A program made the position numbers and the translations under genes. The notes below the pieces were generated by a model. That model worked only from the letters and a program-made list of their open reading frames with translations, was not told the origin of the DNA and ran no database searches. Positions 1 through 64,000 of a stretch of 64,000 nucleotides of DNA are shown piece by piece. The first letter of the stretch is position 1, and every line of letters starts with the position of its first letter. Source of the DNA: Ulota crispa (lineage: Eukaryota; Streptophyta; Bryopsida; Orthotrichales; Orthotrichaceae); NCBI GenBank assembly GCA_963920765.1, contig OY987244.1:22796358-22860357 (forward strand), given 5' to 3'.

Positions 1-168
1 ATCCAGGAAGTGGGAATCACATTCATCAGTGTCGGGCATCGCAGCAGCCTTCGACGTTTCCACAACAATATTTTGCAGTTTGAAGAAGCCAAAGGAAGTG
101 GTGGCCCTACTTGGTTACTTTCAAGACTTGCAGAAGCTGATTCTCCATCCAGGACAGCCGAGTCATAG
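1..168 (+). CDS. ABC transporter, D family, C-terminal end (partial)
   Basis: Frame 1 is open from the first base to TAG at 166-168 and gives 55 residues. It begins IQEVGITFISVGHRSSLRRFH, which is the end of an ABC nucleotide-binding domain: a beta strand (GITFISV), then the H-loop or switch histidine (VGHR), then the short helix and LQFEEAKG tail. GIT-x-IS-x-HR-x-SL-x-x-FH is typical of the D subfamily (peroxisomal or plastid-type half transporters that move acyl-CoAs or related lipids). The SVGHR form recalls the plastid-type plant ABCD2 group more than peroxisomal PXA1. The residues after about 35 are a poorly conserved serine-rich tail. The rest of the gene lies left of the window. An AATAAA at 448-453 could be its poly(A) signal. 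Family assignment is fairly firm; subgroup is inference. Confidence 0.8.
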   Translation: MQEVGITFISVGHRSSLRRFHNNILQFEEAKGSGGPTWLLSRLAEADSPSRTAES

Positions 169-2051
169 CGTGTAATTTTATCCAACACTGTATTCTTAGT
201 ACCTCGGCTTGCCCAAGTTTACTCTATTATATTAAGTGTGCAGGTGCCTGAGATTCCCAAGATCCTCGAACCACTTGAGTTGTGCACATTGAACGTATCA
301 ACAGGCACACTTGTACCAAAATCTGTACTTTAATCCCTTTTAAGGTAAGTGTACCCACAAAATGTGGTCCTTGTACGTTCTTGCCTGAATTGTACACAAT
401 CTGCTTAGGATATTTTTGGGTGGGTGCATTATGAACAACGCTTTTGAAATAAAAAGGAATCCTTGTGTTGAAAAAAGCTACATCTACATTTAACATGTTT
501 AGGTGTCTAGATTACCAACTCGGCAAGTCCTAGTTCAACGCCACGTCCCTCATTTTGGGTCATTTTGGGTTGTTTAGGGCAAAGAAAACACAAAGAAAAC
601 AAGAACAAAAAAATTCTTGGGATTTGGCTTCAAAGTGGTCTCCATTTTGTTGCACCCAAATCTTGAGGAAGTCCCATTTTGTTGGCACCAAAACTTCCAA
701 AGAATATTGCTTATGTAGACATTGTAAGTGCAATTGGGCTTGAAACTTAAGACGGTTTATATATGGCTCATGTCCCGAGTTCCATTGAAATTGTTTGGTC
801 AGTTCAGTTACAAAATCAAGACTTGTGCCTTCAAAGTTCAAACTATCCTTTAATCGCTTCTTTAATCGCTTGTTCTTATGAAATCCAAAATTGTGTACCC
901 TCTTGTGTTGGATCCTTCTTTACACAAACCAAGCTCAACAAAACTTGAAACTTTCTAGTAATAAAATTGCACACCCTTAATGAATGTATACCAAATGTCA
1001 TTTTCCTATGTCTTTTATATAAAATTTGTATAGAACATGAGGTAGAAACCTTAAATAAATTTTAAAATGAATCATGAGTGTAATTCCCAATGGCTTTTGG
1101 GTTATTTGAATATCCAAAAATATGGTGTGTTATAAGGTGCAAGGGTATTGGCAAATAGCGCATATTATTAGGAAAATGGTACCTCTAATAACATAAAAAC
1201 CATGAATACTTGTGGTTAAAAAAAAAGTAAAATCATTAAAACCATTAGAAGCTGCAAAAGATGCTTTGGGTATTCCATTTCTTAAAACCTTTCGAAGACT
1301 AGAGTAAAAAAAATGATAAAGTCAAAAGTTATTTCATAGAGCCAACCCTCATTTTATTCAGCACAAAGCTCTCCAAATGCAAGATAGTTACCTTTCACAA
1401 TGGCTCACCAACACAATCTTTTACTTTATAAGGCACATAGTGCTTTAAAAACACTTAGATTTAATTCTATTGATAGGTGATGGCTTGTGAACAAAGATTG
1501 TAAATTGTGATTTTGATCATATCCATATAGTTGGATCCTCCCGTTGCACCAATATATATTTATTTATAAAATATGGGATATATAAAAAAATCCTTTGAAC
1601 CTAAATGTAAATTGAATATTACAAGTTGTTACAACAATCTTTCTACTACTAAATTTACAAGATAAAATTGCAACCTTGGAGATTTTTAAGGCTTCTTATA
1701 TTACCTCCACATTACATTCATGTTTAAAAAGTCACATCTTGAACTAATAAATTTCTTGAGATAAAACATACTTAGTTTTTTTAATATACAAGATGTTTGT
1801 AAATGGGAGTCTTGAAAATCTTAACCATACAAATGTTAGGAAAATAACTCAAGCAACTTCAGAAAATTTTGGATAAGTAAAGTTGGACACTGTGAAAAGA
1901 CACGCATATGCAAGAATGAGAACCACTTGAAATATGTTACTATTACTTTTGAGCACTTGAGAATTGATTTTACTAAAGATTTATAAACCTCTACAATTGT
2001 ATGGCATGGTGATGCACAATAATCAATCAAGCTACACAACAAATAGTTTCC
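169..2051. other. intergenic, 3' flank of the ABCD gene
   Basis: Only the putative 3' untranslated part (to about 460) is explained. The remainder is AT-rich with short ORFs in all frames and no domain, RNA gene or clear inverted repeat that I could recognise. Confidence 0.5.
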
Positions 2052-2400
2052 TTATCCCTTAAGCGTCAAGCTCATCCCCATGGCCACCCGCTACAGTGAC
2101 TTCTACAGTGTTTTTCAAAGATTTCAGAACTGTAATTGGTGTAACCAGTGCCTAGCAAGCTGCAAAAGTGGACAATACAGGCTGACCTCACAAAAATTGT
2201 AAGAAGGGCAGTATATATCTTCTCACAATTTGGATTGTGTAAAAATATGAGTGTATTTGATGAAGTTATTTTTTGCCTTCCATGATGGAGCATGTGTTTA
2301 TGATCACTTCTAGGAAAAAATCAGATAAAAATCTGCTCTCTTTTGCCATCCAGAATATTTTTAGCAAAGGACAAAAAACGTTCTTCTGGAGGTTAATAAA
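2052..2400 (+). mobile_element. repeat family A, copy 1 (TTAA-element-like left end)
   Basis: It starts TTATCCCTTAAGCGTC, one base off the TTAA + CCCTTAAGCGTC end consensus found elsewhere in the window. The interior (ATGAGTGTATTTGATGAA, then a segment ending in TTTATGATCACTTCT near 2,300) recurs at 7,560-7,660, and in weaker form at 12,880-12,920 and 13,195-13,220. No matching right end was found, so the right limit is approximate. Confidence 0.5.
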
Positions 2401-2414
2401 CTAGGCGGACTTTG

Positions 2415-2533
2415 AACCCCATATTCGATCAATATGGAGTTATCAGTTACATATGGAGTGTACCTAAACATTGCGTTGGTCCAGATACACTCCATATATA
2501 ACTGACAAATCCATATTGATTGAATATGGGGTT
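2415..2533. repeat. inverted repeat (hairpin)
   Basis: AACCCCATATTCGATCAATA at the left pairs with TATTGATTGAATATGGGGTT at the right. The arms of about 48 bp have a few mismatches around a loop of about 24 bases. It lies beside family A copy 1 and may be a small foldback element. Confidence 0.65.
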
Positions 2534-2539
2534 TTTGGC

Positions 2540-3439
2540 TCAAGTGAAGATTAGTAGGGCTGACGGTTCATGTCTGAACATTTTGCAATGCTTAAGATAC
2601 AGTGATTTGGTCCCACGACCTGTCTCCTTTTTTGACCTGTCTCCTTTAAAAGTGCTATACTTAAAATAGACAGGGTCATTGCATTTAAGAACAATTACAG
2701 TCAAAGTTTGTCCCGTCTGTTCATCCCCTCTTCCCAAGCCAACAGCAAAAAAGAATGCGTGCATTAAGATGACGTTTGGCCACAGCTTGCCAAAAATCCC
2801 CGGTCGTAGGTGATTTCACAACACTCAGATTCTTCAAGTATTCTCACAAGACAACTCACAACGATGTTCAATAAGTGTCTCTAGAGTATTTATGCAAAAC
2901 TGTACATAAACAACAAGCAGAGTGCTTGCGCGTCGAACTCAGCCTGGTTAAACCAGCTCAATCTCCTTCGCTCTAAGCATGTATTTGTTGCTTCGAGCAA
3001 GGATTTCGTACAAAACCTCTACCTATATCTGCTATTTATAGCTGCCTACTCCATGAAAAGCAGACTCGTCATACGTCGGCAGGCTCACGAGGCTATCAGT
3101 GTCAATTCGGAAAAATAAGATTCGACAGTTGTAAGTATTATGCCAGTATGCACCTGCGTAGCTCCATACCAGCATGAGCAAATCGCTTCCCTCAAAGGAT
3201 GTTTAGGAACTCGGACAAAAAAATATTAGAAGTGACACTCGTCGAGACTCGTGTTGGTCAAAAATCTGGGGCAACGATTTACTGGTTGCTCGAATACAAA
3301 CCTCAAGGCAATATTTCTGAAATAAGTTTCGGAACCAAGTTCTTCAGATGTAGCTCTCGATGGACTTCCCAATTGTCGGCTTTTGAGTCGTTTAGCGTTT
3401 GAAGTGCTGAAAACAAAAACAAAATGTTGAGAGGCTCCA
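2540..3439. other. intergenic, downstream of the DUF1442 gene
   Basis: Mixed-composition sequence, less AT-rich than the gap to the left from about 2,780 on. It probably contains the 3' untranslated region of the minus-strand DUF1442 gene. I see no separate gene; the ORF at 3,199-3,402 has no recognisable similarity. Confidence 0.45.
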
Positions 3440-4347
3440 CTAGCACTGCAGAAAGTCGTTTGCATACATTCTCTCTAAATCAGTGGCCCAGCTGACTCGT
3501 TTGGTAAGCCTTCTCTCTTGTTGGCTCCTCCCATGGTCCTCTTCCAGTCTAGAGATCTCTATGCCCTTGCCAATAGGCAGGGTAATCGACCGGGCTCCGG
3601 GTCTGTTCTTAATGATTTTCCCGTAGGCAGCTGTTGCTTTCCTATCGAACAGGTTGTCGGCAACCACGACGGCCCTGGTGGAGTTGAATCGCAACACTTC
3701 AAAGAGCGCCACATTATGTTCCTTCGTGCAATCGATCAGAGCAAAATCCACATCTACATACTGTGGAAGTATGTCTTCTGCGTCCCCGATTATAAACTCG
3801 ACGACTTTGGATAATCCCAGCTCTTTCATCGCCACCATGGCATCAAGAAGAGCCTGAGAATCAGATAATATGCAAATCAGGCGGCCACCTGTTCGCCGTG
3901 CTGCAACAGCAAGTGCAATCGTCGACGGACCAGCGCAAGAACTGACTTCAACAATGAGTTTCGCCTCAATCCCAGCAGCCAAGGCGGCAATGAACTCTGT
4001 GCTATGCGGCTCTGTGCCTGCTGTGGTGTACTTCTTTTGCTTTGCTATCTTACTCTGCACAACGATAAAAGAAAAAGTGAGAATCAGAAACATTGCAAAT
4101 TAAGAATGACGCAAACAATTATCTTATGCTCCTGGAAACTTCACAATCTTGAAGGATCCTCTCCTGGAAACATGTGCTTGCACCGTGCGTGAACTGATTT
4201 CTACTCCGTTAGCAGTTGTATATAGTCAGACATAAAATCGCCACGGAATGAGTTGGTGTAATTCATCTCAGAGATAATGTTACTTACCAATTTGAGGGCA
4301 TCCACGTAGGCATTTGCAGCGCTCTCGGGAGACCAACTCATGCTCAT
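3440..4347 (-). CDS. DUF1442 family protein (Rossmann, SAM-methyltransferase-like fold)
   Basis: Two exons, complement(join(3440..4054,4288..4347)), 224 residues. Exon 1 encodes MSMSWSPESAANAYVDALKL and ends at donor GTAAGTAAC. Exon 2 starts after acceptor TTGTGCAG with SKIAKQKKYTT and joins in phase 0. The W-SPE-x-A-x-x-AY-x-DALK start and the later AGIEAKLIVEVSS segment are hallmarks of the plant DUF1442 family, whose members are about 200-220 residues long. The protein follows a Rossmann-like pattern: IVEVSS glycine-poor loop, GRLICILSD strand, VEFIIGDAEDIL, then DFALIDC. Family members are annotated as SAM-dependent methyltransferase-like, but no substrate is established and the canonical GxGxG loop is not obvious here. 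The start at 4347 was chosen over the in-frame ATG at 4341 because it is the first ATG of the conserved block. Stop is TAG at 3440-3442. Confidence 0.85.
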
Positions 4348-5729
4348 CGACGAGTACGTCAGGAGCAAAAACTGTTTCTCCAGGGGCTGAGTTGTGTCCA
4401 CACTCCCAACTAACCTCAGTGAGAAACAAAGACGTGTGCAGTAAAGGTCCGTTGCAGCAAGCAAGCAAAATCTTGATAATGAAGAAAATAGCGGAATGGA
4501 TGCACGAGCTCTACCACAATTGAGTAAAAAGAAAACACAAGCGATCGTTTCTACTTATAAACGATCATTTGCTCGTTTTTTCGACAGTACAAAAGTGGAC
4601 GGAAAACGGCGGACCCGGAACGATCAACCTTTCGTGCACAAAGAAAGAGATAATTACAACTCCGAAACACTCTCCACCTATCTCACTCAGAAATAAGTGG
4701 AGCCTGCTCTCTACGAGACCAACTCAAATAGGTCCTCAACCGTAAAGTAAGCCAGCGAGTAGCAACCGCAGTAGCTACAGGAGACAAAAAGCAAAAAAAC
4801 AACTCAACGACTCTTTCACGACGAGGTTCTTTCGGGATCCAATGCAGCGCACCTCATCAGAAAGAAAATCACTCTTTTCTATCAAAAAACCGACGACGAG
4901 CTTTAAGTACCTCACACTTAACCACTCGCACTCCTCGAATCCTCAACACAGTAAATACAAACACAGAGGATACAACACATGCTTCTTTCGGGATCCAATG
5001 GCTTGTTTTTCAAGAAAAATAACAACACCGAACGGCCAGTCTCTCTGCTTTCAAAATAAACGACGAGACAAATTTCAAGTGCCTCTCACTCGCACTCCTT
5101 GCGTTCTTGATACACAGAATCCCTTGAGCTAGCGCTCCAACAGAACATAAAATCACTTCACGATATGCGCTTTCCTCTCAACCGCTCTTCTTAACCTCTG
5201 TCTCGTTCGCTCGTCAGTAGCTCTCTCAACACAAAAAGCCGAAGCTCGGAAAGCATGCAAATTATCTCAAAGATATCTTACAACAACAGAGAGATAGATA
5301 GCACACGAAAAAGTTAAGCACAGAAGCACTTGAAGTAGTGCTGCCGAATTGGCGCTCCGGTTTCGTTATAAAGCAGAGTGAACTGAATTGTACTACTTTT
5401 TTTAAGCTGTGAACACTTAGGATGAGATCGTCGGACTTTGTAGAATAGTCAATTGAGCCAGGAAGGTGAACCAAAGAAATTCGCCGAGAGAACAGAGCAG
5501 AAGAGTCAAATCGACTGAAAGCGAAGGGGAAGGTGATTGCGAATTTGCGATAATGCGCTCGCTATGGTTGTCAGTAAGCAAGCTGCGTTTTACTGCGAAA
5601 CTAATTTTTGCGCCAGTTTAAAAATGGTTGTCCGTCGGCTCCGTCCGATGCTTCGAGGCTTAGAGTACAATGAAGAGGAAGGTGAACAGGAAAGAAAAGC
5701 CATAGCCAAACAGACTAAAGCAAAACACG
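4348..5729. promoter_or_regulatory. upstream region of the DUF1442 gene
   Basis: Presumed 5' untranslated region and promoter of the minus-strand DUF1442 gene, less AT-rich than the surrounding gap. No single TATA box could be assigned with confidence. It contains the 157-bp tandem duplication listed separately. Short ORFs here have no recognisable domain. The far side is bounded by a TTAA element. Confidence 0.35.
4827..5120. repeat. tandem duplication, unit about 157 bp
   Basis: TTCTTTCGGGATCCAATG occurs near 4,828 and again near 4,983. Both copies continue with similar segments, including ACGACGAG, TTTAAGTACCTC versus TTCAAGTGCCTC, and CACTCGCACTCC. The copies have diverged with small indels. 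The block sits 0.5-0.8 kb upstream of the DUF1442 start codon. Confidence 0.65.
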
Positions 5730-6091
5730 TTAACCCCTAACCGTCCAAGAGGACGAATCGTCCTTTGCATGCCGAAAACACACCCCGAGGGTGGAAAAAT
5801 ATATATTTTTTAAATTTTTTTCTTGAAAGTGGGTAGAGATGTGTCATATCATTGAATGTCAAAAATAGTTGCTTTCAATGCCTTCATATTTTTTTAAACA
5901 CTAATTTGTAAAAAGATGTACAAGGCTCTTGTTGTTTTTTTTGTGAGGGCAGGATATACTATTGATTTTTCCTTCTTTTGAGGAGAATATTATCTCTCTT
6001 GGAGACATGCCACAGGCTATTCACTGCCCATGAACAGTGCACACTCTCCTGGTTTGCGCCACGGGTTCAGGGTCAGTCCTTTAAGGGTTAA
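5730..6091. mobile_element. TTAA element a (362 bp)
   Basis: Left end TTAACCCCTAACCGTCC; right end, read on the minus strand, TTAACCCTTAAAGGACTG. Both borders are TTAA. There is no coding capacity. Confidence 0.75.
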
Positions 6092-6288
6092 GCCAAATAG
6101 ACAGCAAAACAGGTTGAACTTACAGAAGGGTGCAAGTTTCACTGTAGAATTGTACTTCCTTCTAAAACGTGCGCCTCTGCGGGTCTGCGCCATCTCCAGC
6201 GTGCACTGTACACTGTAGACTAGTATAAAGTGATGGACTTTCGGTACAATGCTGATGGGATTATCGGTACTCTGCTCTATACAAATTA

Positions 6289-6440
6289 GGGTCTCCTTCC
6301 ATGCTCACCTGGTGGACGGTCAAACTAAAAATACTCCACGGTCGGATGAGATTTTGGTTTTGCTGGAGCCCCATCAAACCATATTATTGGTGGAGTATTT
6401 TTAGTTTGACCTGCCACCACATGAGCATGGAAAGAGGCCC
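6289..6440. mobile_element. Tourist/Harbinger-like foldback MITE 1
   Basis: Ends GGGTCTCCTTCCATGCTCAC and, inverted, GGGCCTCTTTCCATGCTCAT, flanked on both sides by TTA. The arms extend inward (ACTAAAAATACTCCAC against GTGGAGTATTTTTAGT). A 3-bp TTA target and GGGCCT-type ends are the pattern of PIF/Harbinger MITEs. Copies lie at 22,755 and, more diverged, 18,316. Confidence 0.85.
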
Positions 6441-6517
6441 TTAGAGTTACTGTAGGAAATAGTAATTCCTTTTTTCCTACATTAATTATTGCAGTGCTCT
6501 CCCTAAAACTCTAGGAT

Positions 6518-6845
6518 AAGAGCATTTCCACCAGTCTGGGCTCTTTCAAAGTTTTCCATCTATTTTTGTTGGCCCTTTGATCTCCAATTCTCCACCCATG
6601 CTCTTTAAAAAGGTGCCCTTGCACTCCAACACACCCCATAAATAATCCGTTGACCACTTATCAAGGGAAGTAGAGGATAAAGTTCACTAAACTTAGTTCA
6701 CTAAACTTAGGATCAATAATGATGAATAGTGGCTTGACAAACCCTTGCAAGACACGGTAAGACAAAGTGTCTTGAGAGGATTTTGAGAGGGGCCCAACAC
6801 TTTTCATCCACTTTCAATGTGTTTGAGCTACCAGTGGAGATGCCC
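6518..6845. mobile_element. hAT-like non-autonomous element (328 bp)
   Basis: TCTAGGAT stands directly before (6510-6517) and after (6846-6853) the element, an 8-bp target duplication. The inverted ends are AGAGCATTTCCACCAG on the left and GGGCATCTCCACTGG when the right end is read inverted. An 8-bp duplication is typical of hAT elements; the end sequence itself is not diagnostic. Confidence 0.65.
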
Positions 6846-7382
6846 TCTAGGATTTCTTTTTTTCTTTTTTTTTGTCTATAAAGAGGTTGAAGGCACCAAA
6901 AAGTGTTTTTTTGGGCAATTTAAGGCCCAATTGCCTCAAAAAAAAAGGTGAGCTTCAAGCCTATAGAAAAAAAGGGGGATTTTTTTTCAAAAATGCCTCA
7001 TTGCAATAATGAAAATTGCATTGCAGTCTAGGCCTCCATAAAAAATTTGTTAAATTAAAAATTGATGCCATCACTTTAAAATTATTTGAGGTATTGTCTA
7101 ATCTAATTCCATGCAATAATAAAGTAATACCAGTGGTTATTCAGATACTTTCAAAAAATGTCAATGAGAAATTTTTGCCCACAAAAAAATCCCACGATGC
7201 TGCAAAAATCCATGCATAAGGGCCACCTTCAACTCCAACCAAAAATAGGATGGAGCCTTCAAGCTGCAAACTATTTTCAAAGAATGCCACACAAGCATTA
7301 GTCGGAAAACCCAAAAAAAAAACCCCTGGTATCGAATGTTACAGGGTCAAAAGACACATGCTCAAGGAAACTGGTTTTCTTG

Positions 7383-7760
7383 TTAATCCTTAAGCATTGG
7401 GTGGGTCATATTGGCTTGCCCTGACTTTGGCTTCTACAGTATTTTGCAGTTGGTCACCAAATAATATTGCCTTAGAAAATTGCAAAAGTCAATAGTACAT
7501 GCTGATTCCATAAAAATTGCAATAAGGGCAACTTGAGACCTAACGAGTGATTATGAATTTGGAGTACCTAAAATTATGAGTGTATTTGATGAATTTTATT
7601 TTTACCTTCCATGGTGCCTTCCATGGTGCATTACGCATTTATGATCACTTCTGAAAAGAAATCACATCAAAATCAGTTTTTTTCTGGGCTATAGTGGCTT
7701 TTTTCGGAGGCAAAGGACGTTTTTCATCCGGGCAGACGTTTAGGGATCAATCTAATCGTG
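7383..7760 (+). mobile_element. repeat family A, copy 2
   Basis: Starts TTAATCCTTAAGCATTGG and carries the family A interior (ATGAGTGTATTTGATGAA, CCTTCCATGGTGC doubled, TTTATGATCACTTCTGA). No right TTAA end was identified. Confidence 0.5.
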
Positions 7761-8218
7761 AGTTTATTGATTTCCTATGAGATGGTTCCAAAAGTTCCAG
7801 GAACTAGGACTGGTTCTCAAAGAATCCTTTTTTGAACAGAGTTGAGTGAGTTCATCTGGGGTACCCATATTTATGGGAGAAAGGACAGGTGCTGGTCAGT
7901 GGTTACTCATAGATGGATTTCATTAAAAACTCATCCTGCATTTCATGATTCAGACACCCTGTTTCTGGGGACAGGGTGAATTGAATCCGCTCTTTTATGA
8001 ATATGGGTGGAAAGTAAGACGTCCCTATTTTGGAGTTGGTCGTTTTTATTCCCATCCAAGCAAGGTTCTTTTTTTGGCAAATGTTTCTCTAAATCCTACC
8101 CCAATCTGACACTAGCTACCATTACAGTATTACACAAAAAATTGGGTGAATAAGTGGATAAAATTGCCAAATACCTCTCCAAGCAAACACTGGATGAAAA
8201 TAATTAATATTAGTAGAT
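7761..8218. other. intergenic, no gene seen
   Basis: Contains a loose inverted repeat (ACCCATATTTATGGGAGAAA near 7,863 against TCTTTTATGAATATGGGTGG near 7,992) that may be a decayed foldback element. Nothing else was recognised. Confidence 0.4.
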
Positions 8219-9127
8219 TTAACCCCTAAAGGATCACGGCCTTTATTTTGTCAAAAGACACTTAAAATTGCCATTTCTGGTAAAGTGTAAAAAAAATTTT
8301 AAGTTGGTCTTTTGTATATTTAATTGTAGGATCTTATACTAGACTAGTATAAGAATGTGTAAAACAAATTCAAAATTGTTGTATTAACAAATTGCAAGAG
8401 ATTTGCTTTTAAAGTGTAAAACAAACTTTTTTGCACCTTGCATGGTTAGATTATTTGACTTTGGACTTTTTTAGCTTAAATTTGTTACACCACAGAGTTG
8501 GGAAGTTTAAATCTTTATGGTAAAAAATTGAGTTGAGAATCTTTGGAAAAAAATTAAAACAAAAAACACTTAATTTTCATTCTTAAGAAAAATAAAAGGT
8601 AGAAGAAGGTATGAGATTGAACAAAAACTTCAATTGTTGATAACAATGCAATGGAATTGAAACACAATAATCCCAATGGTGAGATTGTTCTAGCAAGCAA
8701 ATTTCACCCATTTCAACAAAAAAAATTGAAAAAATGTTAAACTTGCACTCAAAAATGAACTTTACAAGTTACTTTTTCAAGAAGATGCTTGAATTGCCCA
8801 AAAAACAAGATTGTTCATAACTTTCTCATAACTACTCCAAATGGAATGAATCAAAGCTTCAAATGTAGAAAAACAAAATCTATGAGAGAGAGAAAAAAAA
8901 GTTGTAAAAAAAATTACTGCTCAAACTCTCCAAATTTGTGCTTATTTGGGCATAACTTTTGCTCCCATGCATAGATTGGAATAAAAATATATATGTTCCC
9001 TAAAAGCTCATGTGTTTTTCTATCTTCAAAAAACGTTTCAAAAAATCAAGACAAAAATTGAGGCCGTTAGTACCTTCCCAAAATCCAATTGGTTCCTAAA
9101 AAGGGACAATGGTCTTTTAGGAGTTAA
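8219..9127. mobile_element. TTAA element b (909 bp)
   Basis: Left end TTAACCCCTAAAGGATCACG; right end inverted TTAACTCCTAAAAGACC. The interior is very AT-rich and has short ORFs only (longest about 61 residues, no domain). It has the phrase CATAACTTTT..GGAAT.., which resembles the 16.4-17 kb repeat. Confidence 0.7.
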
Positions 9128-9799
9128 ATGCAAGCCCTGTCTTCATCTTCCCTAAATCCCTGCTTTTCTCAAGTGGAACATGGGGTGAAATTTTTCAAAA
9201 GCTTCACTTGAGGAAAATTCCTAAAATTTAGAAATTTGCCGCAATAGGTCAAATTTGGAGATTTTCTTGTTAGTAAAAAAGTAGAGCTTTCCACCTCTGG
9301 TTTGATTAAAGAGTAAATTTGAAAAAAGGTATATTACAAGCACTATGTTTAGTTTAAAAATAGCAAAAAACAAAAAAACTTACCTCCAAATTGCTTCTAG
9401 TATGGGGTCACCCAAGTAGGTGGTGAGAACATCGCCATCGTAGACAGAAACATAGACATAACTTGGATTTTAGTAGGAGGACATGTGGTTTAGACCTCCA
9501 TTGCATCATTGCTATTGACTTCTAGATAGTGTGGAAAGAGAGTACAAGTTTGTGTTCACGCTATTTTGAAGGTCTTTCCCGTCCACGCTAGAGCTCATGA
9601 AAGGACTTGATTCCCTTGACTATAGTTAAAAGGTGCTTGAGAGAGGAAGTTGGTCATGACAAGAGACAAGGGGGTTCACGTGAGTGCAATGGAAGGATTT
9701 CAGAATTGGCAGAACCGCTACTGCAAATGACATGCTCCTTGACTCTTCAAAAGACTTTCCGCATTCTCTTTTCCAAGGCAAGCAGTGGAGCCGCTATGA
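9128..9799. other. intergenic, less AT-rich stretch without identified gene
   Basis: The part from 9,540 to 9,800 is less AT-rich than its surroundings and carries an ORF of 69 codons (from 9,607) with no family resemblance I can name. It could be a decayed gene fragment. Confidence 0.35.
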
Positions 9800-9939
9800 G
9801 GGCATCCCCAATCTAGCCGTAAACAGGCCTGCTACAACCGAGTCTAACACATTAGTAGCCATCATATCATAATCTAATGGCTACTAATATGTCAAACTTG
9901 ATTGTAGAGGGCCTATTTATGACTGGATTGAGGATGCCC
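9800..9939. mobile_element. Harbinger-like MITE (140 bp)
   Basis: Ends GGGCATCCCCAATC and, on the right, GATTGAGGATGCCC. Flanks are TGA on the left and TAA on the right, a 3-bp target with one mismatch. An inner hairpin (ACATTAGTAGCCAT..ATGGCTACTAATATG) fills the centre. Confidence 0.65.
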
Positions 9940-10135
9940 TAAGCCACATTCCCTGAGAGGAGCACCGACGAGACGGACAAGATTAGTAAAATAGGTACTT
10001 ATATAAGCTTAGTGAGTTAGTGACCCTCTAAATCCAAAAATTGTGCAACCTCAAAACGACCTCGTAGACAACAGGAGGCTCTCTCATTGGTTCTTTTGCT
10101 TGTTCTTCAAAAAATTAACCTGCTATGGTCATATG

Positions 10136-10137
<2 letters not shown>

Positions 10138-10171
<34 letters not shown>

Positions 10172-10285
10172 ATATTGTGTATTCATGTTGCTCCACCCTA
10201 TTTATTGACATTTTGCAGTATATAAATGAGATTAATACTACAATATAGTAAGTAATAATTACTACAATATAGTAAGTAATAATTA
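10138..10285. repeat. A homopolymer and 28-bp tandem repeat
   Basis: A run of about 30 A bases at 10,140-10,169 is followed by ATACTACAATATAGTAAGTA-type units of 28 bp repeated between about 10,226 and 10,285. Confidence 0.8.
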
Positions 10286-10294
10286 CTACAATAA

Positions 10295-10500
10295 AAAGGT
10301 TTTGAAGGACCTAATAACAACAACAAAATTGTGTAAAAGCAAACTAGCAACAGTCATGTTGTAAATCACGTGAAATCCTAGTATTCAAAGAGCTACACGT
10401 GCCTCCAAGTGACCAAGCAATGAGTCATGCAATAACTTTTCAAGGTAAGATAATCTAATTTCTAAGGCAACCTAAGTGCACTATTTAGTGTAGAATTTTG
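10295..10500 (+). repeat. dispersed repeat family G, copy 1
   Basis: Shares ordered blocks with 22,510-22,695: AACAACAACAAA, TCCAAGTGACCAAG, ATGAGTCATG, AAGGCAACCTAA, ATTTAGTGTA. The two copies are diverged but collinear. A short piece of the end (AGTGCACTATTTGGTGTAGA) also appears at 14,290. Nature unknown; no ORF. Confidence 0.6.
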
Positions 10501-11656
10501 AAGTTTGACTACACATACATACTTTGACTTTGTTCTTACAAAAAAATGGTCTACTTTGACCATGTAGTGGTCTTTCACATCACTTGTGGTCAAAAAAGGA
10601 AGTTCAATCTGAATATTGTATTATCTTGCTAAAAATATGATCCTTCTATGTGTGTGCTTTCTACTAGTTCATATGGTTGACAATCTTGCAATTGGCCCTG
10701 AGTAAGGAAGAACCTACAGGTTGTTGCAGGAATGATGTGCCAGTTTTGTCTCAAACACCCTTAAAACTGGTAGTACTAGGTAGTTATGAGCTTTTGAAAT
10801 AATTTTTTTTAGATTAAAAAAAAATATGGAAAATTTGTAAAGCACTCAAAATAGCATACTTGTGGAAACTTGGAACTATAAATTATTTGTTCTAAAAGTT
10901 ATGCATAAAAATAGAGGGATAGAAATTACCAATAAAAAGACAATTTCCTTTTTGCTTTTTAGAAAATAGTAAAAAATTCAAAAAATAAAAAATAAAAAAT
11001 GACTATTTTTGATCTCTCTCATTAGCTTGAATTGATGCAAGTGCTTTTTGGAGGAAGGTTTTTGTCTTTCACCAATGGAGGGAGAAAGGATGCCTACTTT
11101 GAGACAATGTGCAGGGCAAAGTTTTTTGAGTTTTGTAAAAATGATCTACAAATCCATGTAATGCTTTCTAGTGAACAACTTCCTTGACTTGTGGCATGAG
11201 ATTTGCTTTTTTCAATCCAAAATAGTACTAAAAACCACCAAAATTGCCAAGGTAGACATGCAATTGGGGTCCACTTAAAAATCGTAAAATAATTTAGAAA
11301 AAAACAAGAAAATATCTTGAATGTTAATAAATTTCATGTTCACCTTACTTTAAAAATTTAGGCCAAAATGACTAAAACCACAAAAGATAGGACCCAAAAA
11401 CCACTCGCATGAGGTGAAGGGGATAGAAAGCAGGACATGTCATTCTTGCAATCACCCCTACAAAACTCTAAAAAAAGATAGTAATACATTGTGTACCCAA
11501 TGGGCATGTAGAAAGTACAAATATACATGCTACTTTCCCTTGGACATGGGCTCTTGCAAGCTTGCTTGTTGACATTTTTGTACACTTGTGGTACCCAAAT
11601 ATCATGTTGAAGGCACATCAACTTGAAAATGAGTATTTGGCTGAGATTCTGCTACT
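10501..11656. other. intergenic, no gene seen
   Basis: AT-rich sequence with homopolymer runs (for example AAAAAATAAAAAATAAAAAA near 10,980). Both-strand ORFs are short and without recognisable motif. Confidence 0.5.
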
Positions 11657-12058
11657 AAGACCATCTCCACCATGGCCGCCAGCCCACGTCTGAAGCTCTG
11701 GCCAGGCGAGACGGAGAGACAACCAGTTCCCACCCGGCACCGGCAATGCCGGACCGGAGGGGCGGCCAATCGGGTTCAGTAGCTCAGCTTTGCCATATTC
11801 TTCTTGGATGGCAGCCTCAAAGGGGAAATGCCAGGCGGACTTTGCGAGTAAGATTTTGACACATGCTCTGTGGAGGGGAGTGCGAGAATTCAGTCTGGCA
11901 AGATTTTGGAAAATGTGAGCGGGACAGTGGCCCAAACTCTAGCCTGGGTGGGCTTTGGGAGCCACCCCGTCGCCCCACTCTGCCTCCCACCCCGCATCCT
12001 ACTGGGCTACAAAACCCGGCCACAAAACCCGGCTTGGCGGCTGGGGTGGAGATGCCCT
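11657..12058. mobile_element. GC-rich element with inverted ends
   Basis: GACCATCTCCACCATGGCCG at the left and, inverted, GGGCATCTCCACCCCAGCCG at the right. The interior is strikingly GC-rich for this window and supports overlapping ORFs of 65-105 codons on both strands; none has a domain I recognise. The CATCTCCACC ends resemble those of the hAT-like element at 6,518, but no target duplication is visible. Confidence 0.55.
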
Positions 12059-12680
12059 GAGACGACGGTTCTAGCCTCCAGGATCTGGGGTAAGCTTATA
12101 TTGTCAACTGGTTGAAATTGTAAAAAAAAACATGTTGAAACTCTAAAAAAAAATATGTTGAAACTCAAAACGACCAGATAAGAAGTTGGCCAATTTTGTT
12201 TAAAAAAAATCAATTAAGTTCTAGTGAATTACAGTTCCGACATAGGAAATGTATAGAAAATAACTTGTGCCCGTGAATAATTGGTTGAAAATGGGAAGAC
12301 GCTAAAATTTCAACCTCAACAACTAGGCGGTTCCCTCTACTTCCTATATGTGTGCAAGTTCCACCTCAATGTAAAATCCTAGTTTTGTTGGCTTATTGAT
12401 AGCAACAAGTGACACTAAAGAAGTCATGAACATTTAATGCAAAAGACTGGTAGAATGTGTATTGAAAGTTAGATCAATCAATAACCCAATATAATTTGCA
12501 TGTTTGTACCTTGATTAAAAATTGGAGGATACTCTCCTTGTTGGAATTAGTGGGAGGGAGGCTTTTAATCCATTTCAAAACAATCTTGAAATATGGCAAA
12601 TAAACATGAAACTTCATATTTTAGCACTTAGGCTTAGTCATGCACTTGATCCGTGTATATGGTCAAGAGACAATCACATT
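12059..12680. other. intergenic, no gene seen
   Basis: AT-rich, with a short tandem CATGTTGAAACTC-type repeat near 12,130-12,170. No gene recognised. Confidence 0.5.
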
Positions 12681-13560
12681 TTAACCCTTAAATGTTGGGT
12701 TGGTCACCGTGGCTACCTATTACAACAGTGTTATATTGGTACTATAGTGGTGTATCAAGTGCACACACATTTTAATATATATTTTTAAAACTGCATAAGC
12801 TAACATAGCATGTTGTCCTTGTGAACTGCAAGAAGGGTAACATGGGACCTAGCATTGTGTTTGTAAATCCTCTCAAAATTTGAATTACCTAAAGATATGA
12901 GTGCATAACACGATATTCATTAATTTGGGAAACAACAATTCCCAATTTGTATGTCTCCTTAATCTAAAACTCTCATCTTAATCTTGTTTGGCACACCTGT
13001 GAGAAAACAACTGATACTTTACAGATACTTTACAGATGACAGATGTTTAGATCCAAATTAGTCATGAAAAAGTGGAAATAAAATGGGCATGACATGAAAT
13101 GAAAATGTGGCTAGAAGTCCCAAAATGTGCTGGAATTCCCAAATTAATGAATATTGTGTTGCATTCAATGAGTTTACTTTTATGCCATCCATCCCTATGT
13201 CTTCATGATCACTTTCAAAAAAATACGGTTAAAAAACAACTTTTCTCGTCCTACAAGGAGTGTCTTTTTGTCATATGTTGGACAAAAAAACGTTCATGCA
13301 TTTTGGGTGGAATACTAAGTCAAAAATAGAATTAGGTTCAAAAATAATAGAAATTATCAAGAGACTCAAACATGTCCAGAAATTCAGACTTATTTGTGCA
13401 AAATATTCTCACTTCAAAGCACATTGGGTTGAGTTCAAAAACAAGGAATTACATGCTCTCATGTGTTAGGGATGAGCTTTTTTTGGGAAGAAAAGGGACC
13501 CTAACATTTATATACAACATCATGTTATGGTTCTTTTATTTGTATTATACCAGTATAGGC
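12681..13560 (+). mobile_element. repeat family A, copy 3 (diverged)
   Basis: Begins TTAACCCTTAAATGTTGG, matching the TTAA-element end consensus. Family A interior phrases occur near 12,880-12,920 (AATTTGAATTACCTAAAGAT) and 13,195-13,220 (CTTCATGATCACTTTC), farther apart than in the other copies, so it is longer or contains inserts. The right limit is not defined. Confidence 0.4.
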
Positions 13561-13639
13561 ACCCGTTGGTCCAACGGGATGCAAAATAAGATCAAGTTAA
13601 CCTAGTTACGCAAAACATTTCCTCGGCAAGAAAATATTT

Positions 13640-14060
13640 TTTATTTTTTGTCAATACACTCCAATTCCAAATTTTACCCATGCGCTAAACATTTTTTTTG
13701 TTTACAAAACACTCCCTTACAGCAAAGCATTTTTTTGTGCAATATCCATAGAGTATTTACCCACGCAATAAAAGGAACGTCACAATTTTTCACACAAAAA
13801 AATATTGTTTATTTTCTACCAACACAATTTTTTTACCCTCATAGTAATTATTCCCGCAATTTTTTGTGCATATTTTTGTTTTTCACCCATGCAATTTTGT
13901 TACATTTTCTACTATTTATCCATGCATTTTTTTACACACACAATTTTTTACCCATACAGTTTTTTGTAATGCAAATTTTTACCTATGCCTATACAAGTTT
14001 CTTACCCAACCAAATTTTTACCCATGCAGATTTATTTACCCATGTGATAAAACTATTGCA
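13640..14060 (+). repeat. degenerate minisatellite, TTTTTACCCATGCAAT-like units
   Basis: Variants of TTTTTACCCATGCAATTT recur about a dozen times with units of roughly 15-30 bp. The run of long overlapping ORFs on the plus strand (138 and 93 codons) is a by-product of this repetition, not a gene. Confidence 0.65.
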
Positions 14061-14489
14061 GTAAAAAGATTGCCAAAGAGGTCAATTGTGTTCTATTATA
14101 TAGATAGATTATTTTTATTTTTTCCTAATTTCATTTGTCCGTTGTGAAATTATTCTTTTTAATTGAACTCTTTTTGAACTCCAAAAAAGAGAAACAATGA
14201 CAATTAAACATGACATATTGGCAATAAAAGAAATTTTGCATTTGATCAAATACACACTGTCTAACCAGAAAGCTTCCTAAACATATCAAAGTGCACTATT
14301 TGGTGTAGAAATGGTTTTTTTTTTTTTCCCTACTTGTCCTGGCACTTTTCTCTTTACTAAAGCAAAAAGTTTCTCCTAAACATGCTTGCATGAACACAAT
14401 CTCTTTACACAAGCTAACATGCCTAAATCTCTCTTTTGTTAAGATTTTCCAAAACAACATAGTATTTCTTATTGCAGAAATTGAGTTAG

Positions 14490-15142
14490 TTAACCCCTAA
14501 ATGCCCAAGGCACTTTTTGAGCTTTTAGGGATTTGTTCTATGTTGAACAAGAAGCCAAAATTTTGATAAGTTGTATTAGTTTTTTTGAGATCATAACTGT
14601 ACAAAATCAAGTATATATGTTAGAGATCACATAGGAAAAGAAAACACAACAATATCATTTATGGATTGAAAGACTATAATGTTTGATTCAAGAGGGTGTT
14701 TACTTTTGTGAAAATGACTTGAAGTCTTTCAATCCTCTTTTCACATGTCAAATCTAAAAAGATGGTCACATAAAAGATACGGGGTTAAAGGACATAACAT
14801 ACATAACTCCAATCAATTTACTACTTTTCAAAATCTCCTCTACAATTTTTTAAAATGAATTCCTAGTGTAAGTTTTCTCCAAGGTCTAGTGTATGTGAGG
14901 CTCATTTCCAAGAGCTTTCAACATTAAAAAAGTCAAGATTGCAATGGACACCCTTGCACAAAATGTTGAATAGAAAAATTATAATCAATCAGTCACAAAT
15001 TTGGTTTTTAATCCTAAAATTAGTTTTCAGAAAGAATAGTTAAAAAATAAAATCGACTAAAAATAGAAACTTAGATAGGTTTTATAAAAATTCAAAGTAT
15101 TTTCAACACCATAATGTGGTGCCTTAGGTATTTAGGGGTTAA
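14490..15142. mobile_element. TTAA element c (653 bp)
   Basis: Left end TTAACCCCTAAATGCCCAAG and inverted right end TTAACCCCTAAATACCTAAG; the two ends match at 18 of 20 positions. The interior is AT-rich with no coding capacity. Confidence 0.85.
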
Positions 15143-15681
15143 AAGTGTTATGCACTACACATGCAAAGAAGCACGTTACAAATCATACATTCTACGCCTC
15201 ATTATTCAATGGATTACAAAAAAACTAGTGGGTAGTTTTTGCTGCCTCAAATATATATTTCAAACTAAAAATTGGGCATTCTCGCTCTTGCTAAATAAAC
15301 ATAAAAATACTAGCATGGATATAAAAATATTCTAAATTTTATGATTGAAAATAAACTAAAGAATATTTCTTAATTAGATTAGAGAACAGGGTGTTGGTAA
15401 GTTTTAAATGGAATGGCCTTGAAATGAATTTGAAATTTGACGACCTCATTGTATGATTCAGTTTTTTTTATTGAAATTAAAAACTCACATTGAGGCAAAG
15501 GTCAATTTAATAAAAAAGTTGCATACTACTGTTTTTGTATTTCTACTAACGTATAAATTCAAGCAATGTTAGATCCCCTATACACAACTACTTTGTCATG
15601 TTGTTTCTAAAAATTAAAGATTACACTACAAAAATGATTATTTAAATCAGACTCAAATTGGGTAGTTTGGATGTTGCAAAG
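15143..15681. other. intergenic, no gene seen
   Basis: AT-rich; the 73-codon ORF at 15,114-15,335 runs out of element c into this flank and has no recognisable similarity. Confidence 0.5.
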
Positions 15682-15759
15682 TTAACCCTCAACGCCCGAG
15701 GGGCGAAAAAAACGCCCCATTTCAATGTTTTTTTGAAAGCTGGGGCATTGAGGGGTGAA
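15682..15759. mobile_element. minimal TTAA element (78 bp)
   Basis: Left end TTAACCCTCAACGCCCGAGG; right end inverted TTCACCCCTCAATGCCCCAG, so the right TTAA is changed to TGAA. An inner GGGGCG/CGCCCC hairpin is present. It is almost all terminus. Confidence 0.65.
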
Positions 15760-15991
15760 GATCACAAACTTATTCTTTGACCACATTATGTTGGGAAAAA
15801 CATTTAATTGGGAACAATGGCCAGTACTACATTACGAAACAATTTTACATGTGAAACGTCTTATACAAGATACAAGAGAACTTATTGCAAAACATGCTAA
15901 TTGAAACCTCCCGTGTAGAACCTTGCAACTTTGCTCACATGAGAGAGGGGATGTGAGTGGTGTTTATGATGAAATTAACCAATCACATAAT

Positions 15992-17300
15992 TTAACCCCT
16001 TATGGCCTAGGTTCAAAGAGGCTTAAAAGCATCCTTTATTTTCAGGTGTTATAAGTTTACATGTTAATAAAGTATGAAGATCTCAATTGTACAAGTTTGT
16101 AGTGTGAATGTTGTAAATGATGTGGATCAAATTTGTGGTCATTTGACCACATAGATTGAAAGATTATAATATTTTAGTGTTGAAAAAAGATACTAATTTT
16201 TTCCTAACAACACGTTTGGGGTGAAATTTGATTTTTAAACCCACTCAAATGAAAAATGTTTAAACTTTGAAGTGATTCAAAATTAATTTAAACACACTGG
16301 TGAAAGAAAATATCATTCAATAAACTCAATGTGTCTGCAAAAAAATTTGAAATGTCAAAATACAATGAAAAAAGTAGCAAAAAGTTATATCTATGGTTGA
16401 ACATCCTTCTACTAAAATGATTCTCATTCACTCGTAACTTCTTGGATTGATATGAAATTTTATTAACAAAAATAGACTAGCATGCATAACTTTTTCAATA
16501 TTTTTTTTGAAAATATACTTTGCATAAAGAAATTAAAAGCCACCAAAGTGCTTTGTAATGCAAAAATGTGTGGATTTTAAACTTTAAGTTGCTCCCAGAC
16601 ATTCAAAACAACTTGGATTGACATGAAAGTTTTATCATTATTACTAGACTTTGAGGGAAACAAAACCCAACAAATTTTATTGAAAACAAACATTTGATGA
16701 AAAAGATACAAGCCCCCAAAGTTGTAGCCATCACAACACAATGTGGTGAACTCAAATTGAACTTGTGAACTTTAAATGGCTTTCACAAACTCAATGTTTC
16801 TTAAATTCATTTGAAAACATTACCATAGAAAATAAACTAGTGTGTGCAACTTTACCAACAAGTATTATTAAATTTGGACAATCAATGCAAAAGTTAGACC
16901 ATTTCAAATTGGAATGCTAGACTAACTTATTAGAGGACACTTTTGATCCCCTTTGGCAATGAGTGATAAAATTTCAGGAAAACTAAAGAATATTTAAGTG
17001 TGAAAAAGATCCAATTTTTTCTATTAACTTACTTGGAAATATATAGTGTAAAATTATTTGTAGAACTCCACTTGGAGACCCTATTTGGAGAACCCACAAA
17101 CTTGTTCCCGTGAAAGATATGAGAGGTTTGGAGGCTAGTACTATGTCAGACAGTCAACCATGTAATTCCAATGACATAATTCCCATAACAAACAAATGAG
17201 AATTGGATGAGAAAGAGGCATAATTGTTGTATTAAGTTAGGGCAGAGGACTAAAGATTGTAAAAAGTGTTAAGAAAACCCCACCTTTTATTGGTAAAAAC
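15992..17300 (+). repeat. TTAA-element left end followed by degenerate tandem repeat of about 175 bp
   Basis: TTAACCCCTTATGGCCTAGG at 15,992 fits the element ends, but no right end was found. Within it, units beginning near 16,437, 16,612 and 16,795 share the order CTTGGATTGAYATGAAA, then TAGACTAG, then a CAACTTT/TAACTTT motif and an AAAAGCCACCAAAGT-type segment. They look like three decayed tandem copies. Confidence 0.45.
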
Positions 17301-18085
17301 CCCACCTTGAAGAACCTTGCACTTTTGCTCACAAGAAAGATGGAGAGATGTAAGGTGCATTGATTAGAGTTGAATTGACCAACCATGTGATTGCACGGGT
17401 GGAGAAGTGACCTAGTTTTTTGCTAAGAGCATCTTTGGTTGACCTCAAAAACTTCATCACAAGGATACATAATGTTTCTTGTTTCCAAGGTCGACCACTT
17501 GTTTTCCTCACTCATCCAAGTAGGTAAGTTAATGTTCAACCAACGACAAGTCTCCTTGTTTGCAAAAGCAAATAGATCCTCCATTATTCATTATACATTA
17601 TTCAATCTATTTTTGTAAAAGAAAAGGTAGTATTTGAAGGAGTTGTTATGCACAAGGAAAACACAATTTTTGTTATGCCAAGGTCATTTTTTTGGTGAGG
17701 TTCATGCATTATTTGCTCTTTTCCATCCAAAAGCCTCCTAGTCCATTGATTTTCCAAACAAGTGAAGATGCTATATAAGCAACTCCACCCTCACTACCAC
17801 ATTAGTTTTTGCAACCTAGTAGGCAGCGAGGTGGAGAAGCAAAGCAAAGGGCTGAGCTAGTTTGCTTAGCTCACCCTAGCCGGCGCCTTGCTTTGTTGTT
17901 GTGTCACATAAACCAATTACCTAGAGCTTGCCTCCCCTCTCTTGACTTTTGACTACCACAAGAAGCCAAAGTGTGACATGTGCTAGCACAAGATTGGAGG
18001 TTGGACTCAATATTTCTCCTCCTCACTTGCCATCAAGAAAGGATTTACTATAATTGTCCTCTCCTTCCCAGCAAGTTGCTCCCCC
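17301..18085. other. intergenic, no gene seen
   Basis: Includes a mixed-composition stretch at 17,820-18,060 (GCAAAGCAAAGGGCTGAGC..). I could not assign it to a gene or element. Confidence 0.4.
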
Positions 18086-18227
18086 CACTAGAAGAAATCT
18101 TGTCCTAAACAACTGGTTCAAGATGACTGCAAATGTCCTAAACGACTACAATTGAGTCATTGTATAGTCATTTAGGACATTTGAGTCGTCGTGAACCAGT
18201 CATTTAGGACAATTTTTTCTTCTAGTG
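18086..18227. mobile_element. CACTA-like MITE (142 bp)
   Basis: Bounded by CACTAGAAGAAA and TTTCTTCTAGTG and flanked by CCC on each side, the 3-bp target duplication expected of CACTA elements. The motif GTCCTAAAYGACT recurs in both orientations just inside each end, like CACTA subterminal repeats. Arms are about 68 bp with few mismatches. Confidence 0.85.
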
Positions 18228-18315
18228 CCCCAACTTGGTGTTGCCTGTGTCAAGTGGGGGGGGGGAGTCAATTCCTACCCAACATTGATGGCCAGACCGA
18301 GTGGAGATGGTCTAA

Positions 18316-18461
18316 GGGCATCCTCCATGTGAGTGGGGTGAACGGTGAAGCTCACTATAACTTACCAATAATTGATCAAATGGGAGTTTTGGTTTTTCTA
18401 AAATCCCTCCGACCAATTATTGGTGAGCTCCACTAGCCACCCCTCACATGAAAGGACACCC
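18316..18461. mobile_element. Harbinger-like foldback MITE 3 (diverged)
   Basis: Ends GGGCATCCTCCATGTGAG and inverted GGGTGTCCTTTCATGTGAGG, flanked by TAA on both sides. Inner arms AACTTACCAATAATTG and CAATTATTGGTGAGC match the fold of copies at 6,289 and 22,755. Confidence 0.7.
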
Positions 18462-18516
18462 TAACCCTTAAACCTCAAACTGCAGATGGTGACTGGTGCT
18501 GATGTTGAAGGGTTAA
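18461..18516. mobile_element. tiny TTAA-type relic (56 bp)
   Basis: CTAACCCTTAAACCTC at the left, and right end inverted TTAACCCTTCAACATC. It abuts the Harbinger-like MITE so that CTAA overlaps that element's TAA target. Confidence 0.45.
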
Positions 18517-20538
18517 GTGAGATAGATTACTGTAGGATACTTGACCCTATCTTGACCTGCTTTCTTTGCTGGTCATTCATTTGTAAGAAGATTCTTGCAG
18601 CTATCTGGGAGCAGGTTTGGGGTTTAACTCAAACATAGATTTATGCTTCGGAATTGGGACGCTTCACAGCCTTGTATTTGATGGAGTGGGTCATTTGCCA
18701 GAATTCAAGGTTTGGCATGTACTTTTTGCTTGAATCCCATATGCCTGTCATCCTTATCAAATTTCAACTAATCACTAAAAAAAACAAAAGTCCAGACACC
18801 CATGATGGGGCCTTCAAACTGTACTCCCCAAGTCCCCATCCATAGGTGTGGCAGCTTTGTCATTGGTCATAGGTTAGAAGGTATGTGCACTTTTAAAGTA
18901 TGAGGCAAGTTTTTTTATTATACTATGGAGCCTGTGGGTACTAGGAAGTACAGTTCGAGGACTGTCATCTTCATAAAACAAAAAACATGGAGTTGCCCAA
19001 TGCCCATGGTGATATGGTATCATGACAATTTAATAATAATATAAACTTGGTTGGTGTAACTGCTTCAAGTGGTCCTCAAGCGATTACATCCATGGGTGAC
19101 ATTCAAAAATATATTTAGGTTAGAGCAACCTCAATGGATGCTTCATGTAGGTGCATAAATTGGAGAATGGAGGTGATTAGGGAAACAATGGACCGAATGG
19201 GAATTGTAACAAGTGTTTTTGATTGAGATGCATGTCAACTAAGAGCCCTTAAGCAGTATTTTGTAGCTTGTTGTTGTGCACAATAAATTAAGCAAGAAAT
19301 GTGATCAACAACATTATGGTAACAAGTGGGCCTAATTCTCAATATTTTTAAGGATACTTTATTCTCAACTACCTAAGCTATCAACACAAGTTTTGTGTTT
19401 AGTAAGTTTATTGTTGGGTCTCTCCACCCCATACCTTGCAAGCGGCATTTTTTTATTAACAAATTTTAAAATTTTCTCAATTCTATGCAATGCATTTAAA
19501 CAATTTAACATAGAGAGCAGCAAGCAACATTAAAAAATTTCAAAACCTCTATATGTCAAGGCTAATATTTTAAAAACAAATCTTACTTTCTAATGTTTTT
19601 AAAAGCCCTAATTTATATATTGAAACACATAATATTTCATAAACCCTATGACAGTTTTACATATTACACTTTTTTATTCAAAAAATAAATGAAACTTTTC
19701 TTTTAACTCACTTAATTTCTAAAACATGGGCTAGTGATCTTCACAGGGAGATCTATGACACTAATCTTTAAAACTTTTTTTTTTGACAAATCTAAATAGA
19801 TGAAGTAAATACCATTTGCTTAATATCGTTTAGCACCTTGAGTTTTATTTGTAGATCTTGTATGTTAATGGGCAATACTAATTGTAGGGAAGTGCCACAA
19901 GTACGTGATAAGTAAACCATATGGAGTTGGAGTTGAGGTGTCATCATATAGATCACACTTATGTGATCACACTTATGTGGTTGTATTAACCATACTTTTT
20001 ACCATTTTCTTTAGATTTTAAAAATAAAACATTGAAGTGTAATACTTAATCACCTCTAATTTTGTGATTCATCTGGATGTTTCCTTACAGGAAAACAAAA
20101 AAAAGCCCCCATCAATATTCATAACCGTAATTGATTATCTGGTTTTTGAGCTTTAAATTTTTTCAACAGAAAAAATGTTATTTTATTTTACAGAATTTGC
20201 AACATTTTTATTTGAATACTAAATAAATTGCATAACGTCTTCTTACAAAGATTGCTTACATTGTAAGCACCAAAATCATGAGTGTTGGTCTTTTTCAAAT
20301 AATATACGCATATTGCAAGATTTCTTTGATTTCCTAACTAAGCAAGAAAGAACTCAGCAAGTGAAAAAAGCTCCCCTTTAATTTCAATCAAGAAACGAAA
20401 CGATTTGCTGCAGAAAAATAAAAGAAAAAGGTGTATTGAAGAAGAAACCCAACATCTTCTTGGCAGTTGTTTTTTTTCTCATTAGTAAATAAGTTAGTTT
20501 ATCCTTGTTTGTTTAAAATCCAAAGACACGCTATTATT
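18517..20538. other. intergenic, no gene seen
   Basis: About 2 kb of AT-rich sequence. A phrase GAGCAACCTCAATGGATGC at 19,122 could be one end of a decayed element. There are no long ORFs and no RNA gene. Confidence 0.5.
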
Positions 20539-20892
20539 TAAGGAAGCAAAACCCATAACCATCACTGTACCCATAACCATCATTATACCCATAACCATCA
20601 TTGTACGTATAACCATCACCTCTAAAATCTTGGAAAATTTGTGGAAATGAATAGATGTAATTACAAGAATGTACAACATGTGAACATGAAACTTTAGTGT
20701 TGGTATTAGATACAATTGCAACTGATTTTAAAAAAATTCACAATTTATTCTTACAATATTTAAATAATACATTCAAAAGTGCAAACTCATCATTTTTAGC
20801 TTACTAATAGGATCTAATAATTTGTTAGATGTTTGTTAATAATCAACATGTTCAAAACCCTTAATTTGATGATTATGAGTGTTGCTACCTTA
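20539..20892 (+). mobile_element. TAAGGTAG-ended element (family F), copy 1
   Basis: Left end TAAGGAAGCAAAACCCATAA; right end inverted TAAGGTAGCAACACTCATAA. The interior, from ATCTTGGAAAATTTGTGGAA to CATGTTCAAAACCCTTA, is collinear with 55,946-56,263 and with the reverse of 56,996-57,286. Near the left end CCCATAACCATCA is repeated four times. A TA target is suggested by TA at each border. Confidence 0.75.
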
Positions 20893-21747
20893 CATCATCT
20901 TTTTAATCCTTGAGAGCAGTTCTGAACAACAAATGAATGCATACATGTCCTACTCATATGCACCAAAGGAACAATTTGCAAAACCTGCCAGTAAAAACCC
21001 CGCACGTAGAATTGCTAAGATTTGCTCACAATAGTACAGTAGACCAAAATAGAATTGCATATTGCATAGTACTTGTTTGTTTGTAAGTAAGGTTTGTAAT
21101 GGGAGTGAGGGAGGAGGTATAAGTGCGCATTGGAGCCAATTCAAAGATTATATTTTGGTATTCAATTAGAGATTTAAAAAAAAAACAATCAACTCCTCTT
21201 TTGTAATTGGTCAATTTAACGTCCTTTCATGATACTAGTCAAATTCCAAGTTTACAAGTGTAAAGGTGACTTTATAAGTTACTTTCGACCCTCCTTTTTT
21301 TATGTTTTTCTCTCGCTCCCCTTTAATTTCAAATTTTGATATAGAAACAATTAATGCTTGACACTCAATGCTATAAAATAGAGAACTCCAAATTTATGGT
21401 GTTAATAAAGGATTTTGAATATCATGTTACAGAAAGACCGCCCACGTTTTAAATTATGAATGATAGATACATATACAGATGGATGAAAAATGGATTCATT
21501 GGATGTAGTCAAGGTTTTTGAAATTTGAGCACTTTATCTCATTAATAGAAGAGTCTTCCTACTGCAATGATCCCAAATATGGTTTTCACTTTTAACACAA
21601 ATGGCTATAAACATTGCTAAGAAGTTAAAATTTTCAAATTTAACTCTGAATAAAGTTTACATATTTTTTAGCTGCATGAAAATTTTGTTAGCAATAAGTT
21701 TACTGCTAAATTTAGCCAATTTAAAGAACCCAATCCAAGTTCTACGA
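20893..21747. other. intergenic, no gene seen
   Basis: AT-rich; short ORFs only, none recognisable. Confidence 0.5.
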
Positions 21748-21895
21748 GGCGGGAGACCCAGCGTGGCATCAAAAAGGGGCGGAAGACCCTGCGTGGCATC
21801 AAAAAGAAGCGGGAGAACATACGTGGCATCAAAAGGGGCGGGAGAACATACGTGGCATCAAAAGGGGCGGGAGAACTTACGTGGCATAAAAAAGG
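21748..21895 (+). repeat. minisatellite, five units of 29-30 bp
   Basis: The unit is about GCGGGAGAACATACGTGGCA plus TCAAAAGG. CGTGGCAT recurs at 21,762, 21,792, 21,822, 21,851 and 21,880, so spacing is 30, 30, 29, 29. While the unit is 30 bp one frame repeats GGRPSVASKR; the 29-bp units break that frame. It is GC-rich for its surroundings. Confidence 0.85.
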
Positions 21896-21991
21896 ACTTC
21901 CCATCAGTTCCCACAGTTCCACCAAGTCACCAACACTTGAGCCTTGAGAATTTTGGATGGAACTTTATTTGCAGGAGGAGCACTTGGTAAG

Positions 21992-22239
21992 TTAACCCCT
22001 GGGCGCCCAAGAGGCCAAAATATGGCCTCTCAATTTTGAAAAATTTCCTTGTTTGACCGTTATAATCTTTTCAATGGTACGGTGAAAGGACGTGTCTTTT
22101 TTCATGGAGCTCCGGGCCTATGTGCATTACCAATTGGTACGGTTAATTTTTGTGAATCTCTCTCAGGTGATAATTTTATTGGAATGAGTTCCAAAGGGTT
22201 TGGATTTGAGTGAACTTGTGCTGGGCACTCAGGGGTTAA
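21992..22239. mobile_element. TTAA element d (248 bp)
   Basis: Left end TTAACCCCTGGGCGCCCAAG; right end inverted TTAACCCCTGAGTGCCCAGC. An inner GAGGCCAAAATATGGCCTC hairpin follows the left end. Distantly related to elements e and l. Confidence 0.85.
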
Positions 22240-22509
22240 CGTAGGAATTTCGCTTGAGTTTTGATGTTTGCAAGGTTTGGCAAAGACGTCGTTAATGTTT
22301 CCAAGTAGGGTCGGTGGCGGGTGGCCTACTCGCTGCTTCAAAGGTTGCAAAACGGTCGGTCGATGTCCAATTGTAGTATCCCAGATGTTCTACACTGAAT
22401 ATTGCGTTTAGGTTGCCCCACATTAATTTCTTGACATTTCACATTATTTAAAAATTTACCTTTGCTACAATATTTTTCATCAAAAATTGCTACAGCAAAC
22501 CATTTTTAG

Positions 22510-22695
22510 AGGGCCTATCAACAACAACAAAGCTGAAAAAAGACAAACTAATGACTTCCAAGTCATAGACCATGTGAAATCTAAATATTTAGTGAGTTGC
22601 ATAGGCTTCCAAGTGACCAAGTGATGAGTCATGAGGTAACTCATTAGGGTAAGGCAACCTAATTGTCAAGGCAACCTAAATGCAATATTTAGTGT
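22510..22695 (+). repeat. dispersed repeat family G, copy 2
   Basis: Collinear with 10,295-10,500 (AACAACAACAAAG, CTTCCAAGTGACCAAGTGAT, ATGAGTCATGAGG, AAGGCAACCTAAATGCA). No ORF and no clear termini. Confidence 0.6.
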
Positions 22696-22754
22696 ACTTT
22701 CAAACTATGTATGTCTTTTTGGAATGCAAGTTTCAAATTTCCGGTGGTAAGTTA

Positions 22755-22912
22755 GGGCCTCCTTTCATGCTCACCCGATGGATGGTTGAACTAAAAATAC
22801 TCTACCTATAATCAGTGGGATTGGTTTCTAGAAAAACCGGACTCCCATCCGACCGATTATTGGTGGAGTATTTTTAGTTTGACAAGCCATCGGTGAGCAT
22901 GGAAGGAGGCCC
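22755..22912. mobile_element. Tourist/Harbinger-like foldback MITE 2
   Basis: Ends GGGCCTCCTTTCATGCTCAC and inverted GGGCCTCCTTCCATGCTCAC, with TTA on both flanks. Same fold as the copy at 6,289 (ACTAAAAATACTCTAC against GTGGAGTATTTTTAGT). Confidence 0.88.
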
Positions 22913-22998
22913 TTAGTCGGTGTGTCTTTGAACTTGTATCAAATGAATTCAACTAGACTGATGCCTACTGTTTTATCGAGTTTATTGTGATCGCAGTG

Positions 22999-23234
22999 TT
23001 AACCCCTGAGCCCCCGATCGACATTATACTGTCAATGGGCCCACAAACTTTATCTCACTGTTTCTCTTAATTTGTACCGTAAAAACAATCATGATTGGTC
23101 CCATCAAGAAAGAAGGTAGTCCTTTTTCAAATCCTACGATTAATTTTTTTGAATGTAATTTTCCAAGCTATGGTGGCCATTAAACCCCCATTTTCTCTTA
23201 AATCTTAAAGTAACTCTCGACGCTCAGGGGTTAA
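22999..23234. mobile_element. TTAA element e (236 bp)
   Basis: Left end TTAACCCCTGAGCCCCCGAT; right end inverted TTAACCCCTGAGCGTCGAGA. The interior (AAACAATCATGATTGGTCCC, GAATGTAATTTTCCAAGC, GGTGGCCATTAAACCCCC) is collinear with element l at 55,712. Confidence 0.88.
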
Positions 23235-23526
23235 CATATGTTTTAGTATTACGCTTTCATTGTGTTAGTAAGCGAATTTGTACTTCAGAGCGTACTCTTT
23301 GGAGATTGGACCCTAATTTCTGTCAACCTGCGCAGCACGAATCGAAGCGGAGGTCGTTTACTTTGAAGGTGAACTGCGGAATTGCCATAGTTACTAGAGG
23401 TAATAATCTTATGTTTAGACTACTCGGTTCCCGCATTGGGGTTAGAGCTTAGTAAGAGTTGAAGATGTCGCTAGTCAACTTTTCTCAAGCTTGTATCAAA
23501 TGAAATCCATACAAGCCTGTAGTGTC
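23235..23526. other. less AT-rich spacer between two TTAA elements
   Basis: About 290 bp, less AT-rich than the neighbours. CTTGTATCAAATGAAATCC near 23,491 echoes CTTGTATCAAATGAATTC near 22,934; each lies a short way before a TTAA element. No gene seen. Confidence 0.4.
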
Positions 23527-23741
23527 TTAACCCTTAAACGTCCCAGGGATAGTAGATACTTTGCCTTGTAATTGACTTTTGTTATCAACAAAAAGTTTTA
23601 ATTTGGGATCTCAAATAGCTCACTAGAACTGCATTAACTTATATTTTAACTTCTTTGTTGATCTCAAGTGTAGTAAAGGTGTAGATCTATTCCAAATACA
23701 AGAAAAATATCTTGTGTGTCTTTTAGATGTTTAAGGGTTAA
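23527..23741. mobile_element. TTAA element f (215 bp)
   Basis: Left end TTAACCCTTAAACGTCCCAG; right end inverted TTAACCCTTAAACATCTAAA. TTAA on both sides. Confidence 0.85.
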
Positions 23742-25781
23742 TGTGTTTGCATTGTGTAAGTTCTTTCAAAATATTACAAGTTTTGTATTGGGCAATGCTC
23801 GCCAAAGAGGGTATTATGTGAAATAAATGGATATTGAGAAGGGTGGAGCTTGACAAGGAAGCCTTGTATTTCACATAATGCCCAATGAAGAGTGCATTGC
23901 TTGGAGTAAACCATTGCAAGGAAATGGATGAACTTGTGAATGAAGAATTTGTAACTCTTGATCATGTAAGTTTTCTTGAATAACTCTCTCCAAACCCTAA
24001 TTTTACAATGTAAACCACCCTAGAAACAATGTAGAGATTTTAGTGGGGGTGGTTTGCAAATTCATAGGGTAGACTATTTTCAAATTTTCATCACGGTGAA
24101 GTCATGTTTTGCAAATGGATTTCTACTTTGGAGTGAACATATTTTGTTTTTTGAGAGTGAAATCTAAGTTTCTATTAACTTGTGCAATGTAGCCATGCAA
24201 ATTGAAATGGGGGGTTGTTTCTTGCAATGACCAAGATGACTTGTAAAGTCTTATAGTTTCTAAGGGGGAGATAATTTGTAAATGAGTTTTTTTTTGACAC
24301 TTATGATTTTTGTCACTTTGTTTCATTTAAAGTCATACATAATAAATTGTTTTAAGTGAATTTTAAAAACACAAATTTAATATTCCAAACAAAAGTTATT
24401 AACAATTGAAACTAGTTGGTAGATTTTCAGAATTCAAACCCTCATTACAGTGTGTGAGAATCAAACATTTTGCAATGATTATAGATTACTAGATTTAAGA
24501 TTAAACATTTTTTGATGAGTATCTACTTTTCATACAAAATCAATTTGGGCTTACTTTTGGATACTAGTTCAAACAATCAAAGTTTTGGGGTTATTGATCC
24601 AATCAAACTTGTAGAACAAACTTGTGATCATGAATGATCACATGACATGAATTTTGTTGGGATTGTGAATCATCACAAGATACTCTTAATCATTCAAGCA
24701 TCTTACATCACATTGCACAACACTATGAACCATTCAAGCATCTCGCACCCTTCAAAACAATTACATTAAATATAGTTATTCCGTCTCATATCTACATTGG
24801 CTCCCACTTGCCTATCAAGTTGATTCCTACATGTTTCATTCTTTCTCTCATATTTTTACATGCCAAAAAACTTTCTTTTATCCAATTTGGTCAAATTGCC
24901 CATCATGGCCTAACTACCTCAATCCCCTACATGCCAAGAAATATTTTCCTTCCACCCAATATGGTCCAAGCACTTTGAAATGAAGGTTTTGGTTATATTC
25001 CAATTCTTTGGCTTATTACTTGTCTTATTCTTTTGCCCATATAAGCATTTGTTATCAATATCTAGATCCCTTCCTTACAATCTTTGGTGTAGAATAAATT
25101 TTGGGCGTGATGTTACCTTCTTGATTTTGGATTATTCTACTTTAGACCTAACAATTGTACATTTGGTTTTTGTAATGTGATGAATATTTGTAAGATTCTT
25201 AAAGCCATTTTCTATGTGTATTTTTTTACTTATTTTCAAGCTTCCAAAAGACCTAAGTTTTAAAGATATTTGTGACAATATTATTACAAAAAGATTTTAT
25301 TCTAGTATTTAGAGGCTATGAAAATGAAAAGCAAATGAGCATAGCTAATTGTGCCATCTATCTGTGTTGCCCCAAATTGCCACCCTATGGAAGGCTATGT
25401 TATAATCAAGCATGTAATTTTAATGTGCCATAGTTGACTAGACCAAGTAACTGACATTTCTAGAGTGCAAATTTGGTACACTTGATGTGTACTAGTAGCA
25501 ATGTAAGGTGAGTAAGTAACTCAATAGCTACAACTAAGGATCTTGTATCTTTTGGGAAAATTTATATTAAAGAACGTCAAGGTGGAATTTTTTTGAATTT
25601 CTTGGTTGTAGCCATTATAGTTGAGCAAGATGATTACTATACATGAATTTTTTTGTTGGTTTTAGAAAGAGCTTAACATTTATAGATTTTGGGGTTTAAC
25701 AGTCAAGAATTTATAACAAGATAATATTTTGTCAAAAAAACATACCATTTCAATGGTAAGTTTCTCACATAATTGTCTATG
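23742..25781. other. intergenic, no gene seen
   Basis: About 2 kb, AT-rich. Small hairpins occur (TATTATGTGAAATA near 23,813 against TATTTCACATAATG near 23,868; AAACCACCC against GGGTGGTTT near 24,013-24,056). ORFs of 60-67 codons on both strands carry no recognisable motif. Confidence 0.5.
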
Positions 25782-26004
25782 TAAGGTAGGTACACCTTAA
25801 TCCGCCCATGCACCTACTGGGGCTCAAATGTATGCCATGTGAGTACTCTACATTGAAAATTTAGGTAAGCCATAGATGTCCTATTTTTTAGGACCTAAAA
25901 AATAGGACATCTATGGCTTACCTAAATTTTCAATGTAGAGTACTCACATGGCATACATTTGAGCCCCAGTAGGTGCATGGGCGGATTAAGGTGTACCTAT
26001 CTTA
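25782..26004. repeat. perfect long palindrome (foldback)
   Basis: Bases 25,788-25,892 and 25,894-25,998 are exact reverse complements (105 bp arms, one-base centre A at 25,893). The symmetry continues to TAAG at each outer edge with one mismatch. The ends TAAGGTAGGTACACC and TAAGATAGGTACACC resemble the termini of family F, so a recently formed family F-type foldback is likely. There is no ORF. Confidence 0.9.
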
Positions 26005-27060
26005 TGGGTTTTTAAAATCATAAAAATTAATTTGTGTTTTTTTTTGTCATTTTAAGATAATGTAAAAAAATCAATGACACAAATAGAGGTGGTTACCTCA
26101 ACACTCTACTAATGATACCATGATTGGTGTGTGCACCATCGCCTATCTTCATCAACCTTTATGCAAGAATGAGTAAAATTTCAATTACAACTCATTCATG
26201 ACAACTCAAAGTCCAAAAACAAAACAAAGTCATAAAGCAAACGAAAAGCTTAGAAGTAGTGCTAATCTATGGCTAATATATTTTTATTATTTGCAAAGAT
26301 TCCTTGATGATGAATCATCACGTGGTTAGAAAATTTAGCCCTAGAGGACATGCATGACATTGGAGTATCTCTTGTTCATTGTAAGCATGTGTAGTATTCT
26401 GGCATTAGAGGGTTACAATTCCTTTAGCAATAATCTTGTATTGCAAACAAAAAGAAAAACCACGCACCGTCTTGTTTTATTAAATTTCCAAATCTTCTTG
26501 CTGTAAATTTTGATCAATCAAATAACGCCCCATGCCAACTTTTAAACCATGTAATGTTTTTTTCTATACTTAGCCCTATCAAACTCATAAGCACCACAAT
26601 TTTTGAATCATGCATAATCTCGGGGGTCTACTTGGCATATTTTAGAAATTCTGTACGGCTTAATATAGAGACAATTTAATTTAGTTGAGGTAAAAATTAT
26701 TAAAAAAATTAGAAGAAAGGTATGGGTCACTTAATGTAGGGACATGTATTATAAATAATATAGCTAGGATTCTAATCTGATCCATTACATTTTTGTACAT
26801 GTAATATAGAGGCTTATATGTGAATCCTAGGCAGAAAAATTAATAGTATAGACAATACACGAGGCAATACAACTGTACTCGCTTTGTAAACAATGGCATT
26901 CAGACTTCAATAGCATTTGTCCATGTCAGTGAGTGGTTGTTTAGGACATTTGTAGCGACACATGCATGCATTTCTTTCACTCTAGCGCTGCCTATGTGGA
27001 ATTGTGGATGTTCATTTTGTGTTTGTGAACACATATAGATTTGTTTTTTGTATTTGGTAG
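26005..27060. other. intergenic, no gene seen
   Basis: AT-rich with no recognisable gene or element. Confidence 0.5.
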
Positions 27061-27064
27061 TGTG

Positions 27065-27150
27065 GATTCATGGTTGTTTCATTTTTTCTTGTTCATGGTT
27101 GTTTCATTTTTTCTTGTTCATGGTTGTTTCATATTTTTGTTCATGGTTAA
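27065..27150 (+). repeat. tandem repeat, three units of about 25-30 bp
   Basis: TTCATGGTTGTTTCATTTTT is repeated three times with a CTTG spacer. Confidence 0.8.
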
Positions 27151-27227
27151 TATAAAGGTTCACTCTTTAATGTTTCATGTTGTTTAATTTTTTGTTTTGG
27201 TTTTCAATTCTGTCTGAAAAGCACTAA

Positions 27228-27315
27228 ACCCCTAAACACCTAAACCATGAAGGTTTGTGTCCATTGTGCTCAAGGTGAAGTCATACCCTAAACCTTGTGC
27301 CCTAAACCCTAATTA
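27228..27315 (+). repeat. short telomere-like tract
   Basis: TAAACCCCTAAACACCTAAA at 27,228 and CCCTAAACCTTGTGCCCTAAACCCTAA (in two pieces) at 27,284-27,312 resemble the plant CCCTAAA telomere repeat. With at most two exact units it is an interstitial trace, not a telomere. Confidence 0.5.
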
Positions 27316-28174
27316 CAAAATTTGAATGTCATATATGGTTTTGGGCTACTTTTTAGCCAACCAACTAAACCCTTAAATTTTGCTTTTCAATTTAGTTTTT
27401 TTCATTATAAAGAATATAGTGTATCAAAAATTAGCTTCACTTTCACATTATAAATAACAATAGAGTACCAAAATATAAGCCATTTTCAAAAATTAAATAA
27501 TTATAAAGACCCTTTTATTCCTAATCCAGAGGTAAATGGCCCCCTACAAAATAACCCGTCGCGGCACTTGGTGCACAAAAAATACAAAGAGTGCCCCCCT
27601 AGTGCATAATTGAACAACTTACAGCGAGCACACTAACTATGAATTGTAAATTGATTCTTGAGAGAGGCAAATTTTAGAAATCTCGTGTTTTGGCAATGGT
27701 TGCTGGAAAAAAAAACTGATTGCAATCTACGACTTCGTTTAACTGTAGCTTATGACAGAATGAGTCATTTGCTTCAAAACTTGGACTTGGAACCACTGAT
27801 CCCAATTGTGATTTGCACAATTAGCTCAAATACTTTCAACCACTGTGTTGAATATTCAAATACAATACCATGGTGCTCACAAAATGATTTGGCAAAATTT
27901 TTGTCAAACATAACCACATCTGTGAATACTGCTTGAAAAAGCTCAGCATGGCAAAACATGTGATGCAACCGAGGTCTTGTGAGAAGCGGCAAAGTCAATT
28001 AGCAAAATCCATGAAATACAAGGGAGACTAGAATTTCTAGTTGCTGCGGTGCACGCTTGCATAAAGCAACAAAGACCTAACAACCATATCAGAAATTTAT
28101 AGCGTCCTTCAATAATTTGAAATTTTTCATAACTATAAGTAGGAATGTCTTAGGGTAAAGGTTTATAAAATAGA
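27316..28174. other. intergenic, weak ORFs only
   Basis: A 92-codon ORF at 27,658-27,936 (+) has normal-looking residue composition but no motif I can name. It could be part of the transcription unit of the proline-rich ORF that follows, but no splice path was established. Confidence 0.35.
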
Positions 28175-28294
28175 TTGAAGTTATTGTTTATAAAAAAAAA
28201 AAAGTCATTGACATACAAAACTAGTAACTATGTGACATTTTTGGTCAAGATTTTGTTCATTTATAGTGTCTTGCACTATATCATTATGATCACA

Positions 28295-28615
28295 AAAATG
28301 GGAAGCTCATTTTGCAAGGAAGAATGCTTTCAAGTTAATCCTTGCTTCTTCCAATCTCAAAGATTCATGCCTCCCACGCCAAAACCCACGCAATATACCA
28401 CGCTAAATCCCATGCTATATTCTAGACCAAGTCCCACACCAAATCCCACGCCAAATCCCACGCCATATACCGCGTCAAATCCCTTGCCACATACCGTGTC
28501 AAATTCCACGCCATATCCCATGCCAAATCCGGCGCTATATCCGGCGCCAAATCCCGCTCCATATCCCACGCCAAATCAAGAGACCCGCAACACTACACCA
28601 GCATCCACGAGCTAA
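28295..28615 (+). CDS. possible small proline-rich repeat protein
   Basis: The 146-codon ORF opens at 28,175, but a more likely start is the ATG at about 28,298 (MGSSFCKEECFQVNPC). From about residue 25 the protein is a degenerate four-residue repeat built from NPTP, NPAP and NSTP followed by Y or N, until a short tail QETRNTTPASTS. At DNA level this is a 12-bp minisatellite (CCCACGCCAAAT), about 18 units, that stays in frame. The early MGSSxCK could suit N-myristoylation or palmitoylation, which is speculation. The reverse strand also reads as an open glycine-rich repeat (GYGVGFG), so the frame may be a by-product of the 12-bp unit. No homolog is recognised. Confidence 0.3.
   Translation, partial: KMGSSFCKEECFQVNPCFFQSQRFMPPTPKPTQYTTLNPMLYSRPSPTPNPTPNPTPYTASNPLPHTVSNSTPYPMPNPALYPAPNPAPYPTPNQETRNTTPASTS
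28370..28582 (+). repeat. 12-bp minisatellite
   Basis: About 18 units of CCCACGCCAAAT/CCCACGCCATAT, with variation mostly at the fourth and last bases. The period of 12 keeps both strands open in one frame. Confidence 0.85.
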
Positions 28616-29440
28616 TCAGCATTTTAGCACTCCATCCAATGTACAGTGAGAGCTTAAAAACAATAGAAAGTCAACCAAATGAAATGTGAAAAAAATTAAT
28701 TGAAAACTAAATGAACCAGCTAAAAATAGACTCAATATTGAAAATTTTATAATTATAGTATAGTCATATAAACTATATAAACTATATTTGATACATGCAT
28801 TAAAAAAACTGGTTGAAAATGAGAAATGTGGAATTTTTGCGGAAGAAGCTCAAAACCCCGCCCCGCACAATGCTCCATCCCCTTCTGGATATCTTGTGGT
28901 ACAATTTAAGCTTACATTTGTGAACACTGCTCTGCGTTGTGATTTTGAATTTGGCAGAGTGTACTAAGTTAATGGGTTTTTGCATGTATTTCTAGAGGAT
29001 TGGGTAGTAAGTTAAGCGCTTACTGCATCTGTCAGAGGGATGAGCCAGTGTTCAGGAAGAAATTTTAGCTTCACCGGCTAAAATCCGGTACAGAATTTTC
29101 ATTCTCACCTGCTTTTCCACAAACTGCACCAAATATTTCGTATACTTTTACTATACTGATACACAGGCACATTTTTTGAGTGAGCTGAACATGTATGGGT
29201 ATTGCAACAGTCAAATTTACAAAAATCAATATCTCACAAATCAATTGATCTAGAATCTAATCATGATGTGCTTTACAAAAAATTAGTACCTCACAATTGG
29301 TTTAGAATCTAACCTTGATGCATTGTCATTTTGGTTCTTTTTGAAATCAAAAGTAGTAGCTGCCTTCATCACAATGCTATTTTTTAATACTTTGCTAGGG
29401 GCGCTTGGTGTTTTGTTGGTTTTTTAACACATGGTTGAAA
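28616..29440. other. intergenic, no gene seen
   Basis: AT-rich; no recognisable gene. Confidence 0.5.
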
Positions 29441-29600
29441 GACGTTTGGTGTTTTGCATTTGGGGCACCCTTTATTGTTTAAACTTCCACCATAAAACTC
29501 TAGAAGGACATAATTGGAGGACCTTTGGTGTTCTATATCTAAGGTGTCCTTTATTGCTTCAACTTACACCAAAAATTTCTATTTTTTTTGGAAAAGGGCA
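29441..29600 (+). repeat. tandem duplication, unit about 81 bp
   Basis: TTTGGTGTTTTGCATTTGGG..CACCCTTTATTG at 29,442 is echoed by TTTGGTGTTCTATATCTAAG..TGTCCTTTATTG at 29,523. Diverged copies. Confidence 0.6.
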
Positions 29601-31013
29601 AAGAGTCAAAATCCTCCCATTTAATAGTATAGATTTATACTACAATATGATGTTATTAAATTTTTTAAGCAATTTTTTTTTGATCTAGTGGTATAAAATC
29701 TCAATCAATTTTTTGTAATTTCAACCGCCTAACAATACACCAAATGTTGGTTCTCCCCGGACCTTGGAATGAGCTACTCCCATTTCTATTGCTTGCTATT
29801 GGAGGTGTCACATTGAACATAAGGTAGAAGGCTCTAATTTGGAGTAGTCATTTTGAATGGACCATGTAGGGGTCACAAAAACAGTGCGCAGAGGTTCTTA
29901 AATGGGTCACATTTTCTATGTTCAAAAATTGTACTTGTGCATGCATAATTTTAGGAACTTAAGAGAGTGACATGAGCCACTGTTGAGTGTGCTTATTGGT
30001 CATAATTGTGTTCATATATATTTTTTAGTAAAATATAAATATATGTCATACTAAAGAAAATAAAAGCATGTTCTCAATCGTGATTTGAGTATTGGAATAT
30101 GGAATGAGTGCTTGCACACTTTAAGAGCCTTATTGGAGCATTTTTGACTTTGTAATGGTTGTTTTTAGGACTCATGTGCTCCATTTACAAATCACCTTTA
30201 CATCATGAATGCTACCACCTATGACAAAAAATAGCTACCCTGTATACTTTTGCTTTGATAAATTGTAATTAATTCATACTAACTCAAAAAAATTCAAATT
30301 AAATGGCCACGTAATTGTCTCTTCTTTGACTTTCTACCAAAAATATTTCCATTTTACTGAGCTGCCCTAATTTTTCCACAAAAGCTCACAAACCCTCTGC
30401 TGCTCCATTTACGAGCCTCCTACCTTATATTTTGAAGCTTTGACATTCAGCACTTAGCCTAAGCTTAAACACAAACAGTAGGTATGTGCTAAACCAGGGA
30501 TTTTTTTCTGGCTTCTTGTAGCCAGATTTGAAATTCCATTATTCGATTTTGACCAGTGTATTTGCCTCCCTCCCAAAACTGACCTTACTCCTGAGGGCAC
30601 GCATGCTTGTCCTTGTTCATCTATAATAAAAAAAACTCTAGTGCTAAACATTTTCTAAGATAAGAGGCTCTAATTAGGTGTACTTCTAGGAATGGCTAAC
30701 ATGTTCCTTCAATATCTATTATTGTCATTGATGAATTAGGTATGCTAAGCCCGCCTAACTCATAAATGATAAATGGCATCGTATAACATCCATGTCACAC
30801 CCACCTTCATGCTCAAAGTCCTTGCATGAGGCAAGATTAGCCCCCAACATAATGTGTTGGACTTATTAATTTGGGAAAATACTCCAATTTTGAGACTTCT
30901 GAATTTTTCACAGTGTGAAAGTTTTCTGGTGATTTAGAGTGAATTTTATGATGATCCTTCAAGACCTTACATCAATGATGAAATATCTTAAAGGAATTAT
31001 AAAAAAGCTCACT
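29601..31013. other. intergenic, no gene seen
   Basis: AT-rich, with short ORFs lacking motifs. Confidence 0.5.
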
Positions 31014-31420
31014 TTAACCCCTAAAGGACCAGACCCCCTTTTTTAGAAACATAACAATTTTGGACAGGTATTTGTGATTGGAGCTTTTCATATTTTAAGC
31101 TCAAATTATAATGGAATGTGGGGACAAGGTTTATCTTTCATATGCACTAAATTTCATGACATTTGGAATTATGAGTAAAAGTTTATGACCACATATGTTG
31201 TTTTTTTACGTTCATCGAGGAGCCTGGGCAAATTTTTAAAAACCACTTTTTTTCAAAACAAAAATTTTAAATTGGTTTAGGGTTGAATCATCAAAATATT
31301 CTACAAATACAAATTTGAGTATCCCAAAATCCATTTTGTGAGAAATACTTTTTCCTAAATTAATAAATACCATGTTACATCCAAATGCTTACCAAGCTTG
31401 CTCGTTAATTCGTGATAAAC
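31014..31420 (+). mobile_element. TTAA-element left end, right end not found
   Basis: TTAACCCCTAAAGGACCAGA at 31,014 is a good match to the left end of element b. No inverted partner was seen before 31,420, so this is a truncated or decayed copy and its right limit is arbitrary. Confidence 0.4.
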
Positions 31421-31469
31421 TCTCTCCAGTGTCCGGGGAGATTTGGGCTTCATATGCAAAAATCTATCA

Positions 31470-31521
31470 TTTCTCATTTCTCATTTCTCATTTCTCATTT
31501 CTCATTTCTCATTTCTCATTT
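31470..31521 (+). repeat. microsatellite (TTTCTCA)n
   Basis: Seven or so exact copies of TTTCTCA in direct succession. Confidence 0.92.
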
Positions 31522-31979
31522 TGAACTGATTGTTTGAGTGCATGCACAGGATATTACCGTTATGCTTATACTAGCTGGTTTTTCTCTGGTTAATTCAAAT
31601 TCCAGCCAAATTTTTTTTGCCACTTCATACGGGTGACTTTCTGTTTATTTTTTGGATCTCTCCTCTCATTGACCCTTTCAACCTCAGTGCCAGTTAAAAA
31701 ACACTTGGGAAATAACTTGTACGCGAAGCCTGGCACTGCAGCCGAGATGGCAGTTGAAGATTTTGCTGCTCAGGCGCCGGACTGGCAGAGACGTGATTTT
31801 AGTGGTGCACGTTAACAATGCAGAAGTAAGGTACATTACTCTGCTGTGAAAGAAATCTCGAAATAAATGCCGTAACATGCACACGTGTGGCATGAAAATG
31901 TTGAAATCCTACGATATTGTCACGCCAGTGGTTTGCTGAGGAAGTCAAATTCCCGTTTGGAAGGAATTCAACTTGCGGC

Positions 31980-32052
31980 GCCGGCCTAGCTCAGTTGGTA
32001 GAGCGCAAGGCTCTTAACCTTGTGGTCCAGGGTTCGAGCCCCTGGGCCGGCG
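31980..32052 (+). tRNA. tRNA-Lys (anticodon CTT)
   Basis: A 73-base gene that folds completely. The acceptor stem is GCCGGCC with GGCCGGC plus discriminator G. The D arm is GCTC-AGTTGGTA-GAGC and the anticodon arm CAAGG-CTCTTAA-CCTTG, with anticodon CTT at 32,013-32,015. The T arm is CAGGG-TTCGAGC-CCCTG. There is no intron. The internal A and B boxes (TAGCTCAGTTGG, GGTTCGAGCC) supply the Pol III promoter, and TTTT at 32,053-32,056 follows at once as terminator. The sequence is of the usual plant nuclear elongator tRNA-Lys type. Confidence 0.97.
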
Positions 32053-32056
32053 TTTT
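32053..32056 (+). terminator. Pol III T-run
   Basis: TTTT directly after the tRNA-Lys discriminator base. Confidence 0.7.
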
Positions 32057-32109
32057 CACGTGTGGATGTATCGAGGAGAATCACTTGATCTCTACTGTAA
32101 TAGAGTTTT

Positions 32110-32430
32110 TGTAATATTTAACCCCTGAATTTGAACTTCAAGGTTTCTAGATGGCACTACCCAAAAAGAATCCAAAATGGTTGTGCGGATTTTAAGATAT
32201 TTGTGAATGATGATGAGTATGGAATTTTTTGTTTTTTTTTGGAACTGCCCGAAACTTCTAATGCAAATTTGTAATATTTAACCCTTGAATTTGAACTTCA
32301 AGGTTTCTAGATGGCACTACCCAAAAAGAATCCAAAATGGTTGGGCGGATTTTAAGATATTTGTGAATGATGATGAGTATGGAATTTTTTGTTTTTTTTT
32401 GGAACTGCCCGAAACTTCTAATGCAAATTG
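32110..32430 (+). repeat. tandem duplication, unit 160 bp
   Basis: TTTGTAATATTTAACCC through AACTTCTAATGCAAAT occurs twice in a row with only two or three differences (CCCCTG versus CCCTTG; TTGTGCGG versus TTGGGCGG). It duplicates one terminus of element g soon downstream of the tRNA gene. Confidence 0.92.
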
Positions 32431-33092
32431 GTAACTTTTGGATATAAAATTGAGAAACAACCACCTAGGATGCTCTAGTGTTTATTGTTGTTACTTCAAA
32501 ACTAATGGCCCCTCTTCCAAATCCATGGCCATAATTTCACAAATGAGCCTGCAATGCAATTGTCAAAACGCAACCGTCTAATACAAAGTAAATTATTAGC
32601 TTCAATTATTGACCAAAAATCAATTTGAACAAAAGAAAATTCAACAGTAAAAATGGATTCTAATTTTTATAACAAAGACATTCCAAGTGAAATCAGTCTA
32701 GAAGCACTTTTAGATTTTGTTAGATGTCAAAATTTTAGTAAAAAGGCCCTTATTGCCCAAGGGAGTGTCCAAGGGAAATTTTCACCTTTTTCTCAACTTG
32801 AAGCCCATCTTTTCAATGTGACAACTTCTCATAGGCTCTGTGACACTATTCACAACACTATTCATGACACTATTCATGGCATAAAATGTATGCTTGTAGT
32901 TAACATTCTACCAAAAACAAATGAAATAAGATATGGAGAATGTTGAATTCAAACAGTGAAGTTAACTTCAGCGCTCAACTCTTCCAAAAAACAAAACCTG
33001 AAAACAATAAAATCCATGCCTTCAACATGGTTTCAAAGTTTCATGAACTTTTTGGATTCCATAATCTAGTGCTTTGGGCATTTAGGGGTTAA
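32118..33092. mobile_element. TTAA element g (family B, inverted orientation; 975 bp)
   Basis: Left end TTAACCCCTGAATTTGAACT; right end inverted TTAACCCCTAAATGCCCAAA. The interior is about 90% identical over long stretches to the reverse strand of 54.63-55.5 kb and is also related to 57,568-58,454. The left 160 bp, including the TTAA end, is tandemly duplicated (32,118 and 32,278). A 97-codon ORF (32,653-32,946) is partly shared in frame with the copy at 54.8 kb but is interrupted in the third copy. Confidence 0.75.
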
Positions 33093-35287
33093 AGGCTCAC
33101 CTTTGAAAAGATGATGATGGTAACATATTTTCAATTAGGTTGAAAGAATTTTCAATTATTTTTTCACAATTTATTTTGGTAGAATAGGAGCTTCAAACAT
33201 CAACTTTTTCAAGTGACTCACTTTACGATTTGCCTAGGTGAATTCACTAGTGAATAGCTAGGTCATGTTAGGAGTGAACTTTTGGAACTCACTTTTGCGC
33301 GGCTCATCCTCTCCAATGTCTCAGACCCTCACATAGTTAAACCCCTGACTTGTGCACAAAACCCTAATTGCAAACTCACGAGTATGTCAGACTTTGGACG
33401 TGTGAGTGAAGAAAAACAATTCAGTAGTGAGCAAGGATCCTGTGAGGTGAGAAACTCATAGGCCAAATTTTATGTTTGAACCCCTGATGGTTTGAGTTTA
33501 CTTTCAATACACTTAAATCATAGACGAGCTGGTCCTAATATTTCCACAATGCGCGTTGTTAGAAAAACTTGTGTTTTTTCCCCACAAACTACTTGGATAA
33601 AAGGGTCCATGATTTTTTTACATGAAAATGCATTGTAGCATTATAAACATGACATATAAGTATGTGCGAAATGTCACCCCTTACATATTGTGTGTGACGA
33701 GAGTTTATATGTGCTTTCTTGCAAGTAGGTCCTTGTATGCATTTTTGATGACACATGCATGTTGCATTTCAAAGTCGCACATTTTAAAACATTTTGTTAA
33801 ACAAAATCATGTAGCTAAGTGCTACTAAGTAAACATGCAAATGTCAATTACTTGCATTTCATATCATCTTGTTTGAGTATATCTGTAGTGCAAAAACGAA
33901 GAAAGCAATAGTCTAATATCCTACAAGACATTAATTTATGGTTTTTGGAATAAGTTATAGATACAATAAAACATGGAAATTGCTTTAGCCACACCCAAAA
34001 TTGCTAATGGCTACATCCAAAGGTGTGCTTTGAGCATGAAAGAATTTAATGCTCATTTTTTTTGATTTGGATCAAAAGATTTGTTTTATCTCTATCATTC
34101 TAAGGCTATATTTAAAAAATTGAAGGTGCTTGAATTTGAAATTAAAAATATAGGACTTTTGAATTACTTAAAGCAAACATACATAAAAAAAAGCAATGGT
34201 GCAATAAAAGTTCAACAAAAGTTTGTATTTGTTTTCTTTCTTTCAAGGAGGTGGTAATGCCTCAATTGAATGAATGATGGACCACTTGAATCAAATAAAA
34301 ATAGCATTAAATTCTCAGATTACATGCTCATGAGCATGTGGTGTTAGCAATTCTCCAAAATGTAATCATTATTTTTGACTATGTCACTTTTTGGACACTC
34401 AACTACCCCTAATTATACATCCTTTGCAATTGCATGTTCTCAATACATCCTAAAAACTAAAGTGACATATACATATCTATTAGACAACTTCCACATGTAA
34501 GTTGTGTAACACAAATGAGAGAAAGCCATTTATTCCTTGACGTAAGCTTACTAAGGTACGTAGCTCAAATTGCATCCCCTCTCAAATAAAACATCCCATA
34601 GGTAGCTTAGGAATGGATATGAGGTGGTTCTTGAATGGACCCTCCTTAATCATAAAAAAGATGTGTATTCTATTGCAAGAACTAATCACAACTCCTTGAT
34701 TTCACCTCATCTCTTCAAAAGTTGCTAGGGAATAGTTTATGGGAAACCTAAAATCACAAATAAGTGCCTATTATAAAAACTTTGAAATTTCATGAACTAT
34801 TCAATAATGCTTTCAAAAAACATGAAAAAAATTGTGTTACATTTGGCATCCATTTCTCTTTGTCTGAAAGTTAGAAAAAAAAATCTTGTCTAAGCAGCCC
34901 ATGAAAAGGGAGATCAGCCCTTAAAGTGTCATTTTTCAAGCTATTTACCTTACTAAAGTATGGGGTTCTAAAACATAGCATTTAAGGGCTGAAACTGAAT
35001 TTTGGGGAAGTGAAACGTTTTGAAATATTTTTTCAGTAAAATTTTCTTGAAAAACAAGAAGAATTGGCATCTAACCCAAGTTGTTTCAATTTTTTTTGGA
35101 GCTTTGTGGAATTAGTTATGAAATTTTGAAGTGAAAAGGCCGTAGGTCTCTAAAGTGATGCACCTCCTCAAATGTACATCTCATATACATTGTTGAAGGG
35201 TTATGAAAAATAACACGTACAAATTGAATACATTTGAGGAAATACACCGCTTTAGAGGGCATTAGAGCATACAACATGTTAGAACCT
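33093..35287. other. intergenic, no gene seen
   Basis: About 2.2 kb, AT-rich. Phrases such as GTTAAACCCCTGACTTG (33,338) resemble TTAA-element ends but lack partners. No gene. Confidence 0.5.
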
Positions 35288-36378
35288 CCTACCCCGTGTG
35301 CGGGGAGATTTTGAGTTTTTTTTGGTTAAAAGCTTACATTTTTCATTTGCATCCAATTTTTTCAGTAGATACACCTGCTATCCACCATATACGTACATTA
35401 TAATTACAATTGAAAATTCTCCAAAAACTTAATCGGTTTTTAGCCAATTTATTTAAATTTCAATCGGTTTTTTTTCAGATTTCATTCGGCTGACTTTCTA
35501 TTGTTTTTCGGCTCTCCCCGTTCATTGCTCCTACCTAGAAGTTTGAAACTGGAGTGCACCGCAAGTCTGAGTGGCAAGTATTATCCGCCAAAATCACCCG
35601 CCAACAGGTCACAACACCCGCCAAGCCAACTGAAAGTACAGGATTTAAATTTTCTGTGTCGGGCGCTACCAAACTCCCTCGTCTGACAAACCGACGCTGA
35701 CCTCCCACGACGAGCTGCTCAAGTGCTCATGCTCCTCGCAGTTGCTCTGTTCTAATCAAACCCTACAGGCCATCGCCGAGCGATGCTGCGGGACCAATCT
35801 TGTGTGCGCGTTCTCACGGCCTCTATCACATTTCCTTATAGGATGTGGAATGTCGTGTGCGCAACGCCCCGTCTGCGCTGACGGAAGCTCAATGTGGCGG
35901 AGTAGGATGGATGCGAGAGGCTCCTCCTTTTTTTCCAATCAGTCGGAACGGATGGAGGAATGTTTAGAATGTTTTCATGGTCGCCATTTTGCTGTGTCCT
36001 TCGTTCCAGTTTATCACTTGTGAAATTTCATAGTTATAGCCGTTGTAGAATGCTCGGATTGCTGAGCTGTCTCGTCGTGAGGTGCTAGTATTTTTAGAGG
36101 ATCACGAATTACTGTTGTAGTTTCTGAGATCTTTATCAAGGCTGCATTGCATCTGCTTTCTGAGGCAGTTATACCTACATGTTGTTACATGCTGGTGTAA
36201 TCGAGCTACATTTGTTTTTTACCCGAATGAAGTCGTTTCGGAATTGTTAGCTTGAGCCTCTTGGCCAATTGAACAGAGTTTGTTCAATCAGATACGTATT
36301 CTCTTCCCTGTAGTGTGGCTTACTTAGATTAGTTTCAGAGTTTATCGCTTAAGCCTTCCTTCTTTATCATCAGGCGTG
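35288..36378 (+). promoter_or_regulatory. upstream region and probable leader of the SUMO-protease gene
   Basis: Composition rises in GC from about 35,500. E2F-like sites (listed separately) lie near 35,585-35,625. ATCAG directly before GCGTGATG (36,367-36,373) may be the acceptor of a leader intron, which would put the transcription start several hundred bases upstream. The ORFs in this stretch (61, 93 codons) have no recognisable domain. Confidence 0.45.
35585..35625 (-). promoter_or_regulatory. cluster of E2F-like sites
   Basis: CCGCCAAAA at 35,585 is the reverse complement of TTTTGGCGG, a full match to the plant E2F consensus TTTSSCGS. CCCGCCAAC (35,597) and CCCGCCAAG (35,617) are near matches. 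They lie about 0.75 kb before the ATG of the SUMO-protease gene. Confidence 0.45.
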
Positions 36379-39300
36379 ATGTCTCGTAGCAGGTCTGCTT
36401 TCAGTGTGAAAGACATTCCGGGTGATATTGGAGAGACATGCGAACTTGAAATTACCCCCAAGGGCAAGGAGCATGGACGCGAGAAGGTCGTAGATCATGG
36501 CATCGAGAGAAAGAAGATGAAGTCTACTAATGAAAGAAATGATAATTCAGAGGCAATTCATCGCAAGGACAGCGGATTTAGAGGCAAGGTATGTTCCCAA
36601 AAGCTTGAGGAAAGGAAGCCAGCAAATGGGAAACATCAACTTCAGTCAGTAAGTTTCTTGATTGCATTCGCATCATTCGAAATGTAATAAAATGCCTTGG
36701 CTTATTGTGCCAGGTAATGCTCATGGAATTCCTTTAAATTCAGTTCCTTAATGTTAATTCCTCGGGTGTTTTGCTTCAGGTCGTTTCAGATACACAACAA
36801 AATGGTTCGTACGTTTATCACGGAGGTAAGAGACAACTCCTTGTCATAGTGTCGCAAAGTATCTGGAATTTCAATTGTGATTCGTCGCTGCAATGTGATA
36901 GTGACGATACAAACGTAATGAATTTGGCCGACAGCAGTTGTAAACCTTTGAGACAATTGATTCTGGGACTGTCTATGTTTGCGCACACACTAAGCCTCGA
37001 GAGCAAGACTGCAACAATCTCGTACTCCAAATGCAAATATGTTGTCAGTTCATTGAACCGATTCTGGTGACAATTTACCTATTACAGGGGTGGCCGAGTT
37101 CGCTCAGAATACTTATAAGTGATTTTCTTGGACTATAGACCGTAATTGTGTACATTTGTAGGCTTGGACAGCCGAAATGGTTCGTACAAAGGCTATAGAC
37201 CGTGATTATGTACATCTGTAGGCTTGGGCAGACGAAATGGTTCGCACAAACAGCAGGACGGGTTTAAATCAAGGTCAAATATGCGAAACAGCTCCTGGGG
37301 GAGGGTGAGTACGTGCTCTACTATCTAGGAAATCCTTCTCTGTGGCTTGTGTAACAATTATTATGAGTCCTAAGTCAATTGACGTCCAAGTGTTGTATGT
37401 ATTACTCTTGACGTGAAAGCTAGGTCGTCGACCATGATTTTGGGATTGATTAATTCCCTTACACATCGAAATGGCAGTGTCATAAGGTTTTGTCAAATCA
37501 CAGTTAATATACGAATATGATTGAAACCTGAATTTGGGCAGTCGTATTAGACGTGTGATTACCTTTACGATTGTTCACTTGAATTAAGAAACAGTGGAGA
37601 GCACATGAATACAACAAGTATGCAATTGTGCCGCCGAGTGTGTGCGTAAGTAAGCTCGTGATCTTTTTGTTGTGGTGAGTTTAACAGTTACAGGGATTCA
37701 CGGGCAGCTGAAAGTGCCAAGTGGAAGCGGATGAATGAAATCATAATACTTATTATGATAGAATTTAGCATTGTAGTCATCTATCACATTGTAAGCTTCA
37801 CTAAAAAGACAGACTATACCTTAAAGCTTAACACCATCATGATTATAATGAGTGCTGAACCAAGGTTGAATCAGAATACCGGGTCTCCGAAGACCTTCAA
37901 GAAGGGCAACCCACAAAGTTTGCCGACTACTTCATCGGAAAGACTTTCAAATGGGAGTCCTGCATCATTGATGGGGCTAGTAGGAGCATCTTTCGGCAGT
38001 TTTGCCAAGCAGAGCCGAGCTGACGAACGTGGTGTTTGTACAAGATGTGAAATTTCCAAAGTCGGACTTAGTTCATCTATGTGTTTAATTTGTCGGTGAG
38101 TTCTTTCCAGTCCAGACGACGCGATTCTTGACGCTCTCTACATTTGCGCTGCACGTTTGCGAGGCCGCAGTTTTTGTGCATCGGGTGTCCTGAATGATAA
38201 ATATGAAGGCTTGAAGTTGCCACATATCTTATTTGTATTAAATCTGTTGCAAACATTCAGGTAGTGATATTAGTGATGTGTAGTTTTTATTAGTAAATCG
38301 ATGTAACTGTTTTTACTTCATTCCATGAATGCAGGACAAGGTTGGACACCTCGTTTACTCCGAACAATAACTTTCAGGTTGGTTGTCTGCTTCTGAAGAG
38401 GCCTCATAACCAACGAAGGAAATTTCTCATGTAGCATTTGCCCTTTCTACTGAAGAGGACTGCCCTGTAGTGTTGATTACGTATACTCATTTTCGCTTAT
38501 AACCAACCTTCACAATTTTTGGTTGTTCCTGTATGACCGATAGCGTCAGATTGCTAGTTGATATTCTGTGCTCTAACCTGGTCCTATTTCTCATAAACAA
38601 TGTTGTGAATAAGTGTTCAGATGTGCCTCTACAAAATTTTATCGTCTCTTTGCTCTGTTTAATTCATTTGCATTTCTTGCAGACTCCCGTTAGAAAATCG
38701 TCTCGGAGTGTTCCCGCGCTTCAGATTGGCAAACGGGAAAGAGATATTATAGGAAGAACACCTGTAAGATATCTTTGGCCAGGATGATGGAAGTTTAAGA
38801 GCTTTTGAGAATTGTCCTTGAATGTTCAGCTTCTTGTATAGGTCTCTTGTGTATTTTAGGTGCAGAACGCCATATTCCAGGCAGTTTCTTATCAATATCA
38901 TGTATCTCTGCGTGCATTGTCTGTTGCCGAGTTGATTACTTGATACTGACCCTTTAACTGACCCTCGGCTTATGCATTCGAGAGTTTAGCACGTGTGGAC
39001 TATCACGTCTGATTTGTTTGTCTCTATCAGGATACAGCTATGGAGATTGATTCTTCTGATGACGGTGAAGAAGCAAGAAATGACACCAGATCTGCAACGA
39101 AACCAAGCGAACAACAATTTCAATCAGGCTTGCAAAGCTCAGCAAATAGGTTAGTGTGATGATGAAACTTCAACCATTTTTCTTGTTGTATTCTGTTTGA
39201 ATATATGCTTTTCGCTCTTCTTTCATCAATTCATTTTAGATTGAACAATCACATCAGTTGGATTAATACGTAACTCATTCACCCTTTACTTCACATGAGC

Positions 39301-42300
39301 TCTTAGTGTAGTTAGTTTTTTCTCTTCAAGAAAAATGGAACGAAGTGAAGCAATTGCAGCGATGATAAGTCATTTATGCAGAAACATGCTTTCTATGCAT
39401 GTAGCTTTGTTTTGGTTCATTTGTCTAATTCGTGTCCGTCTTGCAGGATGGAGAGCTCGAAGATCGCTTACCCATCAAGGTCGACTAGTTCAAACCGATT
39501 ACCTGTAATTACATGCAATGGCAATATTTTGAGTGGATTCATTCAGTAAGAGCGCGTGGGATCTGCATGCTAAGTACATATGTTGATTGACAATGCATTG
39601 TTTGAAAAGCTTAATTTCTTATTATTTTACACGATGCAGGACGGATCCAGAGGCAGTAGAGATTTTGGATTCGGATATTCAACGACTGAATCCATTGGAG
39701 TTTCTGAACGACACAATCATTGACTTCTATATCAAGTACGGTCATGGCAGTTCGGACCTGAACGGGCCAGTCAGATTGAAATCATTACCCCTCGATTCTC
39801 GTTGCCAACGTATGATGTTTTACAATGAGTCTTCAGAAAAGGCTATGCCTGACCAAAGGCAGCTAACTTATTTTGGTAAATGTTGACTTGTAATTGCTGG
39901 TAGGATCTCAGACATCTCCCTCGTTCTTCTTGTTTTTTGCGCAGATATATTCAAACGGATATCCTGAGTCTTGAAGAAGGACGACGGTTCCACTTCTTCA
40001 ACAGTTTTTTTTATAAAAAATTAACCGGTGTAATTGGCAAGAAGGTATGGTTTTCTTTATATTAATACATTTGTGCTCGAGCTACACACTTTAGGTCTTT
40101 GTCCAATTATTTGTCAAGAGTTTGTAAGCTCTACTTCATTGACTTATAGTGTTCTTACAAGAGCAGTTCAATAATTTATTGTTGCAAGAGGTACGGAAAT
40201 TTCTGTTCTTTTTTGGGTTTCTATTTTGCTTCAGCTCTGACCTGCACAGCGGGTTGTGCCTCCTCAGAAGAAAGTTGTTGACTACTCGAAGTTACGGAAG
40301 TGGACAAGAGGCATAAATATCTTCGAGAAAGACTACCTCTTTATTCCAGTTCATGACAAGTGAGTTAAGGGCTTGATGATATTGATGCCGAGTCCAAAGG
40401 AACATCTTGAAAAGGTCGAAAAAGTTCTTGTGTAGTATAGGAGATTATCGTGTTATTTTTGACATAGGGTTTTCATTCGCTAGGCTTGCTGTTAACTGTG
40501 AGATGCTGTCTATGTAAAAAAATTTCCACACTTACTTTATAGTTCTTTACATGCAGATTGCATTGGAGTCTAGCAATCATTTGTTTTCCCAATCACGGGC
40601 CTGGCAGTGCTAGTGGATGTGAGCGCTGCATCTTGCATCTTGATTCTATGACTTGTGGACATGACAGTGGCACAGTATTTCAATTTCTTCGCAGGTTAGA
40701 TCACTGTGCATTTAGTTATTTTGAGCATTTATAGCGTCTAAAGTCATTGATGCAGAGTCTAACATGTAAGTATGGAGCATCTGTGGTAAGGCATACATGA
40801 GAAAGTAGAGCTACTTCTCCTTGCATAGGGTCAAGCTAGTCTGTAATTTCGTTCGAAGTGATTACTAGCATTGAAGATTATCAAGCACAGCGCATCATTT
40901 TCTCCTTTCTAGTGAAAATTTTGGTTGGAAGTTTCCTGATTGTAGAATTTCATATTCAATGATACTGTGATATTAGTACAGATGATGCGAGGTCAGCTCA
41001 AAGTTCTTCAGTAATTGTGATGATGCCTTCTTTCTTTGAAAACATAATGACATACTGCTGTTGCTGGCAGCTATCTCGCGGCAGAGAAAGCTGAAATGAA
41101 AGTCGACGACAATATTGAAACAATTACTTCTAATGTCATTCCCGCCAGGAAAGTTCCGGTATGTTCGAAATGATATGCTGATTAGGTGTTGTTTGGTCTG
41201 CTTTGTATCTGATCATGCGATTTGTTTTATTTTATCGGCAACTTTATGGACTAATAAAGTATTCTCTTACTGATGCTGTTGCTAAGATGTACTTGTTAGC
41301 TTTGTATTTACTTCCTAGGGCTGTAGATCTATCCTTTAATGGAGCGAAGATGCTGGTTGAAAGCTGTTTATCCTTCTATATTACATGCGTTGGTATTAGG
41401 TATCCTGATTCAGATGGGTTCATTGCAGGTTCCGCTGCAGGAAAATGACTCAGACTGTGGGCTTTTCCTTTTGCATTACATTCGAAAATTTGTAGAAAGT
41501 GCTCCTAAAACCATGAAGATGAGTGACCTGGACAATAGGTTCGAAGATATAAGATTGGTAAGTAACACTTTCAACTAATCCTCCAGTTTTTATGAAGCTC
41601 ATTCCTGGGTTTATGTACGTCGCAATAATGCTTCTATGCTTGTAATTTCTATTTTAAGTGTATCTGCTTCGGACGTTCTTCTTTACGTATTCAAGTAGAG
41701 TGTGATTCTATAGAAATCCAATACAGGTATGTATTTGTCCCATCCCCATGCGTCCACAAGAGGTTGAGAAAGCATTAGACATATATGCTTTCGGAGCTGC
41801 TCCTAAGTCCATAATCCAAACAGTGCTCTTGGATATGAGACTGCAACTTGAAGTGACGTTGACTGCCTAGTTTTTTTTTTGTTCTTTTGCCAGTTTGGTC
41901 GTCAGTGGTTTTATCCCATTGAAGCGTCAAGCTTAAGAACTTCCATTCAGGAGCAGCTGCAAAAACTTTTCTCCCAGAAAGATGAATCTTTTGATATGTC
42001 GAGCGATGCCGGTCTTGAGACTTTTGAATTTGGCATACCACGAAAGCTGGAGGCTGAACTCTGGTATGTTCTTCCAATGACAAGTTCAAATTTTGCAGTT
42101 TGCATTATGTACACAGAATTTGAGTCGATGTTAACACCCCATTATAGTGCCCGAGGCTCAACGGTTTTAGTGCGTGACTTTACATTGTTGCCGAATACTG
42201 CAGGCCATTAAGTATTGTTGAGATGCTTTACATTCTTTTGGTTAAATAACTGGTCACTCACCCACCCACTTAAAACCTGTGGGAAATTAGGTTGATATAC

Positions 42301-42640
42301 CTGTCATTCCTCCATTTTTTAAGATGCATGCAGTTCTTGAACTTTTTACCGTTTGCAACGTTTGAGAGGTTTATTTTAACCCTGAATACCTGGAACTGCA
42401 CCCTATTTGGTTCGGTTGTGCCTGAGTTATTGTGGGCTAAATTTTCTTCAAGATTGTGAAATTCTTTGAGAATGTGGAACAGCAAAAATATTGCGTTTGT
42501 AGCATATTGGATAATATAGTTGCTGCACAGTAGTTCCTTCCAGTATGTTTAATGAACAGATTTTGATGGCATCGTAGGCGTATCTTGATGGATGTTTATA
42601 GAACTGAGTTTGACGCTCTAATTTTTTTTATCTTCGCAGA
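36379..42640 (+). CDS. ULP2-type SUMO protease (peptidase C48)
   Basis: Frame-consistent exons: 36379-36648, 36790-36825, 37222-37304, 37694-38095, 38335-38377, 38683-38763, 39031-39149, 39447-39545, 39640-39735, 39945-40044, 40250-40359, 40557-40694, 41071-41158, 41429-41557, 41894-42063, with the last base of TGA at 42640; about 654 residues. The protease core starts near residue 380 (DTIIDFYIKY, then RRFHFFNSFFYKKL, then the KWTRG and DYLFIPVH segments). The catalytic set is visible: His482 in LHWSL, Asp509 in LHLDSM, Gln559 and Cys565 in PLQENDSDCGLFLLHY. WFYPIEASSLR follows, as in plant ULP2/SPF-like enzymes, which trim SUMO chains in the nucleus. The N-terminal third is basic and low-complexity, with C-X2-C-X11-C-X2-C at residues 245-263. 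Exons 1-4 are less certain than the core. If the last intron is not removed, the frame runs on to TAA ending at 42,211 (703 residues). Confidence 0.85.
37133..37252 (+). repeat. 60-bp tandem duplication across an exon start
   Basis: CTATAGACCGTRATTRTGTA.. is repeated exactly 60 bp apart (37,133 and 37,193). Each copy carries an intron end (TTTGTAG or TCTGTAG) and the start of exon 3. Use of the first acceptor would read into TAG at the second one. Confidence 0.88.
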
Positions 42641-42760
42641 AAATCGATTATCTACTAAGCCGGCAGTGATCGCTGGGGCATCTCAGATTTAACGACTAAA
42701 CCATTAGGCATCCATGTGTGTTTACTTAAATGTCACAATAAAGGAAGGCCTCGCGTCTGC
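42641..42760 (+). other. 3' untranslated region and poly(A) signal of the SUMO-protease gene
   Basis: The sequence follows a strong acceptor (TTTTTTTTATCTTCGCAG) and contains AATAAA at 42,737-42,742. Confidence 0.5.
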
Positions 42761-43920
42761 CACACGTGGGAATGCCACTGCATTCATTTTTAATTGGTTT
42801 CTTATTTGTAGATATGAATGTACTGTAGAAGAGTTTCAGGTCAAGGCTTGATTTCTATACGTGAGTGCGCTTCTGTTGACTTATGCTGCTTTTGTATGCT
42901 ATGTGTAGATTTCCACTGAATCAGGGCTTCATGTAGCATAGTAATGATTGTGGCCAAAAGTCCAGAGGAGTTTGGACCACTGTCTGATTGGCCGTCTTAA
43001 CAGAATTTTTACTTGTACTGTACAGTACTTGCAAGACAGACTGCCTCTCTTATGATCTGAATATGGTGAGCTGCCAATCCTCCTATGCAGTTATGCTGAA
43101 TCCTTTCTTACTGGTTAACGTCTTTGCATTGTCTTTTGCTTGAGGCATATGAATACTAAAGTACTCTTAAGAGGAACGCTCTTAAGAGGAACGATTGAAG
43201 CTCTGTTTTGTGACTCCTAAACTTATTTCCGTGGCCTTTGACCTTTCGATTTTCTACCATTGCATCAGGGTTAACATTTTGTAACAGTGCCATAGATTAT
43301 TCCTGTAGGGATGCACTAGATTATCTCTCTGAGAATGGAGCCTATAACCATATAGTTTAACTTCCAATTCTTTAACTTTCTGTGTTTTATATAGCTACTA
43401 CGAAATCTCTTCTTGTCGATGAAATTGCATCTTCTACTAGTCATGAAAACCTCATGTTTATTTGAAGATATATTTGAATTGACTGAATAATTGAAGAAAT
43501 AATGAAGAAAATTCACGTCAATCATGAAATATGCTAACATGCTTAGAAAAACTAGAAAATTTCACCATAGGTGTACATTATGGGTTGAGGGCTTGCACAG
43601 TGATGTAATTTGAGGTTTAGGCGAACATGGTTAGAAACTCCAAATTACAATTTGAACGAAAAGTGATACATGTTTTAAAGAATTTTTCAAAAATCCCAAA
43701 TAAGAGCAGAAACTAGACTTAAAAAGCTTTCCTTTGTTTGTTTTACTAAAATGCAACTTCCACTGTCAAAATTAATTTAAAAAACAAGCCGAATGTGCTA
43801 CCGTATACTGTACAGGCTTGTTTTTTATCTTCGTATAAAACTCCATGGTTAATCATATGTTACTGAAAATGTAAGCACTGAATCTTACACAAGATCATAT
43901 CATGCTCTTAAAGCTACTTG
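42761..43920. other. intergenic, no gene seen
   Basis: Moderately AT-rich; no recognisable gene. Confidence 0.5.
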
Positions 43921-44421
43921 AGAGCATCATCAGTCCAGCATTGGAAACGTCTCACCAAACAGATTACTATTTTTTGGACTGGTGTATAAGTAGAAAGTGT
44001 GATGACAATCGTTGGAAGCGTATACAAAAACTCTTTAAATAAGAAAATTAATATATGGAATTGGTAAGTGGACAATCAAAATAAAATCCATTGAAAAAAA
44101 GATAAAGGATAAAAGAGATGACAAATCAAGCTTTAGAGTAGAACATATGGTAATGGCACACCAAATTTTCAAAATTTGGTGTGTCATTATATTTTATTTT
44201 CACTTTTAGGCATGGCTTGCCGTGTTGTTTGCCCTTTAGCTTTTTTTCAAATGGCTTTATTTTGATTATCCAATTCCAACTCCATATTTTATTTTATTTA
44301 TTTAAAGAGTTTTTGTATACGCTTCCAATGATAGCAATCACATTTTTCTAATTATGTACCAATAAAAAAATATAGTAATATTTTTGGTGAGTCGTTCCCA
44401 ATGTTAGATTGATGATGCTCT
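43921..44421. mobile_element. large foldback element (501 bp)
   Basis: The two halves are imperfect reverse complements. Ends are AGAGCATCATCAGTCCAGCA and inverted AGAGCATCATCAATCTAACA. Inner arms share GGAAGCGTATACAAAAACTC, and the centre is CACACCAAATTTTCAAAATTTGGTGTG (given here in the two halves around TTTT/AAAA) near 44,170. No target duplication was seen. Confidence 0.82.
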
Positions 44422-44569
44422 AAGGCCCTAACTAAACTTGTTGATATAGTAAATATTTACTTTGGCCTTCAATTGCTGAGAGTTTTACTTCACATGTAAG
44501 ATAGGAACACCTCTCTTTGTGAGTGTCCCATCCCTCATATCTACTTGTGTTAGCAAGGTCAGTGATTGA

Positions 44570-44650
44570 CAATTCAATTTTTTTGGTTATGGGTTACGAA
44601 GTGATGATTTTGGGTGATAAAGTGATGATTTTGGGTGACTAGCAATACGA
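44570..44650 (+). repeat. short tandem repeat, unit about 20-23 bp
   Basis: AAGTGATGATTTTGGGTGA occurs twice in succession, with a partial third copy (ATACGATTTTGAGTG). Confidence 0.7.
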
Positions 44651-44869
44651 TTTTGAGTGCCCCATCTCATTACTTTAGAACTCTTCAAGTTAATATTATG
44701 AACGTATGAGCACAATAAAGACATCTCCTACACACAACTATACATTTTCAATAATTTTGGACTTTAAAAAATCTTTGTGAATAAATGGCTACAATTAAAA
44801 CTTTCAAATTGATGCCAATATTTTAATTTCCACTTCCTAACTTAACACTATTTCTTCAAAATTCATCAA

Positions 44870-44917
44870 TTGACTTTCCTACTCAAAATCCTTAGTTTCA
44901 CGCTTATGGGTGTTCCT
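44870..44917 (+). mobile_element. terminal fragment of family F
   Basis: CCTTAGTTTCACGCTTATGG followed by GTGTTCCTAG matches the right end of the 55,946 element. The rest of the element is missing. Confidence 0.5.
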
Positions 44918-44935
44918 AGTTTCACTTTGGTTATC

Positions 44936-45935
44936 TTAATCCCTAAACGCTGGAGGGCCTCTTCAAATTTAAAGCTTTACAACGATCCATTGTGAACCAT
45001 AAAGAGGAAAGGACCCCTGGTCCTTTTTGTGAAAGAAGGGGTTCTCACTCCATTTGGATTTTCCAAACCCTTGTATATTTCTTCAATTTTTCTAATTAAT
45101 TGTTCTTGACGGGTTTGGTGTCGCCCTCCTTGTTTGGTTTTCAATTACTTTTTCATCATAAAGGATAATGAGTAACATGGAGGAACATTTTGGAGTTAAT
45201 GTGTGAATGAAATTTGTGAAGTTGAGATTCATAGTATATCCATATAATTGCATTTATAAAATATTATCACCTACATATTAATATAAAACTTAGAATTCAA
45301 AAATCTTTTTTAACTTGCTTCCAAAAAACTAATTGATAATTTTGGAGTGAAGTTTGTTGAAATGGATTTAACATGAGATGACATAAATGTATTGGTCTAT
45401 TTGTAATTTACCTTTTTAAATCCAAAAGCTCATTTTTCACATTTTTAAACTAAGTGTCAATTTTGTAATTTCCACATGCTTCTATAGTTCCACTTAGTGT
45501 GCACATTTTGGTTGTGTTAGATCTAGATGCTACATAAAACAATTTAATAGGTCCTGTACTTTCAAATAGAATAATCATATGAAATTTTGTTGTTGCTAAT
45601 GGTGAAATCAAAGGGCAAGATTGAGGGCATCCATGTAAGAGAAATGATGGAACACAAAGGCTTTATTGCCACATTCAATTAAATCTAGACTCTTTCTGTT
45701 TGGACTTGTGTATAAAATTTTGGAAATCTCTTGATGTTGAGGGGCATAAACTTCTTGATGCTTTCCAAAAATTTCTTTATGTCTTCCATGGATTACCCAA
45801 TTCTCTCAATGTTTTCAACAAATCTTCATATGTTTTGCATGCAATACATGCAAAACATTAGGAGGTGTCCTAATGTTTTGCATATTGATTATTGTTTCTA
45901 GATTTGATATAATTCACAATTATTTAAATGTGACC
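44936..45935. other. TTAA-type end at 44,936 and repeat-rich spacer
   Basis: TTAATCCCTAAACGCTGG at 44,936 resembles a TTAA-element left end; no right end was found. At 45,830-45,890 two overlapping small hairpins share CAAAACATT (TGCATGCAATACATGCA and AATGTTTTGC partners). No gene. Confidence 0.4.
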
Positions 45936-46484
45936 TTAACCCCTAAACATCCAAGGGGGTAAGGACAAAGCATAAATGCGTTCTAAAATGATACTTTTGT
46001 AACTTCAATGACAATTGTTTCAAAAGAGAAAACAAGAATCATGATGTTTAGCATTTATCCATATGGTCCAACATTCAAAAAAAATTTGTATTCTAATTTA
46101 ATGAATTTAAAAGCATTTACCATTTAATATTGATCAAAATTTAAAAAATTATTCATAGAGTTTAAAATTTGATATGATTGGTTAAAAATAGACATTCTAC
46201 TTGAAAATTCAAAAATGCAATATTTTTGACTAAGAGAGCATCATTAGTTTCCCAAAATAGTAAATTTTGTAACACTAGCAAATATTGAAGTGTTTGTCTT
46301 TGAGAAATTCTCTTTGGTGGAGTTTAACTTGGATTGACATTATTCAAATTATGTTGAAGAGTAGACTTGCTTCCCTATATGAGGGTATTTTTCATTTTTT
46401 CAAAAAAACGTTATTTTTCACTTTGGGCAACCTGCAAAAAAGGGCAACAATCAAAAAATTGTCAATTGGGCGTTTAGGGGTTAA
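45936..46484. mobile_element. TTAA element h (549 bp), first of a tandem trio
   Basis: Left end TTAACCCCTAAACATCCAAG; right end inverted TTAACCCCTAAACGCCCAAT. Its right TTAA (46,481-46,484) is also the left TTAA of element i. Confidence 0.88.
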
Positions 46485-46712
46485 CCCCTGAAGGGCCCTT
46501 GGGCTTTGGAGCTACAGTACCAAATATGGTTGCAACCAATGTTTAGAAGTTTGAATCAGCTAGAAATTAAGTGTTACAACCATACATATTGAAAGTTTGT
46601 ATGATGGTGGGTGCATATATTTTTTTGAAAAATCCTCAAAGTAGCTCAAATACGTTTATACATACGGTCATACATACGGCCGCAAAGGGCGTTTGGGCCC
46701 TTTAGGGGTTAA
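46481..46712. mobile_element. TTAA element i (family C, 232 bp), second of the trio
   Basis: Left end TTAACCCCTGAAGGGCCCTT; right end inverted TTAACCCCTAAAGGGCCCAA. It shares single TTAA junctions with both neighbours. The reverse strand is collinear with 54,420-54,625 (GGCCGTATGT.., GTATGGTTGTAACACTTAAT). Confidence 0.9.
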
Positions 46713-47454
46713 CCCTTGAAAGTCCCAAAGGATCAAAAGTGTCCTTACATGATTTTATAGGCCTCTTTGAGGCATTGGATCTAATTTTTGACCTTGCTAT
46801 AAACTACAATCATCAAGGCGTTTAGGTGGTGCATGCAAGTAGAGTAATGGTAGGGCAAGTTGAATTTTTTTTCAAGTGCCTTGAGAGCCTCAATTGGGTG
46901 AAACACCATATGAGACGAGGTAGCAAATATTGTCTTATAAGCTGCAAGCAATTAGTACTTGTTGCAAGCTTCCTTGCATGTATTTTGTGGTGGCAGGAGA
47001 TTTGCCAACAAGGATTCAAGCATGTTCTAAATCTTAGTTGTGGCAACTCTAACCATTTTTTACGCAACAACAATTCAAAGGCTTAAAACTCAACATCCAA
47101 AGAAGTACATTCACTAATAATTTGCAAATGTGTGCATTCACATCTAGTCTTGCTACTCACAAAATTTGGGATGAATTAGCAACTTTTAGAAGCTTGTAAA
47201 AATCAACAAATGAAAATTACTTGCCAAAAAATGAGATTTTATCATTACATGTTTTTTGGTCAAATGTTATAATTTCCTATCTACCACGTTCAATTGTTCC
47301 CAAATTTTGCAAACTGTTTTCTAAGTAGGTATCCCACCATTTTTAATGGTCACTTTTTACAAATCATCTACATGACCAAAATGCAATGCATCAAAGTTGT
47401 AGGCCTCCCTAAGCCCTAAAATTGTTGAAAATGGCTTGGGCGCTTAGGAGTTAA
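46709..47454. mobile_element. TTAA element j (746 bp), third of the trio
   Basis: Left end TTAACCCTTGAAAGTCCCAA; right end inverted TTAACTCCTAAGCGCCCAAG. Short ORFs only. Confidence 0.82.
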
Positions 47455-48646
47455 TGAGGTAGTTTTGTAAAGGTCTTCTACTTTCCTCCCCACGTGAGAA
47501 TCGAAAGCTTCAGTTTTCCTTCAATGGTTACATGTTTCAACCTTTCATCTTCAATCTCCTCCAATTATTTTTTCCCAAACTCGTGGATTCAAAATCTTTC
47601 GTTGGTCCTTCTATGATACTTAAATTACTCTCCAAATTTTCTATATTGTGCTATAATTTGAAAGATTCTCCCTGTAATTTTGATAATGCAACTATGTCAA
47701 AAGGAGCCTCATGCAACAGAGCTAAGAAGGTGAAACTGGTGATCATCGAGGAAAACTTGGTGCAAATCGTTCAGGATGCTTTTAAAATGTTGGGCGGTTC
47801 GGCACAGCAAGGTAGGCAGTGCCACAGACCTGACACATGCAAGGATAGAAAGCACATGACGTATCCTCTTATATGTCTTCTCTTGGGCAAGATACTGTAC
47901 CTGTACTTTGCAAAACGTATGGACTTCATAGGTATTTGCCACAAAAACAATATCCTACTTCATTGAAAGTGGGCAGACAAAAATCTGCCATGCATGAAAC
48001 TTAGGGGCTAGAATATCTGCCAATACCTTTATTGGTTCCAGGTCTTTGCTTAACAAAAACTAAAACCGGTTATTTGCTCAACTTCATCCCAAAATTGGGA
48101 CACTTATAGTACTAGTATTACACCTTTAGGTGAGAATAACAAGACTCGAGCTGAATCCATTATCACCCAAGAGAGAAATGGTAGCATGATCAGAACTGCG
48201 AATAACCAACAGTCTACATAACGAATAACTCTGCCATAATGAGCAATGCACAAAAACCCTCTACTATTTGGGCGGTTATCATTTGCTAAGAACGTGACAT
48301 CAACTGCTACAGGATGGAGATGGCCTGAAACATATGTCGATTAAACAAAGGGAGAAGGCCATCGCCACCTCGGGGGGTTTATATCGACTACTCTGATTAA
48401 TACCGTAAAAAATTAATAATTCCCATTTAATAAGCTCAAGCTTACCTCACAGGTACTTCAAGAAACCACAAAAATGTGTCAAAAAAAAGAATCTCGCCAC
48501 AGTGCTGCAGAGCATACAACAACAAATCACTTCCAATTAGTTGTGGTGCCTCTTTAGGCAAACGTAAACTCTATGGACGTATAGGTGGAGCTCACTCTCA
48601 AGAATCCTAGCAGAGATTGTAGATTACCAAGGCTTATAGGTTTTCA
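47455..48646. other. intergenic; one unassigned ORF
   Basis: A 144-codon ORF (47,532-47,966, +) includes KKVKLVIIEENLVQIVQDAF, which looks like a normal amphipathic helix, so a small gene or gene relic is possible. I recognise no family. The part from about 48,000 on probably holds the 3' untranslated region of the minus-strand acidic-repeat gene. Confidence 0.35.
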
Positions 48647-51600
48647 TCAAACTGATGAAGCAGCCTGCGATGACGCAGCCCCCTGAGCATTTGAATGAAG
48701 CACTGCTGCCACCTCTTCTGCACCAAGTTTAAGAGCAGGAGCCGGCATGGATTTGCTTGAAACGTGCGAAGCACAGAGTGATATACACCAGATGACAAAG
48801 AGAGAAAACTTGGTTCCCAAGCTCGTGTTTTCCTGGTATCCCACATCAACCACAACATTGTCATCATCTTCACAACAAGACAGAAGTTCAACAAAAGCCA
48901 GACGAGAAATGTCCAACATCACCAAGTCCTGCAGAATCCTGATAATCACAAAAATAACTGACCTTGGGCTGGCCGGCGTCGTTTGCACGTGAGCCTGCAG
49001 CTCCACGGTCAAACACTTGATTCACAGTGTCTGGCAAGACATTTGGATCAGATTGGAAATCATCCTGCGCGAGCTGTGCAACATGTTGGATAACTCCTGA
49101 AATCAGCTCCGACGAATCGTCAGTTTTGCTCCTCTCGTCAAGAACAATGTGAGCCACACTCTCTGAATACGAAGCTTTCCCATCACCAACCACGCTCGAC
49201 TTTACATCTTCTAAGGTCTTCTCAGCAGCGTCTTCGAGGTTAACCGCTACTTCATGCAGATCGAGAGACCTCTGTGATTCTGTATTCTCCGCAGGAGATG
49301 GAGTTGACGTTTCTAATGAAGTTGTATCACTTGCAACTGCATCAACAGAGCTGTCCTCCTCCTCCTCAATCGCTGTTGTCACTTTGCCAGAAGTCGTATC
49401 GTCAGAAATGGGATGGGCCTCCCTGAGATCTTCGAAGTTGGATTCTCTTGATACAGTTTCAGGCGTGACCTGCACATCCTCAGACAAAAAAGCCGCAGAT
49501 TCTAGAACTACTGGTTCTGCATCAATTGCTGCATCTGCAATGTTTTCTGTCTCTTGAATGGGAGCAGGCACTTCCTCAACAGCGAGGTCATGGCTATTCT
49601 CTGAGTGCAGCTCTGCAATTGTTTCCTTACTCAGTTCTTCAGGTTTCTCTTCACCGTCGTTAGGAGCAGGCCTAGATTCCAAAATTGTCGATCCATCATC
49701 TGAGTCAGCGGTGATCGTCGATTCTACCACTTCGTGCACCTCCTCCACAGGAGTAAAGAGAGATTCACTTCCAACCTTATCAGCTGCACCATCAGCAGGA
49801 CCGTCTTGGGCATCATCAGCAGGACCATCTTGAACATCAGTAGCAGGCATAGACTCCAAAATTGCTGATCCTTCATCGACTCCAAATTCTAAACTCCCTG
49901 AGCCTTCAACGTCTCCAGATTCCAGATTTACATTGGCGCCTGCGCTAGTTGTTGCTTCAATGGATGGTTCAAGGCCTACATCCGCCTCGTCGACACTTTC
50001 TGATGCTGTAGTCACCCCAATGGCATCCTCAGAACTCAGGTCGACAGACCTTTCTTCAGCAACATCCGAAGATGCGAGCGCGGATTCCGGTCCTTCGTCG
50101 AGCTCTGCACTAATTGTCGCCTCCACAACTTCATGTACATCTTCGTCAGGAAAATAGCGAGTTTCACTTCCAACAACATCAGCTGCACCTCCAGCAGGAG
50201 GTTCAGGGCTTCTGTCCTCTTCTTCCTCACTCTTTGAAGGCGGTACTTCACCTGCCTCACTTGTATCGTTAGAATCGACTTCTTGAACAAAATTGTCGTC
50301 AACATCAGCAGCAGGTGCAGGGGCAGAATCCAAAATAGCTGACGCTTCATAAGCCTCTGGATTAGTGATTGAGTCTTCAGGCTCTACCTCAAAGGATTTC
50401 TCTTCGACATCGACAAAAGGCGAAGGCGCGGCTTCCAGAGTTGCCTCGTCTTCATCAAGCTCAGCAGTTACTGCTTCTGCAACTTCATGATCCTCTTCCG
50501 GAGGGGCCTCGGGTGCTTCACTGTCATCTGTCTCCAAAGATTCTTCACCTTGGGTTTCGGGACTAGCATCCTCACTGACAACCCGTCCATTTCCAAGATC
50601 CAGCTCAAACGATTCCTCTTCGACATCTACAAAAGGTGAAGGCGCCGCTTCCAGAGGCTCTGCAATATTTAATGGCCCTGCAACCTCATTCACCTCTTCC
50701 ACAGGAGCTGAAGCTTCGCTCTCACCTATCTCAGCCGCCGATCCTTCATCTTCAGTTTCGGGACTAGCATCCACACTCAAAGCCCGTGCAACATCAGAAC
50801 CCAGCTCAAAAGGTCTCTCATCGACATCAACAAAAGGCGAAGGCGAGGCTTCCAGAGTTGCCTCGTCTTCATCGGGCTCTGCACTAGGTGCTGCTTCTGC
50901 AACCTCGTGAACCTCTTCAACAAGTGCCTCGGGTGCTTCACTGTCACCTGTCTCAGCCGATCCTTCAACTTCGGTTTCTGGACTAACATCCTCACTCACA
51001 GCAGGTGCAACTTCAGGATCCAGCTCAAAAGAATCCTTCTCGACATCTACAAAAGGTGAGGGCGCGGCTTCTAGAGGCTCTGCAATATTTATTGGCTCTG
51101 CAACCTCATTGACCTCTTCCGCAGGAGCTGAAGCTTCACTTTCACCTGTCTCAGTCGATACTTCAGCTTCGATTACGGGACTAGCATCCACACTCAAAGC
51201 CCCTGCAACTGCAGAACCCAGCTCAAAAGGTTTCTCTTCGACATCAACAAAAGGTGAAGGCGAGGCTTCCAGAGTTGCCACATCTTCATCAAACTCTTCG
51301 CTAGTTGCTCCTTCTGTAACCTCACGAACATCTTCCACAGGAGCCACAGGTGCTTCACTCCCACCTGTCTCAGCCGATTCTTCATCCGGAATCGTAGGGC
51401 TCACTTCTTCACTAGTACCAACCTCCGCAGGCAATTCCTCACTCACCGCCCCCACATCTCCAGAACTCACCTCAACACTCTTGTCTTCAATACCAACGGC
51501 TTCGTCAGCAAGGTCAACAGATTTATCGTCGACCTCTACAACTTGTTCTCCAAACTCGGTTGAAGATGAGGGCACGCCTTCTTGACTTGTAACTGTTTCC

Positions 51601-53297
51601 TCAGGCTCTACATGAGCTGCTGCGTCAGCAATCTCATTAGCCTCCTCCACAGGAGCCTCGGGTGCATCACTGTCCCCTTCGTCAGCCGATCCTACAACTA
51701 CGAATTCAGGGCTGACATCCTCACCTGAGGCCACAGCATCCTCAGAATCCAGTTCAACAGATTCTTCTCCGCCATCAACAACAGGTGAAGGCGCGGTTTC
51801 TAGAGTTGCCTCGTCCTCATCAAGCTCTGCGTTGGTTGTCGATTCCGTAAGCTCGTGAACCTCCTCCTCAGGAACTGTACTGTCACCTATCTCCCCAGAT
51901 TCTTCACCTTCGGTTTGAGGACTAACATCCTCACTCACAACCCGTCCATTTCCAAGATCCAGCTCAAAAGATTCCTCTTTGACATCTACAAAAGGTGAAG
52001 GCGCGGCTTCCAGAGGCTTTGCAATAGTTAATGACTCTGCAACCTCATTGACCTCTTCCACAGGAGCTGAAGCTTCGCTCTCACCTATCTCAGCCGCCGA
52101 TCCTTCATCTTCGAATTTAGGGCTAATATCCACACTGAAAGCCCGTGCAACATCAGAATCCAGCTCAAATGATTTCCGTTCGACATCAACAAAAGGCGAA
52201 GGCGATGCTTCCAGAGCTACCACGTCTTCACCAGGCTCTGCACTAGTTGCTGCTTCTGCAACCTCAACAACATCTTCGGGAGAGGCCTCGGGTGCTTCAC
52301 TGTCACCTGTCTCCGCAGATTCTTCATCCGGAGTCTCAGGGCTCACTTCTTCACTAGCAGCAACCTCTGCAGGCAACTCCTCGCTCTCCGCCCCCGCATC
52401 TTCAGAATTCATCTCAAAAGATCTGTCTACGACATCAACAGATTTGTCCTGAACATCAGCAGGTTTGTCTTCAACGTCAACGAGCTTGTCTTCAACATCA
52501 TCAGACTTCTCTTCAACGTCAGCAGTAGGTGAAAGTACAGCTCCCACACCGGCTCCTTCATCATTAACCTCTGCGCTGTTTCTTGCTTCTGTAGCCTCGT
52601 GAACCTCTTCCAAAGGAGTGTCAGGAGTTTCACTATCTCCTTTCTCAGCTGATCCTTCATCCTGGAAATTAGGGCTCACGCTTTCACTCGCGGAAATCTC
52701 AGCAGGGAACTCCTCACTCACAACCGCCGCATCATCAGAACTCAAATCAACTGCTTTCTCTTCAACATCAGCAGAAGGAACGGACACAGCTTCCCCTCCA
52801 TCAGAATATTGCACCGAAGCAGCGCTGGTCGGAGCATCGGCAATCAAATTAGAGCTCGCTAGCGTTTTCATGTACTCAAGTGTTCCATCCTCTGCGAAAT
52901 TAGGTTTATTGCCGGCACTCTCTTCCACAGCCTCACTCAAGTCCCAGCTCTCCACCTTCTCTGTCGAATCCACCACACCGCTCGAAGAAGAAGCAGGTCC
53001 GGTATCCACATCGGCGGACGCACTCACTGGCGCTTCTGCAGCTGAATCGACACTTCCAGCAACGGCAACTTGCGATTGAGCCATATCGAAATCCCCTGCG
53101 ACAAAGCTTACATTGGTTGCAAATCCAGAGTTGAAACTATTCATTCGAGCAGCACCGTTCATCAAGAGGCCACCACCACTCTCCATCTTCTTCACTTCCT
53201 CCTCTCCTGGTGCTACTACTACTGCTGCTGCCACTGTCTCCTCCTCGTGAGACGACGCCATGTCCAAGTTGTCCTCCCTCGCGTCCTCTAATCCCAT
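48647..53297 (-). CDS. large acidic repeat protein, unknown function
   Basis: One giant exon, 53297-48963, then probably a short last exon 48832-48647 joined in phase 0 (donor AAG/GTCAGT, acceptor GATACCAG); about 1,506 residues. Unspliced, the ORF stops at 48,888. The protein is extremely rich in E, D, S, A, P and V. Between about residues 280 and 980 a degenerate unit of about 70 residues recurs: SPSPFVDVEE-x-SFELDS, then VSEDVSPE, EGSAETGDSEAPEAPVEE, VHEVAEA. Two unit types alternate (NIAEPLEAAPSP and DEDEATLEASPSP), giving a higher-order period of about 140 residues. No globular domain is seen. The last exon carries a hydrophobic stretch (KFSLFVIWCISLCASHV), possibly membrane-spanning. 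Composition resembles acidic domains of plastid import receptors, but no GTPase is present, so no function is assigned. A pyrimidine tract and TTTGCAG at about 53,347 suggest a leader intron. The ATG at 53,297 is the first in frame. Confidence 0.75.
50400..52420 (-). repeat. coding tandem repeat, about 210-bp unit with 420-bp higher-order period
   Basis: The coding motif for SPSPFVDVE (ACAAAAGGYGAAGGCG on the plus strand) recurs near 50,415, 50,630, 50,830, 51,047, 51,250, 51,990 and 52,190, with a variant near 51,785. The two types alternate for most of this stretch; 51,300-51,750 is the divergent segment. Confidence 0.85.
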
Positions 53298-53810
53298 CAC
53301 TGCATCGAAGATCCAATACCTTCAAATCCGGTCTCTTGTTAATCCCTGCAAACAGCACAAAGGTAAACCATCCAGTACCTCAGCAAATAAGTGCTTCTAA
53401 CTACACAAAAAGCAGGTTTTCTACCAAATAAGCTTATTCAAACAAAAGATGGACAAAGTGAGAACTGTTCTAACCACTTTTGCAGGAAGAGCTGCCTGTG
53501 GAAGCAGAGATCTAGTTCCAATGTCTCAATGTTTCAAGGACGTGCAAGACCTCGTCAAGCTGGGTAGATGGATAGCCACAGTAGTAGTGCCTAGTGACCC
53601 TTCAAAGTTTGAATCTTGCCAGCCTGGGGTGCCAGGTTAGGTGCCTCAAATGGGTCCCCTCCAATCAGGTACTGGCACATACACTCCTGAAGATCGTCCT
53701 CGTTGGCAATAGTGATGAGAACTACAACTACCGGAGGGCCCGCTTGTGCCCTACCGAGCTCTTCTTGCTGCAGGCTGCGTCATTGAACCACCTATGAACA
53801 TATATGAACA
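53298..53810. other. upstream region of the acidic-repeat gene
   Basis: Contains the probable leader-intron acceptor (near 53,347, minus strand) and presumably the promoter. The ORFs at 53,449-53,797 (+) have no recognisable domain, though the stretch is not AT-rich and might be a gene relic. Confidence 0.4.
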
Positions 53811-53821
53811 TATTGCTTTTA

Positions 53822-54127
53822 GGGAAAATTTCATGGATACCCCTGAAGTTTGCAATATTTTCATAGATATCTCTGCTTTTTCAGAAATATCACAAATAGC
53901 CATGGACCGAAAAATTAGGTATTTGTTTTGTTGTGCATATCACTTCCTTTCTTCCTTTGTGCATATGCACAACACAAAAGAAATATGATGCGCACAAAGG
54001 GAGAAGGAAGTGACATGCATAACAAAACAAACACCTAGTTTTTTTATCCAATGTATTTGTGATATTTCTGAGAAAGTGGGGTATCTATGAAAATATTGCG
54101 AACTTCAGGAGTATCCTTGAAATTTTC
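53822..54127. mobile_element. Mutator-like foldback MITE (306 bp)
   Basis: TATTGCTTTTA stands directly on each side (53,811-53,821 and 54,128-54,138), an 11-bp target duplication. Ends are GGGAAAATTTCATGGATACC and inverted GAAAATTTCAAGGATACTCC. The halves pair for about 145 bp (GCAATATTTTCATAGATA.., CAGAAATATCACAAAT.., TTTGTTTTGTTRTGCAT). The 9-11 bp duplication and long arms are typical of Mutator-type MITEs. Confidence 0.88.
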
Positions 54128-54308
54128 TATTGCTTTTATAGCTCCTTTGGTAGGTGACCTAGTGTCCGGCAACACTTTTTCTTACACACACTAATTACAA
54201 ACATTAGTGAAGGAAGAGCACAGGACTCCAGTATTTCTCTCATCACAGCAAATCGTCGAATCTAACTTTTTCATTTGAAAAGTGTCACACAGTCTTACAG
54301 AAATGGTC

Positions 54309-54423
54309 CGATTCTCAGTGTCTAAAAGTGTTCCGTACTGCGGAATGAATTTGGAGAGAAATCATAAAACAACGGTTGCTTTGAGCAGGCGACGGATAAT
54401 GCGGAGGCATATTCTAGGGTTAA
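54309..54423 (+). repeat. 115-bp repeat ending in CTAGGGTTAA, copy 1
   Basis: Matches 55,575-55,688 closely (ACGGTTGCTTTGAGCAGGCG, ATAATGC, AGGCATA, TCTAGGGTTAA). Read inverted it starts TTAACCCTAGAATATGCC, which looks like another TTAA-element terminus. Confidence 0.75.
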
Positions 54424-55502
54424 CCCCTGAACGTCACGAAAGCCCGTTGCGGCCGTATGGCCGTATGTACAGATAGATTTGAGCTACTTTGCTGGTTTTT
54501 CAAAAAAAATTATGTATTTATCATCATACAATTTTTCAACATGTATGGTTGTAACACTTAATTTTCATCTGATTCAAACTTTTAAATATTGACTGCAACC
54601 GTATTTGGTACCGTATCTCCAAATCCTAATGTTCAAAAAGTTTCAGGAAACTTTGAAACCTTGTTGAAGGCACAAATTTTATTGTTTTGTGGTTTTTTTT
54701 TTTGTGGAAAACTTGCTCATTGAAGTTAGCTTCATCGTTCAAATTCAACTTCCTTCATATCTTATTCCATTTGTTTTTGGTGGAAGGTTGACTACAAGCA
54801 TACATTTTTTGTCATGAATAGTGTTGTGAATAATGTCACAAAGCCTATGAGAAGTTGCCATATTGAAAAGACGGGCATCAAGTTGGGCAAAAGGTGAAGA
54901 TTTCCCTTGGACACTCCCTTGGGCAATAAGGGCCATTTTTTTGAAATTTTGACATTTAACAAAATCTAAAAGTGCTTCTGGACTAATTTCACTTGGAATG
55001 TCTTTGTTATTAAAATTAGAATCTATTCACCATTGAAAATATTTCACTCGTAATGGTTTTGATCAATAATTGAAGCTGAAAATTTCTTTGTATGAGGCGG
55101 TTGCGTTTTGACAATTGCGTTGCAGGCTCATTTGTGAAATTGTGGTCATGGATTTGGAAGAGGGGCCATTGGTTTTGAAGTAACAACAATAAACACTAAA
55201 GCTTCATAAGTGGTTGTTTCCCAATTTTGTATCCAAAAGTTAAAAATTTGCATTACAAGTTTTGGGCAATTCCAAAAAAGCAAAAAATTCCATACTCATC
55301 ATCATTCAATCACAAATATCTTAAAATCCGCGAGACAATTTTGGATTCTTTTTGGGTAGTGTCATTTAGAAACCTTGAAGTTCAAGATTCAACAATTACA
55401 ATTTTGTTTTGATGTTTAATAATGATCTTACAAGGACAATTCAAAAAATTCAAAACTACCTTCTGAAAACGAGAAAAACACCTTTGGGCATTTAGGGGTT
55501 AA
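54420..55502. mobile_element. chimeric TTAA element k (families C and B; 1,083 bp)
   Basis: Left end TTAACCCCTGAACGTCACGA; right end inverted TTAACCCCTAAATGCCCAAA. From 54,420 to about 54,625 it matches the reverse strand of element i (family C). From about 54,630 to 55,502 it matches family B (elements g and m). The inner ends of both families are missing at the junction near CCTAATGTTCAAAAAG. The family B part carries remains of a shared ORF on the minus strand. Confidence 0.85.
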
Positions 55503-55574
55503 TGCTGGAAAGGCAGTAGTAATACTTCTTAGTGTGACTTTGTGATTGAATTAAGGTTATTGCTGTTGTGAGTC

Positions 55575-55688
55575 CGTTTCTTAGTATCTAAAACTGTTCC
55601 ACACTGAGAGATGAATTTGAATAGAAAGCATAAATCAACGGTTGCTTTGAGCAGGCGACAGATAATGCAAAGGCATAATCTAGGGTTA
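55575..55688 (+). repeat. 115-bp repeat ending in CTAGGGTTAA, copy 2
   Basis: Second copy of the 54,309 repeat. After its TTAA comes GATTGAGTACAGAGC rather than an element; element l starts only 24 bases on. Confidence 0.75.
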
Positions 55689-55711
55689 AGATTGAGTACA
55701 GAGCTTTTGTC

Positions 55712-55948
55712 TTAACCCTTAAGCGTCCCAGCGACATGATCTTGTTGTTGGGATTCACAACTCTATCTCATTTTTTTCTTAATTTGTGTGGTGAAAACAA
55801 TCATGCTTGGTCCTCATCAATAGAGAAGGTAAATCTTTTTCAAATCCTCCGGTCACTTTTTCTGAATGTAATTTTCCAAGTTGTGGTGGCCATTAAACCC
55901 CCCATTTTCTCCTAAATCCTAAATTAACTCTGGGCGCTCAGGGGCTAA
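55712..55948. mobile_element. TTAA element l (237 bp)
   Basis: Left end TTAACCCTTAAGCGTCCCAG; right end inverted TTAGCCCCTGAGCGCCCAGA, so the right TTAA has become CTAA. The interior is collinear with element e at 22,999. Its right border overlaps the TAAGG start of the next element. Confidence 0.85.
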
Positions 55949-56263
55949 GGTAGGAGCACCCATAAGCGTCAGTGTCCCCATAATCTTCACCTTTGAAATC
56001 TTGGAAAATTAGTGGAAGTGAATAGATGTAATGACAAGGATGTACAGCATGTGAACATGAAATCTTAAAAGTGGTTATGGGTGCAATGGCAATTTGCTCT
56101 TTGAAAATTCACAACTTATTCTCACAATATCCAAATAATACATTTGAAAGTGCAAACTCATTATTTTTTTGTTCCTAATAGGATCCTATAATTTTCTAGT
56201 TGTTTATTGATACTCATCATGTTCAAAACCCTTAGTTTGACGCTTATGGGTGTACATACCTTA
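55946..56263 (+). mobile_element. TAAGGTAG-ended element (family F), copy 2
   Basis: Left end TAAGGTAGGAGCACCCATAA; right end inverted TAAGGTATGTACACCCATAA. Interior as in the 20,539 copy. Confidence 0.85.
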
Positions 56264-56995
56264 ACTCAAGGTTACTCAAAATACATGGAATAGCTGAAAT
56301 GATTGTACAAAGAGTTTCAAACCTAATGCTAAAAAGGCAGTACAGTAATGCTTGGATAAGATGAAGGTATCCGGCCAGCATATTCTTTTTATGTAAGAAA
56401 AGCATTCATTGTAGCTAAACAAGCTTTTATAGCTCCCCAATCACCAAGGACAGTCATCTACTTCATCTTAGCCAAGCATTTTTCCTTATAGAGGTTCATC
56501 TTAGGGAGGCACTACTGTAGTAGTACCGCTTAGTGTGACTTTGTGATTGAGATAGAGTTATTGCTGTTGCGAGTGCTTTGATGACCGTTAACGTGAGTTT
56601 AATGAAGGAATCCAAACCAGCGAAAAAGGAGCTTGAATGGATTCTCGGTACTGTACAGGTCTAACATTTTCTGCCAATGGAGGTGCTCCGAGTTTGCGTC
56701 CCGGATTCTCAGTTTCTTAGGCCGGAGTGACGCACCGACCGGAGATTTGCTTTGGAGCTGGTCAACTGGAAAACGAGGCGCGGGGTTTTTTGTACCAATT
56801 CTCAGGACGGCAGCGCTTGTCTCGAAGTTGAAAGCAATCAAGAGCTTTGAAGCAGGCTGGGTTTATTTTTTTGCATTTTTGCTGGTAGAGCGACACACAC
56901 CCCCAAATGCATGCAAGCAGGTAAGGAAAATCTACACAGAATTGGATACTAGAATTACCGGAGTGTGCACGTTCATCCATAAATACTACTGATAT
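56264..56995. other. spacer with an ORF of unknown nature
   Basis: At 56,330-56,530 a loose inverted repeat (GGCAGTACAGTAATGCTTGG..AAGATGAAG against CTTCATCTTAGCCAAGCATT) suggests a decayed foldback. From 56,580 the sequence becomes less AT-rich. An ORF of 119 codons (56,633-56,992, +) is followed in phase by a good donor (AAGCAG/GTAAGG at 56,921), so a gene start or exon relic is possible. I recognise no domain. Confidence 0.4.
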
Positions 56996-57286
56996 TAAGG
57001 TAGGAACACTCATAAGCTTGTGTTTAAGGGTTTTGAACATGATGACAATTAATAAACATCTAGTAAATTATAGGATCATGTTAGCAATAAAAAAATAATG
57101 ATACTGTGAGAATAATTTGTGAATTTTTTAAAGAGCAAATTGCCATTGTACCCATAACCAACACTAAGGTTTCATGTTCACATGTTGTATATCCTTGTAA
57201 GTACATCTATTTACTTCTACAGATTTTCCAAGATTTTAGAGGTGACAATTATGGGGACACCTATGCTTAAGGGTGTTCCTACCTTA
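56996..57286 (-). mobile_element. TAAGGTAG-ended element (family F), copy 3
   Basis: Left end TAAGGTAGGAACACTCATAA; right end inverted TAAGGTAGGAACACCCTTAA. The interior is the reverse complement of copies 1 and 2 (ACATGTTGTA.., GATTTTCCAAGATTTTAGAG). Confidence 0.88.
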
Positions 57287-57567
57287 GTAACTCTCAACCA
57301 AAATCTAGCAAACTTGGTCTAAGACCTAGTCCTAATTGTGGGAGAGATTTGACGACTTCATCCATTTTTTTCTTGAATTTTTGCTAATGTTATGATCGCC
57401 AATATGTTTTTGAGGTAAGACTTAGGTAAATTTTTGCCAAGAAAAACTTCCCTGCTTTGAAGTGATCAAGCTTGGTTCTCCCATGCATTTTCTTTGTTTT
57501 TTTTTGTTGGTCTAGCAACACAAAACCCTAGAAAAAAATCCTAGAGTTAGCCCAAAAAAAACTTTTT

Positions 57568-58454
57568 TTAACCCCTAAATGCCTGAGGCACCAAATTTAG
57601 GTGTTCAATAAACTTTGAGACCTTGCTGAAAACAAAGATTTGATTATTGTTATTACTATTTATTTTTTTGGAGAAGATGTAGTCTAAAGTTAACTTTAAT
57701 TTTCAATTTCATTGTCCTCCATACAACATTTCAATTATTTTTGGTGAAAGCTAAACTGCAAGCATGTCTATTGCGCATCAAAAAGTGCAATGAATAGTGT
57801 CACTAATGAGCTTGTGACAAGTTGCCACATTGGAAAGACAAGGTAGCAAGTTGAGAATAAAGTCAAGATTTCCCTTAGGCACTCTCCTAGGCAGTGAGGG
57901 TTGTTTTACTATAATTTCATCATTTAAGAAAATCTAAATGCGTTTTTGTGCTACATTTTGTTATACAAAGTGAATGAATACAATGTTGAAAATTCTTTCA
58001 TTCATAATGATTTTTGGTTAATACTTGAAGCTAAACATTTTTTTGTATTAGGTGGTAGCACTTTGACAATTGCCTTACAAGCTCATTTGTGAAATTGTGA
58101 TTGTAGATTTGGACGGAGGTCATTAGTTTTGAAACAACAACAACAAACTCCAAATCATCATAGGTGGTTGTTTCCCAAATTTTTACTCAAAAGTTGCAAT
58201 TTTTGCATTAGAAATTTAGGGCGGTTAAAAAGAAACTATAAAATTCTATACTCATCCACATTCTATCACAAATATCTTAACATCCACATGGCTTTTTTGG
58301 AATATTTTTTGGTAACACCATTTAGAAGCCTTGAAGTTCAAGATCTTATTGCTACAATTTTGTTTCAAAATTTTAATAGTGAACTTGACAATTCCAAAAC
58401 TTCAAAATACCACCATAAACCAAAAAAAGTACTCTCAGGCATTTAGGGGGTTAA
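57568..58454. mobile_element. TTAA element m (family B, 887 bp)
   Basis: Left end TTAACCCCTAAATGCCTGAG; right end inverted TTAACCCCCTAAATGCCTGA. It is collinear with the family B part of element k and the reverse of element g, but more diverged; the shared ORF is broken by stops here. Confidence 0.88.
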
Positions 58455-61024
58455 GGAAGAGGATTAGAGAGACACCTTAGCTCCCTTGTATCTTAAACTT
58501 TGAATAAAAAGGCAACAATTTTACAAAATGAATAGATATACAAAAACCTTGGAGGGGACTATTTGTGTAATTCTACAAAATGAGTAAACATACACAAACC
58601 TTGAAGGGGAGTTGAATCCTAACCATTAGGCTTTGCATCACTCCCACAATAGGGTGGATTTACAACTTCAAGATCTACCATCTCAATTAATATTAGTAAG
58701 ATTATAACAAAAAATCTTAATGCACCTCAAGGTGTAATTAACTTGTGAGCAACCTCACTACCATGACTTTTAAAAAAAAAAGTCTTACAATTCCAAACGT
58801 ACAAATATTATCAAAAAGAAGAGTTTCATGATGAGCACATAGTACATACTCTAATTCTAGTGTTGCACAAGGGGACAATGGCATTGTGAAAGGGAAAAAT
58901 GTCTTTAAAATATGAGAGCCTTGAGAGAATTTGCAAACATATGTACCCAAGTATCCTCCCAACTGGTTCAAAGCTTTGCTTTTAATGAAGTTGCAAGTTG
59001 AGAAAGTGTGCTAGTCTCTTATAGAGCCAAAGTTGCAACCATGACTATTTCCACCAACTTCATTGAGACAATCAGTCAATTCACCAAGAGAGCTTTAGAA
59101 CCCAACAGTTGTCACAATATTGTCACTAGATTGCAATTATAAAGTCTCTCTGCGGAGTTGTTAAGTTAGACTTGTTAATGAGCTTGAACAACTTAAATGA
59201 TACATTAAGCAAGTGAACCTTATAAAGAATATTCTTTGAAAATCTAAATTTATCCATGAGAGATAAGGATATTATATTGGACCCAATGTATTATTTTTTT
59301 AATATATAAATCCACCTATCAATGTCTATTCTCTTATTGTAACAAATAATAGGCACTGTACCAATACCTATATTCGTGTGCTTTCATTTCAAATGCATTC
59401 TATCTAGAAGACATTTCAATACAAATTGAGAGACTATTACATCAACTTGTGTAAATTAATACTAAGTGGCAATGCTTAGTGAGATGAATACTTTTTATTT
59501 TATTAATACTTGGTAATTAGAACCTATTCATACAAAACACAATAAAATTTATAGTTTTTTAATTTTCAATTACAAACCAATGCCAAAGGTTCCCATGATA
59601 GAACTAATTCCTATTTGGTGACAACAAAATGCTTTGAAGTTTGAAATTGATTATATACACACATTCAACTCAACCATAAAATACAATAACATCTAAATAA
59701 TACTAGCAATTGTGAGTTGCACTTGGTTTTAACAAGATACAATTTGACATTTAAATAGCTTTTCCACACAAGTAACTAATAAAAGAGATTTTTACAATAC
59801 AATTGGATGCTTTTCATGATATGAAGAATTTGCGTTTAGTTTGTCAACTTCTTTGAGATTTATATGGAATATTATATGGAACATAACGAACTTCTCCAAA
59901 CTACAATCAATATCTTGACACCTTTTTTTAGGCAAATCAACTCGTAGTATTAGCTGTAAATTAAATGCATATCATATTTTGCAGTTCTTCTTGAGCTAAT
60001 TAAAATTAGGTTTGTTAATGATGGACTATTGTATTCAAGTTCTTCAATTCAGATGGAAAATATGCTCACAATCAGGTAGAGCTTTCTTTGAGGTAAATAT
60101 TGAGCAAATATTTATTTACATTAGCTTGCATGTTGTTTGAGGATTTTTTTTGTTCATCAAGTTGCAAGCACACAAGATGATTTTGGAATTCAGTTTTCAA
60201 AAAGCTACACCGTTTGTTCTTTTTGTAAATCTAACATTCCGTATCAAATTTTGTTCAAAATGGACAATAACCATGTTGAGTTTGCAATTCTTTACAAGGA
60301 GCTTCATGAAACTTAGATTTCTCCAGTCTTGCATTTATCCATATATATCTATTGTCACTAATAATATTAGACATTAATACACAAATAATTGTGTGAGTAG
60401 TACAATGATGTATAATTAAAATTCTTAAACTACTTAAATTTCACTATCTATTATGGTATTTCTTACAATAGCAAACACTCCAAGCTTATTTTATCAATAT
60501 ATGTTTATGCCAATAATGCAAATGACAAGGATAGTAGGAATCAATATGTCAATTCCTTGAATAAATGTCTTCTTGCGTAAAAATCTCATCAACAAACTTG
60601 TACAAACACTTCTAATAAGGTGGTCATACGCCACAAAAGTAAAAAGGGTGTAAAAGTGGGGAATGCTATTTCATGAGCAAGGATTTGTGAGCTGTCAGTA
60701 GGGATTTTTTGTCAAAATAACAAATTTCACCTATAATCTTGTATATAGGGCTCTATAATTGTGCATTTTAAACTAATATCTCTTGAAAAACTTGCTACTC
60801 TTTTAGTTATTTCATTGATTTTGAGTTGGATATCTGTCCCTGCTCACAAAATCTTGACTCCCCGCTCATGACTCACCGTTTTACGCTCACCAAATATTGT
60901 CGTATGTGTAAAAACTTCACAAAAGACATGAAACATCAACAAACTTTTCTTACCATTATCTATTCATATGATGGTACATTATTCTTTTGGCTAAGATCCT
61001 AAAGAACATAAAATATACGGGAAA
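58455..61024. other. intergenic, no gene seen
   Basis: About 2.6 kb, very AT-rich. A roughly 75-bp direct duplication occurs at 58,500-58,610 (ATTTTACAAAATGAATAGAT.. and ATTCTACAAAATGAGTAAAC..). No gene or RNA seen. Confidence 0.5.
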
Positions 61025-61413
61025 TTACAAATAGGGGCATGAAAACAAATAATATTATAGAGGGCATAATTTCAAATTAATTATAAATAGAGGCACCATT
61101 CCAAAATAAGTTGTAAATTTTGTAATTTTTTTGGTTTGGGCATTGGTTGATTTAGATACATCACATCAAATGTTGGTTAACTTTCAAAAAACTTAAAAAC
61201 CTCTCCAAATCAAGCCTAAATGAAACAAAAATTAGTGAAGGGGATGGCAATTTTTGAAAAGACCTCTAAATTTTTTGGAAGTTAGTTAACATGGAATGTG
61301 ATGTATATAAATCAACCAATGTCCAAACCAAAAGTTTTTACAAGAATTTACAAATTATTCTGAAATTGTGCCCCTACCTGTAATATTTTTTATTTACATG
61401 CCCCTATTTGTAA
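61025..61413. mobile_element. large foldback element (389 bp)
   Basis: TTACAAATAGGGGCATG at the left pairs with CATGCCCCTATTTGTAA at the right. The inner arms pair around TTTTGGTTTGGGCATTGGTTGATTT (stated in part) and its inverse, with the centre near 61,219. Arms are about 180 bp, imperfect. No target duplication assigned. Confidence 0.8.
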
Positions 61414-62094
61414 GCCCCCCTAAAATATAGTCAAATTTATATCCAATATCAATGAATTTGAGAGCATGTTCATGGTTTGGAGATTGGAAATTTTGACGTT
61501 TTGTTTCGAAACACTTGTTGACATATTTGATAAGATTTTATTAGCAAAGAAATTTAAATCTTTACAAGCTTATGAGAGCCTTATATTGATTCCAGATCTG
61601 CAAAGGGGCTTACAAAAGGAGGCACTCAAGGAGAAATCCTTGCTATTTTGAACAGTTTTCTACGGAATCTTCATCATCACAATAAAAAAATTGAAATTAT
61701 GAAAAAAATGATGTGTTATTGTTTACATGCTTACTAGTTGAGTTATTGATAATAAAAGATTGACATTTCACTTTATAACAAACATCAAGATGACTATAAC
61801 TGACTCAAAAATTTGGATTTTAATGTTGAAATTGATAATATTTTGGATAGAAGATGCCATTCATGATAACATTGAATACATTTTGGACTAATTTAGATGA
61901 AATTGAAAACATTACAGAATGAATTATTTCATAGAAATCTCCATTGAGGACCAAATTAAGGTCAATGGCTCCTATAGTCTTATGTTTATCTACAGTATGG
62001 TAGGAATTTTTAGTTACTACTGAGATTGATGAGTTATATTAGAAGAAAGTTGGAGTTGTGATACTGGATGAATTCTTGTACCAAGACTTTGTCC
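61414..62094. other. intergenic, no gene seen
   Basis: AT-rich, no recognisable gene. Confidence 0.5.
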
Positions 62095-62200
62095 ATCACA
62101 TTTTCATCACATTTTTCATCACATTTTCATCACATTTTTCATCACATTTTCATCACATTTTCATCACATTTTCATCACATTTTTCATCACATTTTCATCC
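62095..62200 (+). repeat. minisatellite (CACATTTTCAT)n
   Basis: About nine units of 11-12 bp, CACATTTTCAT and CACATTTTTCAT mixed. It opens artificial ORFs in two frames. Confidence 0.92.
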
Positions 62201-63439
62201 ACAAGGGATTTCGTCAACTTTTCAGCTTCATTGTTTCTCCAGGCGCGAGTTACCTCTTCTGACATTTGATTGTTTGGGTAGGAGAGCATTTATTTGTTAC
62301 TACAACTAGGAGTTATTTGACCATCTACAAAATACTATTTCACTGTTGCTTCTTCTAAGGTTAAAACCAAGTGTAAATCCAGAATGTAAGTATTTGCCAA
62401 GCTGCGAAATTCACTTGGTAAAAAGCTGGGTATTCATAAAAGATTACACTTGGAAATAATAGTTTTAACTAAAAAAGTTCTCCACTCTATAAATTGCAAA
62501 CTATAATTTTACAATATTAACTTCTTCTAGTACAAAAACCTCCTGTCTTTGTCATGGTTGCCAATTATAAATATTAACAGCCGAAGTATCGCTTGAAAGC
62601 CCCTGCGAGCACAGTGAGAAGTGTGCATGCTTAAGAAAACCTCCCATATCAGCCAGATTCTTACGATTTCGTCATTTTGTATGAGCTTAAGTTTTCAGCA
62701 CAGACAAACTCCTCACCTCAGTACGACATATTCAGCAAAATTTCTTAGAAACTATGAAAATACTGAGTTTGACAAAAATCTAACCATGAAAAGAGTTCCT
62801 TGTACTTGTTCAACACACTAGATTCCTGTTTTAATTCCGTTTTAAGCCTATTGCATCACACGAGGGTGTGGGCAGACAATACTCAACTTCCAATCACTTA
62901 GTCCTGGACTTCTCATTTCTCATCTCTTTTCTCATCACAGGATCCTGGGCTTCTCACCTGGAAGGCGTACATTTCAAGCTTCAGTGTGGGAGATAGCACC
63001 AAGAATCCAATTAAGTTTGCTGAACGGCGTCTTTCTATCACAGCATCTTGTCAATTAGATCAAACTCCAAACAAAGTAACCATTGCAACCAAAAAGCTGA
63101 AAAAAAACAGAATCTTGACACTTCCATGTTGTGTATAATAGCAAGCCTCACTCAAGGTTGCGAAATTGACTAGTCTCTTATGTCCATTCAACATAGAGAG
63201 AAGAACAAAGACCTCAAAACATTTCAACCTCTGTTATGAGCTCATCCACTAAGCTTAAGCATGAAGTCTCCGAACAATAATATGTACAGGTATATCCTGT
63301 GATTGATCTACCCACTCAGACAGTATTTTTTACTTAACCTCAACCTATCAAAACAATCGTTGATAGGAGTTGTTTTACGCAAAGTTAAGACACTCGCATC
63401 AAGAGCAGCTAACTATATACAGTCTCTATATACAGTCCC
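62201..63439. other. intergenic, 3' flank of the second acidic-repeat gene
   Basis: The part above about 63,000 probably includes the 3' untranslated region of the minus-strand gene that follows. No other gene seen. Confidence 0.45.
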
Positions 63440-64000
63440 TCATGGGAGGAAGGGAAGAACTTGAAAGGGCACCGCCAAGCCCCCAGTCTGGCCGCTGAAG
63501 AAGGCGAATAGAGAAGCAGCAAACACGGACAGAACGACTGTACCCAATCCCCACCACCTCCAGCGAAATTTACGAGGGCGTCTGGAGGCTTCATCTTCAA
63601 CATGAGGGCTAACATCCTTACTCACAGCTTTTGCATCTTCAGAACGCACCTCGGAAGATTTCTCTCCGACATCCACAGCTTTCAGATTTGCAACATCATC
63701 ATCAGGCTCTGACACTGAGGTAGTTATTACTTCTGAAACCTCTTCCGTAGGAGCCTTAGGTGCTACTACTTTATTGCCACCTTTCTCAGCCGATACACTG
63801 CTTTCGATTTGACGGTTATTACCCTCATTCAAAACCCCTGCATCTTTAGAATCCAGCTCAATACTTCTCCCTCGATTATCAACAGAATGTGGAGGCGCGG
63901 CTTGCAGAATTTCAGAATTCACCTCAGCAATCTCGTTCGACTTGTCAGCAACATCGCCAGGCTCAACTTTCTCAGCCGTTCCTTCATCTTTGGTTACAGG
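63440..64000 (-). CDS. second acidic repeat protein, C-terminal part, membrane-anchored (partial)
   Basis: The minus-strand frame is open from the window edge (codon boundary at 64,000) to TGA at 63,440-63,442, giving 186 residues. Its repeat matches the paralog at 48.6-53.3 kb: SIELDSKDAGVLNEG, APKAPTEEVSEV, SEPDDDVANLKA, VDVGEKSSEVRSEDAKAVSK, DVSPHVEDEA, in the same order. It ends differently: a basic patch (RRPRKFRWRWW), one hydrophobic segment of about 20 residues (GLGTVVLSVFAASLFAFF), and a short tail (SGQTGGLAVPFQVLPFLP). That layout suggests a C-terminally anchored membrane protein with a long acidic domain facing the cytosol; this is inference. The two genes lie in the same orientation about 10 kb apart, so tandem duplication is likely. 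Start and full length lie outside the window. Confidence 0.75.
   Translation of the reverse strand, partial: PVTKDEGTAEKVEPGDVADKSNEIAEVNSEILQAAPPHSVDNRGRSIELDSKDAGVLNEGNNRQIESSVSAEKGGNKVVAPKAPTEEVSEVITTSVSEPDDDVANLKAVDVGEKSSEVRSEDAKAVSKDVSPHVEDEASRRPRKFRWRWWGLGTVVLSVFAASLFAFFSGQTGGLAVPFQVLPFLP

Follow-up and report, generated by a model that had tools for sequence, protein, structure and literature searches.

The 64-kb window analyzed here, meaning the whole stretch of DNA under study, contains numerous short elements bounded by TTAA. Thirteen two-ended elements were proposed in the original prediction, and all 26 of their borders read as claimed, 25 as TTAA and one as TTAG (CTAA on the plus strand, at 55948). 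The sequence of five further single ends, described at 7383, 12681, 15992, 31014 and 44936, is likewise present. Exact copies of the end core TTAACCCYTRAR number 23 in the window and zero in each of five first-order Markov shuffles; when one mismatch is allowed, the window has 37, compared with 3–5 in the shuffles; the reversed pattern is absent from the window. Inverted ends starting with CCC (or C) are present both in the window elements and in the delimited large copies described below. The 13 intervals make up 11.4% of the window, and the open-reading-frame list of the window places no frame of at least 120 amino acids inside them. These elements are short and non-coding, with two inverted ends, a target duplication and a high copy number, which are the features of miniature inverted-repeat transposable elements (MITEs).

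No strand is assigned to any of the elements, the intact ones of which are treated here as piggyBac MITEs. The leftmost (5730–6091, 362 bp) has the ends TTAACCCCTAACCGTCC / TTAACCCTTAAAGGACT and matches, over positions 1–360 of 362, a copy adjoining transposase locus L026 (82% over 381 columns). The limits of three elements were confirmed by full-span genome copies: 8219–9127 (909 bp), for which 40 of 3481 candidates were scored, giving full-query copies at 80–83% identity and others ending around position 880; 22999–23234 (236 bp), for which most of the 40 copies scored from 1049 candidates match end to end at 86–89% identity; and 46709–47454 (746 bp), with copies over positions 1–746 at 74–76% identity and others that end earlier (40 of 2119 candidates scored). 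The 653-bp element at 14490–15142, delimited from its own sequence, has ends of the TTAACCCCTAAATGCC type that agree with each other across 24 bases with no more than two mismatches. The element at 21992–22239 (248 bp) is 69% identical along its entire length to a MITE adjoining the transposase-carrying element of locus L012, and that at 23527–23741 (215 bp) is among the unoccupied paralogues for an element in L040. The 549-bp element at 45936–46484 corresponds, in unoccupied form, to the site at which the transposase-carrying element of L031 is inserted. It is followed by a 232-bp element (46481–46712) that has a TTAA in common with each of its neighbors and aligns along its whole 232 bases, at 82% identity, with a copy on contig C8. 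The 237-bp element at 55712–55948 belongs to the family of 22999–23234 (81%) and has one border mutated to TTAG, and the 887-bp element at 57568–58454 matches the L012 element at both ends.

Two of the proposed elements were mis-delimited. The interval 54420–55502 was rejected as a single element: 40 genome places were scored, the window itself among them, and the 39 others align only from query position 200–216 onward. Its bases 1–210 (54420–54629) are a truncated member of the 46481–46712 family, with the end at 54420 upheld, and the remainder (54630–55502), a relative of the transposase-carrying element of L012, is a MITE truncated on its left, with the end at 55502 upheld. At the only place with both parts, on C8, they form distinct elements with 143 bp between them, and each matches its own family end to end; 54420–55502 is thus a fusion in which the inner ends have been lost. 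The interval 32118–33092 was also rejected as a complete element, and is a truncated relative of the L012 element in which only the end at 33092 is upheld. Its left border at 32118 is spurious: the TTAACCCC found there is a chance match within a 160-bp tandem duplication (32108–32267 and 32268–32427), and the true end of its relative 54420–55502 lies approximately 110 bp further out, in a stretch that is missing here. Consequently, 25 of the 26 borders stand as element ends (partly tested against genome copies), as do 11 of the 13 elements.

The same ends are abundant throughout the genome, in which TTAACCCYTRAR was found 53,219 times, compared with 1,409 for its reversed control, and a 17-base end pattern was found 12,736 times, compared with two. 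The host genome holds tens of thousands of piggyBac ends, together with many decayed larger copies that carry a transposase domain. The piggyBac transposase domain PF13843 (DDE_Tnp_1_7) gave at least 120 matches on contigs C1–C11 (best E value 1.3e-73), from 116 scored of 528 candidates, a few of these matches being two pieces of one copy. No match was obtained in 14 control genomes, which form a weak control because those named are prokaryotes.

Five transposase-carrying copies of 5.0–5.7 kb could be delimited; TTAA-C(C/T)C is present at both ends in four of them and the left TTAA is mutated in one. The copy at C3:13130262-13135288 is 90.5% identical to a relative on C10, and the homology of this pair begins at the left end, which reads TTAA in one copy and TTCA in its partner, and continues to one base past the right TTAA. 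Matching inverted ends were found for the copies at C2:15046195-15051296, C1:30793800-30799107 and C5:10867266-10873011. A convincing end pair was lacking at L011, L019, L026 and L055, four of the nine loci with widened flanks. A MITE-type 12-base end with at most one mismatch was absent from 29 of 30 transposase loci of approximately 4.1 kb, which are shorter than the delimited elements, and a search for inverted TTAA pairs within these 4.1-kb loci gave nothing useful.

Most of the transposase frames listed have in-frame stops. Rescoring placed the PF13843 domain in the L012 protein. Matches in the PDB were piggyBat (9c0f, 1.7e-16) and the entries 6x67 and 6x68 (3e-13), labeled `Transposase', which we take to be Trichoplusia ni piggyBac. 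The first two aspartates of the DDD triad align in position with those of the solved chains. All three D motifs could be read in seven of 31 loci, and L055, an otherwise good copy, has N at the third; the raw patterns matched in 24, 24 and 16 of the 31 loci, with some of these matches false. Cys/His-rich tails were recognized by eye in the L011 and L012 translations, that of L012 giving no Pfam zinc-finger match. Furthermore, some of the piggyBac elements have a conserved domain of approximately 90 residues located approximately 1.5–1.9 kb upstream of the transposase domain, for which no convincing relative was found in Pfam or the PDB. It is quite possible, if a little short of probable, that these elements form a distinct and long-established piggyBac branch, with full elements of approximately 5 kb, and a second conserved domain in several lineages, encoded either in an N-terminal exon or as an accessory protein of its own, and that this branch supplies much of the DNA transposon content of this genome, with tens of thousands of MITE ends.

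Some of the window MITEs can be connected to the enzyme directly. The element at 57568–58454 matches the ends of the L012 element (67% over 209 columns and 74% over 565 columns), and window positions 54953–55502 match it at 83% over 554 bp up to the terminal TTAA, so that parts of 57568–58454 and 54420–55502 have 67–83% identity to one transposase-carrying copy up to its terminal TTAA. The intervals 54420–55502, 57568–58454 and 32118–33092 were all matched to the C5 copy. One transposase-carrying copy combines ends of the commonest MITE type with sequence continuity with window MITEs. In the original prediction, piggyBac had been deduced from TTAA and CCC ends only; PF13843 is now found in five delimited copies with such ends. 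The driving enzyme, previously conjectural, now has direct sequence support for the 57568–58454 family and the right part of 54420–55502; for the other families it is still deduced from shared ends.

The target site, for which a different length at empty sites had been named as the contrary outcome, was examined using unoccupied paralogues in the same genome. Unoccupied copies with a single TTAA were found. One case is clear, one is good and one is loose; the clear empty site is the window MITE 45936–46484, which does not contain the transposase-carrying element present in L031. A spanning match was obtained for only two of 46 candidate two-ended pairs, and one matched copy reads CTAA. Duplication of TTAA on insertion was seen in comparison with these paralogues and agrees with the TTAA at 25 of the 26 window borders.

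We consider it very probable that the window elements belong to the piggyBac superfamily as non-autonomous (MITE) members, and that the nuclear genome carrying them is that of a plant, with a moss the most likely host. Kolobok transposons also use TTAA targets, and this target alone cannot separate the two groups. PMC9587614 concerns Kolobok transposons. However, it is very unlikely that a Kolobok enzyme drives these elements instead, as all five of the large copies delimited with such ends, for which another superfamily had been named as the contrary outcome, carry PF13843, and one is continuous with window MITEs. Slightly less improbable, but still unlikely, is a mixture of unrelated MITE superfamilies that share TTAA-CCC ends by chance, with only some being piggyBac. 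The interiors do differ greatly, and only some of the window families match a transposase-carrying copy; against this, the same end recurs, in a variant particular to each, in four different transposase-carrying lineages, mirroring the range of MITE ends, and adjoining elements from different families have a TTAA in common in the same manner.

Animal or algal contamination can be practically dismissed. Plastid DNA and a non-plastid-like frame are joined in contig C97, and the assembly therefore includes some foreign or chimeric contigs, but both the transposase matches and the MITE copies are located on C1–C11, which are chromosome-scale contigs, and the window, on C3, includes a DUF1442 gene, which is presumably plant-typical. 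The plant host originally proposed is upheld. The plastid contig has no rpoA between petD and rps11, and since plastid rpoA is missing from most mosses, this gene order makes a moss likely. The rbcL protein has PDB matches to rubiscos of both land plants and algae, which do not single out one group.

Larger relatives of these piggyBac MITEs, approximately 5.0–5.7 kb long, have a DDD-type transposase domain. The transposase would recognize the inverted ends that start with CCC, cut out the element and reinsert it at TTAA, with duplication of these four bases. Copies with internal deletions but both ends intact would then have been mobilized in trans and have multiplied. Trans-mobilization would presumably extend to the other MITE families, and excision would be expected to be seamless, restoring TTAA.

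The piggyBac transposon is in wide use for gene delivery and has rarely been reported from land plants. Abundant piggyBac elements and large MITE families in a land plant would widen the natural range of piggyBac, offer a plant-adapted source of piggyBac enzymes and give a system for studying the spread of piggyBac MITEs; the additional domain upstream of the transposase is a specific novelty that can be tested. The superfamily itself is known, whereas the abundance, length and extra domain are unusual.

A literature search, covering few subscription papers and no bioRxiv preprints, found no paper describing moss piggyBac elements. One moss paper (PMC10619864) was rejected as a piggyBac report, both occurrences being `piggybacking', and two Physcomitrella papers name piggyBac (PMC5505980, PMC5253467). 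The present elements resemble the animal piggyBac elements (T. ni piggyBac, piggyBat and those of bees) in their TTAA target, their short inverted ends starting with CCC or C, and their DDE_Tnp_1_7 transposase with DDD motifs. They differ in the extra conserved upstream domain of some copies and in the very large number of MITE ends. Kolobok elements have the same target but a different transposase, whereas the delimited copies carry PF13843. The delimited copies, at 5.0–5.7 kb, are also longer than the bee elements, reported at approximately 2.23–3.52 kb (PMC10140906). In land plants, the same class name appears in the relevant passages of a review, which names piggyBac-class MITEs for angiosperms (PMC10004981), and in the PiggyBac row of a Ceratopteris repeat table, with 1230 copies and 122,417 bp (PMC6890710). 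These passages provide names or counts, whereas the present genome provides a linked transposase, empty-site comparisons and a far higher density.

All 26 borders of the 13 TTAA-bounded elements in the window, from which a piggyBac-like family of short non-autonomous elements with two inverted ends (MITEs) had been proposed, were found in its sequence. These 64 kb contain 23 copies of the common end core, TTAACCCYTRAR, which is ∼2 times the genome mean (12.4 expected); the reversed control pattern is absent, and none of five shuffles by a first-order Markov model contains the core. When the whole assembly was scanned for ends (274.8 Mb, 157 contigs), TTAACCCYTRAR was found 53,219 times compared with 1,409 for the reversed control, and a longer 17-base end pattern 12,736 times compared with two. 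If all of the excess ends were paired, they would correspond to roughly 26,000 elements, a figure that is rough owing to single and mutated ends.

The piggyBac transposase domain (Pfam PF13843) gave at least 120 matches on the chromosome-scale contigs C1-C11 (116 scored of 528 candidates; best E value 1.3e-73), a few of which are two pieces of one copy, and in-frame stops are present in most copies among the matches listed. The domain was not found in 14 control genomes, a weak control as those named are prokaryotes. A transposase of the kind inferred in the original prediction was located in delimited larger copies at five of the nine loci with widened flanks; at L011, L019, L026 and L055 a convincing pair of ends was not found within these flanks. 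Two of the delimited elements, A_L009 (C3:13130262-13135288; 5027 bp) and its C10 relative B_L018 (5026 bp; left TTAA reading TTCA), are 90.5% identical, with homology from the left end to one base beyond the right TTAA. Matching inverted TTAA-C(C/T)C ends delimit the elements L014 (C2:15046195-15051296; 5102 bp), L031 (C1:30793800-30799107; 5308 bp) and L012 (C5:10867266-10873011; 5746 bp). Among solved chains, a fragment of the L012 transposase matched piggyBat (9c0f; 1.7e-16) and a 'Transposase' (6x67/6x68; 3e-13) that we take to be T. ni piggyBac. All three D motifs of the catalytic triad were read in seven of 31 transposase loci, and one more locus, L055, carries N in place of D at motif 3; as raw patterns, some of them false, motifs 1, 2 and 3 occur in 24, 24 and 16 of the 31 loci, respectively. 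A piggyBac-type gene at C1:1178700-1183700, with matches in separate stop-free open frames and no TTAACCC end seen within the 5 kb examined, is possibly a domesticated or intron-bearing copy.

Three window elements resemble the L012 element. Its right part aligns with 54420-55502 (window 54953-55502) at 83% over 554 bp, reaching the terminal TTAA, both of its ends are matched by 57568-58454 (67% over 209 columns and 74% over 565 columns), and 32118-33092 matches it at 83% over 453 columns. On sequence grounds, these three are read as putative internal-deletion derivatives of the transposase-carrying element.

The proposal that the 13 units are complete single elements did not hold for two of them. 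Element 54420-55502 was rejected as one element and is, as judged from the alignments, a fusion: its leftmost 210 bases are a member of the 46481-46712 family, of the 40 genome places that were scored, the 39 other than the window itself begin at query position 200-216, and on C8 both parts lie in the same order as separate elements with 143 bp between them, and each aligns over its full length with its own family. Element 32118-33092 was rejected as lacking its true left end, which would lie ∼110 bp further out, as in 54420-55502; TTAACCCC at 32118 falls inside a 160-bp tandem duplication. A tRNA gene (Rfam) occupies 31980-32052, immediately upstream of this truncated element. Genome copies spanning the whole query bore out the limits of 8219-9127, 22999-23234 and 46709-47454 (40 copies scored for each, from initial lists of 3481, 1049 and 2119 candidates, respectively); for the first and last, many of the 40 scored copies each end before one query end. 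A minimal element of 79 bp with perfect 17-base inverted ends (L039:6513-6591) has 39 further copies at 87-95% identity (40 scored of 567 candidates).

The proposed TTAA target was recovered at an empty site. A copy of MITE 45936-46484 is interrupted by the L031 element; when the flanks of L031 are joined, they align with the uninterrupted window element at 78% over 556 columns, with a single TTAA at the insertion point. Furthermore, among 46 candidate two-ended pairs from the DNA of the examined loci, a spanning unoccupied paralogue was found for two. L040:2822-3756 aligns to three distinct copies (L002 and L003 being one place), with one TTAA at the junction in two (L040 and the window) and CTAA in the third; L040:6697-7637 is a looser case, with a 3-base alignment gap at the junction.

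In addition, three of the five delimited elements (A_L009, B_L018 and L014), as well as L019, have a region with the core W..L(C/F)..QIAK(L/I)LG, located ∼1.5-1.8 kb upstream of their transposase domain. This domain comprises ∼90 residues (examples in L063-L077, L047, L050 and L041), and a 95-residue query retrieved 82 genome copies at E ≤ 0.001, none of those listed being in the L012 or L031 elements. Among the matches listed, 35 of the 82 copies are followed on the same strand by a transposase match no more than 10 kb downstream (at 1.47-1.91 kb for 18 copies), compared with a mean of 0.17 under random placement and one on the wrong side; 47 are without a partner in the same transposase list, which is a lower bound. 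Identity to the first copy is 22-60% in an alignment of 17 copies, and no convincing match was found in Pfam, PDB and fold searches. The domain may be a protein in its own right or else an N-terminal exon.

The minus strand of the window also carries an acidic frame of 1470 residues with degenerate repeats and no Pfam match (48888-53300), a shorter similar-looking frame near the right edge (63440-63922) and a DUF1442/methyltransferase-like gene (3440-4093). Contig C157 (112.5 kb) is a plastid contig with rbcL, trnR(CCG) and accD, on which, with gene names read from translations, petD is directly followed by rps11, infA, rps8, rpl14, rpl16, rps3, rpl22, rps19 and rpl2; rpoA is absent between petD and rps11, and plastid rpoA loss is a moss trait, which makes it fairly likely, though not certain, that the host is a moss. 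On contig C97 (L057), a plastid rbcL-accD region is joined to a frame of non-plastid look, and this contig is probably chimeric or foreign.

No publication dealing with moss piggyBac elements was found in a full-text literature search. PiggyBac is named among angiosperm MITE classes in a review (PMC10004981), and 1230 PiggyBac copies appear in a fern repeat table (PMC6890710). The delimited elements here are longer than those of bees, for which full-element lengths of ∼2.23-3.52 kb and transposases of ∼580 residues have been reported (PMC10140906). The piggyBac superfamily itself is already known, and the novelty lies in its host, its scale and the additional domain.
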